DNA from: Pseudomonas taiwanensis
GTDB taxonomy: Bacteria; Pseudomonadota; Gammaproteobacteria; Pseudomonadales; Pseudomonadaceae
NCBI RefSeq assembly: GCF_013393345.1
Contig: NZ_QJRF01000053.1
Coordinates: 60,460 to 124,459 of the forward strand
DNA length: 64,000 nucleotides
Direction: 5' to 3'
This document shows, one piece after another, positions 1 to 64,000 of this stretch. Under the pieces are notes generated by a model, which had not been told where the DNA came from, did no database searches, and was given only the letters and a program-made list of their open reading frames with translations. The position numbers were made by a program, and so were the translations under genes. Positions within the stretch are counted from its first letter, which is position 1, and every line of letters begins with the position of its first letter.

Positions 1-1
1 C

Positions 2-991
2 GCCAACGTGCCGCAGTACTACATCGACCTCGACCGCACCAAGGCGCGTGCCCTGGGCGTGGCGATCAACGATGTCTTCACCGCCATGCAATCCACCTTC
101 GGCAGCTACTACGTCAACGACTTCACCCTTTACGGGCGAACCTGGCAGGTGAGCCTGCAGTCGGAGCCGGAGTTCCGCCGCAAGCCGGATGACCTCAGCC
201 AGGTCTATGTGCGGTCGGCCTCTGACGATCTGGTGCCGCTGTCATCCCTGGTGCGGGTGGAGCGCATCCTCGGTCCGGACTCCTACGCGCGCTTCAACGT
301 CTACCCGGCCGCCAAGGTGCTCGGTGGGCCGGCACCGGGCTACAGCTCGGGTCAGGCACTGGAGGCGATGCAGGAGGTGGCGAACGAAGTGCTGGGTGAG
401 GACTACAGCCTCGGCTGGATCGGTTCCGCCTACCAGGAGCTCGCGTCCCACGGCTCCGGCAGCACCGCATTCGTCTTCGGCCTGATCATGGTGTTCCTCA
501 TCCTCGCCGCCCAGTACGAACGCTGGACCCTGCCGCTGGCGGTCGTCACCGCCGTGCCCTTCGCGGTGTTCGGCGCCATCCTCGCGGTGTGGTTGCGGGG
601 CATCCAGAACGACGTGTACTTCCAGGTCGGCCTGGTGACCCTGATCGGCCTCGGGGCGAAGAACGCCATCCTCATCGTCGAGTTCGCGGTGCTTTGCCGC
701 GAACAGGGCATGGGGCCGGTGCAGGCGGCGCTGGAAGCGGCCAAGTTGCGTTTCCGTCCGATCGTGATGACCTCCCTGGCCTTCATCCTCGGTTGCGTGC
801 CGCTGGCTATCAGTTCCGGCGCGGGCTCGGCAAGCCGCCACTCCATCGGCACCGGGGTGATCGGCGGGATGCTCGCCGCCACCATGCTGGCGACCTTCCT
901 CATCCCCATGTTCTTCATGCTGGTGGAGAAGGCTTCGGACTGGCTGGAAAGCAGGAAGGCGCCCAAGTCCGAGCAGGCTCACGAGGGCTAG
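2..991 (+). CDS. RND multidrug efflux pump, C-terminal part (cut by window edge)
   Basis: The frame is open to the left edge, so only the last 330 residues are seen. They start in the porter domain (the [15 protein letters not shown] stretch is typical of HAE1-family pumps). They continue through the last transmembrane block, including the conserved [13 protein letters not shown] helix and the [15 protein letters not shown] segment. The family forms the inner-membrane proton antiporter of a tripartite MexB/MexF/TtgB-like efflux complex. No outer-membrane channel gene follows: the next gene, about 200 bp on, is an unrelated MFS exporter. The substrate cannot be told from this fragment. A pair of GAATTCATTCGC-type inverted repeats follows the stop codon. 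Confidence 0.93.
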
Positions 992-1007
992 GGGCATCTA
1001 GATAATT

Positions 1008-1105
1008 GTGGGGGCGAATTCATTCGCTGATGGGCGCGCAGCGCCCACTTTCGGGCTGCAATGCCGGACCTGCCGGTCCGGTTAGCGAATGAATTCGCCC
1101 CCACA
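1008..1105. repeat. REP-like inverted repeat after the RND gene
   Basis: Two arms of about 20 bases, built around GCGAATTCATTCGC and flanked by runs of G or C, face each other across about 57 bases. The same arms recur near 3830, 9660, 9780, 21670, 44200, 44320 and 50300 in this window. This marks a dispersed extragenic palindrome family. It may act as a transcription end or mRNA stabiliser for the RND gene. Confidence 0.75.
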
Positions 1106-1185
1106 GAAAAGCTGCTCCGCCGCAGTCCTATTCACCCCTGTTACTATCTGGCGCCTTGTCCGCAATGGATGGCGCCCGATACACC

Positions 1186-2376
1186 ATGACTTTCCGCATC
1201 CTCCTCCTGCTTGGCGCCCTCAGCGCTTTTGGCCCCATGGCCATCGACTTTTACCTGCCCAGTTTCCCGGCGCTCGCCAAAGCCTTCGCCACCGACGTGG
1301 AGCATGTGCAGCTCACCCTGGCGTCCTACTTCATTGGCCTGGCACTCGGCCAACTGATCTATGGTCCGCTGGCGGACCGCTTCGGGCGGCGGCCACCGCT
1401 GCTGGTGGGGGTGACCATCTTCACCCTGGCTTCGGTCGCCTGCGCCCTGGCACCCAGCCTGGAGTGGCTGGTGGGCGCGCGTTTCGTCCAGGCCCTGGGT
1501 GGCTGCGCGGGGATGGTGGTGTCGCGGGCGGTGGTGCGTGATCTCTGCGATCCCATCGCCTCGGCCAAGGCCTTCTCGCAGTTGATGCTGGTGATGGGGC
1601 TGGCGCCGATCCTGGCGCCCCTGGGCGGAGGACTTCTGCTGGAACTGTTCGGCTGGCAATCGATCTTCTGGGGTCTGACCCTGTTCAGCGCGCTGGTGCT
1701 GCTGGGCATCGCCGCCTGGTTGCCGGAGACGCTTTCCAACGTCACGCCTCGCGCGCCGCTGAATGGCGCCCTCGGGCAGTACCGTCGGCTGTTCGGCGAC
1801 TGGCAGTTTCTCGCCTATGGCATGACCGGTGGTTTCGCCATCGCCGGGATGTTCGCCTACATCGCCGGCTCGCCCTTCGTTTTTATCGAACTCTATGGCG
1901 TGCCGCCTGAACACTATGGCTGGCTGTTCGGCTCCAACGCGGCGGGATTCATCCTGGTGGCCCAGATCAATGCCGTGCTGCTCCGTCATCGCGGGCCGTC
2001 CTTCTGGATGCGGCGGATGGTCTGGGTCTATCTGGTGTGTGCGCTGGCGCTGTTGGCGGTTTCCAGCCTGCAGACGCAAGCGCTGTGGCCGCTGCTGTTA
2101 CCGCTGTTCGGCTGCATCGCCAGCCTGGGGTGCATCCTGCCCAATGGCTCGGCTTGCGCAATGGCTGGCCAGGGCCAGAACGCGGGTAGCGCCTCGGCGT
2201 TGATGGGCAGCCTGCAGTTTGGAGTGGCGGCGGGAGCTGCCGCGCTTGTGGGGTGGCTGCACGACGGCACTGCCATGCCCCTGGCCCTGGTCATCAGCCT
2301 GTGCGGCTGCGCGGCAGTCGCCTGTTCGTTGCTGACCTGGCGCCTCGACCGTAACGGCCAGGCGCCCCTGGGTTAA
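1186..2376 (+). CDS. Bcr/CflA family MFS drug exporter
   Basis: A 396-residue, 12-helix major facilitator. The first helix carries the Bcr/CflA signature MAIDFYLPSFPAL. The loop 2-3 motif GPLADRFGRRPPLLVG is the MFS motif A. GARFVQALGGCAG in helix 4 and PLGGGLLLELFGWQSIFW in helix 5 fit drug:H+ antiporters. Family members export bicyclomycin, sulfonamides or chloramphenicol; the substrate here is unknown. An in-frame TTG (1156) and ATG (1165) lie upstream. ATG 1186 was chosen because it starts just before the first helix as in relatives. The 3' end overlaps the convergent small gene by four bases. Confidence 0.9.
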   Translation: MTFRILLLLGALSAFGPMAIDFYLPSFPALAKAFATDVEHVQLTLASYFIGLALGQLIYGPLADRFGRRPPLLVGVTIFTLASVACALAPSLEWLVGARFVQALGGCAGMVVSRAVVRDLCDPIASAKAFSQLMLVMGLAPILAPLGGGLLLELFGWQSIFWGLTLFSALVLLGIAAWLPETLSNVTPRAPLNGALGQYRRLFGDWQFLAYGMTGGFAIAGMFAYIAGSPFVFIELYGVPPEHYGWLFGSNAAGFILVAQINAVLLRHRGPSFWMRRMVWVYLVCALALLAVSSLQTQALWPLLLPLFGCIASLGCILPNGSACAMAGQGQNAGSASALMGSLQFGVAAGAAALVGWLHDGTAMPLALVISLCGCAAVACSLLTWRLDRNGQAPLG

Positions 2377-2561
2377 CTCGCGATCCGTCTAGACCAGTCA
2401 GGCAGGACATGGGGCGCCTTCAGGCGCTCTTCGAGGACGCTGACGAATCGGCGTGCTTCGGCCTCGCTACGAAAGCTCACCGCATGCTGGTCAAGGCAGA
2501 CTTGCCAGCCGGAACCCTGCGGGGTGGCGGTCGGACGGACAAGAATTTTCACCTCGGTCAT
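2373..2561 (-). CDS. Small conserved hypothetical protein (62 aa)
   Basis: A short soluble protein, MTEVKILVRPTATPQG onward, with a central segment that reads like an alpha/beta unit (WQVCLDQHAVSFRSEAEARRF). No signal peptide, membrane helix or known motif is visible. It is convergent with the MFS gene and overlaps it by four bases, a compact packing that favours a real gene. A GGGAG sits directly before the ATG, closer than usual for a ribosome site. Function unknown. Confidence 0.6.
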   Translation of the reverse strand: MTEVKILVRPTATPQGSGWQVCLDQHAVSFRSEAEARRFVSVLEERLKAPHVLPDWSRRIAS

Positions 2562-2658
2562 CTCCCAATCAAGTGGCGGGGAAGCTGAGTGTAGACCCGG
2601 CCAGATGACAGAAAATGACCCGTATCAAGCAGCCGACTGGTGGTCGATACCGTTCGTC

Positions 2659-3672
2659 CTAACCTTGTTCGCCGCTGCTTGATTGGCGCTCTGGGGCGCG
2701 TTGGGCAAGGCTTTCCAGCAATTCCTGGTAACGATTCTCGCTCTGCCGAAGAGCGTCCCGCGCTGACTTCAGGGCGCTGAAATCGATGTCGACGCAGTAG
2801 AGCTCCAACTGGTTGTGCAGGTTGCGCAGCACCAGATGGCTGGAGAACACCGTCACCGGGCTGCCATCGCTGCGTTGCAGGGTCAGTTCACTGGCGGGGA
2901 CGGCGGGGCCGCCGATCAGCCAGTTGTTGATGTCGGCCACCACCTGCTCGCGCATGGCAGGCGGAATGATGAGCTCCTCCAGATGACGCCCCATGGCTTG
3001 CTCCAGCGTGTAGCCGTAGAGCTGCTCACTGGCGTGGTTCCAGTAGATCACCCGGCGCTGACGGTCGTAGCCCTGCACCGCGATACGGGGTGTCTGCTCG
3101 AACAACTGGCGGAAGCGCCGTTCGCTGGCGCGCAAGGCCTCCTCGTCGCGCTTCTGGGTGCTGATGTCCTGCAGCGTGCCGAATGAGCGGCCATCGGGCT
3201 GGACCTCGCCGCGCAGGGCCAGCCACACCGTCTGCCGGTCGCTGGGGAGGTTCAGCCGTGCATTCACCGCAAGGGCCGCGCCTTGCTGGAACAGCGCTTC
3301 GAGGCTGCGTTGCACGTTGCCGCGGTCGGCTGGGTGGAAGCGGTTCAGCAGGTCTTCGAGGCTGTCTTCGCCGCCGCAGCCGAGAATGCGCTGGGCGCCC
3401 AGGCTCCAGGCGAAACGATGATCGAACTCCCAATTGCCCAGGGTCGCGTCACGCTGCGCCTGCTCCAGTTGCAGGCTGGTGCGCCTCAGTCCTTGGCGCA
3501 GGTGCTCGCGGCCCAGGCGGTGACGGCGTTCGAGGAAGAAGATCAGCAGGGCGCTGAACAGGATCAGTACGAAGACGCTGAGCGGCCCCGCGCCAAGGAC
3601 CAGGAGCCAGGCGCCGGCGCACAACAGGTAAAGGCCTGCGCGAATGGCGGGCCGGACGACGGTGGGATGCAT
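2659..3672 (-). CDS. Membrane-anchored tandem PAS protein lacking an output domain
   Basis: About 337 residues. Two closely spaced N-terminal membrane helices (around residues 7-45) are followed by a coiled segment and two PAS domains. The second PAS has typical features (RQLFEQTPRIAVQGYDRQ, NHASEQLYGYTLEQAMGRHLEE). A PAC-like end (CVDIDFSALKSARDAL) and a short coiled tail lead to the stop. No histidine kinase, GGDEF, EAL or HTH domain follows, so signal output is unexplained; it may act on a partner or be a shortened sensor. ATG 3672 is preferred over the upstream GTG at 3750 because it leads directly into the first helix. Confidence 0.75.
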   Translation of the reverse strand: MHPTVVRPAIRAGLYLLCAGAWLLVLGAGPLSVFVLILFSALLIFFLERRHRLGREHLRQGLRRTSLQLEQAQRDATLGNWEFDHRFAWSLGAQRILGCGGEDSLEDLLNRFHPADRGNVQRSLEALFQQGAALAVNARLNLPSDRQTVWLALRGEVQPDGRSFGTLQDISTQKRDEEALRASERRFRQLFEQTPRIAVQGYDRQRRVIYWNHASEQLYGYTLEQAMGRHLEELIIPPAMREQVVADINNWLIGGPAVPASELTLQRSDGSPVTVFSSHLVLRNLHNQLELYCVDIDFSALKSARDALRQSENRYQELLESLAQRAPERQSSSGEQG

Positions 3673-3867
3673 CCTGAACCCCGGCGGAGCTGAAACGATG
3701 CGGCGTGGCCGGCCGCTGGCGAGACGAGAAAAAGCATAGTCCCTTTGCACTCGCGTACCGGACCGTTCGCCAGCGCATCAGCTCGCCGGTCAGTGCCGAC
3801 TCGTCCGTTCGCGGTGCAGCCCTTCGCGAATGAATTCGCTCCACAAAAGCGTGCGGGCGCTCTTCTT

Positions 3868-3928
3868 GTAGGAGCGAGCTTGCTCGCGAAGTCCGAGCAC
3901 GGTCTTTCGCGAGCAAGCTCGCTCCTAC
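3868..3928. repeat. REP element (GTAGGAGCGAGCTTGCTCGC type)
   Basis: Two near-perfect inverted arms, GTAGGAGCGAGC...GCTCGCTCCTAC, separated by about 15 bases. The same element recurs at 19618, 27234, 34978, 35136, 35294 and 60297. It lies between the PAS gene and the end of the quinone reductase gene. Confidence 0.88.
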
Positions 3929-3954
3929 AGAAAAGGAGTTCCCAACGGACAGGC

Positions 3955-4968
3955 TCAGAAACCTTCGAGCACGATCTTGCCCTTGGCCTTGCCACTTTCC
4001 AGCAGCGCATGGGCGCGGCGCAGGTTGGTGGTGTTGATGGTGCCGAAGTGCTCGCCCACGGTGGTCTTCAGCACGCCCGCGTCAATCAGTTGGCTGACAC
4101 GCTCCAGCAGACGGTGCTGTTCGAGGATGTCCGGCGTCTGGAACATCGAGCGCGTGTACATGAACTCCCAGTGCAGGGACAGGCTCTTACGCTTGAGCTT
4201 GGCCACGTCCAGCGAAGCCGGGTCGTCGATCAGACCGAGCCGGCCTTGGGGCGCCAGGGCTTCCACCAACTGATCCAGGTGCTGATCGGTCTGGGTCAGG
4301 CTGGCCACGTGGGTGACCTGGGTGAGGCCGGCGCGGCGCAGTTCCTCGGCCAGGGGCTTGCTGTGGTCCAGCACGTGGTGGGCCCCCAGTTCGCGCACCC
4401 AGGCCTGGGTTTCCGGACGCGAGGCGGTACCGATCACGGTCAGGCCGGTGAGTTGTCGGGCCAGTTGTACCAGGATCGAACCCACGCCCCCGGCAGCGCC
4501 TACCACCAGCAGGCTCTGGCCCTGGTCGGCCGTGCCCTCGGCAATCTGCAGGCGGTCGAACAACAGCTCCCAGGCGGTGATGGAGGTCAGCGGCAGGGCG
4601 GCGGCCTGGGCGAAGTCCAGGCTCTCCGGCATGTGGCCGACGATGCGCTCATCCACCCGATGGACTTCCGCGTTGCCGCCCGGACGCGTCAGGTCACCGG
4701 CGTAGAACACGCGGTCGCCCGGCTGGAACAGGGTGACGTCGCTGCCCACTGCCTTGACCACACCCGCCACGTCCCAGCCCAGCACCTTGGGTTGACCGGC
4801 TTCGGGAGGCGCATTGCGGCGGACCTTGGTGTCCACCGGATTGACCGAAATGGCACGGACCTCCACCAGCAGGTCGCGTGGGCCCGGTTGTGGCTCCGGC
4901 AACAGGATGTCCTGCAAGGACTCGGGATTGTCGATGGGCAGGTTCTGGAAATAGGCGACGGCTTTCAT
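3955..4968 (-). CDS. Zinc-type alcohol dehydrogenase-like / NADPH:quinone oxidoreductase
   Basis: A 337-residue MDR-superfamily reductase. It begins MKAVAYFQNLPIDNPESLQD, the hallmark of the QOR-like subgroup. It carries the N-terminal GroES-like fold (LVEVRAISVNPVDTKVR), the AALPLTSITAWELLFDRL segment, and a Rossmann nucleotide site (LLVVGAAGGVGSILVQLARQL). The structural zinc cysteines are absent, as in zinc-independent quinone reductases. The likely reaction is NADPH-dependent reduction of quinones or enones in the cytosol. A ribosome site (GGAGA) precedes ATG 4968. It is divergent from the LysR gene, which probably controls it. Confidence 0.88.
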   Translation of the reverse strand: MKAVAYFQNLPIDNPESLQDILLPEPQPGPRDLLVEVRAISVNPVDTKVRRNAPPEAGQPKVLGWDVAGVVKAVGSDVTLFQPGDRVFYAGDLTRPGGNAEVHRVDERIVGHMPESLDFAQAAALPLTSITAWELLFDRLQIAEGTADQGQSLLVVGAAGGVGSILVQLARQLTGLTVIGTASRPETQAWVRELGAHHVLDHSKPLAEELRRAGLTQVTHVASLTQTDQHLDQLVEALAPQGRLGLIDDPASLDVAKLKRKSLSLHWEFMYTRSMFQTPDILEQHRLLERVSQLIDAGVLKTTVGEHFGTINTTNLRRAHALLESGKAKGKIVLEGF

Positions 4969-5068
4969 CGGGATTCTCCGCATGGGGCTTGATGCGCCGC
5001 ATGGTCGGTTATTTCGCTGGCGAGAGAAATCGGCTAGAAAGCGACAGTCTTTCAATGAGAATTTGAAA

Positions 5069-5983
5069 ATGCTGCGCCTCGACGATCTCGCCCTGTTCGT
5101 CAGCACCGCTGACCACGGTAGCCTCTCGGCCGCCGCCCGCAAGCTGGATGTCTCACCGGCCGTGGCCAGCGCCGCGCTCAAGCGCCTGGAGCAGCAGTTG
5201 GAGGTGCGCCTGTTCGCCCGCTCCACCCGCAGCCTGCGCCTGACGCCCGAGGGCGAGCAGTTCCTCGTCCATGCGCGCAACGCTTTGGCCAGCCTGGAAG
5301 AGGGGCAGCGGCAACTGGCGGGCGGCCGCGAAGATATTGCAGGGGTGCTGCAGCTGTCGGTGCCCTCGGATTTCGGCCGCAATGTGCTGGTGCCCTGGCT
5401 CGATGACTTCCAGCGCGAGCACCCACGCCTGGCCATTCGCCTGCACCTCAGCGACCGGGTTGCCGATCTGTTCCGCCAATCGGTGGACATCGCCATCCGC
5501 TACGGCGAGCCGGAAGACTCCAGCCTGGTGGCGCTGCCTCTGGCCGCCGCCAATCGTCGGGTGCTTTGCGCCTCCCCCGATTATTTCGCCCGTCATGGCC
5601 GGCCGCAGCAGCCTGAGGACCTGGCGGGGCACAACTGCCTGCTCTACCAACTGGGCGGGCGCGTGCATGATCGCTGGAGCTTCAGCGAGGGTCGGCGCGA
5701 GCAAGTGGTGGCCGTGAGCGGCAACCGTACCTGCGACGATGCCGACGTCGTGCGACGTTGGGCACTGTCCGGGCAGGGGCTCATCTACAAGTCCTGGCTG
5801 GATGTGGCCGGGGATATCCAGGCCGGGCGCCTGGAACTGGCCTTGCCGCAGTACCGTGGGCAGGCCACGCCGCTGAACCTGATCTGCGCCCACCGTGCCC
5901 AACTCAGCAAGCCGGTACGGCTGCTCCGCGAGTTCGTCCAGGTTCGCTGCGCCACGCTACTCGTCGGCGCGCCCTGGAGTTGA
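5069..5983 (+). CDS. LysR-family transcriptional regulator
   Basis: A 304-residue LTTR. The N-terminal winged helix (MLRLDDLALFVSTADHGSLS, then AVASAALKRLEQQLEVRLF) is followed by a substrate-binding domain of periplasmic-binding fold. The gene is divergent from the quinone reductase with about 100 bases between starts, the usual arrangement for a regulator and its target. The open frame reaches further upstream, but ATG 5069 gives the canonical LysR N-terminus. The inducer is unknown. Confidence 0.9.
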   Translation: MLRLDDLALFVSTADHGSLSAAARKLDVSPAVASAALKRLEQQLEVRLFARSTRSLRLTPEGEQFLVHARNALASLEEGQRQLAGGREDIAGVLQLSVPSDFGRNVLVPWLDDFQREHPRLAIRLHLSDRVADLFRQSVDIAIRYGEPEDSSLVALPLAAANRRVLCASPDYFARHGRPQQPEDLAGHNCLLYQLGGRVHDRWSFSEGRREQVVAVSGNRTCDDADVVRRWALSGQGLIYKSWLDVAGDIQAGRLELALPQYRGQATPLNLICAHRAQLSKPVRLLREFVQVRCATLLVGAPWS

Positions 5984-6154
5984 GTGTCGGTCGTGGTAAT
6001 GCCGGCGTCTGATCGTCGAATTGCTCGGGCCTGAGGTTCCGCTATCGTCTGGATAAGCCGTGGCCTGCGTGGAGACTCCCGTGGCTGACTTGTGTCCGAC
6101 CTACCTGAATCCTGCCGGGCCCGCGCCTGGCGCCTGCCGTGGGAGTGCCGGCTG

Positions 6155-8695
6155 ATGCTGCGTAACCGCGAGCCTGGTGCTTTCCTGCCGACCTTGCTGC
6201 TGGTCTTCAGCGGTTACCTGCTGCTGGCCCTGGGGGCTGTCTGGCTGTCTCGCCAGCCCGGCAGCATTGCCACCCTCTGGTACGCCAACGCCTTCACCGT
6301 GGCCTTGCTCTGGGACCAGCCGCTGCGCCGCTGGGCGCCATTGCTGGTGGGGGCGATGCTCGCTGATCTTCTGGCCAACCTGGCCTTCGGCGATGGCTTT
6401 TTCCGGGCGGCGAGCTTCATCCCGCCCAATCTGTTGGAAGTGGTGCTGGCCGCGTCCCTGTTGCGGGTCAGCGGCGCGGCATTGCGGATGAACGAAAGCC
6501 CCGGGGCCTTCCTCCAGTTCATCTTTTTCGGTGCCCTGCTGCCGCCATTGATGGGCGCCAGCCTGGGAGCCAGCATTCTCGCCTGGCAGGGGCTGGATTC
6601 CTTCGAACGGGGCTGGATGTACTGGGTCGAGGGCGCCATGCTCGGCGCTGTCTCGGTGCTACCCCTGGCCGTCTGGCTGCGCCAGCACAGCGGCTGGGAA
6701 CTGATCGGTGAGCGCCGCCACCACGAACTGCTGCTCTATGTCGGGCTGGTGGTGCTGGGCACACCCTTCGCCCTGCTGCTGTTGCCGTTCCCCTTCGTCT
6801 ACCTGTCCCTGCCGCTGATCATCGCCGCGGTGCGCCTGACCTTCGCCAGCACCGCGCTGCTGGTGGCGCTGGCGTCGGTGAGCGGCGGGCTGATCATTGC
6901 CCTGGGCATGATGGAGCTGCCCGTTCCGCAGGAGGGCTGGCGCGACCTGCTGATCTACCTGCCGCTGCTGCTGGCACTGTTGCCGGCGCTGCTGCTTGCC
7001 TCGGCGGTGGAACAACTGCGTCGGCGCCGGCGCGAACTGGCGGCCAGCGAATCACGCTTTCGCGACGCCATGGACCATTCCGCCATCGGCATGGCGCTGG
7101 TGGGGCTGGATGGCCGCTGGCAACGGGTCAACCGGGCGCTCTGCGACATGCTCGGCTATGCGGAGGAGGAACTCGCCCGCCTGAACTTCCAGGACGTCAC
7201 CCACCCCGACGACCTGGAGGGCGACCTTGAACTGGTGCGTGAGGTCCTCGCCGGGCGGCGTCACAGCTACCGCCTGGAAAAGCGCTACCTGCATAAGAGT
7301 GGGCGGGAAATCTGGGGATTGCTGGCGGTATCCCTGGTGCGTGACCACGAAGGTGAGCCGCTGTACTTCATTGCGCAGATCGAGGACATCGACCGGCGCA
7401 AGCGCGCCGAGGAGCGCGAGGCGGAACTGGCGCGCCGCTATTCGGTGGCGACCGAGGCCAGCGGTGTCGGCGTCTGGGAATGGGACCTGGTCAACGATCG
7501 CCTGCTCTGGGACGAGGGCATGTATCGCCTGTATGGTCGCAGCCTGGGTGATGAGCTGTCTTTCGCCGATTGGCGGGCCCACCTGCACCCGGACGATGCC
7601 ACCCGCGCCGAACGCGAGGTGCTGGCCGCGCGGGAAGGCAGCCGGCGCCTGGACATCGAATTTCGTATTCGTCGTGGTGACGGCAACCATCGCGTCCTCA
7701 AGGGGCATGCGCGACTGGTCTGCGATGCCAACGGTCAGCCGCTGCGCATGGTCGGCACCAACTGGGACGTCAGCGAGCTGCACCAGCTTGCCGAGCGCCT
7801 GCGTGATGAACGCGAGCGACTGCAGGTGACCCTCGATGCCATTGGCGATGGCGTCATCACCTCCGACCTGGAAGGCAGGGTCAGCTTCCTCAATCCGGTG
7901 GCCGAACGCCTCAGTGGCTGGGGCAGCGACGAGGCCCGGGGTCTGCCCATCGAACAGGTGTTGCTGCTGGAAGGGGAGGACGGGCGGCTGGTACCCAACC
8001 CGGTGCGCGACTGCCTGGAGCGTGGCTGCGCGGCCAGTCTCCAGGGCCTCGCCTCGCTGCGTCACCCGGCCGGGGGCACCATCGCCCTGCGCGGCCAGGC
8101 GGCCCCCATGCGTGCAGGCGACGGCACCCTGCTCGGCAGCGTGCTGGTGCTCACCGACGTCAGCGAAGCCCGCGCCATGCAGAAGCACCTGCGCTACGCC
8201 GCCACCCACGATGCCCTGACCGGCCTGCTCAATCGTTCGGCCTTCGAGGATGCGCTTGCCGAAAGCTGTCGCGAGGTCGTGCAGAACGGTGGCAACAGCG
8301 TGCTTTGCTTCATCGACCTGGACCGCTTCAAGCAGGTCAACGACAACGCCGGTCACGCCGCCGGGGATGAGCTGCTGCGACAGCTTGCGAGGCTGATGCA
8401 GGCCCAGGTCCGCGCGGGTGACCAACTGGCACGCCTGGGTGGCGACGAGTTTGCACTGATCCTGCGCAGTTGCCCGTTGGCCCAGGCGGAACTGCTGGCG
8501 GCGCGGCTGATCGCCCAGATCCAGGGCGTAGTGCTGGCGTGGGAAGGCCAGGAATTCCGCGTAGGTGCCAGCGTTGGCATCGCCTGCATCCACAGCGCCA
8601 ATGCGCAGCCGGCGGAGCTTCTGAAACAGGCTGATACAGCTTGCTATCGGGCCAAACACGCAGGTCGGGGACAATTCGCTGTCGAACACCGCTGA
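6155..8695 (+). CDS. Diguanylate cyclase: MASE1 membrane sensor, three PAS domains, GGDEF
   Basis: An 846-residue inner-membrane protein. Residues 1-290 form a MASE1-type multi-helix sensor, followed by three PAS/PAC units (starts near SRFRDAMDHSAIGMALVG, YSVATEASGVGVWEWDL and LQVTLDAIGDGVITSDLEG) and a C-terminal GGDEF domain. The active site GGDEF is intact at about 762-766. An RAGD just upstream matches the RxxD product-inhibition site, so cyclic-di-GMP synthesis with feedback is expected. No EAL domain follows. ATG 6155 (GGGAG upstream) is preferred to GTG 6092. Confidence 0.9.
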   Translation: MLRNREPGAFLPTLLLVFSGYLLLALGAVWLSRQPGSIATLWYANAFTVALLWDQPLRRWAPLLVGAMLADLLANLAFGDGFFRAASFIPPNLLEVVLAASLLRVSGAALRMNESPGAFLQFIFFGALLPPLMGASLGASILAWQGLDSFERGWMYWVEGAMLGAVSVLPLAVWLRQHSGWELIGERRHHELLLYVGLVVLGTPFALLLLPFPFVYLSLPLIIAAVRLTFASTALLVALASVSGGLIIALGMMELPVPQEGWRDLLIYLPLLLALLPALLLASAVEQLRRRRRELAASESRFRDAMDHSAIGMALVGLDGRWQRVNRALCDMLGYAEEELARLNFQDVTHPDDLEGDLELVREVLAGRRHSYRLEKRYLHKSGREIWGLLAVSLVRDHEGEPLYFIAQIEDIDRRKRAEEREAELARRYSVATEASGVGVWEWDLVNDRLLWDEGMYRLYGRSLGDELSFADWRAHLHPDDATRAEREVLAAREGSRRLDIEFRIRRGDGNHRVLKGHARLVCDANGQPLRMVGTNWDVSELHQLAERLRDERERLQVTLDAIGDGVITSDLEGRVSFLNPVAERLSGWGSDEARGLPIEQVLLLEGEDGRLVPNPVRDCLERGCAASLQGLASLRHPAGGTIALRGQAAPMRAGDGTLLGSVLVLTDVSEARAMQKHLRYAATHDALTGLLNRSAFEDALAESCREVVQNGGNSVLCFIDLDRFKQVNDNAGHAAGDELLRQLARLMQAQVRAGDQLARLGGDEFALILRSCPLAQAELLAARLIAQIQGVVLAWEGQEFRVGASVGIACIHSANAQPAELLKQADTACYRAKHAGRGQFAVEHR

Positions 8696-8815
8696 GACCG
8701 GCGGACCGATATATGACAGCCGCCAAGGCCTGGCCTAATCTCCATCGTCATGGCAGTGAATGAGAAACCCTTGCATTGCCCTTCGCCATACAACGCAAAA
8801 TTCGAGGTCGATACC

Positions 8816-9082
8816 ATGCGTAAGCTGCTCCTTCTTTCCCTGGCCCTCGTCAGCCCCCTGACCTTCGCCAAGACCGAGTGCACCACCGCCGACAAGTCCA
8901 CCTGGCAAGACCAGGCCAAGTTCCAGGAAGACCTCAAGGCCCAGGGCTACGACATCAAGAAGTTCAAGGTGACCGCTGGCAACTGCTACGAGATCTACGG
9001 CTGGGACAAGGACAAGCGCAAAGTCGAGATCTACTTCAACCCGGTCGACGGCAAGGTGGTCAAGCAGGAGATCGAGGACTGA
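8816..9082 (+). CDS. Small periplasmic PepSY-domain protein
   Basis: 88 residues with a clear signal peptide (MRKLLLLSLALVSPLTFA) and a compact PepSY-like domain ending in IYFNPVDGKVVKQEIED. Two cysteines (in ECTTADKS and GNCYEIYG) could form a disulfide. PepSY domains are periplasmic modules often found with cytochromes and sensor proteins. The gene ends three bases before the cytochrome b561 gene, so the two form an operon, and a redox-linked role is inferred. Start chosen at ATG 8816 because it opens the signal peptide and has GAGG upstream. Confidence 0.85.
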   Translation: MRKLLLLSLALVSPLTFAKTECTTADKSTWQDQAKFQEDLKAQGYDIKKFKVTAGNCYEIYGWDKDKRKVEIYFNPVDGKVVKQEIED

Positions 9083-9085
9083 CCC

Positions 9086-9619
9086 GTGAGCACCGAAACC
9101 GTTCGCCTCTGGGACCCGGTCATACGGATCGGCCACTGGTCCCTGGTGGCTGCCTTCATCGGTGACTACTTCCTCAACGAGGCAGGCGACGGCTGGCACC
9201 GCTGGCTCGGCTATTACGCCGTGGCGGTGGTGCTGGTGCGGCTGGTGTGGGGCTTCGTCGGCCCCGCATCTGCGCGCTGGGCGGATTTCTCGCCGCGTCC
9301 CTCGCAGCTGGCGGCCCATGCCAGGACGCTGCTGAGCGGCGGCCACCTGCACCGCATGGGGCACTCGCCCCTGGGTGGGCTGGTGATGATCCTCATGCTG
9401 CTGCTGATGTTCGGCCTCGGCGTCACCGGTTTCCTGATGGAAGAAGTGGACTACTTCTGGGGCGAGGACCTGCCCCGTGACATCCATGTCTTCATGGCCG
9501 ATAGCCTGTTCTGGCTGGCCTGCCTGCACGTGCTGGCCGCGCTGGTGGAAAGCGTGCGCCTGCGTGAGAACCTGCCCTGGTCCATGGTGACGGGGCGACG
9601 CAAGGTGCTTCGCGACTAA
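9086..9619 (+). CDS. Cytochrome b561-family di-heme membrane protein
   Basis: 177 residues with four hydrophobic helices. Histidines in the b561 (Ni,Fe-hydrogenase cytochrome b type) pattern are visible: RIGHWSLVAAF in helix 1, GWHRWLGYYAV in helix 2, IHVFMADSLFWLACLHVLAAL at the end. The family binds two b hemes and moves electrons between the quinone pool and a periplasmic partner. Here that partner may be the upstream PepSY protein. GTG start at 9086. A strong hairpin terminator lies directly after the stop. Confidence 0.88.
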   Translation: MSTETVRLWDPVIRIGHWSLVAAFIGDYFLNEAGDGWHRWLGYYAVAVVLVRLVWGFVGPASARWADFSPRPSQLAAHARTLLSGGHLHRMGHSPLGGLVMILMLLLMFGLGVTGFLMEEVDYFWGEDLPRDIHVFMADSLFWLACLHVLAALVESVRLRENLPWSMVTGRRKVLRD

Positions 9620-9640
9620 GGGCCGCATCGCGGCCCTTTT
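9620..9640 (+). terminator. Rho-independent terminator of the PepSY-cytochrome b561 operon
   Basis: GGGCCGC, a three-base loop, GCGGCCC and TTTT immediately follow the stop codon. Confidence 0.85.
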
Positions 9641-9654
9641 CGTATGCATTCCCT

Positions 9655-9795
9655 TTGTAGGGGCGAATTCATTCGCCATTGTAGGAGCTAGCTTGCTAGC
9701 GAAAAGTGGCCATTCGCTGGCAAGCCATCTCCTACGGGCATTGCAGCCACTTACAACACCTAATGCATACACAGCGAATGAATTCGCCCAACAGC
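9655..9795. repeat. Nested REP-type repeats
   Basis: The outer arms are GGGCGAATTCATTCGCC (about 9660) and GCGAATGAATTCGCCC (about 9775). Inside lies a GTAGGAGCTAGC / GCCATCTCCTAC inverted pair (9681-9735). The rest of the gap up to the yhhQ gene is its leader, in which I see no riboswitch. Confidence 0.7.
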
Positions 9796-9935
9796 GTTTT
9801 TGCCGCAGACGGATGCGGGCTCGGACGAAGCGTCTTTTCCTGACGCGAGGGTCAAGTTAGAATGCGCGCCGTCGTTGGCCAGGGGGCCGCGACATGGGTT
9901 CCCTCACCCCATCGGCAAAAAGGATGCGAACCACT

Positions 9936-10589
9936 ATGCCCGCTGCAACGCCCTCGATCTGGCGCCCGGCCCTGACCGGCCTGATCGCTTTCCACATCCT
10001 GATCATCATCGCCAGCAACTACCTGGTGCAGTTGCCTATTACCCTGTTCGGCTGGCACACCACCTGGGGCGCATTCAGCTTTCCCTTTATCTTCTTGGCC
10101 ACCGACCTGACCGTTCGCCTGATGGGCAAGCAGGCTGCGCGCCGGGTCATCGCGCGGGTCATGGTCCCGGCGCTGCTGGCGTCCTATGCGGTGTCGGTGC
10201 TGTTTCAGGAAGCGAGCTTCCAGGGCTTCGCCGCTCTCGGTGAGTTCAACCTGTTCGTCGCGCGGATCTCCCAGGCCAGCTTCCTCGCCTACGTACTGGG
10301 CCAGGTGCTGGATATCCAGGTCTTCGACCGCCTGCGGCAGATGCGCCAGTGGTGGATAGCCCCGGTGGCCTCGACCATCGCCGGCAACCTGCTGGATACC
10401 TTCGCCTTCTTCTCCGTGGCCTTCTGGCGCAGCGACAACCCCTTCATGGCCGAGCACTGGGTGGAGATCGCTACCGTCGACTATGGCGTCAAGCTGGCCA
10501 TCAGCCTGGTGTTCTTCGTGCCGCTCTACGGCATGTTGCTCGGCAGCATCCTGCGGTTGCTCAGCCCCCGTCCCGCACCTTCCCTCTAA
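9936..10589 (+). CDS. yhhQ: YhhQ/QueT-type queuosine precursor transporter
   Basis: 217 residues with about six membrane helices, belonging to the VUT family (inner-membrane uptake of 7-cyano- or 7-aminomethyl-7-deazaguanine for tRNA queuosine). Supporting segments are the Trp/Ser-rich N-terminal helix with ASNYLVQLPI, FPFIFLATDLTVRLMGKQAAR, and the internal RISQASFLAYVLGQVLDIQVFDRL, all typical of YhhQ. ATG 9936 has an AGGA about ten bases upstream; an in-frame ATG at 9924 is a less likely start. A hairpin-forming REP (10606-10640) separates it from the convergent deaminase gene. Confidence 0.88.
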   Translation: MPAATPSIWRPALTGLIAFHILIIIASNYLVQLPITLFGWHTTWGAFSFPFIFLATDLTVRLMGKQAARRVIARVMVPALLASYAVSVLFQEASFQGFAALGEFNLFVARISQASFLAYVLGQVLDIQVFDRLRQMRQWWIAPVASTIAGNLLDTFAFFSVAFWRSDNPFMAEHWVEIATVDYGVKLAISLVFFVPLYGMLLGSILRLLSPRPAPSL

Positions 10590-10605
10590 ACGCCTCGCAT
10601 AACCT

Positions 10606-10640
10606 GTAGGTTGGGCAGAGCGAAGCGAAACCCAACCTAC
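10606..10640. repeat. GTAGGTTGGG inverted repeat between convergent genes
   Basis: GTAGGTTGGG and CCCAACCTAC form a perfect ten-base stem around a 15-base loop. It is related to the longer copies at 25473 and 25620. It may serve as a bidirectional transcription end. Confidence 0.75.
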
Positions 10641-10653
10641 GAACGCCTTGTGC

Positions 10654-12113
<1,460 letters not shown>

Positions 12114-12698
12114 CTACAGTCGTTTCACTTCCAGCCGCCCCCGACTGATATCCCGCAGGACCTGCTCGAACCCGGCAATACGGCCCTCGGGCAGGGCCAG
12201 GACAAGCTCGGCGCCTTCGGCATCGAAGCGTTCACTTTCCACCAACACGTCGAACTCGGCGAGGCGCGCTTTCAGTAACGGCAGTTCAGCAAAACCGGGA
12301 TGGCAACTGATGCGACTGCGCGCCACCAGTTCCACACGCTGGCCGCCTTGCAGGCATTTGGCGGCGCTGCCGCCGTAGGCGCGGGCGAGGCCGCCGGTGC
12401 CGAGCTGGATTCCGCCGTAATAGCGGATCACCAGTACCGCGACCTGATCGCAGTCCTGGCCTTCGATGGCGGCGAGAATCGGGCGTCCGGCGGTGCCGCC
12501 GGGTTCGCCGTCGTCACTGAAACGGTACTGGTTGCCCAGCTTCCAGGCCCAGCAGTTGTGAGAAGCGCCGGGCTCGGACAGGCGTGCGATGAAGGCCTGG
12601 GCCTCCTCGACGCTGGCCACTGGGGCTGCGTGGGCGATGAAGCGGCTCTTCTTGATCTCCTCGCGATATTCGGCGGGAGCGGACAGCGTGTACGGCAT
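12114..12698 (-). CDS. YigZ/IMPACT family protein
   Basis: 194 residues, MPYTLSAPAEYREEIKKSRF onward. It has the UPF0029/IMPACT N-terminal domain (HNCWAWKLG, FSDDGEPGGTAGRPIL, VLVIRYYGGIQLGTGGLARAYG) and a smaller C-terminal ferredoxin-like domain. These motifs are diagnostic of the YigZ family. Eukaryotic IMPACT acts in translation control; the bacterial role is not settled. The start codon overlaps the stop of the upstream TetR gene by one base, so they are co-transcribed. Confidence 0.92.
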   Translation of the reverse strand: MPYTLSAPAEYREEIKKSRFIAHAAPVASVEEAQAFIARLSEPGASHNCWAWKLGNQYRFSDDGEPGGTAGRPILAAIEGQDCDQVAVLVIRYYGGIQLGTGGLARAYGGSAAKCLQGGQRVELVARSRISCHPGFAELPLLKARLAEFDVLVESERFDAEGAELVLALPEGRIAGFEQVLRDISRGRLEVKRL

Positions 12699-13366
12699 CA
12701 GGCGGTCGCGGGCGGAGTCAGGCCGCAGCCCTTGAGGATGATCTGGATGAGGTTCTGCGTGGCCGCTTCGAAGTCTTCCTTGGTCAGGCGCTTGCGGCCG
12801 GTGACGCGGCAGATCTGGGTGTTGAAGTCGGCGTAATGCTGGGTGCTGCCCCAGAGCAGGAAGATCAGGTTGACCGGGTCCACCGGGTCCATCTTGCCGG
12901 CGGCGATCCAGGCTTCGAACACGCCCGCGCGGCCCTTGAACCAGGTCCGATAGTCCTGATCGAAGTGCTCGGCCAGGCAGCCACCGCCGCTGATGATCTC
13001 CATGGCGAAGATCTTCGAGGCCAGCGGGTGACGTCGGGAGAACTCCATCTTGGCGCGGATGTAGCGGGCCAGCGCCTCGGCCGGGTCATCTTCGGCGGTG
13101 AGAGCGTTGAAGGTGCTGTCCCAGAGTTCCAGGTGGTTGCTCAATACCGCGATATACAGCCCCAGCTTGTTGCTGAAGTAGTAATGCAGGTTGGCCTTGG
13201 GCAGCCCGGCGCGCACGGCGATGGTGTTCATGCTGGTGCCTTTGAATCCGTGGCGGGCGAACTCTTCTTCCGCAGCAGCGAGTATCAGCTCTTCGTTCTT
13301 CTGACGGATACGGCCGGCGGGTTTGATGGAAGGGTCCGGGCTGTGGGCGGGCACCAGTGAAGTCAT
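12698..13366 (-). CDS. TetR-family transcriptional regulator (RutR-like)
   Basis: 222 residues. The HTH region (ILAAAEEEFARHGFKGTSMN, then AVRAGLPKANLHYYFSNKLGL) is a textbook TetR DNA-binding domain. The C-terminal half (RRHPLASKIFAMEIISGG, FLLWGSTQHYADFNTQ) resembles the RutR/YcdC ligand-binding domain, which in relatives senses pyrimidine breakdown products. The neighbouring bauABC genes handle beta-alanine, the end product of uracil breakdown, so a link is possible but inferred. The ATG has AAGGAAG upstream and starts a shared transcript with yigZ. Confidence 0.88.
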   Translation of the reverse strand: MTSLVPAHSPDPSIKPAGRIRQKNEELILAAAEEEFARHGFKGTSMNTIAVRAGLPKANLHYYFSNKLGLYIAVLSNHLELWDSTFNALTAEDDPAEALARYIRAKMEFSRRHPLASKIFAMEIISGGGCLAEHFDQDYRTWFKGRAGVFEAWIAAGKMDPVDPVNLIFLLWGSTQHYADFNTQICRVTGRKRLTKEDFEAATQNLIQIILKGCGLTPPATA

Positions 13367-13497
13367 AGGCTTCCTTATTGTAAGAGGGGGTTGGCGACAG
13401 CACTGATAACCCAGGATGACCGCGCCTACAAGCGAAACTGGAGCATCGGTCAGGTTATTCGCGGATTTGTCCGGGCTGCACCGGAATGGAGCTTGAG

Positions 13498-13586
13498 CGT
13501 AGGGTGGATCACGCTTCACCGATCCACCATCGGTGCCGGGCTTGGCCTCGTTGATGGATGTAAAAAGCGACATCCACCCTACAAGA
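13498..13586. repeat. GTAGGGTGGAT...ATCCACCCTAC inverted repeat
   Basis: Outer arms GTAGGGTGGAT and ATCCACCCTAC enclose a shorter GGATCACGC/GATCCACC pair. Related sequences recur at 22609-22731, 34904-35300 and 60690-60740. Confidence 0.7.
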
Positions 13587-13595
13587 TCCGGTTCC

Positions 13596-14516
13596 TCAAC
13601 TGGTTGCGGCCAGCGCTTCCAGGAAACTCTCCAGCACCAGGTGCGGCCGGCGACCCTTGCGGGTTACCGAGGCGAGAGACAGGTCATAGAAACGGCTCGC
13701 CGGTTTCAGCGCCCGCAGGCGCCCCTGTTGCACCCAGAAGGTGGCGTAGTGGTCCGGCAGATAGCCAATGTAGCGCCCGGTGAGGATCAGGAAGGCCATG
13801 CCCTCGCGGTCCGAGGCGCTGGCCGTGCTGTTGAGCACCTGGTAGTGCGACTGGATTTCCGCCGGCAGGCGGAAGGTGGGGGCGATGGCGTCTTGCTCAT
13901 TCAGGCGCTCGTCGCTCAGTTGCGCATCGTCGGCATAGAACAGCGGGTGGCCGACGGCGCAGTAGAGCAACGAACGCTCGCTGTACAGCGGCTGATACTC
14001 CAGGCCGGAGAGGGCCGCGGTCTGCGGTACCACGCCGACGTGCAAGCGTCCGTCGAGGACCCCTTGCTCCACTTCGCTGGGTGGCGTCATGCGGATGTTG
14101 ATCTGCACATCCGGCCCGAGGGTCTTGAGGCGGGCGAGGGCGTTGGTAATGCGCATGTGCGGCAGGGTCACCAGGTTGTCGGTGAGGCCAATGTTCAGCT
14201 CGCCGCGCAAGTGCTGGTGCAGGCCATTGACCTCGGTGCGGAAGGTTTCCAGCGCCGCCAGCAACTGCATGGACGACTGGAACACCTCGCGGCCTTCCTC
14301 GGTCAGCGCGAAGCCGGCGCGGCCACGCTGGCACAGGCGCAGCCCGAGGCGTTGCTCCAGGTCGCTCATCTGCTGGCTGATGGCCGAGCGGCCGATGCCC
14401 AGCACGCTCTCGGCAGCGGAGAAACCGCCGCATTCCACCACGCTGCGGAAGATGCGCAGCAGGCGGATGTCGAAATCGCTGACCTGCGCCAGCGGTTCGG
14501 GGCGGCGGCTGCTCAT
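13596..14516 (-). CDS. bauR: LysR-family activator of the beta-alanine genes
   Basis: 306 residues with the LysR winged helix (FDIRLLRIFRSVVECGGFSA, then IGRSAISQQMSDLEQRLGLRL) and an effector domain. It is divergent from the omega-aminotransferase gene 120 bases away. In P. aeruginosa the same position beside bauA is held by bauR, which activates bauABCD in response to beta-alanine. The symbol rests on this synteny and domain type. The shared gap should hold its operator. Confidence 0.85.
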   Translation of the reverse strand: MSSRRPEPLAQVSDFDIRLLRIFRSVVECGGFSAAESVLGIGRSAISQQMSDLEQRLGLRLCQRGRAGFALTEEGREVFQSSMQLLAALETFRTEVNGLHQHLRGELNIGLTDNLVTLPHMRITNALARLKTLGPDVQINIRMTPPSEVEQGVLDGRLHVGVVPQTAALSGLEYQPLYSERSLLYCAVGHPLFYADDAQLSDERLNEQDAIAPTFRLPAEIQSHYQVLNSTASASDREGMAFLILTGRYIGYLPDHYATFWVQQGRLRALKPASRFYDLSLASVTRKGRRPHLVLESFLEALAATS

Positions 14517-14636
14517 GGTTTAGTAACCTCTGATCTAAAGATAAGTAAAGTTGGATTTTCGTGACTTTATGCCCGTGGCAATGTCGGCAGCAAGTAGCGC
14601 GTCGTTCCTCAGAACAAGACACTTTCGAGGCCATAC

Positions 14637-15983
14637 ATGAACATGCCGCAGACCGCCCAGCTTCCCCTCGCCAGCCAGCTCAAGCTGGACGCTCACTGGA
14701 TGCCGTTCTCCGCCAACCGCAACTTCCAGCGCGACCCGCGCCTGATCGTCGCCGCCGAAGGCAGCTGGCTGATCGACGACCAGGGCCGCCGCATCTATGA
14801 CAGCCTCTCCGGCCTGTGGACCTGCGGTGCCGGCCACTCGCGCAAGGAAATCCAGGAAGCCGTGGCCAAGCAGCTCGGCACCCTCGACTACTCCCCGGGT
14901 TTCCAGTACGGCCATCCGCTGTCCTTCCAGCTGGCCGAGAAGATTGCCAACCTGACCCCCGGCGAACTGAACCACGTGTTCTTCACGGGCTCCGGCTCCG
15001 AGTGCGCCGACACTTCCATCAAGATGGCCCGCGCCTACTGGCGCCTGAAAGGCCAACCGCAGAAGACCAAACTGATCGGCCGCGCCCGTGGCTACCACGG
15101 CGTGAACGTCGCCGGCACCGCCCTGGGCGGCATCGGTGGCAACCGCAAGATGTTCGGCCAACTGATGGACGTCGACCACCTGCCGCACACCCTGCAGCCG
15201 GGCCTGGCCTTCACCAAGGGCGCTGCCGAAACCGGCGGCGTGGAACTGGCCAACGAACTGCTGAAGCTGATCGAACTGCACGACGCGTCCAACATCGCCG
15301 CCGTGATCGTCGAGCCGATGTCCGGCTCCGCTGGCGTGATCGTGCCGCCGGCCGGCTACCTGCAGCGCCTGCGCGAAATCTGCGACCAGAACAACATCCT
15401 GCTGATCTTCGACGAAGTGATCACTGCCTTCGGCCGCATGGGCACCATGACCGGCGCCGAGTACTTCGGCGTGACCCCGGACCTGATGAACGTGGCCAAG
15501 CAGGTCACCAACGGCGCCATCCCCATGGGCGCAGTGATCGCCAGCCGCGAGATCTACCAGACCTTCATGAACCAGGCGACGCCCGAATACGCCGTCGAGT
15601 TCACCCACGGCTACACCTACTCCGCACACCCGGTCGCCTGCGCCGCTGGCCTGGCCGCCCTGGACCTGCTGGAGAAGGAAAACCTGGTGCAGCAATCCGC
15701 CGAACTGGCCCCGCACTTCGAGAAGGCCATCCATGGCCTGAAGGGCGCCAAGCACGTCATCGACATTCGCAACTGCGGCCTGGCCGGTGCCCTGCAGATT
15801 GCCCCGCGTGACGGCGATGCCATCGTCCGTCCGTTCGAGGCCGGCATGGCCCTGTGGAAAGCCGGTTTCTACGTCCGCTTCGGTGGCGACACCCTGCAGT
15901 TCGGACCGACCTTCAACGCCAAGCCGGAAGAACTGGATCGCCTGTTCGACGCCGTCGGCCAGGCCCTGCAGGGCGTCAACTGA
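14637..15983 (+). CDS. bauA: Beta-alanine:pyruvate aminotransferase (omega-transaminase)
   Basis: 448 residues, class III PLP aminotransferase. K288, in NVAKQVTNGAIPMG, is the PLP lysine, the same number as in known Pseudomonas omega-transaminases. Other landmarks are SGLWTCGAGHSRKEIQ, FFTGSGSECADTSIKMARAY, ARGYHGVNVAGTALGGIGGN and the cofactor Asp in LLIFDEVITAFGRMG. It converts beta-alanine and pyruvate to malonate semialdehyde and alanine, which the downstream BauC dehydrogenase oxidises. Transcribed with bauB, whose ATG overlaps the stop. Confidence 0.95.
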   Translation: MNMPQTAQLPLASQLKLDAHWMPFSANRNFQRDPRLIVAAEGSWLIDDQGRRIYDSLSGLWTCGAGHSRKEIQEAVAKQLGTLDYSPGFQYGHPLSFQLAEKIANLTPGELNHVFFTGSGSECADTSIKMARAYWRLKGQPQKTKLIGRARGYHGVNVAGTALGGIGGNRKMFGQLMDVDHLPHTLQPGLAFTKGAAETGGVELANELLKLIELHDASNIAAVIVEPMSGSAGVIVPPAGYLQRLREICDQNNILLIFDEVITAFGRMGTMTGAEYFGVTPDLMNVAKQVTNGAIPMGAVIASREIYQTFMNQATPEYAVEFTHGYTYSAHPVACAAGLAALDLLEKENLVQQSAELAPHFEKAIHGLKGAKHVIDIRNCGLAGALQIAPRDGDAIVRPFEAGMALWKAGFYVRFGGDTLQFGPTFNAKPEELDRLFDAVGQALQGVN

Positions 15984-16270
15984 TGAGCCAACGCCCCCAG
16001 GCCGTGCCCACCGTGCAGGTGGATAACGACGAGGTGATCGTCACCGAGTGGCGCTTCGCCCCCGGTGCCGAAACCGGTCGCCACCGCCATGGCTATGACT
16101 ACGTCGTGGTGCCGATGACCAACGGCACCCTGCTGCTGGAAACCCCGGAGGGCGACAAACACGCCCCCCTGGTGGCCGGCCAGAGTTACTTCCGCAAGGC
16201 GGGCGTCGAACACAACGTGATCAACGCCAGCGACCACGAAGTAGTCTTCGTGGAAACAGAATTGAAATAG
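15983..16270 (+). CDS. bauB: Cupin protein of the beta-alanine operon
   Basis: 95 residues forming one cupin barrel. The metal-binding His pattern is visible (GRHRHGYDYVVVP and GVEHNVINASDHE). The start is the ATG overlapping the bauA stop, which excludes longer readings in the same frame. In P. aeruginosa a protein of this kind lies between bauA and bauC; its exact biochemical role is not firmly known. Confidence 0.88.
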   Translation: MSQRPQAVPTVQVDNDEVIVTEWRFAPGAETGRHRHGYDYVVVPMTNGTLLLETPEGDKHAPLVAGQSYFRKAGVEHNVINASDHEVVFVETELK

Positions 16271-16283
16271 CGCACGGACTGCC

Positions 16284-16322
16284 CCCTCTCCCTCTGGGAG
16301 AGGGCCGGGGGTGAGGGTAATA
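16284..16322. repeat. CCCTCTCCCTCTGGGAGAGGG intergenic palindrome
   Basis: A self-complementary CCCTCTCCC / GGGAGAGGG core followed by GGGGGTGAGGG. Further copies occur near 44250, 44415, 50240, 60490 and 60630, so this is a dispersed family; here it sits between bauB and bauC and could form an attenuating hairpin. Confidence 0.7.
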
Positions 16323-16381
16323 CCCGCCCCTCGGACCTGCCGGCGCCACCAAGACAAAAGCCCTACAAGAGACCCCCACCC

Positions 16382-17878
16382 ATGAGCCTCATCCCGCACC
16401 TGATCAACGGCGAACGCATCGACGACCAAGGCCGCACCGCGGACGTGTTCAACCCGTCCACCGGCGAAGCCCACCGCAAGGTTGGCCTGGCCAGCCGCGC
16501 CACCATCCAGCAGGCCATCGACGCCGCCAAGGCCGCTTTCCCGGCCTGGCGCAACACCCCGCCGGCCAAGCGCGCCCAGGTGCTGTTCCGCTTCAAGCAA
16601 CTGCTGGAGCAGAACGAGGCGGTGATCTCCAAGCTGATCGCCGAAGAGCATGGCAAGACCCTCGAAGACGCCGCCGGTGAACTCAAGCGCGGCATCGAGA
16701 ACGTCGAATACGCCTGCGCCGCCCCGGAAATCCTCAAGGGCGAATACACCCGCAACGTCGGCCCGAACATCGACGCCTGGAGCGACTTCCAGCCGCTGGG
16801 CGTGGTCGCCGGCATCACCCCGTTCAACTTCCCGGCCATGGTGCCGTTGTGGATGTACCCGCTGGCCATCGCCTGCGGCAACACCTTCATCCTCAAGCCC
16901 TCCGAGCGTGACCCGAGCTCCACCCTGCTGATCGCCGAACTCTTCCATCAGGCCGGCCTGCCCAAGGGCGTGCTGAACGTGGTCAACGGCGACAAGGAAG
17001 CCGTGGACGCGCTGATCGAAGCCCCGGAAGTCAAAGCCCTGAGCTTCGTCGGCTCGACCCCGATCGCCGAATACATCTATGCCGAAGGCACCAAGCGCGG
17101 CAAGCGCGTGCAGGCCCTGGGTGGCGCGAAGAACCACGCCGTGCTGATGCCCGACGCCGACCTCGACAACGCCGTCAGCGCGCTGATGGGCGCGGCTTAT
17201 GGTTCCTGCGGCGAGCGCTGCATGGCCATCTCCGTGGCCGTCTGTGTGGGCGACCAGATCGCCGATGCGCTGGTCGACAAGATCGTCCCGCAGATCAAGG
17301 GCCTGAAGATCGGCGCCGGCACCAACTGCGGCCTCGACATGGGCCCGCTGGTCACCGCCGCCGCCCGCGACAAGGTGGTCGGTTATATCGACGACGGCGT
17401 CGCTGCCGGCGCCAAGCTGGTGGTGGACGGTCGCGGCTACCGCGTCGCCGGTCATGAAGACGGTTACTTCGTCGGCGGCACCCTGTTCGACAACGTCACC
17501 GCCGACATGCGTATCTACCAGGAAGAAATCTTCGGCCCGGTGCTCTGCATCGTTCGCGTTGGCAGCCTGGAAGACGCCATGCAGCTGATCAACGACCACG
17601 AGTACGGCAACGGCACCTGCATCTTCACCCGCGACGGCGAAGCCGCCCGCCTGTTCTGCGACGAAATCGAAGTGGGCATGGTCGGCGTCAACGTGCCGCT
17701 GCCGGTCCCGGTGGCCTACCACAGCTTCGGCGGCTGGAAGCGCTCGCTGTTCGGCGACCTCCACGCCTACGGCCCGGACGGCGTGCGCTTCTACACCCGC
17801 CGCAAGGCCATCACCCAGCGCTGGCCGCAACGCGCCAGCCACGAGGCGGCGCAATTCGCCTTCCCCAGCAACGGCTGA
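16382..17878 (+). CDS. bauC: Malonate-semialdehyde / methylmalonate-semialdehyde dehydrogenase
   Basis: 498 residues of the MmsA-type aldehyde dehydrogenase family. NAD-site and catalytic segments are clear: ITPFNFPAMVPLWMYPLAIA, FILKPSERDPS, FVGSTPIAEYIY, ALGGAKNHAVLMPDAD, and the nucleophile C280 in GSCGERCMAIS. MmsA-type enzymes convert the semialdehyde to acetyl-CoA or propionyl-CoA with CO2 release. The bau context indicates beta-alanine-derived malonate semialdehyde. A perfect hairpin terminator follows. The permease gene bauD of P. aeruginosa is not next in line here. Confidence 0.93.
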   Translation: MSLIPHLINGERIDDQGRTADVFNPSTGEAHRKVGLASRATIQQAIDAAKAAFPAWRNTPPAKRAQVLFRFKQLLEQNEAVISKLIAEEHGKTLEDAAGELKRGIENVEYACAAPEILKGEYTRNVGPNIDAWSDFQPLGVVAGITPFNFPAMVPLWMYPLAIACGNTFILKPSERDPSSTLLIAELFHQAGLPKGVLNVVNGDKEAVDALIEAPEVKALSFVGSTPIAEYIYAEGTKRGKRVQALGGAKNHAVLMPDADLDNAVSALMGAAYGSCGERCMAISVAVCVGDQIADALVDKIVPQIKGLKIGAGTNCGLDMGPLVTAAARDKVVGYIDDGVAAGAKLVVDGRGYRVAGHEDGYFVGGTLFDNVTADMRIYQEEIFGPVLCIVRVGSLEDAMQLINDHEYGNGTCIFTRDGEAARLFCDEIEVGMVGVNVPLPVPVAYHSFGGWKRSLFGDLHAYGPDGVRFYTRRKAITQRWPQRASHEAAQFAFPSNG

Positions 17879-17895
17879 GTGATGCGTTGAAACAG

Positions 17896-17923
17896 AAAGC
17901 CCCGGTGATTGCCGGGGCTTTTC
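17896..17923 (+). terminator. Terminator of the bauABC operon
   Basis: AAAGCCCCGG and CCGGGGCTTTT arms with a six-base loop, ending in a T-rich tract. Confidence 0.9.
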
Positions 17924-18040
17924 TTTGATGGGTACCGCGTCGTTCCAGCGGAGCGCCGCCTGCGATACCCATCAGAGCCTAGAGGCACGGATGTAGGTTG
18001 TGGCTGAGCTATGCGAAGCCCAACGATACCGGGCGGACGG

Positions 18041-18856
18041 CTATTTGCCGGTCTTGCGATTGCGCACGAACAGCACCTTTCCCCCGGTCGTGGTGGTTCC
18101 ACGTTCCTCAAGTTCGAAGCGATGAGGGTTTCCCTTGATCAGGTCGCTCAGCTTCTTGAAGCCGTACAAACGTGGATCGAAGTCGGTTCGAATCTTGGTG
18201 ATATCGGAGCCAACTGCCGCAAGCGGCGCCCAGCCGTCTTCGTCGTCGAGTCCGTCGATCACCGTGGCGATCGCATCCACCGGAACCTTCTGCGGCTTGA
18301 TCGGAGCAGGCTTGTCAGTCGATTTGGCTGGCTCGGCGGCTGGCGCTGGAGCTGCGGGCTGTGGTTTGTCGCCGCTGGCAGCGGGCTCCGGCAGCACCTC
18401 CGCGCGCAGTATCTCCGTATAGATGAACTTGTCGCAGGCGGAGACAAAGGGCTTCGGGGTCTTCTCTTCACCGAAGCCGTATACGGTCAGACCTTCTTCT
18501 CTCAAGCGCGCGGCCAGACGGGTGAAATCGCTATCGCTGGAAACCAGGCAGAAGCCATCGAAACGCCGGGTGTAGAGCAGGTCCATGGCGTCGATGATCA
18601 GTGAGCTGTCGGTGGCGTTTTTGCCCTTGGTGTAGGCGAACTGCTGGATCGGTTGGATGGAGTGGTCGAGTAGGACTTTCTTCCAGCTGCCGAGCTGCGG
18701 TGCGGTCCAGTCGCCATAGATGCGTTTGACACTGGCGACGCCGTACTTGGCGATCTCTTCGAAAAGGCCTTCGATGATGGACGCTTGTGCGTTGTCGGCA
18801 TCGATGAGCACGGCGAGGTGCTTCTGTTGGTGCGTTGGGTGGGCTTTGCTGGCCAT
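18041..18856 (-). CDS. NYN-domain (LabA-like) nuclease with C-terminal OST-HTH/LOTUS domain
   Basis: 271 residues. The N-terminal NYN domain (PIN-like RNase fold) has the expected acidic positions: LAVLIDADNAQASIIEG, KGKNATDSSLIIDAMDLLY and LVSSDSDFTRLAARLREEG. A Pro/Ala-rich linker (about 150-185) leads to an OST-HTH/LOTUS RNA-binding domain (DGWAPLAAVGSDI, DFDPRLYGFKKLSDLI). Such proteins are predicted RNases; the bacterial target is unknown. Transcribed alone, convergent with bauC, with GGATGAACC before the ATG. Confidence 0.9.
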   Translation of the reverse strand: MASKAHPTHQQKHLAVLIDADNAQASIIEGLFEEIAKYGVASVKRIYGDWTAPQLGSWKKVLLDHSIQPIQQFAYTKGKNATDSSLIIDAMDLLYTRRFDGFCLVSSDSDFTRLAARLREEGLTVYGFGEEKTPKPFVSACDKFIYTEILRAEVLPEPAASGDKPQPAAPAPAAEPAKSTDKPAPIKPQKVPVDAIATVIDGLDDEDGWAPLAAVGSDITKIRTDFDPRLYGFKKLSDLIKGNPHRFELEERGTTTTGGKVLFVRNRKTGK

Positions 18857-18943
18857 GGTTCATCCTTGAAGGGGGATGGCTGAACATACTGCGAAGTCAT
18901 TGAGCAGCGCCAACCCATCGGACGGAGGAATTGCGGTTTGCTG

Positions 18944-18968
18944 TTTGGTGGTTACTATAACCACCAAA
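18944..18968. promoter_or_regulatory. hicAB operator overlapping the promoter
   Basis: A perfect 11-base inverted repeat, TTTGGTGGTTA and TAACCACCAAA, with a three-base centre. The candidate -10 TACTAT (18953-18958) lies in its middle, 16 bases after TTGCGG. HicB antitoxins with a ribbon-helix-helix domain commonly repress their own promoter, so this is the likely HicB site. Confidence 0.75.
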
Positions 18969-19005
18969 TCCACGCCAAGGACCGGACGCGAACAGTCGAC
19001 AACTC

Positions 19006-19170
19006 ATGGAACTGATCGAAGCCGATGGATGGTTTCTGGTCAGAACCCGAGGCAGTCACCATCACTTCAAGCACCCGACGAAGCCGGGACTGGTGACGAT
19101 CCCGCATCCGAAGAAAGACCTGCTGGCCCGGACGGTGGCGAGCATTCTCAAACAGGCCGGACTCAAGTGA
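19006..19170 (+). CDS. hicA: HicA mRNA-interferase toxin (start codon unclear)
   Basis: 54 residues from ATG 19006: ELIEADGWFLVRTRGSHHHF, then KHPTKPGLVTIPHP and a SILKQAGL end. This is a near-consensus HicA double-stranded-RNA-binding-like toxin with the catalytic His in GSHHHF. HicA relatives usually begin about six residues earlier (MNSRQL...). Here the aligned codon at 18988 is GCG, seven bases after an AAGG, so the native start seems lost and the ATG used would clip the first helix. It is followed 32 bases later by hicB. Confidence 0.8.
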   Translation: MELIEADGWFLVRTRGSHHHFKHPTKPGLVTIPHPKKDLLARTVASILKQAGLK

Positions 19171-19202
19171 GCCAGTCGCATCCACTCCAGAGGAGCCACG
19201 TC

Positions 19203-19610
19203 ATGCTTTACCCGATCGCAATCCTTCCCGGTGACGACGGCCACGCCTGGGGTGTGGAGGTTCCTGATCTGCCTGGCTGCTTCTCCGCAGGGGACGACCT
19301 GGACGATGCGATGGCCATGGCGCGGGAAGCCATGGCGGGTCACCTGGAAATTCTGGCGGAGGGGGGCGCACCGATTCCGGTGGCGAGGAAGGTGACCTTC
19401 CATGCGGCCAATCCGGAGTTTGTCGGCTGTACCTGGGCGCTGGTGGATATCGACGTGACCCGCTACATGGGCAAGGCGGAGAAGCTGAACATCACGCTGC
19501 CGGGGTATCTGCTCAATCGTATCGATGAGTATGTGCGCAGCCATCCGGAGCAGAAGAGCCGCTCGGGGTTTCTGGCGGCAGCGGCGTTGCGGGTGTTGCA
19601 GGAGGGGTGA
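19203..19610 (+). CDS. hicB: HicB antitoxin with CopG-type C-terminus
   Basis: 135 residues. The N-terminal HicB fold (YPIAILPGDDGHAWGVEVPD, then LPGCFSAGDDLDDAMAMARE) neutralises HicA. The C-terminal part (KAEKLNITLPGYLLNRIDEY, then SRSGFLAAAALRVLQEG) is a ribbon-helix-helix DNA-binding domain. It probably binds the palindrome at 18944. A GAGGAG ribosome site precedes ATG 19203. A REP element follows the stop. Confidence 0.93.
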   Translation: MLYPIAILPGDDGHAWGVEVPDLPGCFSAGDDLDDAMAMAREAMAGHLEILAEGGAPIPVARKVTFHAANPEFVGCTWALVDIDVTRYMGKAEKLNITLPGYLLNRIDEYVRSHPEQKSRSGFLAAAALRVLQEG

Positions 19611-19617
19611 TGCCTGC

Positions 19618-19676
19618 GTAGGAGCGAGCTTGCTCGCGAAGCTGTTGCGTCACTTCGCCAGCAAGCTGGCTCCTAC
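19618..19676. repeat. REP element after hicB
   Basis: GTAGGAGCGAGC and GCTGGCTCCTAC arms, between the convergent hicB and yjdM genes. Confidence 0.8.
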
Positions 19677-19692
19677 CCCAGGAGCAAACGGC

Positions 19693-20031
19693 TCACACCT
19701 TCCGCACGAACTCCGACTTCAGCTTCATCGCGCCGATGCCGTCGATCTTGCAATCGATGTCGTGGTCGCCGTCGACCAGGCGGATGTTCTTCACCTTGGT
19801 GCCGACCTTCACCACCAGGGACGAGCCTTTGACCTTGAGGTCCTTGATCACGGTGATGGTGTCGCCGTCTTGCAGGACGTTGCCGACGGAATCCTTGATC
19901 ACCTTGTCGTCGCTTGCTTCGGCGCCGGCATCGGCGGACCACTCATGGGCGCACTCCGGGCAGATCAGCATTGCGCCGTCTTCGTAGGTGTATTCGGAGT
20001 TGCATTTGGGGCAGGGCGGCAGGGTGCTCAT
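19693..20031 (-). CDS. YjdM/PhnA family zinc-ribbon protein
   Basis: 112 residues. The N-terminal zinc ribbon ([25 protein letters not shown]) precedes a KOW-like beta barrel ([20 protein letters not shown], then [20 protein letters not shown]). The family was named for the phosphonate operon of E. coli, but its members are broadly distributed and their biochemical role is unclear. Start ATG 20031 follows GGTCCCC-type sequence; the longer open frame upstream adds no conserved residues. Confidence 0.9.
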
Positions 20032-20243
20032 GGGGACCTCAACTTCGGTGTCACGAAAAACCATGAATTATATAGGGTTTTGCCACTGCTTTTGCCCGTT
20101 TTCTACGATTTCGTACGTCAGATGTATCGGATGCTTTACCGACTTGATCCTATCCAAATTTTTTCGCGAAGAACGGCTGCTAGTCTCCCTGCTCGGATAA
20201 ATCGCGGGCCGGGCCCGCATCGGGGGGCCAATGCTGCGGGCCT

Positions 20244-20852
20244 ATGAACGTGACTACGAGTGGCTGGGTTATGAGTGAAGCCGTTCCATACGAACTGACC
20301 CTGCCGGGGTCGGCCAGGGCATCGATCAAGCATCAACGCCCGCGCTGCATCTGGCTGACCGGCCTGTCAGGCTCGGGCAAGTCCACCTTGGCCAATGCGC
20401 TGGAAGTGGAGCTCAACGCCCGTGGCCTGCACACCTACGTGCTGGATGGCGACAACCTGCGCGGCGGCCTGTGCCGGGATCTCGGCATGTCGGCGGAGGA
20501 TCGCCGCGAAAACGTCCGGCGTATCGCCGAGGTGGCGCGGCTGATGGTGGATGCGGGGCTGGTGGTGATCGTGTCGGCGATCTCCCCGTTCCGCGCCGAT
20601 CGCGAGGCTGCGCGGCAGCTGTTCGCGCCGGGGGAGTTTTCCACGGTCTACGTCAGTACCTCGTTCGACGCCTGTGCCCGCCGCGACCCCAAAGGGCTGT
20701 ACCGGGCGGCGCTGGAAGGGCGCATTCGTAACTTCACTGGCCTGGACAGCCCCTACGAACCGCCACTCGATGCGGACTGGGACGTGGACACTGAGGCGAT
20801 CGCTCTACCACTGGCCATCCGCGATCTGCTCGGGTTCGTGCTGGGCAACTGA
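20244..20852 (+). CDS. cysC: Stand-alone adenylylsulfate (APS) kinase
   Basis: 202 residues. Walker A GLSGSGKST, the DGDNLRGGLCRDLGMSAEDR segment and the mobile-lid region (RDPKGLYRAALEGRIRNFTG) identify CysC. The enzyme phosphorylates adenylylsulfate to PAPS. No cysN/cysD sits nearby, and the PAPS may serve sulfation rather than assimilation, since Pseudomonas can reduce APS directly. ATG 20244 and ATG 20271 are both possible starts; neither has a strong ribosome site. Confidence 0.9.
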   Translation: MNVTTSGWVMSEAVPYELTLPGSARASIKHQRPRCIWLTGLSGSGKSTLANALEVELNARGLHTYVLDGDNLRGGLCRDLGMSAEDRRENVRRIAEVARLMVDAGLVVIVSAISPFRADREAARQLFAPGEFSTVYVSTSFDACARRDPKGLYRAALEGRIRNFTGLDSPYEPPLDADWDVDTEAIALPLAIRDLLGFVLGN

Positions 20853-20855
20853 AGC

Positions 20856-21326
20856 TCAGGGCGTGTCGATGGGCTCGGGAATGCTCAACACGCCGGCATC
20901 GGTAAAGCGCCGGGTTCCCCAGAAGCCGCCGCCCAGTTTGCCGCGCAGGGCGTAGGGCACGTGCTGGACCGGATGGGCCCCGGTGAGCGTCCAGGCCTGG
21001 CGCAGCGCCGAGAACGCGGAAATGGTCACTGGCACTTCGATCAGGGTTTCGCCGAAGCCCGCCAACGTGCCGCCCTGGTTGCTGACGCCGCTGGCCAGGG
21101 GCAGGTCATTGAGGTCCATCTCCAGTGCCACACCGCTGTAATGGATGGCGCCCTCGTTGGGGTTCTGCACGCGGAGCTTGAGATTGAAGCGCACCTCCAG
21201 CCCCTCGCCGGGGATGGGTTCCATGCCGGCCAGGTCGACCTGCAACGGGTCTCGCGTGCCGAAGCCGACGCAGCCCGTGAGCAGCACCAGGGGGATCAAC
21301 AGGGCAGCAAGGCCGGTCGCGCGCAT
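20856..21326 (-). CDS. LEA14/WHy-domain lipoprotein
   Basis: 156 residues. A lipoprotein signal peptide ends in LLTGC (Cys about 19). The mature part carries a single LEA type 2/WHy domain (LRVQNPNEGAIHYSGVALEM, FGETLIEVPVTISAFSAL). Related proteins are linked to stress tolerance in plants and bacteria. It is convergent with cysC, only three bases apart. Likely envelope-anchored, function unproven. Confidence 0.85.
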   Translation of the reverse strand: MRATGLAALLIPLVLLTGCVGFGTRDPLQVDLAGMEPIPGEGLEVRFNLKLRVQNPNEGAIHYSGVALEMDLNDLPLASGVSNQGGTLAGFGETLIEVPVTISAFSALRQAWTLTGAHPVQHVPYALRGKLGGGFWGTRRFTDAGVLSIPEPIDTP

Positions 21327-21384
21327 AGCGTGTTTCCTGCGGGAGGGAGTGCCTTGAAGTAAAGATCAGGCCGGTACTGGCGTG

Positions 21385-21415
21385 CCCACATTTTCTGTGG
21401 AGCGAGCTGTGGATA
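21385..21415 (+). repeat. CCCAC-hairpin / TGTGGATA repeat, copy 1
   Basis: CCCACA, TTTT, CTGTGG, a seven-base linker, then CTGTGGATA. Similarity with copy 3 extends downstream through GGGCCC/GGCCC and a GATGGG...TGG...TTGCTCG segment. Confidence 0.7.
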
Positions 21416-21524
21416 TGTTCTGGATGAATGGCCGCGGGGCCCGTGCCTGATGGGTTGGGGCCGGTTGCTCGTTTCCTGTGCATCCGGGGTGCAACCCGCT
21501 CCGTCCGCCTGGCTGTTGCAGATA

Positions 21525-21555
21525 CCCACGGAATCTGTGGGGCAAGTTGTGGATA
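21525..21555 (+). repeat. CCCAC-hairpin / TGTGGATA repeat, copy 2
   Basis: CCCACGGAATCTGTGGGG, then a linker and TTGTGGATA, same order and spacing as copy 1. Confidence 0.65.
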
Positions 21556-21726
21556 GCTTTTGGGTGGATCGCTGCAGGGCCCGGATTGCGCGCCTTTCAG
21601 AAGAATGGATGGATTTTGCTCAGGTAGCTTGAGCCGTTTGGACAGCGGGTTGCGACAGTTCTGAAATTCGCGAATGAATTCGCTCCCACAAGGTCAGTTA
21701 AGTTCCTGGTGGCAGAACATGTATTG

Positions 21727-21757
21727 CCCACAAAAACTGTGGGTCGCTCTGTGGATA
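21727..21757 (+). repeat. CCCAC-hairpin / TGTGGATA repeat, copy 3
   Basis: CCCACA, five bases, TGTGGG form a perfect stem, followed by CTGTGGATAT. Confidence 0.7.
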
Positions 21758-21824
21758 TCTTCGGGATAAATCTCGCTGTGGCCCATGGGAGATGGGCTGG
21801 AAGCGCTTGCTCGGTTTTTCGGCG

Positions 21825-22574
21825 TCAGTCGTATTCGGCCGCGGTGTGATCGCCCAGCAGACGACGCTGCCGTGGCGTGCAGGCGGTCAGCACTTCGGGG
21901 TTGAAGTGAAAGGCGAGGTAGGGCGAAAACTTCTGCGCCACCATGCGCCGGCCGTAATGCACCTGCAGCAGGTAGCGCGTACGGTCGGTCGTGCGGTTGC
22001 GGCTGCCGGCGTGCCAGAGTTCGCTGCGGAACATCAGGACATCGCCGGCCTTGCACAGCACGGCTTCGGCAGGTTGTCCGCGCCAGCCGGTTTCGCCGGT
22101 TCGCGGCTTGCGCCCGGCACGGTGGCTGCCAGGAATGACCAGGGTGGGGCAGAGGTCGGCATCGATATCGTCGAGGTAGATATGCGCGGTGCATATCTGC
22201 ATTGGCAGCGAAAAGTCCGGATCGGCCAGCAGGCGCTCTGGCAGTTCCATGACCAGGTGATCCACATGCAGGTCGCCACCGATGAACCCCGGGTGATTGC
22301 GCCAGGCGGTCATGCCGATGAGGTGGCAGTCTTCGCCGAGTGCCGCTTCAGCCAGTTCGATGACCCCAGGCAGATCGAAATACGGCAGCCATTCCGGCCC
22401 GCGGTTGAACACGCATTTGAAGTGGTCGTCCACCAGGCCGCAGTAATCCCAATGGATGGGCTGGAGCTGGTCGATCAACTGGCGTAACGAGGAGACGGCG
22501 GCGGCATCGAGCACGCCGGGAAGCAGGGTGAAACCCTGCTCGTGCAGGGCCTTGAGATGCTCGGCGGTGGACAT
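21825..22574 (-). CDS. Phytanoyl-CoA dioxygenase (PhyH) family oxygenase
   Basis: 249 residues. The double-stranded beta-helix Fe(II)/2-oxoglutarate motif is visible: HVD in GGDLHVDHLVMELPE, the distal His in FRSELWHAGSRN, and an Arg soon after (RTRYLLQVHYGRR). The family hydroxylates small molecules; the substrate is unknown. ATG 22574 is preferred over ATG 22580 because GAGG lies nine bases before it. Monocistronic, between repeat-rich gaps. Confidence 0.88.
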   Translation of the reverse strand: MSTAEHLKALHEQGFTLLPGVLDAAAVSSLRQLIDQLQPIHWDYCGLVDDHFKCVFNRGPEWLPYFDLPGVIELAEAALGEDCHLIGMTAWRNHPGFIGGDLHVDHLVMELPERLLADPDFSLPMQICTAHIYLDDIDADLCPTLVIPGSHRAGRKPRTGETGWRGQPAEAVLCKAGDVLMFRSELWHAGSRNRTTDRTRYLLQVHYGRRMVAQKFSPYLAFHFNPEVLTACTPRQRRLLGDHTAAEYD

Positions 22575-22608
22575 GGGCATGTCCTCTTTCGCGGATGGCG
22601 CTACCTAC

Positions 22609-22731
22609 AAGGGTGGACCACTCCCACCAATCGCACCCAGGACAAGGGTGTACGTAGCTTTTTACGTCCACCAACGAGGCCAGGTCAGGTCCCCGAGGTG
22701 GATAGAAGAGCGCCATCCACCCTGCAGGTTC
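22609..22731. repeat. GGGTGGA...TCCACCCT intergenic repeat
   Basis: AAGGGTGGACC near 22609 pairs with CCATCCACCCTGC near 22716. An inner TACGTAGC...TACGT pair sits between. It is related to the repeat at 13498. Confidence 0.55.
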
Positions 22732-23563
22732 AGCTCAGCAGACCCTCGAGCCTGGCTCGCAGCGGCTCGATCTCGTCTTTCGTGAGGTTCAGAAGGAAGT
22801 CGTTTCTCAGCACTTCGACCAGTTCGGCCGCATCCTCGATCCGACGGCTTTCCACGCGGCCATCGCGGTGGCGCTTGTTGAAGGTGCCGTTGGCCAGGGT
22901 CAGGCGCCATTCGCCTTCGCTGCGGGCGGTCATCAGCATCTGCCGGAATACGCTGTTCGGGTGGGTGGAGGTGTACCAGTTGCGCGGAATGCAATCGACC
23001 CAGGCGTTCACCTCCGGTCCGAAGCGATAGCAGGCCGCCCAGCCGCTTTCCGTGCGGAAGTTTTCCAGTTGCACCTCACCGGTTCCATCCTCCTGGGGGC
23101 GCAGGCGGTAGGGCAGGTCGTCGGGCATCTCACCCGCCAGGGGCACGGCGCGCCAGGGCGTGGCGGAGCCGAAGCCGACGTCCGCCAGGTAGGGCCCTTC
23201 CGGCAGCAGCACGCGCAGCATCAAGTGGGAAAGCATGGTCTGCGGCGCGTCCAGCGGCAGTCCCCAGCGCACCCGGCCTCCCAGTAGTTCCAGCTGGTAG
23301 CCGAGGGCGAGCAGCAGGCGCGCGAAGAGGTTGTTCAGTTCGTAGCAGTACCCGCCGCGCTGGCGCTCCACCACCTTGGCGAACACGGCGTCGGCGTCGA
23401 TATGGATGGGCCGGTCGAGCAATACGTCGACGTTCTCGAAAGCCACCCGACGCTGGTGGGCGGCGATCAGCCGGTCGAGGTAGGCGAGGTCTGGCTGCTT
23501 CGGTGCGGAAATGTCCAGGTGGCGCAGGTAGGACTCGGTCTGCTGCGGGTTCAGCGCGTACAT
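22730..23563 (-). CDS. Arylamine N-acetyltransferase
   Basis: 277 residues. The Cys-His-Asp triad is complete: Cys in RQRGGYCYELNN, His in TMLSHLMLRV, Asp in YLADVGFGSATPW. PRNWYTSTHPNSVFRQ is a family landmark. It transfers acetyl from acetyl-CoA to arylamines or hydrazines in the cytosol. ATG 23563 (YALNPQQTESYL) aligns with relatives and has GGAG nine bases upstream; an ATG five codons earlier is possible. Confidence 0.93.
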   Translation of the reverse strand: MYALNPQQTESYLRHLDISAPKQPDLAYLDRLIAAHQRRVAFENVDVLLDRPIHIDADAVFAKVVERQRGGYCYELNNLFARLLLALGYQLELLGGRVRWGLPLDAPQTMLSHLMLRVLLPEGPYLADVGFGSATPWRAVPLAGEMPDDLPYRLRPQEDGTGEVQLENFRTESGWAACYRFGPEVNAWVDCIPRNWYTSTHPNSVFRQMLMTARSEGEWRLTLANGTFNKRHRDGRVESRRIEDAAELVEVLRNDFLLNLTKDEIEPLRARLEGLLS

Positions 23564-23953
23564 GCGGGTCGGCTCCATGACGATGAAGCCTGGATGCTAG
23601 CAGATGCCTTTTCGTTGGCGATGAACGGTAGTTTGGTGTCGTTCTTAATCAACGGGGCATGTAAAAAATAAAATACTGACGAGTCACAAGCTGACGTTGA
23701 GATGCCTTTAAATTCAAGGCTTTGTGACCAAGCCTGCTCTTTAGTGAGGCACGCATCCTGTCGATTTTTTTGCTCATAGGCGCGGTAATTGTTTGACATA
23801 TTTTACGTCTTTGGCAGACTGCGCCTCCGTGGTACCCGCCTGCCTCGCGTGGCATCGGGCCCTTCCGCGTCAATAACAAAAACTCCGTCAGTCGAACTCC
23901 GGACTCCCAGGCTTTTTCCGGGCTCGACGAGCGTGCCTCTGGAACAAGAACAA
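23564..23953. other. AT-richer leader before the symporter gene
   Basis: This stretch has clearly lower GC than its surroundings up to about 23820. A TTGACA at 23793-23798 could be a -35 element for the symporter, but no convincing -10 follows. No gene seen. Confidence 0.5.
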
Positions 23954-25399
23954 ATGCTGATCTGGTTTGTTGCGATCTATCTGCTGATCACTGTCGCTGT
24001 CGGCTTCTACGCCTCCACTCGCGTCAAGAACTCCACGGACTTCGCTTCCGGCGGCCGGAGTATGTCTTTCCCCCTGGTCGTGGCGATGGTGTTCGCCACC
24101 TGGTTCGGCTCGGAAGCCGTGCTGGGCATTCCCGCGACCTTCCTTGAAGAAGGCTTCGCCGGGATCATCGAAGACCCCTTCGGCTCCTTCGGGTGCCTGA
24201 TGCTGGTGGGCCTGGTATTCGCCCGTCCGCTTTATCGCCTCAACCTGCTCACCATCGGTGACTTCTTCCGCAAGCGCTTCGGCCCGAACGTGGAACTGCT
24301 CACCAGCCTGGTGATCATCGCCTCCTATCTCGGCTGGGTCGCTGCGCAGCTCACCGCGCTGGGCGTGGTTTTCAGCGTGCTGTCCGACGGCGCCCTGACC
24401 ACCACCCAGGGCATGATGATCGGCACCTTCATCGTCCTGCTGCACACCCTGTTCGGTGGCATGTGGTCGGTGGCAATGACCGACTTCCTGCAGATGATCA
24501 TCATCGTCGTCGGCCTGTTCTATCTGACCTGGCTCGTCGGTGACATGGCGGGCGGCCCTGCGGCGGTGATCAGCCAGGCCGCGAACGAAGGCAAGTTCGC
24601 CTTCATTCACGGTACGTCGGCCAAGGACATCGTCGCCTTCCTCGCTGCCGCAGTGACCATGATGTTCGGTTCCATCCCGCAACAGGACGTGTACGCCCGC
24701 GTGATGTCGGCCAAGAGCGAGAACATCGCTGCCCGTGCCTCCATGACCGGTGCCTGCTTCTACCTGTGCTTCTGCATGCTGCCGATCTTCCTCGCCTACT
24801 CGGCCAAGATGATCGACCCGGCGATGGTGCAGCATTGGCTGGCCGAGGATTCGCAGATGATCCTGCCGCGCCTGATCCTGGAACGTACCCCGCTGTTCGC
24901 CCAGATCATGTTCTTCGGCGCCATCCTCTCGGCGATCATGTCTACCGCTTCCGGTACCCTGCTGGCGCCGTCGGTGACCTTCACCGAGAACATCCTCAAG
25001 CGTTTCATCCCCGACATGACTGACCGCCAGGCCCTGCTGGCCATGCGCTGCAGCGTGCTGGCGATGACCTTCGCCACTGGCCTGTTCGCCCTGAACTCCA
25101 ACTCCAGCATCTACGAGATGGTCGGCAACGCCTACAAGGTGACCCTGGTTGCCGCCGCCGTGCCGCTGTTCGCTGGCCTGTTCTGGAAGCGCGCCACTAC
25201 CCAGGGCGCACTGCTGGCCATCTTCGCCGGCCTCGGCTCCTGGGGGCTGCTGGAAATGACCTATCAGGAAACCGATTTCTGGCCGCCGCAACTGGCTGGC
25301 CTGCTGTTCAGCTGGCTGGGTATGGTCGTGGGTTCGCTGCTGCCGCAACTCGTGCGCAGCCGTGCCGAGATCATCGGCGTGGCTCCCGCCAGCGCCTGA
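23954..25399 (+). CDS. Sodium:solute symporter (SSS family)
   Basis: 481 residues with about 13 membrane helices. Family features: an N-terminal helix LIWFVAIYLLITVAVGFYAS, the FASGGRSMSFPLVVAMVFAT segment, and a sodium-site-like segment in helix 8 (SAIMSTASGTLLAPSVTF). It imports an organic solute with Na+; the substrate is not deducible. ATG 23954 begins right at helix 1, whereas the longer frame upstream has no membrane or conserved sequence. A clear terminator follows. Confidence 0.9.
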   Translation: MLIWFVAIYLLITVAVGFYASTRVKNSTDFASGGRSMSFPLVVAMVFATWFGSEAVLGIPATFLEEGFAGIIEDPFGSFGCLMLVGLVFARPLYRLNLLTIGDFFRKRFGPNVELLTSLVIIASYLGWVAAQLTALGVVFSVLSDGALTTTQGMMIGTFIVLLHTLFGGMWSVAMTDFLQMIIIVVGLFYLTWLVGDMAGGPAAVISQAANEGKFAFIHGTSAKDIVAFLAAAVTMMFGSIPQQDVYARVMSAKSENIAARASMTGACFYLCFCMLPIFLAYSAKMIDPAMVQHWLAEDSQMILPRLILERTPLFAQIMFFGAILSAIMSTASGTLLAPSVTFTENILKRFIPDMTDRQALLAMRCSVLAMTFATGLFALNSNSSIYEMVGNAYKVTLVAAAVPLFAGLFWKRATTQGALLAIFAGLGSWGLLEMTYQETDFWPPQLAGLLFSWLGMVVGSLLPQLVRSRAEIIGVAPASA

Positions 25400-25413
25400 T
25401 CACTCCCGCGATG

Positions 25414-25445
25414 AAAAAAAGCCCCGCCATGTGCGGGGCTTTTTC
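25414..25445 (+). terminator. Terminator of the symporter gene
   Basis: AAAAGCCCCGC, a five-base loop, GCGGGGCTTTTTC. Confidence 0.92.
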
Positions 25446-25472
25446 ATGGGCGAAAGGCTGTGCCACGGCCTT

Positions 25473-25555
25473 GTAGGTTGTGACTGAGCTACGCGAAGCC
25501 CAACGTAAAGGTCGCGTACGAATGTTGGGCTTCGCTGCGCTCTGCCCAACCTACG
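25473..25555. repeat. GTAGGTTG...CAACCTAC repeat, copy 1
   Basis: Long imperfect palindrome with inner arms ACGCGAAGCCCAACGT and ATGTTGGGCTTCGCTGCG. Confidence 0.8.
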
Positions 25556-25619
25556 GGGATACCGTGCCGGAGAGATCAGGCCACCGGTTTGACCGGGTGC
25601 CGAGATGCGCCAGGGCTTT

Positions 25620-25718
25620 GTAGGTTGTGGCTGAGCTACGCGAAGCCCAACGTAAAGGTCACCTCCGAATGTTGGGCTTCGCTGCGCTCTGACGGAACGC
25701 CGCCCGCACCAACCTACG
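25620..25718. repeat. GTAGGTTG...CAACCTAC repeat, copy 2
   Basis: Near-duplicate of the preceding element. Its right arm is interrupted by a short insertion (GACGGAACGCCGCCCGCA). Confidence 0.8.
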
Positions 25719-25738
25719 GGGATACCGCGCCTTAGAAA

Positions 25739-26050
25739 TCAGGCCACCAATTCGACGAAGCCGCGCAGCACCGTGAGGCCGACGAATACCGCCATGGCAA
25801 TCGAGCTGTTGCGGGGCACTTCGTCGCAGATGTTGCGGTAGTTGATGGGGGTGATGAAGAGCTTCGGCCAGCAGGCGAAGGCGGCGCAGAGGGTGATCAG
25901 GGAGAGCAGCGCCAGGCTGGCGGAGAAGTCGAAGGATTCGTCGGAGAACAGGCAACTGATGGGGATGATGATGCCGAGGGCGATCCAGGCGCTGGAGACC
26001 AGTTTCTCACCGCGGGTGTGCGAGGAGGCTTGGGCGCTGTCGCTGGCCAT
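25739..26050 (-). CDS. Small hypothetical membrane protein
   Basis: 103 residues with three hydrophobic stretches (WIALGIIIPISCLF, FSASLALLSLITLCAAFACW, SIAMAVFVGLTVLRGFVEL). ATG 26050 has AAGGAATG upstream and leads to a short Ser-rich cytosolic start. No family recognised. It lies just downstream of the Tsx-like gene on the same strand, separated by a GC-rich hairpin. Confidence 0.7.
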   Translation of the reverse strand: MASDSAQASSHTRGEKLVSSAWIALGIIIPISCLFSDESFDFSASLALLSLITLCAAFACWPKLFITPINYRNICDEVPRNSSIAMAVFVGLTVLRGFVELVA

Positions 26051-26127
26051 CGGAACATTCCTTTTCTGACTGCAGGCTGGGACTGCCGCGCATTCTCTAC
26101 CCGCCTTTTCCATGGCGCAAGACAGAA

Positions 26128-26150
26128 GGGCCCGACATTGTGCCGGGCCC
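26128..26150 (-). terminator. Probable terminator of the Tsx-like gene
   Basis: GGGCCCG and CGGGCCC stems around a loop of about nine bases; the T tract is weak. Confidence 0.5.
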
Positions 26151-26158
26151 CGCAATCA

Positions 26159-26977
26159 TCAGAAGTGCACCTTGGCCAGCAGGCTGAAGGTGTTCTGGTC
26201 GGTGCCGCCGAGGATGTCGTCGCCGAGGAAACTGTTGTCGTCGATGGCGTACTTGTTCTTCCAGTAGTCGTACTCGACGCCCACGTAGAAGTGCTTCACC
26301 GCGCTCCAACCCATGGCCTTGCCCAGGTCGTACTTGATCTGCGGGTTGAAGTGCAGGTTGGCGTGCAGGTCGTTCGGGCGGTCGGAAGTGGCGTCCTTGT
26401 TGTTCCAGACCCAGTCCATGAAGCCGTCGATCACGACGTCGGAATTACCCACCGGAATGGTGTAGGACCACACCGGGGTGACTTGCCACTGGCCGGACGG
26501 GTTGTTGGTGATGCCGTCGGGCTTGCGGTAGTAGAAGTTCAGCTGGAAGTAGTCGAAGCCGGGGAGCTTGAGGTCGAAGCCCGGGCCGATCAGGTAGTTC
26601 TGGTTGCGGTTCTCGCCGCGCTCGTAGGTAGTCGCCAGCAACACGTCGCTGATCGGGCCGAATTCCAGCTTCTGGTCGAAGATCTTGCCGAAGGACAGAC
26701 GCGGGGAAATCTCGCCGTAGTAGGTGTTCTTGCCGGCGTTGGCGTCTTCTTCGCCGTTGTAGTTGATCTGGTCGACGAAAATGAACAGGTCGCCGAAGGT
26801 CCAGCCGCTGGCGTGCTCGAAGGTGAAGGTCTGTTGGATTTCAGGGTTGATCTGGAAATCCTTGCCATAGAGGTAGGTCAGGCTGTTGTCCTGCCAGAGC
26901 AGGGGGCCGTCGGCCAGGGCATTGCCGGCCGCCAGCAGGCCGCCAGCGAGCATCCAGGAGGAAAAGACGCGGTTCAT
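26159..26977 (-). CDS. Tsx-like nucleoside outer-membrane channel
   Basis: 272 residues with a signal peptide ending ...AGNALADG, then a beta-barrel sequence rich in alternating aromatic/polar strands and ending with a C-terminal Phe (SLLAKVHF), as outer-membrane proteins do. Features such as QQTFTFEHASGWTFGDLFIF and VGVEYDYWKNKYAIDD fit the Channel_Tsx family. It likely lets nucleosides or similar solutes cross the outer membrane. ATG 26977 opens the signal peptide and is preceded by GGAG. Confidence 0.88.
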   Translation of the reverse strand: MNRVFSSWMLAGGLLAAGNALADGPLLWQDNSLTYLYGKDFQINPEIQQTFTFEHASGWTFGDLFIFVDQINYNGEEDANAGKNTYYGEISPRLSFGKIFDQKLEFGPISDVLLATTYERGENRNQNYLIGPGFDLKLPGFDYFQLNFYYRKPDGITNNPSGQWQVTPVWSYTIPVGNSDVVIDGFMDWVWNNKDATSDRPNDLHANLHFNPQIKYDLGKAMGWSAVKHFYVGVEYDYWKNKYAIDDNSFLGDDILGGTDQNTFSLLAKVHF

Positions 26978-27365
26978 CGGGTTGGGCTCCAGTGGTTTTA
27001 AGCTGTGTCTATCTGCGTAGAACTTGTCTGATTGGTCAGGTATGCCCCAGAGCAAAAAGGGCGCCAGAATGCTCTGGGCAAACGACCGGGCGCGCGATTA
27101 TCGGGTGATGGCGGGGTTTTTCAAGCGGTTGTGCGAAGTTCGCCAGGATTTCCCGACTGCTGGAAGCTGACCGGGTGCACAACTCTGGGGCGACAGGCAT
27201 AGCGCCGCCACGACTGATACGGCACTGACGGATGTAGGAGCGAGCTTGCTCGCGAAAGATCGTGCTCGGGCTGTTCGCGAGCAAGCTCGCTCCTACAGGA
27301 AGTCCGCCAGAACAAAAAAATCCCCCAGCCGCATGGCGCGACCGGGGGCAACTGGAGCTGAGCGA
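26978..27365. other. Gap between the porin and the secreted Ig-like protein
   Basis: No gene. It contains the porin's leader, a REP at 27234-27295, and a CCCCC...GGGGG hairpin (about 27322-27345) that could end transcription of the Ig-like gene. Confidence 0.6.
27234..27295. repeat. REP element (GTAGGAGCGAGC type)
   Basis: Inverted arms GTAGGAGCGAGCTTGCTCGC and GCGAGCAAGCTCGCTCCTAC, nearly identical to the copy at 3868. Confidence 0.88.
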
Positions 27366-29570
27366 TCAGCGTGCGGAAATGGTGCCGGTGCGCACTCCGC
27401 CGAAGGTGGAGCGCACGGTAACGCTGGGGTTGGCAGCGGGAACGACGGCGGTGGAGTTATTCACCGACAACTTCCACTTCCCATTCGGCCCCGGCGCGGC
27501 GGTGCCCAGCAGGACGACGCCCTGGGCGCTGGTGACTTCAATGCGGATCTGGTTGCCCGCAGGCCGCGAGGTGGTGCCTTCGAAGTCCCAGGAGAAGCGG
27601 TTGTTCGAACCCGCTTTCACGTCCGCCTTGGTGATCGCCAGGGTATCGGCGGCAGTGGCCGGATTCACCGTCACGGTCACCGTTGCCTGAGGCGAGGTGG
27701 CACCAATGGAGTCCCGCGCCTGGTAGTTGAAGGTCACGGTGAAGGCGGTGGTCACCGTTGCCGGTGGGGTGTAGGTCACCGTGGTGCCGTTGGTGCTGGT
27801 CGTGCCGCGTCCTGTGGGCGGCGTGGTCAGGTTCACCACCGTCATCGGGTTGGCTTCCGGGTCCGCGTCGTTGGCCAGCACGTTGATCGTCACCGGTGCG
27901 CCGGCATTGGTGGTCGCAGTGTCGTTGGCGACCACTGGCGGCAGGTTGGGCCGGACGGTGATGGTCACCAGCGCCGGAGTGGACTGAGCACCCAGGTTGT
28001 CGCGGGCCTGATAGGTGAAGGTCACCGTCTGGGTGGTCGCGACCTGGGTCGGCGGCGTGTAGATCACCGCACCCGTGCCGCTGCGCACGAGGGTACCCAG
28101 GGTGACGCTGCCCAGGCTGGCGATGGACAGCGGCACGTTGCCGTCAACGTCGCTGTCGTTGGCGGTCAGGGCGAGGGTCACCGGTACGCCGGCGGTAGTG
28201 CTGGCGCTGTCCGGGTTGGCCACTGGCGGCTGGTTGGCAGGGACATTGGCCGGCCGTCCTTCGATGACCACGAACTCCGTGTCGCTGCCGCCGGCAGCCG
28301 ATTTCACCGTGACCTTCGCCGGCGGCTGCTCGATGCCGGCGGCCACCAGGCGTTGGGTCGCACCGCTGACCGGCAGCAGGCGGCCGAAGCCTTCGGCCAC
28401 CATGGACGGGATTTCCACCTCGTCACTGGAGCGCGCTTCCACCGTCAGCGTCTTGTTCGGCCAGGAATAGCGGGCCTGGCTGATCTTGACGATATCGGTC
28501 AGCTGCTGGGTCTGCGTGGTGGCCGACGCATTGGTGTCCGTGGCGGTGATCAGTACGAAGGGTGGCAGGCTGGCCGGTGCCAGGTCCTGGCCGAAGAACA
28601 GGCCGCTGCCATCACCGGTCATCTCGAACTGGCAGGGCGACGGCGGATCGCCCACCAGGTCGAGGCTTTCGCGGAAGCACAGGGTTGCGCTGGCGCTGGA
28701 GTTGGCGAACACCGATATCCAGGTGCGTTGGGCGTCGCGGCTGTAGGTGGCACGGTCGACGCCGACCTTGCTGGCGATGCCACCGGTGAACAGCTTGCCG
28801 GACAAGTTGAACAGGTTGGTCTCGATGAAGAGGCCGTTGGGACCGTCGATGCGCACGAAGTTGGTCCCGAAGGGGCTGCCAACTACCGGCTCGGCCAGGT
28901 TGGGGTCGCCGATGAAGGTCTCCACTTCATTGGTTTCCGGGTTGGTTTCGGTGTAGAGCGGGCCGTCCCGATGAAGGAACGGGCCGACGTTGCCGGCCAG
29001 GGCGCCGCTGAAGTCGCCGGGGGCGCCGATGCCGATGTCTCGGGTCATGTTGATGGCGCGACGGCCGGGCGCGGTGACGGTGAAGGTATCCACGCCGTAG
29101 GGGTGAGTGACCGTGTAGGTGCCGGCCACCGGAACCGTCACGCGGATGCGGATGCGCGCGAAGCTCTGCTGATCGCCCAATCGCGGGACTTCGGCAGCGA
29201 AGGCCGCTTCGATGCCGGCCACGTAGGCATCCAGCTCCAGGCCATTGCCGGGGTCGTCGATGCTGGCCTCGGCGAGCATCCAGAAGCTTTCATCCGGGAA
29301 GTTGCCGGGGAAGGCGACGGGCTTGGTGTCGTCGAAGATGCCGGGGGTCGGCAGCAGGGTGCACATGAAGTTGCCGGGCGCTCGCGAGCTGCGGGCCTTG
29401 GACAGGCAAAGCTCCAGGGGGGTGCCCTCGGTGTCCTGGTACCAGCGTGGGAAGTAGCCGCTGGCGGCGGTGAAGGGACCGGGGTCCACCGTCGCCAGTT
29501 GCGCCTCGGCAACCGGAATGCCGACGAGCACACCCAGCAACAGGGTGAGTATTCCTGGCCATCTGAACAT
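27366..29570 (-). CDS. Secreted protein with paralogous N-terminal domain and two Ig-like repeats
   Basis: 734 residues. A signal peptide (MFRWPGILTLLLGVLVGIPV, cleaved after AEA) is followed by a domain of about 430 residues that is closely related to the downstream protein 29613-30908. Two cadherin/Big-type Ig-like repeats come next (each begins PPVAN- or PPVVANDTAT- and contains NDSDVDGN or NDADPEANP, Ca-site-like), then a C-terminal beta-rich domain. It is probably an exported surface or extracellular protein. It forms an operon with its paralogue, behind a sigma54-like promoter. Function unknown; location suggests a part in the oxidase/secretion island. Confidence 0.75.
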   Translation of the reverse strand: MFRWPGILTLLLGVLVGIPVAEAQLATVDPGPFTAASGYFPRWYQDTEGTPLELCLSKARSSRAPGNFMCTLLPTPGIFDDTKPVAFPGNFPDESFWMLAEASIDDPGNGLELDAYVAGIEAAFAAEVPRLGDQQSFARIRIRVTVPVAGTYTVTHPYGVDTFTVTAPGRRAINMTRDIGIGAPGDFSGALAGNVGPFLHRDGPLYTETNPETNEVETFIGDPNLAEPVVGSPFGTNFVRIDGPNGLFIETNLFNLSGKLFTGGIASKVGVDRATYSRDAQRTWISVFANSSASATLCFRESLDLVGDPPSPCQFEMTGDGSGLFFGQDLAPASLPPFVLITATDTNASATTQTQQLTDIVKISQARYSWPNKTLTVEARSSDEVEIPSMVAEGFGRLLPVSGATQRLVAAGIEQPPAKVTVKSAAGGSDTEFVVIEGRPANVPANQPPVANPDSASTTAGVPVTLALTANDSDVDGNVPLSIASLGSVTLGTLVRSGTGAVIYTPPTQVATTQTVTFTYQARDNLGAQSTPALVTITVRPNLPPVVANDTATTNAGAPVTINVLANDADPEANPMTVVNLTTPPTGRGTTSTNGTTVTYTPPATVTTAFTVTFNYQARDSIGATSPQATVTVTVNPATAADTLAITKADVKAGSNNRFSWDFEGTTSRPAGNQIRIEVTSAQGVVLLGTAAPGPNGKWKLSVNNSTAVVPAANPSVTVRSTFGGVRTGTISAR

Positions 29571-29612
29571 GACTGCCTCCGTTCACCCGCCTGCGGCAGG
29601 TGAGTGTTGTTC

Positions 29613-30908
29613 TCAGGGGAGAATCAGGACTTCTTCGGTATCGGAGCCGCCATTGGCCGAGCTCACGTGGACGGTCGCCGGTGGAATGAGGCCGGCCGGG
29701 AGATCCAGGTGTCCGGCTACGAGCGGGCCCAGTCCCTCGGCGGTCAGCGCCGGCTGGCCGGTCTGGTCGCTGGAGCTGGCATCCACCGTCAGGCGGCCGG
29801 TGGCCAGGCTGTACTCGGCTCGGCTGATGGTCACCAGGTCCACCAGCGGGGCGGTCTTGGTGGTGGCGGTGCTGCTGGGGATGGCTGCGCTGTTGTCAGC
29901 GGTGAAGGACAGGTTGCCATTGGCCGTCGGGGTGGCCGCGGACTGGCCGTACCAGGCACCCGTGGCGCTGCCCTGCATGGCGCCGCTGGCGCCGGCGGTG
30001 TCGGTGTAGCGCACGGTGGCCGGGGCGGGCGGGGCCAGGGTGAAGAAGTCCTGCTGGCTGGCGCCCCCGGTGCCGCCGGTGGAATAGGTGGCGCGCTCGA
30101 CGATCAGCGGCGTCGGCAACGGCTCCTGGGACAACTTGCCGGAAATGGCGAACTGTCGTGTTTCCGCGCGCAGGCCGTTGGGGCCTTCGATCCGCACGAA
30201 GTTGGTCCCGAAGGGGCTGCCGGTGACTTCCTCCAGCACGTTCGGGTCGCCAATGAAGGACTCCGGCAGGCTGGTGACCGGATTGACCTCCACATAAGGC
30301 CCGTTCACCGAGCGCAGGAAGGGCCCGACATCACCCTTCAAGGCGCCGCTGAATTCGCCGGGCGTGGTGATGCCGATGTCGCGGGTCAGGTTGATGGCGC
30401 GCGTCCCGGGGGTATCCACATCGAACACTTCCACGCCATAGGGGTGGGTGATGGTGTAGGTGCCGGCCACCGGCACCGTCACCCGGATGCGGACGCGCGC
30501 GAAGCTGATCTGCTCGCCTACCGCCGGCAACTCGCCGCTGAAGGCCGCCTCCAGGGCGGACACGTACAGCAAGTCGATACCGGTGGCGGCGTCGGTGATG
30601 GAGGCATCGCCGGTGAACCAGAACGCCTCGTCGGGGAAGTTGGTGGGGAAGACGATCGGCTGGGTGTCGTCGAACACGCCCGGATTGGGCAGCAGGTTGC
30701 ACATGAAGGAGCCGGGTACGCGGGTGCTCTGTGCCTTGGAGAGACAGAGGTCAAGGGCGCGGCCGTGGGTGTCCTGGTACCAGGCCGCAAAGAATCCGTT
30801 GGCCTCGGTATAGGTGGTCTGGTCAACCGCATAGAGACCGGCCTTGGCCGGGGCGACCGTGAGTCCGAGCAATAGCGGGAGCACGAGTTTCGGCAGTGCG
30901 TTGTGCAT
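29613..30908 (-). CDS. Secreted hypothetical protein, paralogue of the Ig-like protein
   Basis: 431 residues. Signal peptide ends APAKAG. The body shares long runs with the neighbour: FARIRIRVTVPVAGTYT versus FARVRIRVTVPVAGTYT, HPYGV, RAIN(L/M)TRDIGI, GSPFGTNFVRI(D/E)GPNGL. Conserved cysteines (LCLSKA, FMCNLLPNPG) suggest a disulfide. It lacks the Ig repeats and ends with the GGSDTEEVLILP equivalent of the neighbour's GGSDTEFVVIEG. First gene of the pair; a TGGCAT-N5-TTGC promoter lies about 85 bases upstream. Confidence 0.75.
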   Translation of the reverse strand: MHNALPKLVLPLLLGLTVAPAKAGLYAVDQTTYTEANGFFAAWYQDTHGRALDLCLSKAQSTRVPGSFMCNLLPNPGVFDDTQPIVFPTNFPDEAFWFTGDASITDAATGIDLLYVSALEAAFSGELPAVGEQISFARVRIRVTVPVAGTYTITHPYGVEVFDVDTPGTRAINLTRDIGITTPGEFSGALKGDVGPFLRSVNGPYVEVNPVTSLPESFIGDPNVLEEVTGSPFGTNFVRIEGPNGLRAETRQFAISGKLSQEPLPTPLIVERATYSTGGTGGASQQDFFTLAPPAPATVRYTDTAGASGAMQGSATGAWYGQSAATPTANGNLSFTADNSAAIPSSTATTKTAPLVDLVTISRAEYSLATGRLTVDASSSDQTGQPALTAEGLGPLVAGHLDLPAGLIPPATVHVSSANGGSDTEEVLILP

Positions 30909-30988
30909 GGTGTTGCCCTTCCAGTCGATGAACTTCGCCGTTTGTCAGGCTCCGATGGGCAAGGGGCCCGTCGTTGACCGGAAGAGGG

Positions 30989-31004
30989 CGCAAACCCCAT
31001 GCCA
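30989..31004 (-). promoter_or_regulatory. Sigma54-like promoter for the secreted-protein pair
   Basis: On the minus strand: TGGCAT, five bases (GGGGT), TTGCG. Both invariant pairs (GG at -24, GC at -12) and the spacing are kept. Confidence 0.65.
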
Positions 31005-31072
31005 GAGCGGTTCCGGGGCTCTGGTTCGGGGTTGGCGGCTGAAACATCTTGAAATAAGTCGTGAGGAGGGGT

Positions 31073-31086
31073 TCCCGGCTCTGGGG
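31073..31086. promoter_or_regulatory. Near-match to the C4-N6-G4 operator
   Basis: TCCC, six bases (GGCTCT), GGGG: one base short of the palindrome found at the other promoters of the island, about 70 bases upstream of the minus-strand promoter. Confidence 0.35.
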
Positions 31087-31139
31087 GCTGGTAACCCAGA
31101 AGTGGGTGAAAAGTGGGTGGGGAAATGGGGGATTTTCGA

Positions 31140-31171
31140 CCCTACCGTTCGGCGACCGCTGAACGGTAGGG
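31140..31171. promoter_or_regulatory. Perfect 11-base inverted repeat upstream of the kinase gene
   Basis: CCCTACCGTTC and GAACGGTAGGG around a ten-base centre, no T tract. It could be an operator or an RNA hairpin in the kinase leader. Confidence 0.5.
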
Positions 31172-31296
31172 CCGCGAATCTCGGGGCCTGCGCTATAACT
31201 ACCCGGAGTCGGCGCAGGAGTTGCCGACCCGGCCGGAGGCCCCTTTTTACGCCCGCCTTGCGAGCGATCCGACGGTCAAACAAGGGGAGGTTTCGA

Positions 31297-32709
31297 ATGA
31301 AGATGGCGCTGGTGAGCAAGCCCTTCAATCTGTTCCGTTGGTTTTCCCTGGTGAGCCTGGTGATCATCCTCGTGGTGGCCATTCTGCTCGGCTCGGCGGC
31401 AACCCGATTCCTGATGCGCGAGAGCATCGACCGCGATGCCATGCTCAGCGCCCAGTTCATCAAGTCCATCGCCGATGTCGAAGTCATCCACGGCAACTTC
31501 TCCCCCGGCCTGACCCTCGGCGAGTTCCTCGACAAACGTGTCGATGGCGCGCGCCTCGGCGTTTCCCACGAGCAACTGGTCAAATCCCACGAAGAATTCT
31601 TCGACCACATCGTGCGCCTGCCCGATGTGCTGCTGGCCAATGTCTATGCGCCCGATGGCGTGGTGATCTGGTCGACCAATCCGAAGCTGGTGGGTGGCCA
31701 CTCGCTGGAGCGCGCCAAGCTGAGCGAAGCGGTCAGCAGCCGCAACACGGTGACCACCGAGCATCACGGCCCCGATGCCTGCCCGGCGGAAGCCTTTTTC
31801 ATGCGCGTGCCGCACAGCCTCTATCTGGAAAGCTTCATCCCGCTGCTGGACAGCCGGGGCGAAGTGCTCTCGATCATCGAGATCTACAAGGAACCGGTGG
31901 ACCTGATCGCCCGCATGAACCGCGGACTCGTGCTGCTCTGGATCGCTACGGCAGTGGGCGGCGCAGTCATCTACCTCAGCCTGTTCTGGTTCGTGCGCCA
32001 CGCCTCGCGCCTGGTGGACGACCAGCAGCGGCAACTGGTGGAGAACGAAACCCTGGCCCTGCTCGGCGAGATGTCCACCGCCGTCGCCCACAGCCTGCGC
32101 AACCCGCTGGCGTCCATCCGCTCCAGCGCCGAGCTGGCGCTTGAAGTGGACCCGGGACCGCTGCACAAGAACCTGGGCGACATCATCACCCAGGTCGACC
32201 GCATGTCGAAGTGGGTGCGCGAGCTGCTGCTGTCAGCGCGCCCGCTGGCCGGCGACCAGGAACCGGTGGACCTCACCAACGCCCTGGAAGAAACCCTCAC
32301 CGCCTACGAACCGCAGATCCGCCATGCCGGCATCGAAGTCGACTGGCAGACCCGCGACGCACCCAAGGTGGTCAGCCATCCGGTACTTCTGCAACAACTG
32401 CTGGGTAGTGTCCTTTCCAACGCCATCGAGGCCATGCCGCGCGGCGGTCGACTGGCCATCCGCCTGGAGCCGGATGCGCAGCGCCGGTTGCTGACCCTGA
32501 CCGTCAGCGACACCGGCAGCGGCATGTCGCCGGCAATGCTGGAGATGGCCTTCAAACCTTTCCATACCACCAAGCGTGGCGGTCTGGGCGTCGGCCTGGT
32601 GCTGGTGCGCAAGATCGTCGAGCGCTTCGGTGGCGCAGTCAGCATCGATAGCCGGGAAAATTCCGGTACCAACGTGCACCTGACCTTCAGGGCCACGGCA
32701 GGGGGATAA
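31297..32709 (+). CDS. Membrane sensor histidine kinase (MnxS-like)
   Basis: 470 residues. Helix 1 is at about 13-35 and helix 2 at about 208-232, with a periplasmic sensor of about 170 residues between them. The dimerisation/phosphoacceptor box AVAHSLRNPLASIRSS puts the His at 265. The ATPase domain has N box LGSVLSNAIEAMPRGG, DTGSGM and GLGVGLVLVRKIVERFGG. ATG 31297 follows GGGGAGG. The response-regulator gene starts six bases after its stop, so they are a pair. From memory, P. putida GB-1 Mn(II) oxidation needs kinases MnxS1/MnxS2 and regulator MnxR; this gene is the matching kinase by context. The signal is unknown. Confidence 0.85.
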   Translation: MKMALVSKPFNLFRWFSLVSLVIILVVAILLGSAATRFLMRESIDRDAMLSAQFIKSIADVEVIHGNFSPGLTLGEFLDKRVDGARLGVSHEQLVKSHEEFFDHIVRLPDVLLANVYAPDGVVIWSTNPKLVGGHSLERAKLSEAVSSRNTVTTEHHGPDACPAEAFFMRVPHSLYLESFIPLLDSRGEVLSIIEIYKEPVDLIARMNRGLVLLWIATAVGGAVIYLSLFWFVRHASRLVDDQQRQLVENETLALLGEMSTAVAHSLRNPLASIRSSAELALEVDPGPLHKNLGDIITQVDRMSKWVRELLLSARPLAGDQEPVDLTNALEETLTAYEPQIRHAGIEVDWQTRDAPKVVSHPVLLQQLLGSVLSNAIEAMPRGGRLAIRLEPDAQRRLLTLTVSDTGSGMSPAMLEMAFKPFHTTKRGGLGVGLVLVRKIVERFGGAVSIDSRENSGTNVHLTFRATAGG

Positions 32710-32715
32710 CAACAA

Positions 32716-34146
32716 ATGGGCAACAGCATTCTGATTGTCGAAGACGACGAAATCCTGGCCGACAACTTCTGCACCTACCTGCAACGGCGCCAGTTCGACG
32801 TCATGGTCTGCAGCTCGGCCGAAGAAGCGCTGCCGATCATCGAGGCGCAGCACCCGGACCTGGTCCTTACCGACTACTGCCTGCCCGGCATGAGCGGTTG
32901 CGACCTGATCAGCCGGGCCCGCGCGATGGACGAGCAGCTCAAGGTCATCATGATTACCGGGCACGGCAACGTGCAGGGCGCGGTGGAAGCCATGAAGGCC
33001 GGCGCCAGCGACTACCTGACCAAACCGGTGGCGCTCGCCGAGTTGAAGCTGGTGGTGGACAAGGTGCTGGAGGCGCGGCGACAGGAGCAGCGCCTGTCCT
33101 TTTACCAGCAACGTGAAGCCCAGGACTCCGGGCTTGCCGGGCTGATAGGCGACTCCGAACCCATGCGCACCATGAAGGACATGGTCCGCCAGGTGCTCGG
33201 CGCCGAGGAACGCATGGCCGGGGAAGACCTGCCGGTGGTGCTGATCGAAGGCGAGACCGGGACCGGCAAGGAACTGGTGGCTCGCGCGCTGCATTTCGAT
33301 GGTGCGCGCAGCAAGGGTCCCTTCGTCGAGTTCAACTGCGCCTCGATTCCGTCGCACCTCCTGGAAGCCGAACTGTTCGGTCACGAGAAGGGTGCCTTCA
33401 CCGACGCCAAGGATCGCCGCGTGGGCCTGGTGGAAGCGGCCGATGGCGGCACCCTGTTCCTCGACGAGGTGGGCGAGATCGACCTGCTACTCCAGGCCAA
33501 GCTGCTCAAGCTGCTGGAAGACCGCACGATTCGTCGCCTGGGCTCGGTTCGCGAGCGCAAGGTCAACCTGCGCATCATCAGCGCCACGAACTGCAACCTC
33601 GAGCAGATGGTCCAGGAGGGCAAGTTCCGCCGCGACCTCTTCTTCCGCTTGCGCATCATCACCATCAAGGTGCCGCCGCTGCGGGCCCGTGGTGACGATG
33701 TCCTGACCCTGGCCGAACACTTCGTCGCCCAGCATGGCAAGCGCTACGGCAAGCCGGGGCTGCGTTTCAGCGCTGAAGCCCGGGCCGTGCTCAAGGGCTA
33801 CAGCTGGCCGGGGAACGTGCGCGAGCTACGCAACATGCTCGAGCAGACTGTGCTGCTGGCGCCGGGCAACGTCATCGGTCCGGACCAGCTCACCATCTGC
33901 CGCGGCCTGCTGGCCGGGGTTGGCGTCACCGAATCGGCTCCTCCACAGATGCTCGGCGGCCCGCTGGGGCTGGAAGACGAGAACATGAGCCTGTCCGATG
34001 CCGAGCGTGATCTGGTGGTGAAGGTGCTGGGCAAGACCGACTGGAACATCTCCAAATCCGCCCGCATGCTCGGCCTCACCCGCGACATGCTGCGCTACCG
34101 GATCGACAAGCTTGGCCTGGAACGGCCCGACCGGCAGCAACATTGA
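32716..34146 (+). CDS. mnxR: NtrC-family sigma54 response regulator (MnxR-like)
   Basis: 476 residues: receiver (phospho-acceptor D53 in [14 protein letters not shown] in LTKPV), AAA+ domain (Walker A GETGTGKE at 179-186; Walker [12 protein letters not shown]), and a Fis-type HTH ([20 protein letters not shown]). The sigma54-contact loop reads GAFTDA at 226-231 instead of GAFTGA. It should activate the sigma54-type promoters scattered through the island. The symbol is by context with P. putida GB-1 MnxR and is not proven. Confidence 0.85.
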
Positions 34147-34151
34147 AATGG

Positions 34152-34165
34152 CCCCGATTCAGGGG
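34152..34165. promoter_or_regulatory. C4-N6-G4 palindrome upstream of receiver-only gene
   Basis: CCCC, GATTCA, GGGG followed by AAT. A second C5-N10-G5 pair lies at 34169-34188. Both are about 75-110 bases before a sigma54-like promoter. Confidence 0.5.
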
Positions 34166-34261
34166 AATCCCCCGACCAACGTAGGGGGTTATGGGGATGG
34201 TGAAACTTTTCCGCCGATCTAGACTCTAGGAATCATCGACCCGGGTGGGTCGATGCACCCT

Positions 34262-34277
34262 TGGCTCGGAATGTGCA
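34262..34277 (+). promoter_or_regulatory. Sigma54-like promoter of the receiver-only regulator
   Basis: TGGCTC, GGAAT, GTGCA: GG and GC elements with correct spacing, two mismatches to consensus. Confidence 0.5.
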
Positions 34278-34337
34278 GGGATGCAATCAGCGGTCAGCCT
34301 GACCGTCGTCCGATCTCCTGACAGGGGAGCAGCCGCA

Positions 34338-34871
34338 GTGACGAAGAAAGTACTGATAGTCGACGATGAAGAAATCCTTGCCGCGAATTTCCAGACCTAC
34401 CTGGAAATGCTCGGTTGCGACGTGCGCACCGCCGCCAACGGTGCCATCGCCCTGGAGGTCGTGGTGAACTTCAAGCCCGACCTGCTGGTGCTCGACTATC
34501 GCTTGCCCGACATGACCGGTTTCGAGATTTTCGATGCCATGCGCACCCTGCACAGCTGCGAAGCGGTGCTGATGACCGCGCATCCCAGCATCGAAGTGTG
34601 CAACCGCGCCATCGAGCGCAAGATCGACATCATCCTCCTCAAGCCATTCCCCCTGCATGAACTGGGCAACGTTGTGCTCCACGGCCTGCCGACTGCCGCC
34701 CAGCGCGATCAGGAATCGCCGGCCGAGCCACCCGTCCAGGTGGACCGTCGTCGCGGAGGCGAGGTGAACTTCCCGCTGAAGCTGTATGACGGCGCCTGGG
34801 TGCTCTCCGACCGCCGCCGTCCCGCCGCAAGCTCCGAAGAGCCTCTGAAGCAGATCAAGAAAGGCACCTGA
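34338..34871 (+). CDS. Single-domain response regulator (receiver only)
   Basis: 177 residues. The receiver (TKKVLIVDDEEILAANFQTY, acceptor D53 in LLVLDYRLPDMTGFEIF, Lys in ILLKPFP) closely parallels that of the upstream enhancer-binding protein. The tail of about 60 residues is charged and low in structure, with no HTH or enzyme domain. GTG 34338 was chosen: it follows GGGGAG and lies downstream of the promoter at 34262, which would fall inside the longer reading. It may act as a phosphate sink or a protein-protein switch in the same signal path. Confidence 0.8.
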   Translation: MTKKVLIVDDEEILAANFQTYLEMLGCDVRTAANGAIALEVVVNFKPDLLVLDYRLPDMTGFEIFDAMRTLHSCEAVLMTAHPSIEVCNRAIERKIDIILLKPFPLHELGNVVLHGLPTAAQRDQESPAEPPVQVDRRRGGEVNFPLKLYDGAWVLSDRRRPAASSEEPLKQIKKGT

Positions 34872-34903
34872 AGTCCCCGTACCACCTCAGCTGTTTGGTG
34901 CGT

Positions 34904-35370
34904 AGGGTGGATGGCGCTTTTTCCATCCACCGCCGCGGGTGCCTGAGAAGCGATTTCCACCCCTACGAAACTGACTGGTAGGAGCGAGCTTGCTCGCTAA
35001 TAGCCCGGGCACAATCATTCGCGAGCAAGCTCGCTCCTACAGACCTCATCCCGCCTGAGTGCAAGGGTGGATGGCGCTTACCATCCACCGCCACGGGTGC
35101 CGGAGAAGCGATTTCCACCCCTACGGCACTGACTGGTAGGAGCGAGCTTGCTCGCGAACAGCCCGAGCACGATCATTCGCGAGCAAGCTCGCTCCTACAG
35201 ACTTCATCCAGCCCCCGTGCAAGGGTGGATGGCGCTTACCATCCACCGCCACGGGTGCCGGAGAAGCGATTTCCACCCCTACGGCACTGACTGGTAGGAG
35301 CGAGCTTGCTCGCGAACAGCCCGAGCACGATCATCCGCGAGCAAGAGCTCGGCATCCCCCTCGCTGCTAC
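34904..35370. repeat. Three tandem ~158-bp units built from two REP families
   Basis: Units start at 34904, 35064 and 35222. Each contains a GGGTGGATGGCGCTT...CCATCCACC hairpin, a GAAGCGATTTCCACCCCTAC arm, then the GTAGGAGCGAGC...GCTCGCTCCTAC REP. Units 2 and 3 are nearly identical; the right end of unit 3 is scrambled (GAGCAAGAGCTCGGCATCC). Confidence 0.85.
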
Positions 35371-35376
35371 AAAAGA

Positions 35377-35405
35377 AAGCGCAGGCATCTACCTGCGCTT
35401 TTTCG
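35377..35405 (-). terminator. Hairpin downstream of xcmS
   Basis: AAGCGCAGG, a six-base loop, CCTGCGCTTTTTC. The T tract favours ending plus-strand transcripts; the A-rich left side (AAAAGAAAGC) lets it also work on the minus strand for xcmT1-xcmS. Confidence 0.7.
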
Positions 35406-35441
35406 TTTCCGGCCGGTGCGCCCGTCAGTGGGGATGCCCCC

Positions 35442-36632
35442 TCACTGAATACTCGATGCCAGCTCGAAGATCGGGATGTACATCAGGATCACGATCACCC
35501 CGATGATCAGCCCGATGAAGGTCATCAGCAGTGGCTCGAACAGGCGCACGAACCATTCGATCCAGCGACCGGTTTCCTCGTCATGGAAATCGGCCGTGCG
35601 CTCCATCATCTCGCCGAGGTTGCCGGACTGTTCGCCGGCCCTGAGCATGCGCAGCGACACCGGGGTCGACAGCCCATGTTCTTCCAGCGCACGCGACAAC
35701 GCCTGGCCCTCGCGAATGCGCGCGGCGGCCTGGTCCAGCCTTGGGCGCGACGCGGCGCCGAGCAGGCCGCGGACCATCTCGATGGCGGTGAGGATGGGAA
35801 TCCCGCCCTGCAGCAGGATGCCCAGGGAGCGATAGAAACGCGCCAGCTCATAGACCTGGATGCGCTCGCGAATCGCCGGCAAGCGTTCTATCTGGCGGCC
35901 GATGGCGCGGCGCACGTTCTCCTGGCGCAGCAACAGCACCAGGGTCACCAGGGCCAGTGCGGCACCGCCGAACACTTCCGCCTGATGTGAGTGGAGGAAC
36001 AGGCCGCTGTGCAGCAGGACCCGGGACAGCCAGGGCAGGTTCGACCCCAGCCCTTCGAACACCAGGCTGAAGCGCGGCACCACATAGCCCACCAGAAACA
36101 GCAGCACGCTGCAGCCGACCATGAACAGCAGCACCGGGTAGACCGACGCACTGATGATCTTCTGCCGCACTTCATCCATCCGCGTGCGATAGGCCACGTA
36201 GCGCCCCAGGGCATCACCCACTGCGCCGGTCTTCTCGCTGGATTGCACCAGCGCCACGTAGAGCGCAGGGAACACCGAGGGGAACTGCGCCAGCGCCTGG
36301 GACAGCGACTTGCCCTCATAGAGCAGCCGCACCAGGGCTCCCAGCACCTTGCGCGCCTGCGGGTCGGCTTCCTTCTCCGCCAGGCTTTCCAGCGCATCGA
36401 TCAGCGCCAGGCCGGCGTTCAGCAGTGTGGTCAGCTCCTGGCTGAACAGCAGCAGCGGGAATCCCTCGCGCCGCCGCCAGTTCCGCAGCGACCAGCCGCG
36501 CTCGGCCTGCAGGGTCAGCACCCGCAGTCCCTGGGCTTCGGCCTGGCGACGGGCTTCGTCATCGCTTGCCGCCTCCAGCGTCAGGGCGACCACGCCGGCC
36601 TGGCCACGTACCGCTTTCACCTGGAAGCGCAT
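35442..36632 (-). CDS. xcmS: GspF/XcpS-type inner-membrane platform protein
   Basis: About 396 residues of the T2SS-F family. Two repeated cytosolic helical domains (FSQELTTLLNAGLALIDALE and FYRSLGILLQGGIPILTAIE) alternate with three membrane helices (VLLFMVGCSVLLFLVGYVV; EVFGGAALALVTLVLLL; LLMTFIGLIIGVIVILMYIPI). It serves as the platform on which the ATPase drives pseudopilus assembly. It lies directly after xcmT1 on the same strand (the TTG at 36647 would overlap; ATG 36632 is preferred). From memory, P. putida GB-1 has the same two-gene xcmT1-xcmS operon. It supplies the F protein missing from the operon at 50-59 kb. Confidence 0.88.
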   Translation of the reverse strand: MRFQVKAVRGQAGVVALTLEAASDDEARRQAEAQGLRVLTLQAERGWSLRNWRRREGFPLLLFSQELTTLLNAGLALIDALESLAEKEADPQARKVLGALVRLLYEGKSLSQALAQFPSVFPALYVALVQSSEKTGAVGDALGRYVAYRTRMDEVRQKIISASVYPVLLFMVGCSVLLFLVGYVVPRFSLVFEGLGSNLPWLSRVLLHSGLFLHSHQAEVFGGAALALVTLVLLLRQENVRRAIGRQIERLPAIRERIQVYELARFYRSLGILLQGGIPILTAIEMVRGLLGAASRPRLDQAAARIREGQALSRALEEHGLSTPVSLRMLRAGEQSGNLGEMMERTADFHDEETGRWIEWFVRLFEPLLMTFIGLIIGVIVILMYIPIFELASSIQ

Positions 36633-36637
36633 GGCGG

Positions 36638-37060
36638 TCACTGCCAACTGGTGACTTCGGCGTTTTCGCCGTCACCGCCAGGCTGGCCGTCCTTGCCCAG
36701 GGTGAGCAGGTCGAAATCGCCGTTCTCACCAGGCGCGCGATAGACATAGGCGCGACCCCAGGGGTCCTGCGGCACTTCTTTCTGCAGGTAAGGGCCACCC
36801 CAGCGCGGCTCGTCGGATGGCGCGCTCACCAGCGCCGTCAGGCCCTGCTCGGTACTGGGGTAATGGCCCACTTCCAGGCGGTAGATATCCAGGGCCTTCA
36901 CCAGTCCCTCGATCTGCGCGCGGGCCACCTTGGTTTCGGACTTGCCGAGTTGATTGAAATACTTCGGCGCCACAATGCCGGCCAACAGGCCGAGCACCAC
37001 CAGCACCACGAGGAGTTCGAGAAGGGTGAAACCCTGTTCGGGTCGACGAAGCATCATCAT
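36638..37060 (-). CDS. xcmT1: GspG/XcpT-type major pseudopilin
   Basis: 140 residues. Class III signal with cleavage G|FTLLE (Glu at +5) in RRPEQGFTLLELLVVLVVLG. The C-terminal part shows GspG features (YRLEVGHYPSTEQGLTALV, PWGRAYVYRAPGENGDFDLLT, LGKDGQPGGDGENAEV, a calcium-site-like segment). Length and motifs are normal for GspG. Three adjacent ATG codons allow slightly different starts; GGAGG sits upstream. It is divergent from the transglycosylase gene. Confidence 0.92.
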   Translation of the reverse strand: MMMLRRPEQGFTLLELLVVLVVLGLLAGIVAPKYFNQLGKSETKVARAQIEGLVKALDIYRLEVGHYPSTEQGLTALVSAPSDEPRWGGPYLQKEVPQDPWGRAYVYRAPGENGDFDLLTLGKDGQPGGDGENAEVTSWQ

Positions 37061-37094
37061 GGGAGCCTCCGCTGCAGGTCAGTGCGAAGGGCTA

Positions 37095-37110
37095 TGCAAG
37101 AGGTGTGCAC
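37095..37110 (-). promoter_or_regulatory. Weak sigma54-like site for xcmT1-xcmS
   Basis: Minus strand: GTGCAC, ACCTC, TTGCA. The -12 element is perfect, but the -24 GG is TG, so this is tentative. Confidence 0.25.
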
Positions 37111-37153
37111 GACGAGCGGGCGAGGGGAGCGACACATCACCGTTTGGATCTTC

Positions 37154-37169
37154 CGGCACGTGCTTTGCT
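37154..37169 (+). promoter_or_regulatory. Sigma54-like promoter of the transglycosylase gene
   Basis: CGGCAC, GTGCT, TTGCT: one mismatch to TGGCAC-N5-TTGC(A/T), about 55 bases before the ATG. Confidence 0.65.
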
Positions 37170-37225
37170 GACGGTACAGCACCCAGCAACCCAAAGGGCA
37201 TCGGCCCTCACAGGGGAGAACAACG

Positions 37226-37846
37226 ATGAAAGTGCCCGCCCTGGTGCTGCTCAGCATCCTTGCGACTATCGCTGACGAAGCCCGCTCCGACATCTATCAG
37301 GTGGTCTCCGCCAACGGCAGCATCACCCTCACCAACATCCACCGGACGGACCGCAAACTGGTCCGCGTGGCCCGCGAAAGACCCGCGCTGGCGAAGGCCC
37401 CGAGCCTGGTCAAGCCGATTCGCAAAGGCAGGGCCAAGGCGCCGCGCTACGCCCTGATCGTCGCCCAGGCGGCCTTCGACTACGACCTGCCCGCCGAGTT
37501 GCTGCATGCGGTGATCAAGACCGAATCCAACTACGATCCTTCCGCGCTTTCGCCCAAGGGCGCGGCCGGCCTGATGCAGTTGATGCCCGATACCGCGAAG
37601 GATCTAGGGGTGCAGGACGTGTTCGACCCGGCCGCCAACGTGCGCGGCGGGGCACGCTACCTGAAGCGCCTGCTGAAGATGTTCGACAACGACCTTTCCC
37701 TCACCCTGGCCGCCTACAACGCGGGTCCCGGCACCGTGCTCGCCTATGGCAGCGCCATTCCTCCCTACCCGGAAACCAAGCGTTACGTACCCAGTGTCCT
37801 GGGTCACTACCAACGCCTCCAGGCCGACGCAAAACGACCCCGCTAG
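37226..37846 (+). CDS. Periplasmic lytic transglycosylase
   Basis: 206 residues with an N-terminal signal (MKVPALVLLSILATIADEARS) and a DUF4124-like strand region (IYQVVSANGSITLTNI). The SLT domain follows: catalytic Glu in LLHAVIKTESNYDPSALSPKG, AAGLMQLMPDTAKDLGV, NVRGGARYLKRLL, TLAAYNAGPGTV. It cleaves peptidoglycan glycan strands. Divergent from xcmT1 and under a sigma54-like promoter, it probably opens the wall for assembly of the secretion machine. GGGGAG precedes the ATG. Confidence 0.9.
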   Translation: MKVPALVLLSILATIADEARSDIYQVVSANGSITLTNIHRTDRKLVRVARERPALAKAPSLVKPIRKGRAKAPRYALIVAQAAFDYDLPAELLHAVIKTESNYDPSALSPKGAAGLMQLMPDTAKDLGVQDVFDPAANVRGGARYLKRLLKMFDNDLSLTLAAYNAGPGTVLAYGSAIPPYPETKRYVPSVLGHYQRLQADAKRPR

Positions 37847-37870
37847 TGGGGAATTTCCCCAGATGCGGGG
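37838..37870. promoter_or_regulatory. Two adjacent C4-N6-G4 palindromes
   Basis: Sites at 37838-37851 (spacer GCTAGT) and 37857-37870 (spacer AGATGC), 19 bases centre to centre, overlapping the 3' end of the transglycosylase gene. They lie about 310-340 bases upstream of the oxidase promoter, within reach for a sigma54 enhancer. Confidence 0.55.
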
Positions 37871-38247
37871 GCGTTTTCTGCGAATCAAAGCACCCATAGA
37901 CAAGGGCAGCTGCGCTGCCCACAGCGATTGAAATCGCCCCCACAGAGGTGTGCCTCCACGCGGAGGATTTGCTGAGCTTTTACTGTGGGGGCGACTTCAG
38001 TCGCTAAGCAGGCCGAAGGCTGCCCTTCACATTCGAAATCGCTCCTCATCCATCAATCCATGCCCACCTTCCAACCCCGGTCAAAACCGGGGAATTGGGT
38101 GGGAATCGGGTGGGGGAAATACTGGCACTTTCCCCATTGGCCATTCCAACCGTCTGATTTAAAAGGATTTGTGCTGATGGCACAGGCATTGCTCGGTCAG
38201 TCCTGCCCTCTATTGGCATCCGTGCACCTGATACCGAGGTCAGCCAA
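37847..38247. other. Control region of the multicopper oxidase gene
   Basis: No gene. It has the operator pair at its left end, REP-like arms GGGGGCGA...TCAGTCGC near 37985, a CCCCGG-N6-CCGGGG palindrome (38075-38092), GGGTGGG direct repeats (38097-38115) and the sigma54 promoter at 38178. Confidence 0.7.
38178..38193 (+). promoter_or_regulatory. Consensus sigma54 promoter of the multicopper oxidase
   Basis: TGGCAC, AGGCA, TTGCT: exact match to the -24/-12 consensus, 54 bases before the ATG, and identical over 16 bases to the promoter at 44577. Confidence 0.85.
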
Positions 38248-41200
38248 ATGAAACGGACTAATCCTTCGCGCAGTGCAAACCCCATTTTCGATGGTGCCCC
38301 GAGGGCATCTCTTTACCTGGGCGGCGCCCTTCTATTGCTGGGCGCGCTCTTTCCCACCGAGGAGGCACGGGCGGCCGTGCAGTGCACGCGCAACCTGGTG
38401 GCCAACGTCGTGGCCCTGGACCAGCCGCTGATGTTCAACCGCCTCGGCGCGCAGAACATCAACGGCATGATGTTCGCCCTGCGCCGCGATGTGGTGGACA
38501 AGAATGAAGTGCCGCTCACCCAGGGCGGCGCGGCGGTACCCGGTGAAGTGGCGCTGCGTCCCGACAAGCGTCCGCGTCCGCTGGTGCTGCGGGTGGCCGC
38601 GGGCGACTGCCTGACCATCAACCTGCAGAACCTGCTGGCCTACCAGGCCAACCCCCGCAACCCGGACGACCCGCTGTTCAGGAAGGACGAGCAGGTTGCC
38701 GACCGCCATGTCGGTTTCCAGGTCAACGGCATGCAGGCGGTCAATGACATTGGCGACATCGCCACCAACGCCGGGCGTAATCAGAACAACCTGATCCCGC
38801 CGGGCGGCAGCCGCTCCTACACCCTGTACGCCGAACGCGAAGGTGCGTTCGCCGCCAGCAGCTACGGCGCCACCTTCGGGGGTGAAGGCACCGGCGGCAA
38901 CACCGCCAACGGCCTGTTCGCCCAGGTGGTCGTGCTGCCCAAGCTCTCTCGCACCTACCGCAACGTGGTCACCGAAGAAGAGATGCGCCTGGCCACCACC
39001 GGACGTACCCCGGCCGGCCAGCCGATCATCGACTACGAAAAACGTTATCCACAGACTTCGCCCTGGACTGAGGAAGGCAAGGCCGGCCTGCCGGTGATCG
39101 CCATGATGGACAACGGCGAGATCATCTCCAGCGACACCGATGCCGTGGTCATGGGGCCCAACCCCGATGGCACCTTCCCGCAGAACACCTACCCGCTGGA
39201 AAGCTACGGCAAGCGCAACCCGGCGCTGCCCAATCGCCTGGAACCCTTCCGCGACTTCTCCTCCGTGTTCCATGACGAGAACGCCGTGGCCCAGGCCTTC
39301 CCCGGTTACTGGAACGACCCAGTGTTCGGCCATGTGCTGGAGCCGACCCGCGACTCCTTCATGATCAACTACGGTGCCGGCGGCATCGGTGCCGAAGTGG
39401 TGGCCAACCGCCTTGGCGTCGGTCCGATGCATGACTGCCTGTCCTGCGCCTACGAAGAGTTCTTCCTCAGCGCCCACGTCGTCGGCGATGCCGCCATGCA
39501 GGTGGATGTGCCGGCCAACGTTGGCCTCGAATCCATCCTCCCCGGCCAGGTACCGCCGGAAGGCAGCACCGGGGTGAAGGCCACCATGGCCCTGTTCCCG
39601 GCCGAGCCGTCCAACGTTGCCCACAGCTACATTGGCGATGCCGTGCGCATCCGCAACACCCACAACGGCTACGAGCAGCATGTGTTCCACCTGCATGGCC
39701 ACCAGTGGCTGTTCAACCCCAATGACGACAACTCCGACTACATAGACGCCCAGGGCATCGGGCCGGGCTCGGGCTACACCTACGAAATCGCCAACGGCGG
39801 CTCGGGCAACCGCAACCGCACCTCGGGCGATGCCATCTACCACTGCCACTTCTATCCGCACTTCGCCCAGGGCATGTGGGCCATGTGGCGCATCCACGAC
39901 GTGTTCGAGGAAGGCACCCGCCTGGAGGTCTCCGAAGAAGGAGACGATGGCTATCACAAGAAAGCCTTCGAGCTGCGCAGCGGCCTGCCTGCTCAAGGCG
40001 CCCGAGCCCTGCCGGACGGCGAGATCGTCGCCGGTACACCGATTCCAGCCATCATCCCGCTGCCGGGCAAGGCCATGCCGCCCATGCCGGGCAAGGTGAC
40101 CGTAGTCGCCAAATACGGCGAAGAGCTGGTGGCCGCAAGTGACGATGACGACGAGCACGAAGAGGGCGATGACGATTCGAACCACGAGCCGGAACGCAAG
40201 GCCGTGGGTTCGGTGGCCCTGGTGGATCGCAGCGAAGCCAACCGCAATGCCGACGGCACCTTGAAGAACCCCGGCTTCCCGTTCTGGATCGGCGGCATCG
40301 AAAGCACTGTGGGCCAACGCCCCAGCACCCCGCCGCTGGACATGCTCGACACCGCAAAGGCCCAGAGCCTGCGTGATTCCGGCAAGGCCCTGTGGGCGAA
40401 CATCGACCCGGCGCAGGCCGGTGGCTGGGACGGTGGCCTGCCGCGCCATACCCTCGACGGCATGTCCGCCGGCGGTGAGGCCGAAGTGGTCACCAGCGCC
40501 CTGGACTTCTCCAAGGTGGTCCATCGCGCCAAGGCCGTGTTCCTGCCGGAAGAGGGCACCGATGTCGAACAGTCGGTCATGGCCTTCCATGCAAAACCCA
40601 GCCATGCGAGCTTCGCCGTGTCGCCCAGTGGCGCCGTGCAGGCCAGGGACTTCCGCACCAACGGCGCCCTGCCGGTGGGCGGCGCGCCGTACTACGAACC
40701 GTGCATGGACGACACCGGCAAGCGCCTGACCCAGGCCTCCGCCCTCGGTCGCTACAACAGCGGCGACACCATCAATGGCCAGTCCTTCACCGGCAGCTCG
40801 GCGTACACCGCCGACCGCCCGCGCGTCTACAAGGGTGCCAACATCCAGTTCGACGCCGTGTTCAACAAGGTCGGCTATCACTTCCCTCAGACCCGCATCC
40901 TTGCGCTCTGGGAAGACGCCTGGCCGGTAATCACCAAGCAGCAGCCGCCGGAGCCGCTGGTGATGCGGATGAACACCTTCGACTGCACCATGTACCAGCA
41001 CACCAACCTGATCCCGGCGGTGTATGAGCTGGACGACTACCAGGTGCGCACGCCCACCGACATCATCGGCCAGCACATTCATCTGCCGAAGTGGGACCTG
41101 ACCGCCTCCGACGGCTCGGCCAACGGCTGGAACTACGAGGACGGCACCCTCTCGCCGGCCGCCGTGGTGGAACGCATCCACGCCATCCGCGAGTACAACC

Positions 41201-44061
41201 ACTGCACCGAGGCGGACCCGCGCGACGGCACCCAGGAATGCCCGGTGGCCAAGGAGCATCCGTACTTCGGCCAGTTCGGCCGCGCCGACTGGCTGGGTGC
41301 CCGCACCACCCTGCAACGCTGGTTCGCCGACCCGCTGATCAACACCTACAACGTCGACCGGGGCCTGGGGAACATCTTCACCCACGACCACTTCGGCCCG
41401 TCCACCCACCAGCAACTCGGCCTCTACGCCACCGTGCTCACCGAACCCGCCGGCTCCAGCTGGTACCACGGTGAAACCGGCCAGCCGCTCTACAGTGGGC
41501 GCCCGGACGGCGGCCCGACCTCCTGGCAGGCGGTGATCGCCACCGGCGACCTGGACGGCGACGGCAAGAACGACAGCTTCCGCGAGTTCTTCATGGAGTA
41601 CAGCGACTTCCAGCATGCCTACGAGGCCGGCGTCTACGTTGGCGCAGGTCCTGACGGCGTCCCGGATGCCGGTGCCTATCCGACCTCCATGGACAGCTTC
41701 CGCTACGCCATCAACCCGCCTGTGCGCCAGTCCGGCCCGAACCTCTTCGAGTCGGTGCGCGAGGCCGCTGGCGGCCAGGTCCTGGGCTGCCCGAGCCGTC
41801 CCTGCCCGCAAGCGATCTCGGTGGATGACCCTGGCATGTTCGTCGTGAACTACCGCAACGAACCGGTGGGCCTGCGCATCTTCGACCCCTACAAGGTGGC
41901 CCCGGACGGCAAGCCTGGCATGCAGGCAGACGGACTGGCGGGTGATCTCGCCTATGCCCTGCAGACCCGCACCGACCGCGCCATCCCCGCGCTGAACCTG
42001 GCGCCCAGCGCCATCAGCTCGGCCACCGGCCCCACCGGTGCCAGCACCGCGTTCCCGCCGCACATCAACGTCGGCGGCGATCTGCCGGGCGACCCCTTCA
42101 CCCCGTTGCTGCGGGCTTACTCAGGCGACAACGTGCGCCTGCGGATGCACGCCGGCGGCCACGAGGAGGAGCACAACGTCACCCTGCACGGCGTGAAGTG
42201 GCTGCATTCGGGCACCGGCTTCGGCAACAGCGGCAACTCGGGCTGGAAGGCCTCGCAGATGGTGGGCATCTCCGAGCAATTCGGCTTCGTCGCCCCGGTG
42301 ACCATGATGTCTGGCAACACCACCTATGAAGCCGCCGACTACCTCTACAACATGGATGCTTCCATCGAGGGTTACTGGAACGGCATCTGGGGCGTGATGC
42401 GCAACTACACCCAACCGCGCGCCGACCTGTTCGCCCTGCCGAACAACCCGCGCCCGGTATCGTCGCGCAACACCACCCAGTTCGACGGCGTGTGCCCGCG
42501 CACCAGCCCCAACCCGAACGGCATCGGTACCCGCACCACGGTGCAGCGCAACTACGAGATCGTCGCGGCGCTCGCCAACGACATCCTCGGCAATCCGCTG
42601 GGCCTGACCATCGGTGATCCGGCCGGCGCGGGCATGCATGCCGGCGGCCCGCTGAATCCGCAGGGTGGCACCCTGGTGTACAACTCGCGGCCAATGACCA
42701 TTCCGCAGGCCACCGTCATAGACGAAGAAGACGGCGAGGTGTTCACCATCGGCGGCCAGTCCGGCCCGCTGCACGACCCGACCGCCATCCTCTATGTGCG
42801 CAAGGCCGACCTGGACCCGCTCACCGGCAAGCTGAAACCCGGCGTGCCCGTCGAGCCGCTGGTGCTGCGTGCCGCCGCGGGTGACTGCGTGAACATCACC
42901 CTGGAAAACCGCCTGCCGCAGGTGATGCCTGACCTGCCGACCTATGCGGTGATGCAGGGCCTGGTCAAGCGCGACCGCAACAGTGCGCAGGGCCCGACCA
43001 CCTTCAACAACAACATGATGCGGCCCTCCAGCCATGTCGGCCTGCACACCCAGTTGCTGGCCTACGACATCACCAAGTCGGACGGCTTCAACGTCGGCAT
43101 CAACCCGGTGCAGACCGTGGAACCGCGTGCCGCCGCCGGGGGTGCCTGGCCGTCGAAGAGCTACAAGTTCTACGTCGGCCACCTGGAGCGTGAAGGCAAA
43201 CCGGTGACCCAACTCGGCCGCAGCGTCGACAACATCACTGCGACCCCCATCGAGTTCGGCGGCTTCAACCTGCTGCCGGCCGACCCGGTCAAGCAGGGCC
43301 AGAAAGGCCTCGCCGGCGCCATGAGCATCGCACCCCAGGGTGCCACCTGGGTCGAGGACGCCAACATGCGCGCCGCTGCCACCGTGACCCCGCTGGCCGG
43401 CACCAGTGCGCCATACCGCGACTTCTCGCTGGTGCTGCACAAGTCGCTGAACATGCGCTGGGCCAACGGCCGGCCGGTGGAAAACATGGCCTCCGAAGGC
43501 TTCGGCATCCCCGCCGATCCCAAGGACAACTCCGGCATGGCCGTGAACTACAAGAGCGAGCCGCTGTGGTACCGCTTCGGCAAGGCGCCGGACGCACCCT
43601 TCGGCCACGCCCAGGGCCACGGCTGGGGTGACGTGCCCAACGCGCACATGGCGTACAACAACGAGCTGGTGGGCGGCGACCCGCTGACCCCGATCATGAA
43701 GGTCAAGCCCGGCCAGGCGTTCCGTACCCACGTGACCATGCCCTCGGGGGGTAGCCGTGGCATGACCTTCCAGCTCGATGGCCACGTCTGGGCGTTCAAC
43801 CCCTTCCTGTCCGAGAAGCTGGATGTCTGGGGCTATCCGCAGAAGAACGCCGGCATCGGTTCCCTGCGCTTCGGCATCAACCCGGCGGCGCTGTACATCG
43901 GAGCCCAGGAGAGCGTGCTGCCAGCGGCGCACTTCAGCCTGTCGATCCCCAGCGCCGGCGGCGCCAATGCGGTGCCGGGAGACTACCTGTACCGGGACTA
44001 CGCCGCCTTCGGCAACGTCGGCGGGGTCTGGGGACTGCTGCGGGTGACCAACGAGCAGTAG
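38248..44061 (+). CDS. Giant multicopper oxidase, MnxG/McoA type (putative Mn(II) oxidase)
   Basis: 1937 residues with a long signal peptide cleaved near EARA|AVQ. Several cupredoxin-like domains are present. One complete copper cluster lies near 480-543: HLHGH (H481, H483, H485) and HCHFYPHFAQGM (H532, C533, H534, H538, M543), giving type 1, 2 and 3 ligands. More His motifs occur at H918 (YQHTN), H943/H945 (HIHLP), H1046/H1048 (THDHFG) and H1305/H1309/H1314 (HEEEHNVTLHG). An acidic/His linker sits at 632-649, and a DxDGDGKND calcium-type loop at 1101-1109. Size, regulator and Xcm context match the Mn(II)-oxidising MCOs of P. putida GB-1, from memory MnxG and McoA; I cannot say which. Activity on Mn(II) is inferred. 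Confidence 0.85.
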   Translation: MKRTNPSRSANPIFDGAPRASLYLGGALLLLGALFPTEEARAAVQCTRNLVANVVALDQPLMFNRLGAQNINGMMFALRRDVVDKNEVPLTQGGAAVPGEVALRPDKRPRPLVLRVAAGDCLTINLQNLLAYQANPRNPDDPLFRKDEQVADRHVGFQVNGMQAVNDIGDIATNAGRNQNNLIPPGGSRSYTLYAEREGAFAASSYGATFGGEGTGGNTANGLFAQVVVLPKLSRTYRNVVTEEEMRLATTGRTPAGQPIIDYEKRYPQTSPWTEEGKAGLPVIAMMDNGEIISSDTDAVVMGPNPDGTFPQNTYPLESYGKRNPALPNRLEPFRDFSSVFHDENAVAQAFPGYWNDPVFGHVLEPTRDSFMINYGAGGIGAEVVANRLGVGPMHDCLSCAYEEFFLSAHVVGDAAMQVDVPANVGLESILPGQVPPEGSTGVKATMALFPAEPSNVAHSYIGDAVRIRNTHNGYEQHVFHLHGHQWLFNPNDDNSDYIDAQGIGPGSGYTYEIANGGSGNRNRTSGDAIYHCHFYPHFAQGMWAMWRIHDVFEEGTRLEVSEEGDDGYHKKAFELRSGLPAQGARALPDGEIVAGTPIPAIIPLPGKAMPPMPGKVTVVAKYGEELVAASDDDDEHEEGDDDSNHEPERKAVGSVALVDRSEANRNADGTLKNPGFPFWIGGIESTVGQRPSTPPLDMLDTAKAQSLRDSGKALWANIDPAQAGGWDGGLPRHTLDGMSAGGEAEVVTSALDFSKVVHRAKAVFLPEEGTDVEQSVMAFHAKPSHASFAVSPSGAVQARDFRTNGALPVGGAPYYEPCMDDTGKRLTQASALGRYNSGDTINGQSFTGSSAYTADRPRVYKGANIQFDAVFNKVGYHFPQTRILALWEDAWPVITKQQPPEPLVMRMNTFDCTMYQHTNLIPAVYELDDYQVRTPTDIIGQHIHLPKWDLTASDGSANGWNYEDGTLSPAAVVERIHAIREYNHCTEADPRDGTQECPVAKEHPYFGQFGRADWLGARTTLQRWFADPLINTYNVDRGLGNIFTHDHFGPSTHQQLGLYATVLTEPAGSSWYHGETGQPLYSGRPDGGPTSWQAVIATGDLDGDGKNDSFREFFMEYSDFQHAYEAGVYVGAGPDGVPDAGAYPTSMDSFRYAINPPVRQSGPNLFESVREAAGGQVLGCPSRPCPQAISVDDPGMFVVNYRNEPVGLRIFDPYKVAPDGKPGMQADGLAGDLAYALQTRTDRAIPALNLAPSAISSATGPTGASTAFPPHINVGGDLPGDPFTPLLRAYSGDNVRLRMHAGGHEEEHNVTLHGVKWLHSGTGFGNSGNSGWKASQMVGISEQFGFVAPVTMMSGNTTYEAADYLYNMDASIEGYWNGIWGVMRNYTQPRADLFALPNNPRPVSSRNTTQFDGVCPRTSPNPNGIGTRTTVQRNYEIVAALANDILGNPLGLTIGDPAGAGMHAGGPLNPQGGTLVYNSRPMTIPQATVIDEEDGEVFTIGGQSGPLHDPTAILYVRKADLDPLTGKLKPGVPVEPLVLRAAAGDCVNITLENRLPQVMPDLPTYAVMQGLVKRDRNSAQGPTTFNNNMMRPSSHVGLHTQLLAYDITKSDGFNVGINPVQTVEPRAAAGGAWPSKSYKFYVGHLEREGKPVTQLGRSVDNITATPIEFGGFNLLPADPVKQGQKGLAGAMSIAPQGATWVEDANMRAAATVTPLAGTSAPYRDFSLVLHKSLNMRWANGRPVENMASEGFGIPADPKDNSGMAVNYKSEPLWYRFGKAPDAPFGHAQGHGWGDVPNAHMAYNNELVGGDPLTPIMKVKPGQAFRTHVTMPSGGSRGMTFQLDGHVWAFNPFLSEKLDVWGYPQKNAGIGSLRFGINPAALYIGAQESVLPAAHFSLSIPSAGGANAVPGDYLYRDYAAFGNVGGVWGLLRVTNEQ

Positions 44062-44119
44062 GGAACAGGATGGTGTTGAGCGTGGCGACACCCATCATCG
44101 GAGCCCACCAGAACACTGA

Positions 44120-44156
44120 AATCGCAGGCCAGAAATGTCCTGCGATTTTCTTTTTT
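44120..44156 (+). terminator. Terminator of the multicopper oxidase gene
   Basis: AATCGCAGG and CCTGCGATT arms around a ten-base loop, followed by TTCTTTTTT. It separates the oxidase transcript from the next operon. Confidence 0.85.
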
Positions 44157-44189
44157 CGGGATCGTTCACCAGGCAGGACTGCGTCCTGC

Positions 44190-44460
44190 TTGGCGAATGA
44201 ATTCGCCCCCACAGGATTGTGCCAAGACAGAACGCCGGCACGGACAGCCCCCTCTCCCTCTGGGAGAGGGTTGGGGTGAGGGCTGCCATCGGCTGGCGCG
44301 GATGCCTCGTCATTTTCGCGAATGAATTCGCTCCTACAGGGCAGGACTGCGTCCTGCATAGCGATTGAAATCGCCCCCACAGGACTGTGCCGAAGGTGGG
44401 CAGGGAGTCACCCCTCGCCCGCTTGCGGGAGAGGGGCCGGGGGGTGAGGGCAGTGTCAGG
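44190..44460. repeat. Cluster of dispersed intergenic repeats
   Basis: Copies of GCGAATGAATTCGC (44200, 44318), CCCTCTCCC/GGGAGAGGG (44250, 44415) and GCGATTGAAATCGC (44360) families lie side by side. Confidence 0.7.
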
Positions 44461-44487
44461 CTGGCTCGCACTCGCCAACGCAGCATT

Positions 44488-44501
44488 CCCCAAAAAAGGG
44501 G
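44488..44501. promoter_or_regulatory. C4-N6-G4 palindrome upstream of the propeller operon
   Basis: ATT-CCCC, AAAAAA, GGGG-GAA: extended symmetry, about 80 bases before the sigma54 promoter. Confidence 0.6.
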
Positions 44502-44576
44502 GAAATGGGTGGGGAATATTCCGGGGGCCACCCTTGCCCAGTTCGCAACCCATTGAATCCAGAACCCTTTCGCGGC

Positions 44577-44592
44577 TGGCACAGGCATTGCT
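44577..44592 (+). promoter_or_regulatory. Consensus sigma54 promoter of the propeller-sco operon
   Basis: TGGCAC, AGGCA, TTGCT, identical to the oxidase promoter, 42 bases before the ATG. Confidence 0.85.
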
Positions 44593-44634
44593 CCTGCATC
44601 AGGGCGAGGTCCAGACGAAGGGGAAGGACGCCAG

Positions 44635-46545
44635 ATGAAAGCCCTGCACAACGCTTCCAGCCTGCTGCTGTTCACCGGCTTGTTGGCCGCCCAGTTGCCC
44701 GCCGCCGAAGCACCTGCCGGCGTTTCCCAGCGCCTGGTGCGCGATGGGGTCGCCATCGAGTTCGAGGCGCGGCCGCTGGGCAGTGATGGCGTGCTGACCG
44801 AAGGCATGTTCGCCGACGTGCGACTGCGTGTTACCGATGCCACTACCGGCCAGCCGCTGGCCGGGCAGGTGCCGGGCGCCTGGCTCGACCAGGCCTTGCC
44901 GGAAGGCCAGGCCGACCAGTGCAAGGTGCGCATCGGCACCTACCTCAAGGGCGTCCTCAGTGCCCGTCCGCTGGTGGACCTGAACAGCTACTACCTGGTG
45001 GTGATGAACAAGGATTCCGCCCTCACCGTGATCGATCCGGTGACCTCGGTGGGCGGCATCACCAGCACCTTGACCCGCGTCCCGCTGAAGCGTCCGCCCA
45101 TGGACTGGGCCGCCAGCGCCGACGACCGCCTGCTCTACGTGTCCATGCCCAGTGCGGGTGAGGTGGCGGTGGTGGATACCAGCGAGTTCAAGGTGCTGAG
45201 CAGCCTCCCGGCCGGGCCCGAACCGGTGCGCGTGGCCCTGCAGCCGGACGGCCGCTACCTGTGGGTCGGCAACAATGCCCAGCGCGGGGAAGAGGGCGGC
45301 GTGACCGTGATCGATACCCAGGCGCGCAAGACCGTGGCGACCCTGGCCACCGGCGGCGGCCACCACGAAATCGCCTTCAGCGGCGACTCGCGCTTCGCCT
45401 TCGTCAGCAGTCGCGATGCTGGCCGGGTGACGGTCGTGGATGTCGCCAGCCTGAAGAAGGTGCAGGACATCGAGACCGGACCGAGCCCGCTGTCGATGGC
45501 TGTCTCGAAGCTCTCCGGTGCGCTCTACGTGAGCGACGGCAAGGCGGGCACCATCACCGTCATCGACGCCCGCAGCCTCAAGGTGCGCAAGGTGATCGAC
45601 GCCGGCCACGGCCTGGGCCCGCTGCGCTTCACCCCGGATGGGCGTTTCGGCCTCGCGTTGAACAGCCTGAATGACCAGGTGCTGGTGCTGGATGCCGGGA
45701 GCGACGAAATCGTCCAGCGCGCCGAAATCACCGCCGAACCCTACCAGCTGGTGTTCACCCGCAACTACGCCTATGTGCGCGGCCTGGCGTCGCCGAAGGT
45801 GACCATGATCAACCTGGAGTCCCTGGGCAGAGGCAAACAGATCATCGTCCAGGCCTTCGAGGCCGGTCCTGCCGCGCCCAAGCTGGCTGGCGATCTGCCG
45901 TTGGCCGACGGCCTCAGCCAGGCGCGCGACGAAGGCGCCGTGTTCGTGGTCAACCCGGTGGACAACACCACCTACTTCTACATGGAAGGCATGAACGCCC
46001 CCATGACCGGCTACCTCAACCGGGGCCATACCTCGCGCGCCGCACGGGTCATCGACCGCAGCATGCGCGAAGTCGAGCCGGGCCTGTTCAGCAGCCGGAT
46101 CAAGCTGCCGGCACCGGGCAAGTTCGACCTGGCGGTGATGCTCAACCAGCCGAAGATCGCCCACTGCTTCAGCGCCGAAGTGCAACCCAACAAGGCCATG
46201 GCCGCCCAACGCAACAAGCCGCGCGTGGAGTTCCTCATCGACCAGCCCCAGGTGAGTGCGGGCGCCACCACCCAGGCGCGCTTCCGCATCCTCCAGGGCG
46301 GAGACGAGCAGCCGAAGACAGGCGTCGCCGACCTGCGTGTGCGCTACTTCCAGGCGCCGGCCTCGCGCCCCTACGAGGTGGCTGCGGTGGAAGTGGGCAA
46401 GGGTGTCTATGAAGCGCCGATCGAACTGAAGCAGGCCGGCGCGTATTACCTGCACGTGGGCTCGGCCTCCCTGGGCATACCCTTCGGCTCGCAACCCTAT
46501 GCCAGCCTGCGCGCCGTCCCGGCCCAGGCGCGAACCAACCCATAA
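44635..46545 (+). CDS. Periplasmic YVTN-type beta-propeller protein
   Basis: 636 residues with signal peptide (SLLLFTGLLAAQLPAAEA). An N-terminal Ig-like segment (EFEARPLGSDGVLTEGMFAD, YtkA-like) is followed from about 115 to 430 by repeated propeller blades (VAVVDTSEFKVLSSLPAGPE; VTVIDTQARKTVATLATGGG; ITVIDARSLKVRKVIDAGHG). A second Ig-like/YtkA-like domain occupies the C-terminus (VSAGATTQARFRILQGGDEQ). Such propellers often act as scaffolds or accessory subunits of periplasmic redox systems. First gene of an operon with the SCO chaperones, so a role with the copper oxidase is inferred. Confidence 0.82.
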   Translation: MKALHNASSLLLFTGLLAAQLPAAEAPAGVSQRLVRDGVAIEFEARPLGSDGVLTEGMFADVRLRVTDATTGQPLAGQVPGAWLDQALPEGQADQCKVRIGTYLKGVLSARPLVDLNSYYLVVMNKDSALTVIDPVTSVGGITSTLTRVPLKRPPMDWAASADDRLLYVSMPSAGEVAVVDTSEFKVLSSLPAGPEPVRVALQPDGRYLWVGNNAQRGEEGGVTVIDTQARKTVATLATGGGHHEIAFSGDSRFAFVSSRDAGRVTVVDVASLKKVQDIETGPSPLSMAVSKLSGALYVSDGKAGTITVIDARSLKVRKVIDAGHGLGPLRFTPDGRFGLALNSLNDQVLVLDAGSDEIVQRAEITAEPYQLVFTRNYAYVRGLASPKVTMINLESLGRGKQIIVQAFEAGPAAPKLAGDLPLADGLSQARDEGAVFVVNPVDNTTYFYMEGMNAPMTGYLNRGHTSRAARVIDRSMREVEPGLFSSRIKLPAPGKFDLAVMLNQPKIAHCFSAEVQPNKAMAAQRNKPRVEFLIDQPQVSAGATTQARFRILQGGDEQPKTGVADLRVRYFQAPASRPYEVAAVEVGKGVYEAPIELKQAGAYYLHVGSASLGIPFGSQPYASLRAVPAQARTNP

Positions 46546-46555
46546 GGAGCACGCC

Positions 46556-47278
46556 ATGGAACCGTTGAAGACAGGCATCGCCGCTGCACTGCTCACCCTG
46601 GGTCTGGCCGCCGGCCCGGTGCTGGCGGACCACAGCCCGGAAGAGCACGCCGCCCACATGGCGCAGATGGCCGCTGATCCCCATGCCCAGCACCAGGGGC
46701 ATGCCGGCGCGCAGGGTGCCCAGGTGGCCTTCGCCGATGTGCCGTTGCTGGATCAGGACGGCCGCGAGCTGCGCCTGAAGGACGATCTGGTGGGTGACCG
46801 CATCGTCGTCATCGGCTTCGTCTACACCAGCTGCACCACGGTCTGTCCGGTGATCTCGGCAATCATGCAGAAGCTGCAGAATCAGCTGGGCGAACGCGCT
46901 GGCCGCGACGTCCAACTGATCTCCCTGAGCATCGACCCGCTGCGCGACACCCCTGAACGCCTGCACGAATACGCCGGCCGCTTCGAAGCGGGCGAGGGCT
47001 GGCGCTGGGTCACCGGCAGCAACGAGGCGGTGACCGAGACCCTCAAGGGCCTCGGCACCTGGACGGCGAACTACCAGGACCACCCGCCGCTGATCATGGT
47101 GGGCGATGGTCGCACCCGGCAGTGGACCCGCTTCTACGGCTTCACCGATCCCGCCGTGCTGATGGCGCGGGTCGACGAGCTCAGTGCCGCCCGCGAAAGC
47201 GGCGGCCACGAGCAGCACGTCATGCACGACCACTCCGCCCACGACCATGCCGCCCTCGCCCAGGAGACCCAACCATGA
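46556..47278 (+). CDS. SCO1/SenC copper chaperone, first copy
   Basis: 240 residues, signal peptide ending PVLADH. Thioredoxin-like fold with copper-binding C93 and C97 (TSCTTVCP) and the distal His in DHPPLIMVGD. His-rich stretches flank the domain (DHSPEEHAAHMA, HAQHQGHAG at the N-terminus; HEQHVMHDHSAHDHAA at the C-terminus). SCO proteins deliver copper to periplasmic or membrane copper centres; here the giant oxidase is the obvious client. Stop overlaps the next gene (ATGA). Confidence 0.9.
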   Translation: MEPLKTGIAAALLTLGLAAGPVLADHSPEEHAAHMAQMAADPHAQHQGHAGAQGAQVAFADVPLLDQDGRELRLKDDLVGDRIVVIGFVYTSCTTVCPVISAIMQKLQNQLGERAGRDVQLISLSIDPLRDTPERLHEYAGRFEAGEGWRWVTGSNEAVTETLKGLGTWTANYQDHPPLIMVGDGRTRQWTRFYGFTDPAVLMARVDELSAARESGGHEQHVMHDHSAHDHAALAQETQP

Positions 47279-47907
47279 AGCGCCTGCTCCCGCTCGTCCT
47301 GGCCATGGCCCTGGCCAATGTTGCCCATGCCCACGAAGGCCACGAGAACCACGAAGCCGCTCCGACTTCCAATGCGCCCGCCGCGCAGACCCTGAAGGCG
47401 GGCGGCACGACGGACGCCCAGACCTACTTCACCGATACCCTGCTGCGCGACCAGAACGGCCAGGAGGTGCGCTTCTACAGTGACGTGCTCAAGGGCCGGC
47501 TGGTGATGCTCAACGTGATCTTCACCCACTGCAACGACGCCTGCCCGCTGATCACCCGCAAGCTCAAGGAAGTGCGCGACGCCATGGGCGAGGACCTGGC
47601 CAAGCAGGTCTACTTCATCTCCCTGTCCAGCGATGCCGAGAACGACACCCCGGAAGTGCTCAAGGCCTTCGCCGCCAAGCACGGCGTGGACTCGCCCAAC
47701 TGGATTTTCCTGACCGGCGACAAGGCCAATATGGACCTGGTACTGGCCCGCCTGGGGCAACTGGGTGAAAGCCCCGAGGCCCATTCCACGCTGCTGATCG
47801 CCGGTGACGTGCCGAACAAGCGCTGGAGCAAGATTCGCCCCGACGCGCCGGTGCCCGCCATCGCCCAGCGCCTGCAACTGATGACCATGCCCGTGGCCGG
47901 ACGTTGA
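47275..47907 (+). CDS. SCO1/SenC copper chaperone, second copy
   Basis: 210 residues with signal peptide (LPLVLAMALANVAHA) and a short His-rich start (HEGHENHEAA). Copper site C86 and C90 (THCNDACPL) and His in EAHSTLLIAG. The sequence differs clearly from the first copy, so the two may have separate steps such as Cys reduction versus Cu insertion. ATG overlaps the preceding stop; the next gene starts 11 bases after its stop. Confidence 0.9.
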   Translation: MKRLLPLVLAMALANVAHAHEGHENHEAAPTSNAPAAQTLKAGGTTDAQTYFTDTLLRDQNGQEVRFYSDVLKGRLVMLNVIFTHCNDACPLITRKLKEVRDAMGEDLAKQVYFISLSSDAENDTPEVLKAFAAKHGVDSPNWIFLTGDKANMDLVLARLGQLGESPEAHSTLLIAGDVPNKRWSKIRPDAPVPAIAQRLQLMTMPVAGR

Positions 47908-47918
47908 GGGCCGTTGCC

Positions 47919-49478
47919 ATGTGGCGCGCCGTGCTGCTGGCCCTGTTGCTCGCTCTGCTAAGCCCCGCGTTCGCGTTGGAGCTCAGCCCCGAGGAAGCGG
48001 CGGGCCGGCGCATCTACCTGGAGGGCGTGGGCGCGGCCAATGGCGAGATCAGCGCGCGGGTCGGTGCCGGCGATACCCTGGTGCCGGCAGCGGTGATGCC
48101 CTGCGCCAACTGCCACGGTGCCGATGGCCGCGGTCGTCCGGAAGGTGGTGTGCGTCCGCCGGATATCACCTGGCGACGCCTCTCCCTGCCCTATGGTCAG
48201 CTTCAGGCCAACGGCCGCAGCCATGGCCCCTACGACGAAGGCGCCTTGGCTCGCGCCGTGAGCGAGGGCCGCGACCCCGCCGGCAATCGCCTCGACCCGG
48301 CCATGCCGCGCTTCGTCATGTCCCTGCGTGACATGGCCAACCTCACGGCCTACCTCAAGCGCCTGGAAGACGACCGCGACCCCGGTGTCCAGGAAACCGA
48401 GCTGCGCCTGGGAACACTGCTGCCAACGCGAGGCCCCCTGGCTGAGCTGGGCCATACCGTGGAAGCGGTGCTGCGGGGCGCCCTGGCGCAGGTCAACGAG
48501 GCGGGTGGCATTCATGGCCGACAGCTGACGCTGGTGGTACGCGACCCCGGTATGGACCGGCAAAGCACACAGCGGGCGCTGGACCAGTTGCTCGGTGAGG
48601 ACCAGGTCTTCGCCTTGCTGGCCCCCCTGGTGCCCGCGCTGGATGGCGACCTTTCCGACGCCATCGGCAAGGCCGGCGTACCCCTGGTGGGGCCGCTGGC
48701 GCTGTTCGACGAAGCCGATGACAACCGGCTGGTGTTCAACGCATTGCCGGGCCTGCGCGAGCAACTCTTCGCCCTGGCGCGTTACGCCAGCAGCGACCTC
48801 GGCCTGCAGCAGCCGGAGGCCCTGGTGGTCTACCCCGGCGAGGCCCGGCAACAAGGCCTGGCCGAATCCCTGGCTCTGCGCCTGATGGACCAGGGCTGGT
48901 CGCGGGTGCGCCTGCTGGACTACGACAGTGAAAACCGTGATCGCGCCCTGGGTTCCGCTGCCAAGGGCGCACAGGGCGTGTTCTTCCTCGGGCAGTCGGA
49001 CGACTTCGCCCGGCTTGCCGATCAGCTCCAGGCCGACGACCTTTCACCCTACCTGTTCGCCGCCTCGGCCCAGGTCGCCAGCAGCGCCCTGCGCATTCCG
49101 CCGCGCTTCTCCGAACGGGTATTTCTCGCCTATCCCTTCATGCCCGCCGACTGGACCCCGGAAGGCGAAGCGGCGCTGCTGGCGATACGTCGCAGCCAGG
49201 GGGTGGGTGGCCAGCACGCAGCCTTGCAGGTAGGCGCCTACTGCGCCGCCATGCTGGTCAGCGAAGGCCTGAAACGGGCGGGCCGTGACGCCAGTCGCGA
49301 GAAGCTGGTCAGTGCACTGGAAGGCCTACGCGGTTTCCACACCGGCCTGACCCCGGCACTGGATTTCGGACCGGGGCAGCGGGTGGGCCTGGCCGGCGCG
49401 CATATCGTCACCGTCGACCTGCACAGCCAGAACTTCCGGCCGCTGGGCAGGTTCATCAAGGTGGACACACGGCTCTAG
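47919..49478 (+). CDS. Cytochrome c domain fused to a periplasmic ligand-binding protein
   Basis: 519 residues. Signal peptide (LLLALLSPAFAL), then a monoheme cytochrome c with C62-A-N-C65-H66 and candidate Met ligands in MPRFVMSLRDM. From about 170 a type I periplasmic binding fold of the branched-chain amino-acid/LIV family runs to the end (LGTLLPTRGPLAELGHTVEA, QVNEAGGIHGRQLTLVVRDP, then LLAPLVPALDGDLSDAIGKA). Fusion of an electron carrier and a ligand sensor is unusual. It may pass electrons from the oxidase or report substrate. ATG 47919 follows GAGGG. Confidence 0.85.
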   Translation: MWRAVLLALLLALLSPAFALELSPEEAAGRRIYLEGVGAANGEISARVGAGDTLVPAAVMPCANCHGADGRGRPEGGVRPPDITWRRLSLPYGQLQANGRSHGPYDEGALARAVSEGRDPAGNRLDPAMPRFVMSLRDMANLTAYLKRLEDDRDPGVQETELRLGTLLPTRGPLAELGHTVEAVLRGALAQVNEAGGIHGRQLTLVVRDPGMDRQSTQRALDQLLGEDQVFALLAPLVPALDGDLSDAIGKAGVPLVGPLALFDEADDNRLVFNALPGLREQLFALARYASSDLGLQQPEALVVYPGEARQQGLAESLALRLMDQGWSRVRLLDYDSENRDRALGSAAKGAQGVFFLGQSDDFARLADQLQADDLSPYLFAASAQVASSALRIPPRFSERVFLAYPFMPADWTPEGEAALLAIRRSQGVGGQHAALQVGAYCAAMLVSEGLKRAGRDASREKLVSALEGLRGFHTGLTPALDFGPGQRVGLAGAHIVTVDLHSQNFRPLGRFIKVDTRL

Positions 49479-49502
49479 GCATCACGAAGGGGAGGACAGG
49501 AC

Positions 49503-50138
49503 ATGCAAGGCAATCCTTGGCTCGGGCTGGTCATTGGCCTGCTCACGCCCCTGGTGCTGGCCGGCGAAACCGGCATCGCCGCGCGGGTCAACGGCACCGA
49601 CATCAGCAACTTCCGGCTGGAGCGGCACTTCGTCGACTACCTGAAGATCCAGGGCCGCCAGGTGGGCGCCATCCGCAGCCCGGTGGCCTACAAGCGCCTC
49701 AAGCGCGAGGCGCTGCAGCAACTGATCGACAAGGAACTGCTCTGGCAGGAGGCCAGCCGGCTGGGCATCAGCGTGTCGGATGAGGAAATCAGCGGCAGTC
49801 TGGCCGAAATGAAGGCCGCCTTCCCCGACACCCAGGGCTTTACCCGGGCACTGGAGGAGGCCGGTTTCGATGAGCCGTCCTACCGCGACTACCTGCGCCA
49901 TGAACTGGTCGCCAGTCGTGTGCTCGATGAACTGGCCAAGGCAACCCCACCCACTGAGGCAGAGGTGCAGGCGGCCTACGAAAGCCTGAAGCCGCAGGTC
50001 GACCCGGCCATGGACGAAGCCCGTGCCAAGGCCCTGGTGCGCCAGTACCTCACCGGCCAGCGCATGGCCCAGGGCCGCGAGCAGGCGTTGGAGAAATTGC
50101 GCGAGAAGGGCAGGGTGGAAGTGCTGGTGGCGCTGTAG
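49503..50138 (+). CDS. SurA N-terminal-like periplasmic chaperone without PPIase domain
   Basis: 211 residues. A hydrophobic N-terminus (GLVIGLLTPLVLAG) precedes a SurA_N-type helical domain (ARVNGTDISNFRLERHFVDY, REALQQLIDKELLWQEASRL, ISVSDEEISGSLAEMKAAFP). The segment that would start a parvulin domain (TPPTEAEVQAAYESLKP) is followed almost at once by a C-terminal helix, so no isomerase domain is present. It is probably a chaperone for a secreted client of the island. Last gene before the secretion operon. Confidence 0.82.
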   Translation: MQGNPWLGLVIGLLTPLVLAGETGIAARVNGTDISNFRLERHFVDYLKIQGRQVGAIRSPVAYKRLKREALQQLIDKELLWQEASRLGISVSDEEISGSLAEMKAAFPDTQGFTRALEEAGFDEPSYRDYLRHELVASRVLDELAKATPPTEAEVQAAYESLKPQVDPAMDEARAKALVRQYLTGQRMAQGREQALEKLREKGRVEVLVAL

Positions 50139-50349
50139 GGGCGCGCTTTCCGTCCTGCTTTTCTGTGGGGGCGATTTCAATCGCTAAGGAGACCGAAGGG
50201 CTCCCATGATGTTCCGCGCGGCGGTGAATACCCTCACCCCCGCCCTCTCCCAGAGGGAGAGGGAGTTGTCCGTGCAGTCCGAGGCGCCGCTTTTCTGTAG
50301 GGGCGAATTCATTCGCCAAGGAACCCGCAGGGTTCCCATGAAAGGCCTT

Positions 50350-50422
50350 CCCCACTTCTGGGGATAGCCACTGGCCGACATCGGCCATTCCCCCGGTTTT
50401 GGGGGAACCCCCGATGGCGGGG
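50350..50422. promoter_or_regulatory. Three C4-N6-G4 palindromes
   Basis: Sites at 50350-50363 (spacer ACTTCT), 50391-50404 (spacer GGTTTT, arms extended to five) and 50409-50422 (spacer GATGGC), the last two only a few bases apart. They sit 57-130 bases upstream of the promoter at 50479, the usual place for sigma54 enhancers. Confidence 0.65.
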
Positions 50423-50478
50423 AAATCACCCCCATTGCAAATCAGCGACTTAGAAGCCCCTCCGGCCAGCCAGTCGGC

Positions 50479-50494
50479 TGGCACGATGCATGCG
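50479..50494 (+). promoter_or_regulatory. Sigma54-like promoter of the secretion operon
   Basis: TGGCAC, GATGC, ATGCG: perfect -24, weaker -12 with GC kept. Confidence 0.6.
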
Positions 50495-50556
50495 TATGTC
50501 CAGGCAAGGGCGGATTCCGGCAGCACCGGACCGCCATGGCCCCTGGAGGTACCACC

Positions 50557-52245
50557 ATGGACAGCCAGCTTCTGACGCAGCCTGTACCGGAGCGTTTCGA
50601 TACCGAACTGATGCGCGCTGCACGCAAGCGTTCGGACGAGCTGGGTCATCGCCTGGTGGATGCCCTGGATGAGTTGGCCAACCTCTCCCCCGATACCTTC
50701 GCTCAGCGCCTGGGCAATACCCTGCATTACCCGGTACTGGCCTTCGAGGCCCTCAGCCGTGGCATGCCCTGCTTCGAGCGGGTTCCGCTGGCGCTGGCCC
50801 TGAAGCGCGAGTTCGTCCTGCTGGAGCTGGATGGCGAAACCCTTGGGGTTTTCGCCGACCCCTTCGACGAGTCGCGGCTGGCCTGGATCGAAGAGCAGCG
50901 CCAGGGCGCGCCTCTCTACCTGGTGCATCCGCGCGAGCTGGCGGCCTACCTCGAACGCCATGAAGAAAGCTTCCACGCCGTCGATTCCCTGCAGGCGGGT
51001 GCTGGCAACGTGCAGGAAAGCGAGGCCCTGGAAACCCTCTCCCTGGCGCGCATCAGCGAAGACGCCAGTGTGGTGGTCAAACTGGTCAACTCCACCCTCT
51101 ACGACGCCCTCAAGCTGCACGCCAGCGATATCCACCTCGGCATGACCGGCAACGGCCTGTCCATCAAGTACCGCATCGACGGTGTGCTGGGCGGCGGCAG
51201 CCGGGTGCCCGGCGTGGAGCTGGCCGAGCAGGTCATTTCGCGGGTGAAGGTGATGGCCGAACTGGACATTGGCGAGAAGCGCGTGCCCCAGGACGGACGC
51301 TTCAAGATCGGCATCAATGGCCGCCAGATCGACTTCCGCGTCTCCATCATGCCGAGCATCTTCGGCGAGGACGCGGTGCTGCGGGTGCTCGACAAGCAGG
51401 ACCTGGCCGACCAGGTCCACGGCGTGCGCCTGGAGGCCCTGGGCTTCGAGGACGGCACACTGCGCAGCCTGCGCCGGCTGGCCTCGGAGCCCTACGGCAT
51501 GGTGCTGGTCACCGGCCCCACCGGCAGCGGCAAGACCACCACGCTGTACGCGATGATCACCGAGATCAACCACGGCGTGGACAAGATCATCACCATCGAA
51601 GACCCGGTGGAGTACCAGCTTCCCGGCGTGCTGCAGATCCCTGTGAACGAGAAGAAGGGCCTCACCTTCGCCCGTGGCCTGCGCTCCATCCTGCGCCACG
51701 ACCCGGACAAGATCATGGTCGGCGAGATCCGTGACCCCGACACCGCGCAGATCGCCGTGCAGTCGGCGCTCACCGGTCACCTGGTGTTCACCACCATCCA
51801 CGCCAACAACGTGTTCGACGTGATCGGCCGTTTCAGCCAGATGGAAGTGGACCCCTACAGCTTCGTCTCGGCGCTCAACGCCGTGTTGGCCCAGCGCCTG
51901 ATCCGCCTGGCCTGCCCGAGCTGCGCCGAGGCCGTGCAGCCGGGCGAGGAAGAACTGCTGGCGTCGGGCATCGACCCCGCGACCGCGCACCAGTACCGCT
52001 TTATCACCAGTCCGGGCTGCGGACGCTGCCGCGGCACCGGCTATCGCGGGCGGACCGCCATCGCCGAACTGCTGCGCCTGGACGATGACCTGCGCCAACT
52101 GATCATCGAGCGCCAACCCATCAGCCGCATCAAGGAACTGGCCGTCAAGCGCGGCCTGCGCCTGCTGCGTACCTCGGCCCTGGACCTGGTCCGCGAAGGC
52201 CGCACCACGCTGGAGGAGATCAACCGTGTCACCTTTGTGGCCTGA
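50557..52245 (+). CDS. GspE/PilB-type secretion ATPase
   Basis: 562 residues. N-terminal GspE N1-like domain, then the ATPase core: HASDIHLGMTGNGLSIKYRI, Walker A GPTGSGKTT (K326), EDPVEYQLPGVLQIPVNEKK, Asp/His boxes in LRSILRHDPDKIMVGEIRDP and TGHLVFTTIHANN. The zinc-site cysteines are present (CPSC and CGRCRGTGYRGR). It powers pseudopilus assembly through the platform protein, here supplied by xcmS elsewhere in the island. ATG 50557 has a perfect GGAGGT. Confidence 0.93.
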   Translation: MDSQLLTQPVPERFDTELMRAARKRSDELGHRLVDALDELANLSPDTFAQRLGNTLHYPVLAFEALSRGMPCFERVPLALALKREFVLLELDGETLGVFADPFDESRLAWIEEQRQGAPLYLVHPRELAAYLERHEESFHAVDSLQAGAGNVQESEALETLSLARISEDASVVVKLVNSTLYDALKLHASDIHLGMTGNGLSIKYRIDGVLGGGSRVPGVELAEQVISRVKVMAELDIGEKRVPQDGRFKIGINGRQIDFRVSIMPSIFGEDAVLRVLDKQDLADQVHGVRLEALGFEDGTLRSLRRLASEPYGMVLVTGPTGSGKTTTLYAMITEINHGVDKIITIEDPVEYQLPGVLQIPVNEKKGLTFARGLRSILRHDPDKIMVGEIRDPDTAQIAVQSALTGHLVFTTIHANNVFDVIGRFSQMEVDPYSFVSALNAVLAQRLIRLACPSCAEAVQPGEEELLASGIDPATAHQYRFITSPGCGRCRGTGYRGRTAIAELLRLDDDLRQLIIERQPISRIKELAVKRGLRLLRTSALDLVREGRTTLEEINRVTFVA

Positions 52246-53017
52246 GGCCTATACCGCCGTGCTCGGGCCCCACAGCGTGGGCCTGTTGCGCTGCCGCGAC
52301 CGCGAGTGGCTCGGCAGCACCGACTTCGATGCCGTCGGCGGCCTGGCCTGGCCGTCCGCAGTGGCCGCGCTGGAAACCCTGCTGGCCGGACGCAAGCAGG
52401 GGCGGGCCATGCTCAAGGTGCTGCTTTCCAGCCACTACACACGTTTCTGCCTGGTGCCCTGGAGCGAGGCCATCAACACCCCCGAGGAGTTGGCCGGTTA
52501 CGCGCGCCTCTGCTTCGAAGACATCTACGGCAATCTGGGCGAGGGCTGGAGCCTGTGCCTGGCGCCGGAAGCCGCCGGCCAACCGCGGCTGGCCGCCGCC
52601 ATGCCGGACGAGCTGCTCACCCAGCTGCGCAGCCTGGCCAAGGCTAATGGCCTGCAACTCGCCTCGGTGCAGCCCTACCTGGTCGCCGCCTTCAACCGCT
52701 ACCGCGCGGCGTTGTCGATGGACGACTTCCTCTTCCTCGTGGCCGAGCCCGGGCGCGGCAGCCTGCTGCTGGCACGCGGCGGTCGCTGGGCCACCGTGCG
52801 CTCGGTTGCGCTGGACACAAGCGACACCGCACTGAATGACCTGATCGCCCGCGAAGGCGAACTCCGTGGCCTGGAGCAAGACGCTCCGGCCGGCTTCTTC
52901 CTGCATGCCCCGGGACGCGCCGGCCAGTTCGCCGCAGAAGTCGCCCGCCTCGACGCCGAGCTGCCCGAAGGGCGGTATCAGGACCCCTTGCACGCCATGG
53001 CAATGACGGTGAACTGA
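52226..53017 (+). CDS. PilM/GspL-cytoplasmic-domain-like assembly protein
   Basis: 263 residues, no membrane helix. By size, position (between ATPase and PilN-like protein) and remote features it takes the place of PilM or the cytosolic half of GspL, actin-like proteins that link the ATPase to the inner-membrane ring. Motif evidence is thin. GTG start overlaps the ATPase gene by 20 bases, which indicates translational coupling. Confidence 0.6.
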   Translation: MSPLWPEAYTAVLGPHSVGLLRCRDREWLGSTDFDAVGGLAWPSAVAALETLLAGRKQGRAMLKVLLSSHYTRFCLVPWSEAINTPEELAGYARLCFEDIYGNLGEGWSLCLAPEAAGQPRLAAAMPDELLTQLRSLAKANGLQLASVQPYLVAAFNRYRAALSMDDFLFLVAEPGRGSLLLARGGRWATVRSVALDTSDTALNDLIAREGELRGLEQDAPAGFFLHAPGRAGQFAAEVARLDAELPEGRYQDPLHAMAMTVN

Positions 53018-53018
53018 C

Positions 53019-53564
53019 ATGCGCCCGATCGATCTCGACTTCCAGCACAAGCCCGTTTCCAGCATCCCCGGCTGGTTGCTCCTGGGTGGCGGGATGCTGA
53101 TGGCCGTGCTCATGCTCGGTGCGCACCATGGCATCGGCAACGAGACCGAAACCCGCAATGCCGAATTGCAGCGCGTGGACCAGCAATTGCAGAAACGCGG
53201 CCTGCGCCAGGCACCGCTCTCGGCCGGCGAAGAGAAGGCCCGCGCCGCCAGCGTGGCGGAACTGCGCCGCATCACCGCGCAGATGAACCTGCCCTGGGAC
53301 GGCCTGTTCGCCATGCTCGAAGCCCAGTCGCGCAAGGACGTCGCCCTGCTGTCGCTGACCCCCGATGCCCGCAAGGGCCAGCTGCGCATTTCCGCCGAGG
53401 CGCGCGACCTGCCGGCCATGCTGGCCTTCCACCGGGATCTGGAAGCCAGCGACGCGCTGAGCGATGTCTCGCTGCTCAATCACGAAATGGTCACCGAGCA
53501 GGCCGAACGGCCCATCCGCTTCAACCTGCTGGCGAACTGGGGGGTGAAGGATGCACGTCCCTAG
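53019..53564 (+). CDS. PilN-like inner-membrane assembly protein
   Basis: 181 residues: a short N-terminal cytosolic segment (RPIDLDFQHKPVSSIPG) that in PilN binds PilM, one membrane helix (WLLLGGGMLMAVLMLGAH), a coiled coil (ETETRNAELQRVDQQLQKRG) and a ferredoxin-like periplasmic domain. Overlaps the next gene by 14 bases. Confidence 0.78.
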   Translation: MRPIDLDFQHKPVSSIPGWLLLGGGMLMAVLMLGAHHGIGNETETRNAELQRVDQQLQKRGLRQAPLSAGEEKARAASVAELRRITAQMNLPWDGLFAMLEAQSRKDVALLSLTPDARKGQLRISAEARDLPAMLAFHRDLEASDALSDVSLLNHEMVTEQAERPIRFNLLANWGVKDARP

Positions 53565-54102
53565 GCTGATCCTCATCGAACAGACCCGCCGCCTCGGCTG
53601 GCCGGGTCTGGTCGGCGCCACGCTGCTGGTCCTGGCCCTGGGCTACGCCCTGTTCGGCCTGCTGCCGGCGCGCGAAGCGCTGACGAACCTGGATCAGCAA
53701 CTGGCCGCCGACCGCGCGCAACTGGCGGCGGCCCCCAGCGCCGTCGCCGCCAAACCGGCCAGCGACGCCTCATCGGCCCAGCTGGAAGACTTCCGCCGCA
53801 ACCTGCCGGCACAACTGGACGCCACTGGCGCCATCGACCGCATCTACGTCCTGGCCCAGCAGGAGGGCATCTCCCTGGCCCGTGGCGAATATGCCCTCGG
53901 GCTCGATCCCAAGACCCGCCTGGCGCGCTACCAGGTGCTGCTGCCCGTGCGCGGCAGCTACCCGCAACTGCGCCGCTTCCTCCATGGCCTGCAGGCGCAA
54001 CTGCCGGCCCTGGCCCTGGAAGAGGTGGACCTGCAACGCAAGCAGATCGCCGACTCGGAACTCGAGGGGCGTATCCGCATGACCCTGTATCTGGCGAGGT
54101 GA
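53551..54102 (+). CDS. PilO/GspM-like inner-membrane assembly protein
   Basis: 183 residues: membrane helix (GLVGATLLVLALGYALFGLL), coiled coil (LTNLDQQLAADRAQLAA), and a periplasmic ferredoxin-like domain (ATGAIDRIYVLAQQEGISLA, QVLLPVRGSYPQLRRFLHGL). Pairs with the PilN-like protein in T4P and T2SS inner-membrane platforms. Confidence 0.8.
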   Translation: MHVPRLILIEQTRRLGWPGLVGATLLVLALGYALFGLLPAREALTNLDQQLAADRAQLAAAPSAVAAKPASDASSAQLEDFRRNLPAQLDATGAIDRIYVLAQQEGISLARGEYALGLDPKTRLARYQVLLPVRGSYPQLRRFLHGLQAQLPALALEEVDLQRKQIADSELEGRIRMTLYLAR

Positions 54103-54104
54103 CC

Positions 54105-54602
54105 ATGGCACGCCGCATGTTCTGGTTGGCATTCCTCGGCTCGGCCGCCGTCCTGGCGGTGGTTCCTGAGTTCTTCGGCGAGCAGGCCGAACCCATGGCC
54201 ATGCCGCGCCCGCAGCGCCTGGCGGCCCTACCCGAGACCGCCGCGCCGGCCTCCGCCCCGGCCGCGCCGGTGGTGGCGGAAATCGCGGTACCGGCGTCCG
54301 ACCTGTTCGCTGTGCAGAGCTGGTACGTGGCGCCGCCGCCGCCCCCGGCGATGGCCTCCGCACCGCCGCCTCCGCCACCGAAGCCGTCGGCGCCGCCGCT
54401 GCCGTTCAAGTTCATCGGCAAGATGGATGACCGCCAGCAGCTGCAGGTTTTCCTGATGCGCGGCGAGCAGGTGCTGGTGGTGCGCGAAGGCGACCTGATC
54501 GACAAGACCTACAAGGTCCAGCGCATCGATACCGAGCGCATGACCCTGGTCTATCTGCCCCTGGATATCGCCCAGACCCTGGTCGTCGGGAGTTCGCTAT
54601 GA
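54105..54602 (+). CDS. PilP/GspC-like periplasmic linker protein
   Basis: 165 residues: N-terminal membrane helix, a Pro/Ala-rich linker with polyproline runs, and a small C-terminal beta domain (PFKFIGKMDDRQQLQVFLMR, EGDLIDKTYKVQRIDTERMT) like the HR domain of GspC/PilP that contacts the secretin. ATG 54105 (GAGG upstream) preferred over GTG 54099. Overlaps the secretin gene. Confidence 0.8.
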   Translation: MARRMFWLAFLGSAAVLAVVPEFFGEQAEPMAMPRPQRLAALPETAAPASAPAAPVVAEIAVPASDLFAVQSWYVAPPPPPAMASAPPPPPPKPSAPPLPFKFIGKMDDRQQLQVFLMRGEQVLVVREGDLIDKTYKVQRIDTERMTLVYLPLDIAQTLVVGSSL

Positions 54603-56419
54603 ACCGCCTGACCTGCTGCCTCGCCCTGGTGCTGCTTGCCGGTTGCGCCACCAACCTGGCCCAGCGCGAAGGGCTGGACCTGATCGACGCCGGCCAGTTC
54701 GAAGAAGGCCTGGCCAAGCTGGAGCAGACCGCTCGCGAGTCACCCAACGACGTCGGCGCGCAGATGGCCGTGACCACCCAGCGCGCCAGGGCGGTGAAGG
54801 CATTGCTCAGCGATGGCGACCTCGCCCGCACGCAGCGCGATTTCGCCACTGCACGGCTGAACTACGTGCGGGTGCTGCGCATCGAGCAACATAACCAACG
54901 GGCGCTGGACGGCCTGCATGTGATCGAACAGCAGCGCAACATTCAGGACATGCTGCGCCAGGGCCAGACTGACCTGCGCCGGGGCGATGTGGTGGGAGCC
55001 TCGCGCCAGGCACGCGGCATCCTTGCGCTGGACCCGGAACATGAAGGCGCTCGCGAGCTGCAGCGCAGCATCGAAGTGGTCCAGGCCCGCTCCGCCGTGC
55101 CCTATCCGCAACTGCGCTCGCGCCTGGATCGCCCCGTCACCCTGGAATTCCGCGACGCCAACCTGAAGGTGATCTTCGAAGTGCTGGCGCAGACCTCGGG
55201 GCTGAACTTCATCTTCGACAAGGATGTGCGCCCGGACCTCAAGGCCACCATCTTCGTCCGCGAGGTGCCCATCGAGGATGCGGTGGAGCTGCTGCTGCAA
55301 CAGAACCAGCTGCACCAGCGTGTGGTGAACGACAACACCATCGTCGTCTACCCCGACTCGCCGCAGAAGCTGAAGGATTACCAGGACCTGGTGATGCGCA
55401 CCTTCTACCTGACCAACACCGACGCGGCGACGGCGATGAACCTGGTGAAGACGTTGCTGAAGACCCGCGACGTGTTCATCGACGAGCGCCTCAACACCCT
55501 GACCATGCGCGACACGCCCGACGCCGTACGCATGGCCGAGAAATTGTTCCAGGCCCAGGACCAGTCCAACCCCGAGGTGGTGCTGGAAGTGGAAGTGATG
55601 GAGGTCTCGCGCAAGCGCATCCTCGACCTCGGCCTGCAATGGCCCAACACCTTCGGTGTGATCAATGACGACGGCTCGCCGGTGACCATCCTCGATCAGC
55701 TCAAGGGCATCGACTCGGGCCGTATCAGCATCTCGCCGTCGCCCCAGCTGAAGATCAACGCCCAGGACAACGACGTGAACACCCTGGCCAGCCCGGTGAT
55801 CCGCGTGAGCAACAAAGAGCAGGCCCGTGTCCACATCGGCCAGCGGGTGCCCATCGTCAGCGCCACCTCGGTGCCCTCCACCCAGGGGCCGGTGATCACC
55901 GAGAGCATCACCTACCTGGACGTCGGCCTGAAGCTGGAAGTGCAGCCCACCGTGCACCTGAACAACGAGGTGGCGATCAAGGTCGCGCTGGAAGTGAGCA
56001 ACGCCACGCCGCTGACCCCGACCCAGAACGGCACGATTCCGGTTCAGGTAGACACCCGCAACGCCCAGACCACCCTGCGCCTGCGTGATGGCGAAACCCA
56101 GGTGCTGGCGGGCCTGGTGCGCAACGACCAGTCCAACAGCGGCAACAAGATTCCCGGCCTCGGCGACCTTCCCGGTATCGGTCGGCTGTTCGGCAGCAAC
56201 AACGACCAGCTCGCCAAGTCCGAGCTGGTCCTCTCCATCACCCCGCGCATCGTGCGCAACCTGCCGTATCAGAGCCCCTACGACATGGAATTCCCGTCGG
56301 GCACCGAGAGCAGCATGCGCGTACCGACGGTGCGCGGCCCGGTGGAAGCCCTGGGCGTCGACCTGCCCGATGCACCGGCGGTGGTGGTCAGCCCCGCCCC
56401 CATCAGTGGGAGGCCCTGA
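54599..56419 (+). CDS. Outer-membrane secretin (GspD/PilQ family), lipoprotein
   Basis: 606 residues. Lipobox LLAGC (Cys 16), a TPR-like N-terminal region (about 20-165), an STN domain (RPVTLEFRDANLKVIFEVLA, QTSGLNFIFDKDV), a secretin N domain (TFYLTNTDAATAMNLVKTLL), and the secretin core (RVHIGQRVPIVSATSVPSTQ, LDVGLKLEVQPTVHLNNEVA, GNKIPGLGDLPGIGRLFGSN, KSELVLSITPRIVR). It forms the outer-membrane gate. The lipid anchor means no separate pilotin is needed. The TPR front resembles Tad/BfpB-like or MshL-like secretins more than XcpQ. Confidence 0.92.
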   Translation: MNRLTCCLALVLLAGCATNLAQREGLDLIDAGQFEEGLAKLEQTARESPNDVGAQMAVTTQRARAVKALLSDGDLARTQRDFATARLNYVRVLRIEQHNQRALDGLHVIEQQRNIQDMLRQGQTDLRRGDVVGASRQARGILALDPEHEGARELQRSIEVVQARSAVPYPQLRSRLDRPVTLEFRDANLKVIFEVLAQTSGLNFIFDKDVRPDLKATIFVREVPIEDAVELLLQQNQLHQRVVNDNTIVVYPDSPQKLKDYQDLVMRTFYLTNTDAATAMNLVKTLLKTRDVFIDERLNTLTMRDTPDAVRMAEKLFQAQDQSNPEVVLEVEVMEVSRKRILDLGLQWPNTFGVINDDGSPVTILDQLKGIDSGRISISPSPQLKINAQDNDVNTLASPVIRVSNKEQARVHIGQRVPIVSATSVPSTQGPVITESITYLDVGLKLEVQPTVHLNNEVAIKVALEVSNATPLTPTQNGTIPVQVDTRNAQTTLRLRDGETQVLAGLVRNDQSNSGNKIPGLGDLPGIGRLFGSNNDQLAKSELVLSITPRIVRNLPYQSPYDMEFPSGTESSMRVPTVRGPVEALGVDLPDAPAVVVSPAPISGRP

Positions 56420-56422
56420 GCC

Positions 56423-56893
56423 ATGCAACGCCAGGCCGCCTTCTCGCTGATCGAACTGGTGATCGCCATGGCCATCCTCGGCCTGCTCGCCAGCATGGCC
56501 GCACCGCTGGCGGAAACCGTGATCCAGCGCGGCAAGGAGCAGGAGCTCAAGGCCGCGCTCTACGAGATCCGCGACGCCATCGATGCCTACAAGCTGGCGG
56601 CCGATGCCGGGCATATCGAGAAATCCGCCGCCAGCTCCGGCTACCCGGCGTCATTGCAGGTGCTGGTGGACGGCGTGCGTGACCTGCGCAGCATCAAGGG
56701 CGAGCGCATCTATTTCCTGCGCCGCATCCCCCGCGATCCCTTCGCCGACGCGCGCCTGGAGCCCGAGGAAAGCTGGGCCCTGCGCGCCTACACCAGCCCG
56801 GCGGACGACCCGCGCCCCGGCGTGGACGTGTTCGACGTCTATTCCATGACCGCCGGCCGTGGCCTCAACGGCACGCCTTACCGGGAGTGGTGA
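56423..56893 (+). CDS. xcmT2: Pseudopilin with Ala at the -1 cleavage position
   Basis: 156 residues. N-terminus MQRQAAFSLIELVIAMAILG: Phe +1 and Glu +5 are normal, but -1 is Ala instead of Gly, which prepilin peptidases accept less often. The rest is GspG-like (SGYPASLQVLVDGVRDLR, YFLRRIPRDPF, VDVFDVYSMTAGRGLNGTPY). The T2/T3 naming follows the GB-1 cluster and the order is uncertain. Confidence 0.85.
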   Translation: MQRQAAFSLIELVIAMAILGLLASMAAPLAETVIQRGKEQELKAALYEIRDAIDAYKLAADAGHIEKSAASSGYPASLQVLVDGVRDLRSIKGERIYFLRRIPRDPFADARLEPEESWALRAYTSPADDPRPGVDVFDVYSMTAGRGLNGTPYREW

Positions 56894-56895
56894 AG

Positions 56896-57270
56896 ATGGC
56901 ACGGCAGAAGGGCTTCACCCTCATCGAACTGCTGGTGGTCATGGCCATCATCGCCACGCTGATGACCATCGCCGTGCCGCGCTATTTCTCCAGCCTGGAG
57001 AGTTCCAAGGAGACCACGCTGCGGCAGAGCCTTTCGGTCATGCGCGAGGCCCTGGACCAGTTCTACGGCGACACCGGGCGCTATCCTGATTCGATAGAGG
57101 AACTGGTTGCCCAGCGCTACCTGCGCGCCCTGCCACAGGACCCGATGACCGAGCGCAGCGATCTGTGGGTGCTACTGCCACCCCCGGAAGGCGCGCCGGG
57201 CAGCGTCTACGACGTCAAGAGCAGCGCCCCTGGCCGGGCGCGGGACGGGAGCCTCTATGCGGACTGGTGA
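56896..57270 (+). CDS. xcmT3: GspG-type pseudopilin
   Basis: 124 residues. Standard class III signal K-G|FTLIELLVVMAIIATLM, then GspG-like body (DQFYGDTGRYPDSIEELVAQ, YLRALPQDPMTERSDLW, VYDVKSSAPGRARDGS). ATG 56896 preferred to GTG 56887 because GGAG lies at the right distance. Overlaps xcmX by 14 bases. Confidence 0.88.
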   Translation: MARQKGFTLIELLVVMAIIATLMTIAVPRYFSSLESSKETTLRQSLSVMREALDQFYGDTGRYPDSIEELVAQRYLRALPQDPMTERSDLWVLLPPPEGAPGSVYDVKSSAPGRARDGSLYADW

Positions 57271-57745
57271 GCAGGGTTTCACCTACCTCGGCGTGCTCTT
57301 CCTCGTGATGCTGATGGGGATGGCACTGGCCGGCGCGGGACAGCTCTGGTCCACCAGCAGCCAGCGCGCCCGCGAGCGCGACCTGCTCTGGGTCGGCAGC
57401 CAGTATGCCCAGGCCCTGCGCAGCTACTACCGGGCCTCGCCGGGCGTGGCGCAGTACCCGGCGAGCCTGGAAGAACTGCTTGAAGACAATCGCTTCCCGG
57501 AGCCAGTCCGCCACCTGCGGCAGCTCTACCCCGACCCCATCACCGGCAGCGCCGATTGGGGCCTGATCCGCTCCTTCGACGGTCGAATCGCCGGCATCTT
57601 CAGCCAGTCCCGCCAGCGCCCGCTGAAGCAGGCGCACTTCCCCGCGCAATGGGTGGAGTTCGAGGGGACGGGCAGCTTCGCCGATTGGCGCTTCGTCGCC
57701 GAGAAGGCCTTCATGGAAAACACGCCAGCGGGGGCCACGCCATGA
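57257..57745 (+). CDS. xcmX: Atypical pseudopilin lacking Glu+5
   Basis: 162 residues. Leader MRTGEQG|FTYLGVLFLVML: +5 is Gly, not Glu, as in minor tip pseudopilins such as GspK. The body has FPEPVRHLRQLYPDPITGSA typical of these XcmX-type proteins. From memory, xcmX of P. putida GB-1, also between XcpT-like genes and csg homologues, is needed for export of the Mn-oxidizing factor. Overlaps csmE. Confidence 0.85.
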   Translation: MRTGEQGFTYLGVLFLVMLMGMALAGAGQLWSTSSQRARERDLLWVGSQYAQALRSYYRASPGVAQYPASLEELLEDNRFPEPVRHLRQLYPDPITGSADWGLIRSFDGRIAGIFSQSRQRPLKQAHFPAQWVEFEGTGSFADWRFVAEKAFMENTPAGATP

Positions 57746-58134
57746 ACCGCGCACCGCTGCTGGCCGTCCTCGTCCTGTGCTGCGCCCTGGGCACGGCACG
57801 CGCCGATGAAGACGAGATCATGGGCTTCATCGTCGACTACACCATTTCCCACATCGGCCACGACTTCTACCGCTCCTTCAGCGAGCGCCTGCGCGACACC
57901 AGCAAGCTGGACTTCAACCTGGTGGTGCGCGAACGCCCCGATGCCCGCTGGGGCAGCCTGATCTGGGTGGAGTACGAGCAACGCGTGCTCTACCGCCAGT
58001 TTCTCCCGCCCAACACCGCGGAACTGCAACCCACTGCCTACGCAGCGGCGGACCTGGTGCTGGAGGCCATTGCCCAAACGAAGCTGCAACGCCTCCTGCA
58101 AGACACACACGACATGGAGAGGGACGAACTATGA
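57742..58134 (+). CDS. csmE: CsgE-like curli secretion accessory protein
   Basis: 130 residues with signal peptide (PLLAVLVLCCALGTARA). The mature part matches CsgE (GFIVDYTISHIGHDFYRSFS, LDFNLVVRERPDARWGSLIW, YEQRVLYRQFL). E. coli CsgE caps the CsgG pore on the periplasmic side and selects substrate. ATGA overlaps on both sides show tight coupling. Confidence 0.92.
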   Translation: MNRAPLLAVLVLCCALGTARADEDEIMGFIVDYTISHIGHDFYRSFSERLRDTSKLDFNLVVRERPDARWGSLIWVEYEQRVLYRQFLPPNTAELQPTAYAAADLVLEAIAQTKLQRLLQDTHDMERDEL

Positions 58135-58532
58135 ACAAGAATAGACTTGCCCTGTGGCTGCTCGGGTTCGGCCTGGTCGGAACAGTCCAGGCCACTGAAC
58201 TGGTGTACACCCCGGTCAACCCCGCATTCGGCGGCAACCCGCTCAATGGCACCTGGCTGCTGAACAACGCCCAGGCGCAGAACGATCACGACGATCCGGA
58301 TTCCGGTTCCACGGGGACCCGGCAGAGTGCCCTGGAGCGCTTCACCAGCACGCTGGAATCGCGCCTGCTGTCGCAGTTGCTGACCAATATCGAGGAAGGC
58401 AATACCGGCAGCCTCACCACCGAGTCTTTCATCATCAACATGATCGACGACGGGGGGCAGCTCACCATCGAGATCACCGATCGTGCCACCGGCGAAGTTT
58501 CGGAAGTCGTCGTCAACGGCCTGCTCCCTTAA
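58131..58532 (+). CDS. csmF: CsgF-like curli nucleation/pore protein
   Basis: 133 residues with signal peptide (ALWLLGFGLVGTVQA). CsgF signature right after cleavage: TELVYTPVNPAFGGNPLNGT, WLLNNAQAQND. In E. coli the N-terminus of CsgF plugs into the CsgG pore and the rest anchors the curlin nucleator CsgB. The C-terminal half is rich in beta strands (SFIINMIDDGGQLTIEITDR). Confidence 0.92.
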   Translation: MNKNRLALWLLGFGLVGTVQATELVYTPVNPAFGGNPLNGTWLLNNAQAQNDHDDPDSGSTGTRQSALERFTSTLESRLLSQLLTNIEEGNTGSLTTESFIINMIDDGGQLTIEITDRATGEVSEVVVNGLLP

Positions 58533-58559
58533 TCCAGGCATCGACAGGAAGCCACCACC

Positions 58560-59405
58560 ATGAACAGAGTGCTGATGCTGGTCCTGCTGCTCGCTACCCT
58601 GCAAGGCTGCGGTCTGCGCCAGCCGATGTCGGCTGACACCGAAGGCCAGACCCCGACGCTGACCCCGCGTGCCTCGACCTATTACGACCTGCTGAACCTG
58701 CCCCGGCCCAAGGGCCGCCTGGTGGCGGCCGTGTACGGCTTCCGTGACCAGACCGGGCAATACAAGCCGACCCCGGCCAGCTCCTTCTCCACCAGCGTCA
58801 CCCAGGGCGCCGCCAGCATGCTGGTGGACGCGCTGCAGGCCAGCGGCTGGTTCATGGTGCTGGAGCGCGAGGGCCTGCAGAACGTGCTGACCGAGCGCAA
58901 GATCATCCGCGCCTCGCAGAACAAGCCCAACACGCCGGCGAATATCCAGACCCAGTTGCCCCCCCTGCAGGCCGCCAACCTGCTGCTGGAAGGCGGCATC
59001 ATCGCCTACGACACCAACGTGCGCAGCGGCGGTGAAGGCGCCCGTTACCTCGGTATCGGTGCCTCCCACGAGTACCGGGTCGACCAGGTTTCGGTGAACC
59101 TGCGGGCGGTGGACGTGCGCAGCGGCACGGTGCTGGCCAACGTGATGACCACCAAGACCATCTATTCGGTGGGGCAGAACGCCAGCGTCTTCAAGTTCAT
59201 CGAGTTCAAGGAGCTGCTGGAGGCCGAGGCTGGCTACACCACCAACGAACCGGCGCAGCTCTGCGTGCTGTCCGCCATCGAATCCGCCGTCGCCCACCTG
59301 ATCGCCCAGGGCGTGGAACGCCGGTTGTGGTCGGCGGCCGGGAACGAACCGGTGGAGCAGACCTCGCTGAAGAAATACATGGGGGCGCAGGTGTCCATCC
59401 ACTGA
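58560..59405 (+). CDS. csmG: CsgG-like outer-membrane secretion pore lipoprotein
   Basis: 281 residues. Lipobox LQGC (Cys 17). CsgG/HfaB family body: RLVAAVYGFRDQTGQYKPTP, SSFSTSVTQGAASMLVDALQ, WFMVLEREGLQNVLTERKII, GGIIAYDTNVRSGGEGARYL, YRVDQVSVNLRAVDVRSG. Nonamers of CsgG form the ungated curli channel. Last gene of the run that began with the ATPase; no csgA or csgB lies before or after it. Confidence 0.93.
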   Translation: MNRVLMLVLLLATLQGCGLRQPMSADTEGQTPTLTPRASTYYDLLNLPRPKGRLVAAVYGFRDQTGQYKPTPASSFSTSVTQGAASMLVDALQASGWFMVLEREGLQNVLTERKIIRASQNKPNTPANIQTQLPPLQAANLLLEGGIIAYDTNVRSGGEGARYLGIGASHEYRVDQVSVNLRAVDVRSGTVLANVMTTKTIYSVGQNASVFKFIEFKELLEAEAGYTTNEPAQLCVLSAIESAVAHLIAQGVERRLWSAAGNEPVEQTSLKKYMGAQVSIH

Positions 59406-59482
59406 CCCTCCGTCGTCAGGGCGGAACCCGCTGCCGCGTACGGGTGGTCAACTTTTGTGTGACTACCCAGCGAGAGCCCGCC

Positions 59483-59791
59483 ATGACCACGCCTATTACC
59501 CGTAACACCGCCATGCGCCTGACCAGCGAAGCCTTCGTACCCTACGGCTGCAAGGTCAGGAGCAACGAAGCGGACGACAGCTTCAGCTTCACGGTCCATG
59601 ACTTGCACGGGCAGCAGGTCCTGTCCATCGAGAACATCCAGAGCACCCAGTACGCCAACCCGTTGCGGCTGGCGGGGGTGATCGCCCAGGCCCGCGCCGA
59701 CCTGCAGCGCGAGGGTCGCAACCTGGATCCCTGGGCGATGCCCTACATCCCTGATCCGGAAGTCCTGCCGGAAGCGCCGCCAGTCTATTGA
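59483..59791 (+). CDS. Conserved hypothetical protein (102 aa)
   Basis: Short soluble protein (TTPITRNTAMRLTSEAFVPY onward) with an acidic, Pro-rich end (PYIPDPEVLPEAPPVY). No signal or family recognised. ATG 59483 has a GAGA upstream. It follows csmG by 77 bases with no visible terminator, so it may ride on the same transcript. Confidence 0.6.
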   Translation: MTTPITRNTAMRLTSEAFVPYGCKVRSNEADDSFSFTVHDLHGQQVLSIENIQSTQYANPLRLAGVIAQARADLQREGRNLDPWAMPYIPDPEVLPEAPPVY

Positions 59792-59812
59792 TACCGGCGG
59801 CAGCAACGTCGC

Positions 59813-60211
59813 TCAGGCGCGCGCCGCCTGGGCGGCGATATGGTCGAAAACCCCCGGTTCCAGTGCCGATTCCCCTTGCGCATCGAGCATCTGCCGATAC
59901 TGCAGGTTGGCGGGCAAGCTACTGTTGATCAGCTCCAGCAGCCGCACTCCGCGCGGGGTGAGCACGAAATTCTCGCCATTGCCTCCCTGGTCCTCGGGGC
60001 GACTTTCGATGAAGCCGTTGTTGAACAGCAGCGACTCGTAATCGGCCGCCTGCATCTTCAACTGATCCAGGTTGCCACCCACCGCCTGGCCAGCAGCCTG
60101 GCGATCCTCCACCAGCTCGGCGACATACTCGCGCGGCGCATAGGCGACGTGGGCGGATTCCTGGACCTTGTGCAGGAGCAGTTCGAGCATCTCCCAATCG
60201 TGGTGTTTCAT
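59813..60211 (-). CDS. DUF2513-like hypothetical protein
   Basis: 132 residues beginning MKHHDWEMLELLLHKVQES, a winged-helix-like layout with FVLTPRGVRLLELINSS near the end that recalls DUF2513/phage-type regulators. ATG 60211 with AGGAGCGATGCC upstream. Convergent with the preceding gene. Role unknown. Confidence 0.65.
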   Translation of the reverse strand: MKHHDWEMLELLLHKVQESAHVAYAPREYVAELVEDRQAAGQAVGGNLDQLKMQAADYESLLFNNGFIESRPEDQGGNGENFVLTPRGVRLLELINSSLPANLQYRQMLDAQGESALEPGVFDHIAAQAARA

Positions 60212-60712
60212 GGCATCGCTCCTCGGGTGTCTGTGAAGCTGCGACCGCCGAGAGAGGAGTGGGGTTCGGGTGAATGGTGTTAGTGGTAGCGGGTTGGTAG
60301 GAGCGAGCTTGCTCGCGAACAGCCCGAGCCCGCCCATTCGCGAGCAAGCTCGCTCCTACAGGGAAAACATCAGGCCGGCTGGAAGTCTGTTGGGCAGCAC
60401 TGCGTCCTGCTTCGCGATTGAAATCGCCCCCACAAGGTGAAGCGCTCGTGTGGGCAGGGCGGTCCAGGCGCGAGTCACCCCTCGCTCGCTTGCGGGAGAG
60501 GGGCCGGGGGTGAGGGAGGCATCAGGCCGGCGGGAAGTCTGTTGGGCAGGACTGCGTCCTGCTTCGCGATTGAAATCGCTCCCACAAGGTATAGCGCTCG
60601 TGTGGGCAGGGTGGTGCAGGCGCGAGTCACCCCTCGCCCTCTGGGAGAGGGGCCGGGGGAGAGGGTGACTTCAGGTTGGCTGGGAAAATTTGTAGGGTGG
60701 ATAACGCTCTTT
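60212..60712. other. Repeat-rich gap
   Basis: No gene. A REP (60297-60359) is followed by a segment of about 130 bases repeated twice (about 60390-60520 and 60540-60665): GGCAG...ACTGCGTCCTGCTTCGCGATTGAAATCGC, CCCTCGC, GAGAGGGGCCGGGGG. A GGGTGGATAACGC hairpin arm ends it. Confidence 0.75.
60297..60359. repeat. REP element (GTAGGAGCGAGC type)
   Basis: Inverted arms GTAGGAGCGAGCTTGCTCGC and GCGAGCAAGCTCGCTCCTAC. Confidence 0.88.
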
Positions 60713-60811
60713 TTATCCACCATCGCAACTGCCGGAAAGCGATTTTTGATTGGTAGGAGCGAGCTTGCTCGCGAACAGCAGCAGGCCCAGCAGGGTAAGG
60801 AAAGTACGCAT
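60713..60811 (-). pseudogene. Truncated third DUF2931 lipoprotein start fused to REP sequence
   Basis: From the ATG at 60811 the first 12 codons (MRTFLTLLGLLL) match the start of the gene just upstream (MRTVLTLLGLLLV). At 60775 the sequence switches to a REP arm (FASKLAPT in this frame) and stops at 60713. The lipobox and whole mature domain are missing. The TGATG overlap with the preceding gene is the same as between the two intact copies, so this is a remnant of a third tandem gene. Confidence 0.75.
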
Positions 60812-61467
60812 CACCAGCTCCCGTAAGGAATGCCGAAGCGTTCGATATAGCGTTTGGAAGCGTCCGACAGGGGATAGTAGTGACCGCCTGACTGGCCCAG
60901 ATGTGGCCCCAGGGGCTCTACCTCGGCCTTGGCGCTGGCCACCTTGATCGACCGGTAGCAGCGGTTATAGACCCAGACCTGGATGATGCCGCCCGGAGCC
61001 AGGCCTAGATAGAGCGACGCTCGGTAACGTGAGACTCTGTCTGGCTTCTGTGGGCAGCGCCAGGCAATGGAGTCCCGCATGATCTGACGCGCTTCCTCCG
61101 GGATGTCCACCCAGGCGCGGTAGGTTTGCGGCTCGACGATGGACTGCCAGCGCACGTAGATGTGTCGGGGCAGATCAGCGCCGACCACCGCGACGCCGCT
61201 GGGGCCGGCTCCGCCGCGCCAGCCGCGCGCGGCCTCGGTGCCATCCTCCGGCTCATCGCCAGCGGCAATTCCCCGGCCGGTATTCCGGAACAGGTGGCCG
61301 CGGATATCGACGACTGCGCTGTCCTCGACCCAGACCTTCATATAGGCCGGATGAGCGAAACCCAGGCTCCACCAGGGGTTGTGATCGTCCTGAGCGCCGG
61401 AAAGCGGGTCCATGGCCTGGCAGCCGCTGACCAGCAGCAGGCCCAGCAGGGTAAGGACAGTACGCAT
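60811..61467 (-). CDS. DUF2931 lipoprotein, copy 2 (putative Tle1 immunity)
   Basis: 218 residues, lipobox LLVSGC. DUF2931 features: DDHNPWWSLGFAHPAYMKVW, DIRGHLFRNTG, HIYVRWQSIVEPQTYRAWVD, LGLAPGGIIQVWVYNRCYRS. Nearly identical to copy 1 except around the Leu/His-rich region near 180-200. ATG overlaps the stop of copy 1 (TGATG). Lipoproteins of this type lie beside type VI lipase effectors and are thought to block them in the periplasm. Confidence 0.82.
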   Translation of the reverse strand: MRTVLTLLGLLLVSGCQAMDPLSGAQDDHNPWWSLGFAHPAYMKVWVEDSAVVDIRGHLFRNTGRGIAAGDEPEDGTEAARGWRGGAGPSGVAVVGADLPRHIYVRWQSIVEPQTYRAWVDIPEEARQIMRDSIAWRCPQKPDRVSRYRASLYLGLAPGGIIQVWVYNRCYRSIKVASAKAEVEPLGPHLGQSGGHYYPLSDASKRYIERFGIPYGSW

Positions 61468-62123
61468 CACCAACTCCCGTACGGAATGCCGAAGCGCTCG
61501 ATATAGCGCTTGGCCTTCTCGCTGGGCTTGTAGGCATAGCGTCCCTCGTTACGTCCCTGATCCGGTCCCAGCGGCTCCACCTCGGCTTGGGCGCGAACCA
61601 CCTTGACCGACCGGTAGCAGCGGTTATAGACCCAGACCTGGATGATGCCGCCCGGGGCCAGGCCCAGGTACAGCGTGGCATCATAGCTTGAGACCCACTG
61701 GGGTTTCTCCGGGCAGCGCCAGGCCACGGAATCGCGCATGATCTGCCGCGCTTCCTCTGGGATGTCCACCCAGGCGCGGTAGGTCTGCGGCTCGACGATG
61801 GACTGCCAGCGCACGTAGATGCGCTGGGGCAGGTCCGCACCGACTACGGCGACTCCCGTGGGGCCGGCGCCGCCCCGCCAGCCGCGGGCGGCTTCGGTGC
61901 CATCCTCCGGCTCATCGCCAGCAGCAATGCCGCCGCCGGTATTCCGGAACAACCGACCGCGGATATCGACGACTGCACTGTCCTCGACCCAGACCTTCAT
62001 ATAGGCCGGATGAGCGAAACCCAGGCTCCACCAGGGGTTGTGATCGTCATGAGCGCCGGAAAGCGGGTCCATGGCCTGGCAGCCGCTGACCAGCAGCAGG
62101 CCTATCAGAAGAAAATGGCGCAT
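61467..62123 (-). CDS. DUF2931 lipoprotein, copy 1 (putative Tle1 immunity)
   Basis: 218 residues, signal MRHFLLIGLLLVSGC. Same domain as copy 2, with a different tail (RNEGRYAYKPSEKAKRYIER). It begins 17 bases after the lipase gene's stop on the same strand, so effector and immunity genes form one operon. Confidence 0.85.
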   Translation of the reverse strand: MRHFLLIGLLLVSGCQAMDPLSGAHDDHNPWWSLGFAHPAYMKVWVEDSAVVDIRGRLFRNTGGGIAAGDEPEDGTEAARGWRGGAGPTGVAVVGADLPQRIYVRWQSIVEPQTYRAWVDIPEEARQIMRDSVAWRCPEKPQWVSSYDATLYLGLAPGGIIQVWVYNRCYRSVKVVRAQAEVEPLGPDQGRNEGRYAYKPSEKAKRYIERFGIPYGSW

Positions 62124-62140
62124 CGAATCAGGCTCCTGTG

Positions 62141-63919
62141 CTAGGCATGGGGGTGACGCACGCGCCGGCCATCGGCGGTGGGGGCATTGATGAAGGTCAG
62201 GGCGACCCCCGTGCGTGGGGTCCGGCCCTGCAGGCTTACAGGCGGGTTCCAGTGGGCCGAGCAGTGGATGTAGTGCAGTCGCAACAACTGCTCTTCGGCG
62301 GGGGTGGTGCTGTAGTCGTCTCCCATGAATCGGTTGCAGAGCGGCTGGAGTTCAAGTGGCAATTGGGTGTCGGAGCGGTCAGGGATATCGTCGAAGTTCA
62401 CGCCCTTTTGCCGGGCCAATTGATGCATCAGCCGCAGGTAGACCCGCGACAGTTCGCCCCGCACGGAGCGCTTCAGTTGCAGGGCGGCATAGACGCGTTT
62501 GCGTGGAGGGGCCAGGCGGTCAGTCGGATCGAGTGGCAGCGGCCGCGCCTCGGGGGTAACGATGGTCAGCATGTGGGCTGGCCAGCCTTTGGCCAGCCAG
62601 GCGTCCCGGGCCCGCTCGGCATCGCGGTGGATGGAGGTGCTGCGCACATCGGTGTGCAAGGGGACGTCCAGCGCCTGCATGGGGCTGACCAGCAGGGTTT
62701 CCTCTGCTTCGGCCAGGTAACCGCCCCCAAGGTCGGCATGGACGCCAGGCAGAACGATTTCGCGGTGCTCGGGCTCGGTGCTGTTGAGGGCGAAGTTGGC
62801 GCGGTATTCGTCCCGCGCCACCAGGTGCACCACTGTCGGGAAATGGGCAGGTGCCAGGTAGAGTTGCAGGCCTGGGGTACTGGCACTGCGCACATTGCCC
62901 AGGTTGGCAAGGCCAGCGGTGGAGGCCACGGTGTCGAACAGGCCGATAACGGCCACCTGCACTCCTTGCCCGTAGCGGCCGCTCAGGTCGTGGCTGAAGG
63001 TGCCGCTGGTATCGGGGAGCAGCATGCCCAGGGGGCCATTGCGGCCCTTGGCGATCTGGTTGGCGAAGTGCCGGGCCGCTGCTGCGCCTCGGCTGAAACC
63101 GAAGATATCGAAGGTCAGCGACTCAATTTCATAGTCGGTGTTTTCGTCGATGAAGTCGTAGCAAACCCTTCGGATATCCTTAAAGGCCTGCTGCACCTTT
63201 CCCGCCACACCAGTGGCGCCACGCCCAGTGCCTGCGCCGAACAGACTGTCCTCCTCACCCACGCGGGTGCCGCTGCCCTCGACATAGATACGTCGATAGC
63301 CCTGTTTGGCTGTGGCCGGCAGCTTCTGGGTTTCGGGATACAGGTCATGGAGCAGCCTGATATTGGTCACGCCATTGCCATAGCTGCTCTCCGGGTCGCG
63401 CATATAGGGCTTGCAGCTGGCGTCCAGGTCGTCCTCGGTGATGGCGTGCTGGGCGCCGCAGAGTAGGCCCAGGGCGGCGTTGGCGGCATTGTTGTAGGTG
63501 CCGTCGAAGAACACGCCGATGCGTAAGGCGATGCGAAGTTTGGCCTTGGGGGTATGCGTGAAGGGCTTCCAGTCGGGCGGTAGCTTGGGCTCAGCGGGAG
63601 CGGGCGGGGCGGAAACCGGCGCGCCAAACCAGGCCAGGTCGTCGGCCAAGGAGGGCCGTTTTCCGCTCAGGGGCTTGAATGGACGCCGGCTGATCAGCAG
63701 CCAGTCGCCGCTGCGAACGTGCTCGAGAATCCGGTTCCGACAGTATTCCTCCTGTCTGTCGTTGGGATCGATGCCGCATTCGCTGAGCAGTCGCTCGAGC
63801 CCGGGTAGTTGCCAGGGCTCGTCCAATGCCCGATCGACTTTGGAGACGGCGAAGAAAGGATCCTCCACCTGGTCCTCGTTGACGGGGTCGAAGATCGACC
63901 GTTTGACCAACCTGTCCAT
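62141..63919 (-). CDS. Tle1-like type VI secretion phospholipase effector (DUF2235)
   Basis: About 592 residues. The DUF2235/Tle1 alpha/beta-hydrolase core: IGVFFDGTYNNAANAALG, nucleophile elbow GFSRG in FDIFGFSRGAAAARHFANQI, acidic segment VIGLFDTVAS, His in GVHADLGGGY. No signal peptide, as expected for a T6SS cargo. Tle1 enzymes attack phospholipids in rival cells. ATG 63919 (GGAAG nine bases upstream) is preferred; ATG 63946 is also possible, and the frame is open to the window edge. No vgrG is visible within the window. Confidence 0.85.
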   Translation of the reverse strand: MDRLVKRSIFDPVNEDQVEDPFFAVSKVDRALDEPWQLPGLERLLSECGIDPNDRQEEYCRNRILEHVRSGDWLLISRRPFKPLSGKRPSLADDLAWFGAPVSAPPAPAEPKLPPDWKPFTHTPKAKLRIALRIGVFFDGTYNNAANAALGLLCGAQHAITEDDLDASCKPYMRDPESSYGNGVTNIRLLHDLYPETQKLPATAKQGYRRIYVEGSGTRVGEEDSLFGAGTGRGATGVAGKVQQAFKDIRRVCYDFIDENTDYEIESLTFDIFGFSRGAAAARHFANQIAKGRNGPLGMLLPDTSGTFSHDLSGRYGQGVQVAVIGLFDTVASTAGLANLGNVRSASTPGLQLYLAPAHFPTVVHLVARDEYRANFALNSTEPEHREIVLPGVHADLGGGYLAEAEETLLVSPMQALDVPLHTDVRSTSIHRDAERARDAWLAKGWPAHMLTIVTPEARPLPLDPTDRLAPPRKRVYAALQLKRSVRGELSRVYLRLMHQLARQKGVNFDDIPDRSDTQLPLELQPLCNRFMGDDYSTTPAEEQLLRLHYIHCSAHWNPPVSLQGRTPRTGVALTFINAPTADGRRVRHPHA

Positions 63920-64000
63920 TGCGCTGTGCTTCCTGTGAGGCTCCATGGTTGAGGAGCGAGGCTTGCACAGGCGTGATGCCCTGGCGGCGTGATGCGGGCT

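Follow-up and report, generated by a model that had tools for sequence, protein, structure and literature searches.

A conserved gene cluster around the multicopper oxidase MnxG in Pseudomonas taiwanensis, with Xcm-type secretion genes, a CsmEFG–curlin set and a predicted secreted protein pair

Introduction

Two questions, why bacteria oxidise manganese and how an oxidase of ~1900 residues reaches the outside of the cell and builds mineral, form the background to a 32-kb grouping of genes in Pseudomonas taiwanensis. We analysed a stretch of 64,000 nt (the window; assembly GCF_013393345.1, contig NZ_QJRF01000053.1, positions 60,460–124,459 of the forward strand), of which a first-pass annotation had read positions 27366–59405 as one Mn-oxidation and export system. 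In P. putida GB-1, xcmT1–xcmS and xcmT2/T3/X–csmEFG are said to be separate loci, both needed to export the Mn(II)-oxidizing factor. We argue, with a probability of roughly 0.65, that these 32 kb make up the greater part of a single MnxG-centred cluster conserved in Pseudomonadaceae, in which Xcm likely exports MnxG and a separable CsmEFG–curlin branch likely secretes an amyloid matrix.

Results

Gene content and extent of the cluster

Pfam searches bear out the annotated gene list and order of 27366–59405, with each listed gene at its claimed position (Table 1) and the starts of the kinase (~31294, not 30844), csgE (57742) and sco2 (47275) corrected from sequence. The window genes are full-length open reading frames. 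The gene order is more than chance; downstream, seven genes are kept collinear in 64 of 71 assessable named loci. The cluster runs past 59405 onto a second contig (C65), whose first 2142 bases are window positions 61859–64000 and which encodes curlins, a kinase, a sigma-54 regulator and the second IgA/IgB pair. The term "island" had been used for the grouping, which stands as a 32-kb set of genes; the wording is loose, and the reading as a mobile genomic island was rejected on the flat GC across the window, a tRNA search that found none, and the absence of an integrase among the genes scanned.

Table 1. Features of the cluster and predicted sigma-54-type sites, in window coordinates
Feature	Position	Strand	Basis
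IgB (our label), 734-aa predicted secreted protein	27366..29570	-	Pfam Big_9; sequence
IgA (our label), 431-aa predicted secreted protein	29613..30908	-	modelled all-beta
Sigma-54-type -24/-12 site upstream of IgA, 2 mismatches	30989..31004	-	sequence scan
Sensor histidine kinase, MnxS-like by neighbourhood	31294..32709	+	HisKA + HATPase_c; start from sequence
NtrC-type sigma-54 response regulator, MnxR-like by neighbourhood	32716..34146	+	Response_reg + Sigma54_activat + HTH_8
RR2, single-receiver protein	34338..34871	+	Response_reg; start from sequence
GspF homologue (XcmS position)	35442..36647	-	T2SSF 2.6e-55
GspG major pseudopilin (XcmT1 position)	36638..37060	-	T2SSG; TIGR01710
Sigma-54-type site before transglycosylase, 1 mismatch	37154..37169	+	sequence scan
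SLT lytic transglycosylase	37226..37846	+	PF01464 1e-28
Sigma-54-type site TGGCACAGGCATTGCT before mnxG, 1 mismatch	38178..38193	+	sequence scan
mnxG, multicopper oxidase, Mn(II)-oxidising MnxG family, 1937 aa	38248..44061	+	NF041487 equivalog
Sigma-54-type site before propeller gene, 16 bases identical to TGGCACAGGCATTGCT	44577..44592	+	sequence scan
YVTN-type beta-propeller protein, mnxG operon	44635..46545	+	domain search; operon published
SCO1/SenC predicted copper chaperone 1	46556..47278	+	PF02630
SCO1/SenC predicted copper chaperone 2	47275..47907	+	PF02630
c-type cytochrome + periplasmic binding protein fusion	47904..49478	+	cytochrome c + Peripla_BP_6
SurA_N-domain predicted periplasmic chaperone	49503..50138	+	PF13624
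Sigma-54-type site before gspE, 2 mismatches	50479..50494	+	sequence scan
Xcm-type assembly ATPase (GspE/PilB-like)	50536..52245	+	T2SSE 4e-122
PilM/GspL-position protein	52226..53017	+	no Pfam match; position conserved in relatives
PilN-like protein	53019..53564	+	PF05137
PilO/GspM-like protein	53551..54102	+	PF10741 (T2SSM_b)
PilP/GspC-position protein	54099..54602	+	TIGR03021 17.7 bits, below cut-off; no Pfam match
Xcm-type secretin	54599..56419	+	PF00263 7e-41
Pseudopilin (XcmT2 position)	56423..56893	+	N_methyl
Pseudopilin (XcmT3 position)	56887..57270	+	N_methyl; T2SSG below cut-off
Pseudopilin-position protein (XcmX position)	57257..57745	+	no Pfam match; conserved position
CsmE, CsgE homologue	57742..58134	+	PF10627; NF007701 162 bits vs cut-off 137
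CsmF, CsgF homologue	58131..58532	+	PF10614 2e-32
CsmG, CsgG homologue	58560..59405	+	PF03783 3e-80

MnxG and the mnxG operon

Residues 46–1934 of MnxG match the NCBIfam equivalog at 3853 bits (cut-off 3100), which places the protein in the MnxG family. The copper motifs HxHxHQW and HCHxxxH are invariant columns, present in the window's MnxG and in 81/81 relatives with at least 95% coverage. In addition, CxxxCP is kept in 71/71 relatives of each SCO protein, and CxxCH in 71/71 relatives of the cytochrome fusion.

The propeller, cytochrome-fusion and SurA-like proteins had been proposed as undescribed parts together with the secreted pair. Within the literature searched, the proposal holds for the secreted pair and is ruled out for the other three, which are already published as members of the mnxG operon: Table 4 of PMC11409713 lists mnxG, YVTN propeller, SCO, SCO, SBP-cytochrome c and SurA in GB-1, and the Fig. 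2 legend of PMC8218464 names propeller, SCO, SurA and ABC genes. A Tn5 insertion in a gene assigned to cytochrome c maturation lowers Mn oxidation (PMC11409713).

A Gsp/type IV pilus-like machine

The GspG homologue reaches 187 bits against its equivalog model (cut-off 88.85). GspE (480 bits, cut-off 630), GspF (288, cut-off 424) and GspD (158, cut-off 351) all lie under their equivalog cut-offs, and the assembly ATPase also lies under that of PilB. PilM, PilP and the third pseudopilin find no match in Pfam and are labelled from position, PilP also from a sub-threshold NCBIfam hit. Judged by these sequence scores, the machine is Gsp/type IV pilus-like and is not classed as a canonical type II secretion system; its identity as Xcm is assigned by gene order only.

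The genes gspF, gspG and SLT lie directly upstream of mnxG in 43/67 assessable loci, and gspFG are absent beside mnxG in 24/67, several of the species concerned belonging to the P. putida group. The latter loci fit in part with the separate xcm loci reported for GB-1.

CsmEFG comes with its own curlin genes

The CsgE, CsgF and CsgG homologues, the gene set that marks curli, all exceed their Pfam cut-offs; against the NCBIfam cut-offs CsgE lies above, and CsgF and CsgG below. The nearby curlin subunits that go with a curli system are reached through the overlap with C65, which encodes two PF07012 curlin-repeat proteins (L162:2958-4340 and L162:4394-4864); a 105-aa open reading frame adjoining the curlin gene matches CsgH at 23.9 bits, below the cut-off of 35. 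Curlins are found in all 58 CsmG-positive genomes, in 56 by PF07012, in one (G206) by Pfam and in one (G174) by tblastn. CsmG and curlins also stand together as second copies (L179 and L181), with no xcm, mnxG or IgAB gene in 20 kb. Within the reach of the searches made, the finding that CsmEFG comes with its own curlin genes is new.

IgA/IgB, an unnamed family that accompanies MnxG

Searches of Pfam, NCBIfam and PDB sequences found no relatives of IgA, the PDB returning only matches with E of 0.6 or worse. Its structure model is weak in the N-terminal half, and the fold comparison covers residues 261–431. The N-terminal half of IgB is paralogous to IgA (53%), and its C-terminal part consists of Big_9/cadherin-like domains. 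IgA is present in 22/22 MnxG-positive genomes of a family sample and in 58/59 of a related genus, and this genome carries a third IgA/IgB pair (contig C23), away from the cluster genes. Within our searches, IgA/IgB is a new, unnamed family accompanying MnxG.

The pair could instead be a signal partner of the adjacent kinase, as sensor and ligand, or an Xcm cargo adhesin unrelated to curli, and we regard this as possible but doubtful. IgA/IgB is divergent from the kinase in many loci, five genomes (G033, G048, G058, G064 and G102) hold IgAB with no curlin nearby, and G305 holds IgAB and Xcm genes with no mnxG or csm. Against this, at every locus where both are seen, the IgA/IgB genes come immediately ahead of curlin genes and share their strand, no more than 6 kb separates IgA from a curlin in 55/55 genomes with both hits, and five genomes (L166–L170) hold IgAB and curlins with no such kinase in 20 kb.

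Predicted sigma-54-type sites

Sites were counted within 220 bp upstream of genes in related loci and compared with the shuffle mean; the RRs54 row was left out for containing hits to the RR2 gene as well. In most named loci RR2 is flanked by surA and gspE. Predicted −24/−12 sites, as a sigma-54 regulon of MnxR would have before its transcription units, precede five units above shuffle level: mnxG (52/80; shuffle mean 1.2), RR2 (37/86; 1.4), gspG (20/63; 1.0), SLT (18/54; 1.3) and IgA (15/28; 0.3). This is new within the reach of our searches. Upstream of the internal genes, sites number 0/53 (gspF), 0/68 (surA), 0/70 (pilM) and 1/69 (pilN), and the sites before the propeller gene (8/74) and gspE (2/70 other loci) are not broadly conserved. 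An antisense control upstream of the cytochrome gene has a match in 22/69 loci, so kinship of loci can raise such counts. Over the whole window there are 12 matches against 15.1 expected, which is not above chance, and this count was rejected as evidence; a degenerate GG-N10-GC scan was uninformative. For these sites, upstream position and conservation in related loci alone carry weight.

The NtrC-type regulator matches those that occupy the mnxS/mnxR position in other clusters at 59–71%, and the genome holds the regulator module in two copies. An rpoN::Tn5 insertion abolishes Mn oxidation and is complemented, and sigma-54 dependence is reported in MS-1 (PMC11409713); sigma-54 sites have been predicted at PmnxG and PmcoA (PMC11930936).

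Co-occurrence across genomes and its exceptions

The neighbourhood comparison suggested by the first-pass annotation covered a family sample (22 MnxG-positive genomes, 19 genera), in which csmG and curlins were looked for in local stretches only, and 199 genomes of a related genus (59 MnxG-positive, 140 MnxG-negative). The Xcm secretin accompanies MnxG in 22/22 (strong matches) and 59/59 genomes, respectively. CsmG is present in 58/59 MnxG-positive versus 0/140 MnxG-negative genomes, seven of the latter holding only a 51–54% CsgG. With the upstream gspF-gspG-SLT genes, the secretin counts uphold the earlier claim of one Mn-oxidation/export cluster; that of one single export system is weakened by MnxG-positive genomes without CsmG and by the way CsmG tracks curlins.

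Specifically, six MnxG-positive genomes are without CsmG and curlins where these were looked for, and all have Xcm: G280, with a csgE remnant only, and the five family-sample genomes named above (5/22), which show neither csmEFG nor curlin genes next to the secretin or IgAB. These six indicate that not every genome needs the curli branch. T2SS-like genes adjoin 3/3 mnxG genes outside Pseudomonadaceae, and the stretches around these three hold no csm, curlin or IgAB gene. G195 keeps MnxG with IgAB broken and curlin frames shortened; IgAB occurs without MnxG in G305, G168, G009 and G012, and the secretin without MnxG in G069, G305 and G168. G114 lacks the Xcm secretin and has a partial match to MnxG at 43–47%.

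It is improbable that the modules are neutral neighbours, together by shared ancestry and lost in large deletions, with co-occurrence reflecting history and not joint function. Block losses are indeed frequent (L148, L150, L152 and L172), and Fisher values for co-occurrence assume independence and ignore shared ancestry; yet the association spans 6/19 genera of the family sample, it survives separation of the modules (in eight genomes IgA lies 34–425 kb from csmG, yet curlins still adjoin IgA), and several units have recurrent sigma-54-type sites ahead of them.

Discussion

Since MnxG-positive genomes without CsmG and curlins keep Xcm, two branches are likely, Xcm for MnxG and CsmEFG for amyloid. 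Taken together, the genes of the cluster probably serve to deposit manganese mineral outside the cell on a scaffold of protein. We infer the gene functions in this strain as follows. The kinase and NtrC-type regulator, of MnxS/MnxR type, would switch the units on with RNA polymerase–sigma-54, presumably by binding at the sites seen. The two SCO proteins would deliver copper, and copper loading of MnxG probably takes place in the periplasm. The SurA-like and propeller proteins may aid folding or serve as partners. Mn oxidation reportedly needs cytochrome c maturation, which the c-type cytochrome fusion might account for. GspE/F/G, the PilMNOP-like proteins, the secretin and the pseudopilins would carry MnxG across the outer membrane, as their constant company suggests, and the curlins would leave the cell by way of CsmG, CsmE and CsmF, as curli homology and the company of curlins suggest. 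In the weakest step, IgA/IgB may act at the surface like adhesins and hold fibre, oxidase or mineral together. A fuller version, in which MnxG leaves via Xcm and a curli-type fibre captures it, IgA/IgB dock oxidase or mineral, and MnxR with sigma-54 switches all of it on, is a tentative idea that we think unlikely; the system would then be an evolved biomineralisation organ built on a dedicated amyloid-adhesin scaffold, and more than an oxidase plus its exporter. The 13 mapped Tn5 mutants of DSV-1/MS-1, a small screen, include no xcm, csm, curlin or IgAB gene (PMC11409713).

There is a small chance that MnxG of this genus is not a working Mn(II) oxidase, that heme peroxidases act instead and that the cluster is silent or acts on a different metal. 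In the related strain P. resinovorans MOB-513, expression of the mnxG and mcoA homologues is unaffected by Mn(II) in macrocolonies, heme peroxidases are implicated and two mop genes are induced (PMC9765421); the equivalog score of MnxG, its reported role as the main oxidase in GB-1 (PMC11930936), the full-length reading frames and the doubled regulator module argue against it. Also improbable is the first-pass reading of one export system, made without sight of the curlins beyond the window, in which Xcm and CsmEFG, as secretin and CsgG-type pore, would jointly export MnxG and the curlins would be incidental. It accords with the contiguous xcm and csm genes, the four-base overlap of csmE with the pseudopilin gene and the presence of CsmG in 58/59 MnxG-positive genomes, but is weakened by the genomes with MnxG and Xcm and no CsmG (G280, the five seen in local stretches only, and the three distant mnxG loci) and by CsmG going with curlins even in its second copies.

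On our reading of an Xcm branch for MnxG and a separable amyloid branch, and provided that the amyloid and IgA/IgB genes are part of the system, the scaffold for mineral formation is encoded in genes and open to deletion one piece at a time, and the cytochrome fusion is a concrete candidate behind the cytochrome c maturation need. IgA/IgB and CsmG would be simple genomic markers for complete MnxG systems.

Comparison with known systems

The Xcm pathway of GB-1 reportedly has the GspF/GspG pair and the pseudopilin–csmEFG tail in the same order as here; here, the ATPase, PilMNOP-like and secretin genes are seen between mnxG and that tail, and gspFG adjoin mnxG. Compared with Ig-like bacterial adhesins (Bap, SiiE and the ice-binding adhesin), IgA and IgB are instead small and paired, with an apparent Sec signal and an N-terminal half that has no confident model. 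With curli/type VIII secretion (csgBAC-csgEFG) the cluster shares CsgE/F/G homologues, two curlin-repeat proteins and a sub-threshold CsgH match. Unlike curli, it has an oxidase and a Gsp-like machine linked to it, the IgA/IgB pair with its sigma-54-type site precedes the curlins, and no CsgD is seen in the cluster. The mnxG operon of GB-1, DSV-1, MS-1 and OF001 has the same six genes in the same order, and an NtrC-type regulator and kinase are common to this cluster and the MnxS1/MnxS2/MnxR system of those strains (PMC11409713 and PMC8218464). In contrast to the GB-1-type MnxS/MnxR arrangement, the regulator module is doubled here, with no mcoA-like gene between kinase and regulator, and, unlike the operon as described in those sources, genes for export, curli and IgAB lie linked to it as well.

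Gene content of the oxidase cluster

The gene order proposed in the first-pass annotation was borne out gene by gene by Pfam, with start sites corrected from the sequence. By the NCBI equivalog model, the 1937-residue multicopper oxidase is MnxG, scoring 3853 bits against a cut-off of 3100; its closest named relatives, from Pseudomonas sp. DY-1 and Metapseudomonas resinovorans, also bear the name MnxG. The genome (6.69 Mb, 77 contigs) is one of 9 among 18 of its genus that carry mnxG. Judged by its sequence, the Gsp-like machine (Xcm) is a hybrid: GspG scores above the type II secretion system (T2SS) equivalog cut-off, and the ATPase, GspF and secretin score under both the T2SS and the type IV pilus cut-offs. 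The xcm and csm names are presumably those of the 2003 Xcm paper. Intergenic dispersed repeats of 44–95 bp, common to relatives and REP-like by eye, also lie in the window, and mnxG occurs in tandem in G080 (three copies) and G006 (two copies).

Coordinates of the features discussed
Feature	Location	Strand
IgB	window 27366-29570	-
IgA	window 29613-30908	-
RR2, single-receiver protein	window 34338-34871	+
MnxG	window 38248-44061	+
Xcm secretin	window 54599-56419	+
DUF2931 pair and Tle1-like gene	window 60811-63946	-
DUF2931 pair and Tle1-like gene, C65 coordinates	L162:283-2088	
Dispersed repeats	window 27245, 35124-35375, 44172, 60292	
Third IgA/IgB pair	L163:9476-13049 (G000:C23)	
mnxG tandem, three copies	G080:C22:376947-394945	
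mnxG tandem, two copies	G006:C1:5529555-5541491	
Diverged MnxG-like protein	G114:C1:1364369-1366492	
Second csmEFG copies with curlins	L179:8380-11807; L181:9243-13836	
McoA-position oxidase and SCO gene	L172:10498-13434; L177:12838-15648	

The cluster runs past the end of the window, since the first 2142 bases of contig C65 of the same genome are identical to window positions 61859–64000 and the contig carries further cluster genes. Past the overlap, one strand encodes IgA and IgB (an unnamed pair of predicted secreted proteins), curlin-repeat proteins of 156 and 460 aa (PF07012, E 3.6e-20 and 1.9e-21) and, after these, a small ORF that matches CsgH below threshold; kinase and sigma-54 regulator genes run divergently from IgA. 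The IgB-IgA/kinase/regulator module of the window is therefore a second copy of this one, which adjoins the curlins. A third IgA/IgB pair, matching the window pair at 60–69%, lies apart from kinase, curlin and other cluster genes. Here csmG is separated from the curlins by a DUF2931 pair and a gene for a Tle1-like phospholipase, a T6SS effector type; in G011 (L147) csmG is <1 kb from the curlin gene.

Co-occurrence of the cluster genes

In the family sample (148 genomes), MnxG was matched in 23 genomes, 22 of them strongly; the match in G058 is in two pieces. The secretin was found in 23 (all 22 strong-MnxG genomes and G069), GspF in 23 (all but one of the 22, G069 and, as a fragment, G014; the G138 contig stops 239 bases upstream of mnxG) and IgA in 24 (all 22, G009 and G012). 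The remaining MnxG match, in G114, is a diverged, partial MnxG-like protein (43–47% identity) in a genome without the Xcm secretin.

A second sample took in 199 genomes from the genus to which G138 belongs; 59 of them have MnxG. The secretin passed the threshold in 71; 61 of these match at ≥64%, namely the 59 MnxG-positive genomes plus G168 and G305, and the 10 matches at 32–34% are paralogues, left out of the count. CsmG was matched in 65 genomes, 58 at ≥77%, every one MnxG-positive; the other 7 lack MnxG and carry only a 51–54% CsgG. IgA occurs in 60 (58 MnxG-positive, G168 and G305). Curlin repeats were found in 63, comprising 56 MnxG-positive genomes and exactly those 7 MnxG-negative ones; the curlin model missed three MnxG-positive genomes, of which two (G206 and G174) have curlins all the same, and in G280 none was seen, nor more of csmEFG than a csgE remnant. 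IgA lies ≤6 kb from a curlin match in all 55 genomes with both. Fisher values for these associations (1e-37 to 7e-50) ignore ancestry and are descriptive only.

The neighbourhood of mnxG is largely collinear. Among 522 relatives matched in genome contigs by an MnxG alignment, the best 80 gave named loci. Among these 80, the propeller, SCO, SCO, cytochrome fusion, SurA, ATPase and PilM genes are collinear on one strand in 64 of the 71 loci with ≥9.7 kb downstream of mnxG, and gspF, gspG and SLT (the lytic transglycosylase gene) lie upstream in 43 of the 67 with ≥3.3 kb there. Some exceptions are second mnxG copies whose genome carries a complete locus as well (L079 beside L130, L144 beside L140), and the 24 of those 67 loci without gspF include several species of the P. 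putida group.

A proposed split into oxidase exporter and amyloid branch

The Gsp-like machine accompanies MnxG in every strong case observed, and CsmEFG accompanies curlins, which is our ground for setting a likely oxidase exporter apart from a likely amyloid branch. Local stretches of 17 of the 22 MnxG-positive family genomes contain the csmEFG-curlin block; in the other five (G033, G048, G058, G064 and G102) neither the surroundings of the secretin nor those of IgAB showed it. Among 360 further genomes, mnxG was matched in 4, one being the window's own; the three other genes, outside the family, adjoin gspE, gspF, gspG and the propeller, and the stretches fetched around them showed neither csm nor curlin nor IgAB genes. 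At two loci, second csmEFG copies with curlins were also seen; the 20 kb fetched there showed no mnxG, xcm or IgAB.

Against reading this strictly, the secretin is kept without MnxG in G069, G305 and G168, so Xcm may carry other cargo. Judging by remnants in these three genomes and in G009, G012 and G014, loss of mnxG, xcm and csm may be joint or partial. In mnxG-less same-genus genomes, the remnants consist of regulators, IgAB or gspF/gspG pieces (G014:C126, L152; G012:C40, L148; G009:C1, L150). The first-pass reading of the whole set as one Mn-oxidation/export system holds in part: the gene set stands as one cluster, and the single export system is weakened in favour of these two branches. 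Sequence comparison firmly establishes the oxidase and the genes that constantly accompany it; we infer the export routes, scaffold and regulation.

Candidate sigma-54 sites

Sigma-54-type sites (≤2 mismatches, ≤220 bp upstream) were scored against block-shuffle means. Sites precede mnxG in 52/80 upstream regions (shuffle 1.2), RR2 in 37/86 (1.4), gspG in 20/63 (1.0), SLT in 18/54 (1.3) and IgA in 15/28 (0.3); the gspG and SLT regions overlap because the two genes diverge. Internal genes have few or none (gspF 0/53, surA 0/68, pilM 0/70, pilN 1/69). One antisense control, from the region preceding the cytochrome gene, gave 22/69; as a chance match within conserved coding sequence can recur in related loci, these counts cannot be treated as independent trials. 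The window sites before mnxG and before the propeller share the same 16 bases, but across the whole window such sites are no more frequent than expected by chance, and single sites are candidates only.

Comparison with known systems

The GB-1 mnxG operon comprises mnxG, a YVTN propeller, SCO, SCO, a substrate-binding protein with a cytochrome c domain and SurA; in the same account, rpoN::Tn5 abolished Mn oxidation, which was restored by complementation, and a Tn5 insertion in a gene assigned to cytochrome c maturation lowered it (PMC11409713). OF001 has a similar operon (PMC8218464), sigma-54 sites are predicted at PmnxG and PmcoA (PMC11930936), and the Xcm cluster is cited for GB-1 and KT2440 (PMC4509608). 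In MOB-513, the mnxG homologue showed no Mn induction (PMC9765421).

In DSV-1 and MS-1, mcoA and an SCO gene sit between mnxS1 and mnxS2, and IMG gene numbers leave 17 between surA and mnxS1 in both (PMC11409713). The fluorescens-type clusters compared here likewise show 17 genes in this interval, small ORFs not counted: RR2, gspE, PilM, N, O, P, secretin, three pseudopilins, csmE, F, G, two curlins, IgB and IgA; the DSV-1/MS-1 numbering would be consistent with this set. A ~950-aa multicopper oxidase (McoA position) and an SCO gene also lie between two kinases in fluorescens-type clusters; none was seen in either regulator module of this genome.

No paper tying curli to mnxG was found in the titles and abstract openings listed, in a search that took in a minority of subscription papers. 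Within the literature searched, the two terms meet only in PMC3056050, which gives the csgEFG and csgAB of P. putida in a section separate from Mn oxidation. The oxidase operon and the exporter were known already; no link of the operon to an amyloid branch or to the unnamed IgA/IgB pair was found in the papers searched.
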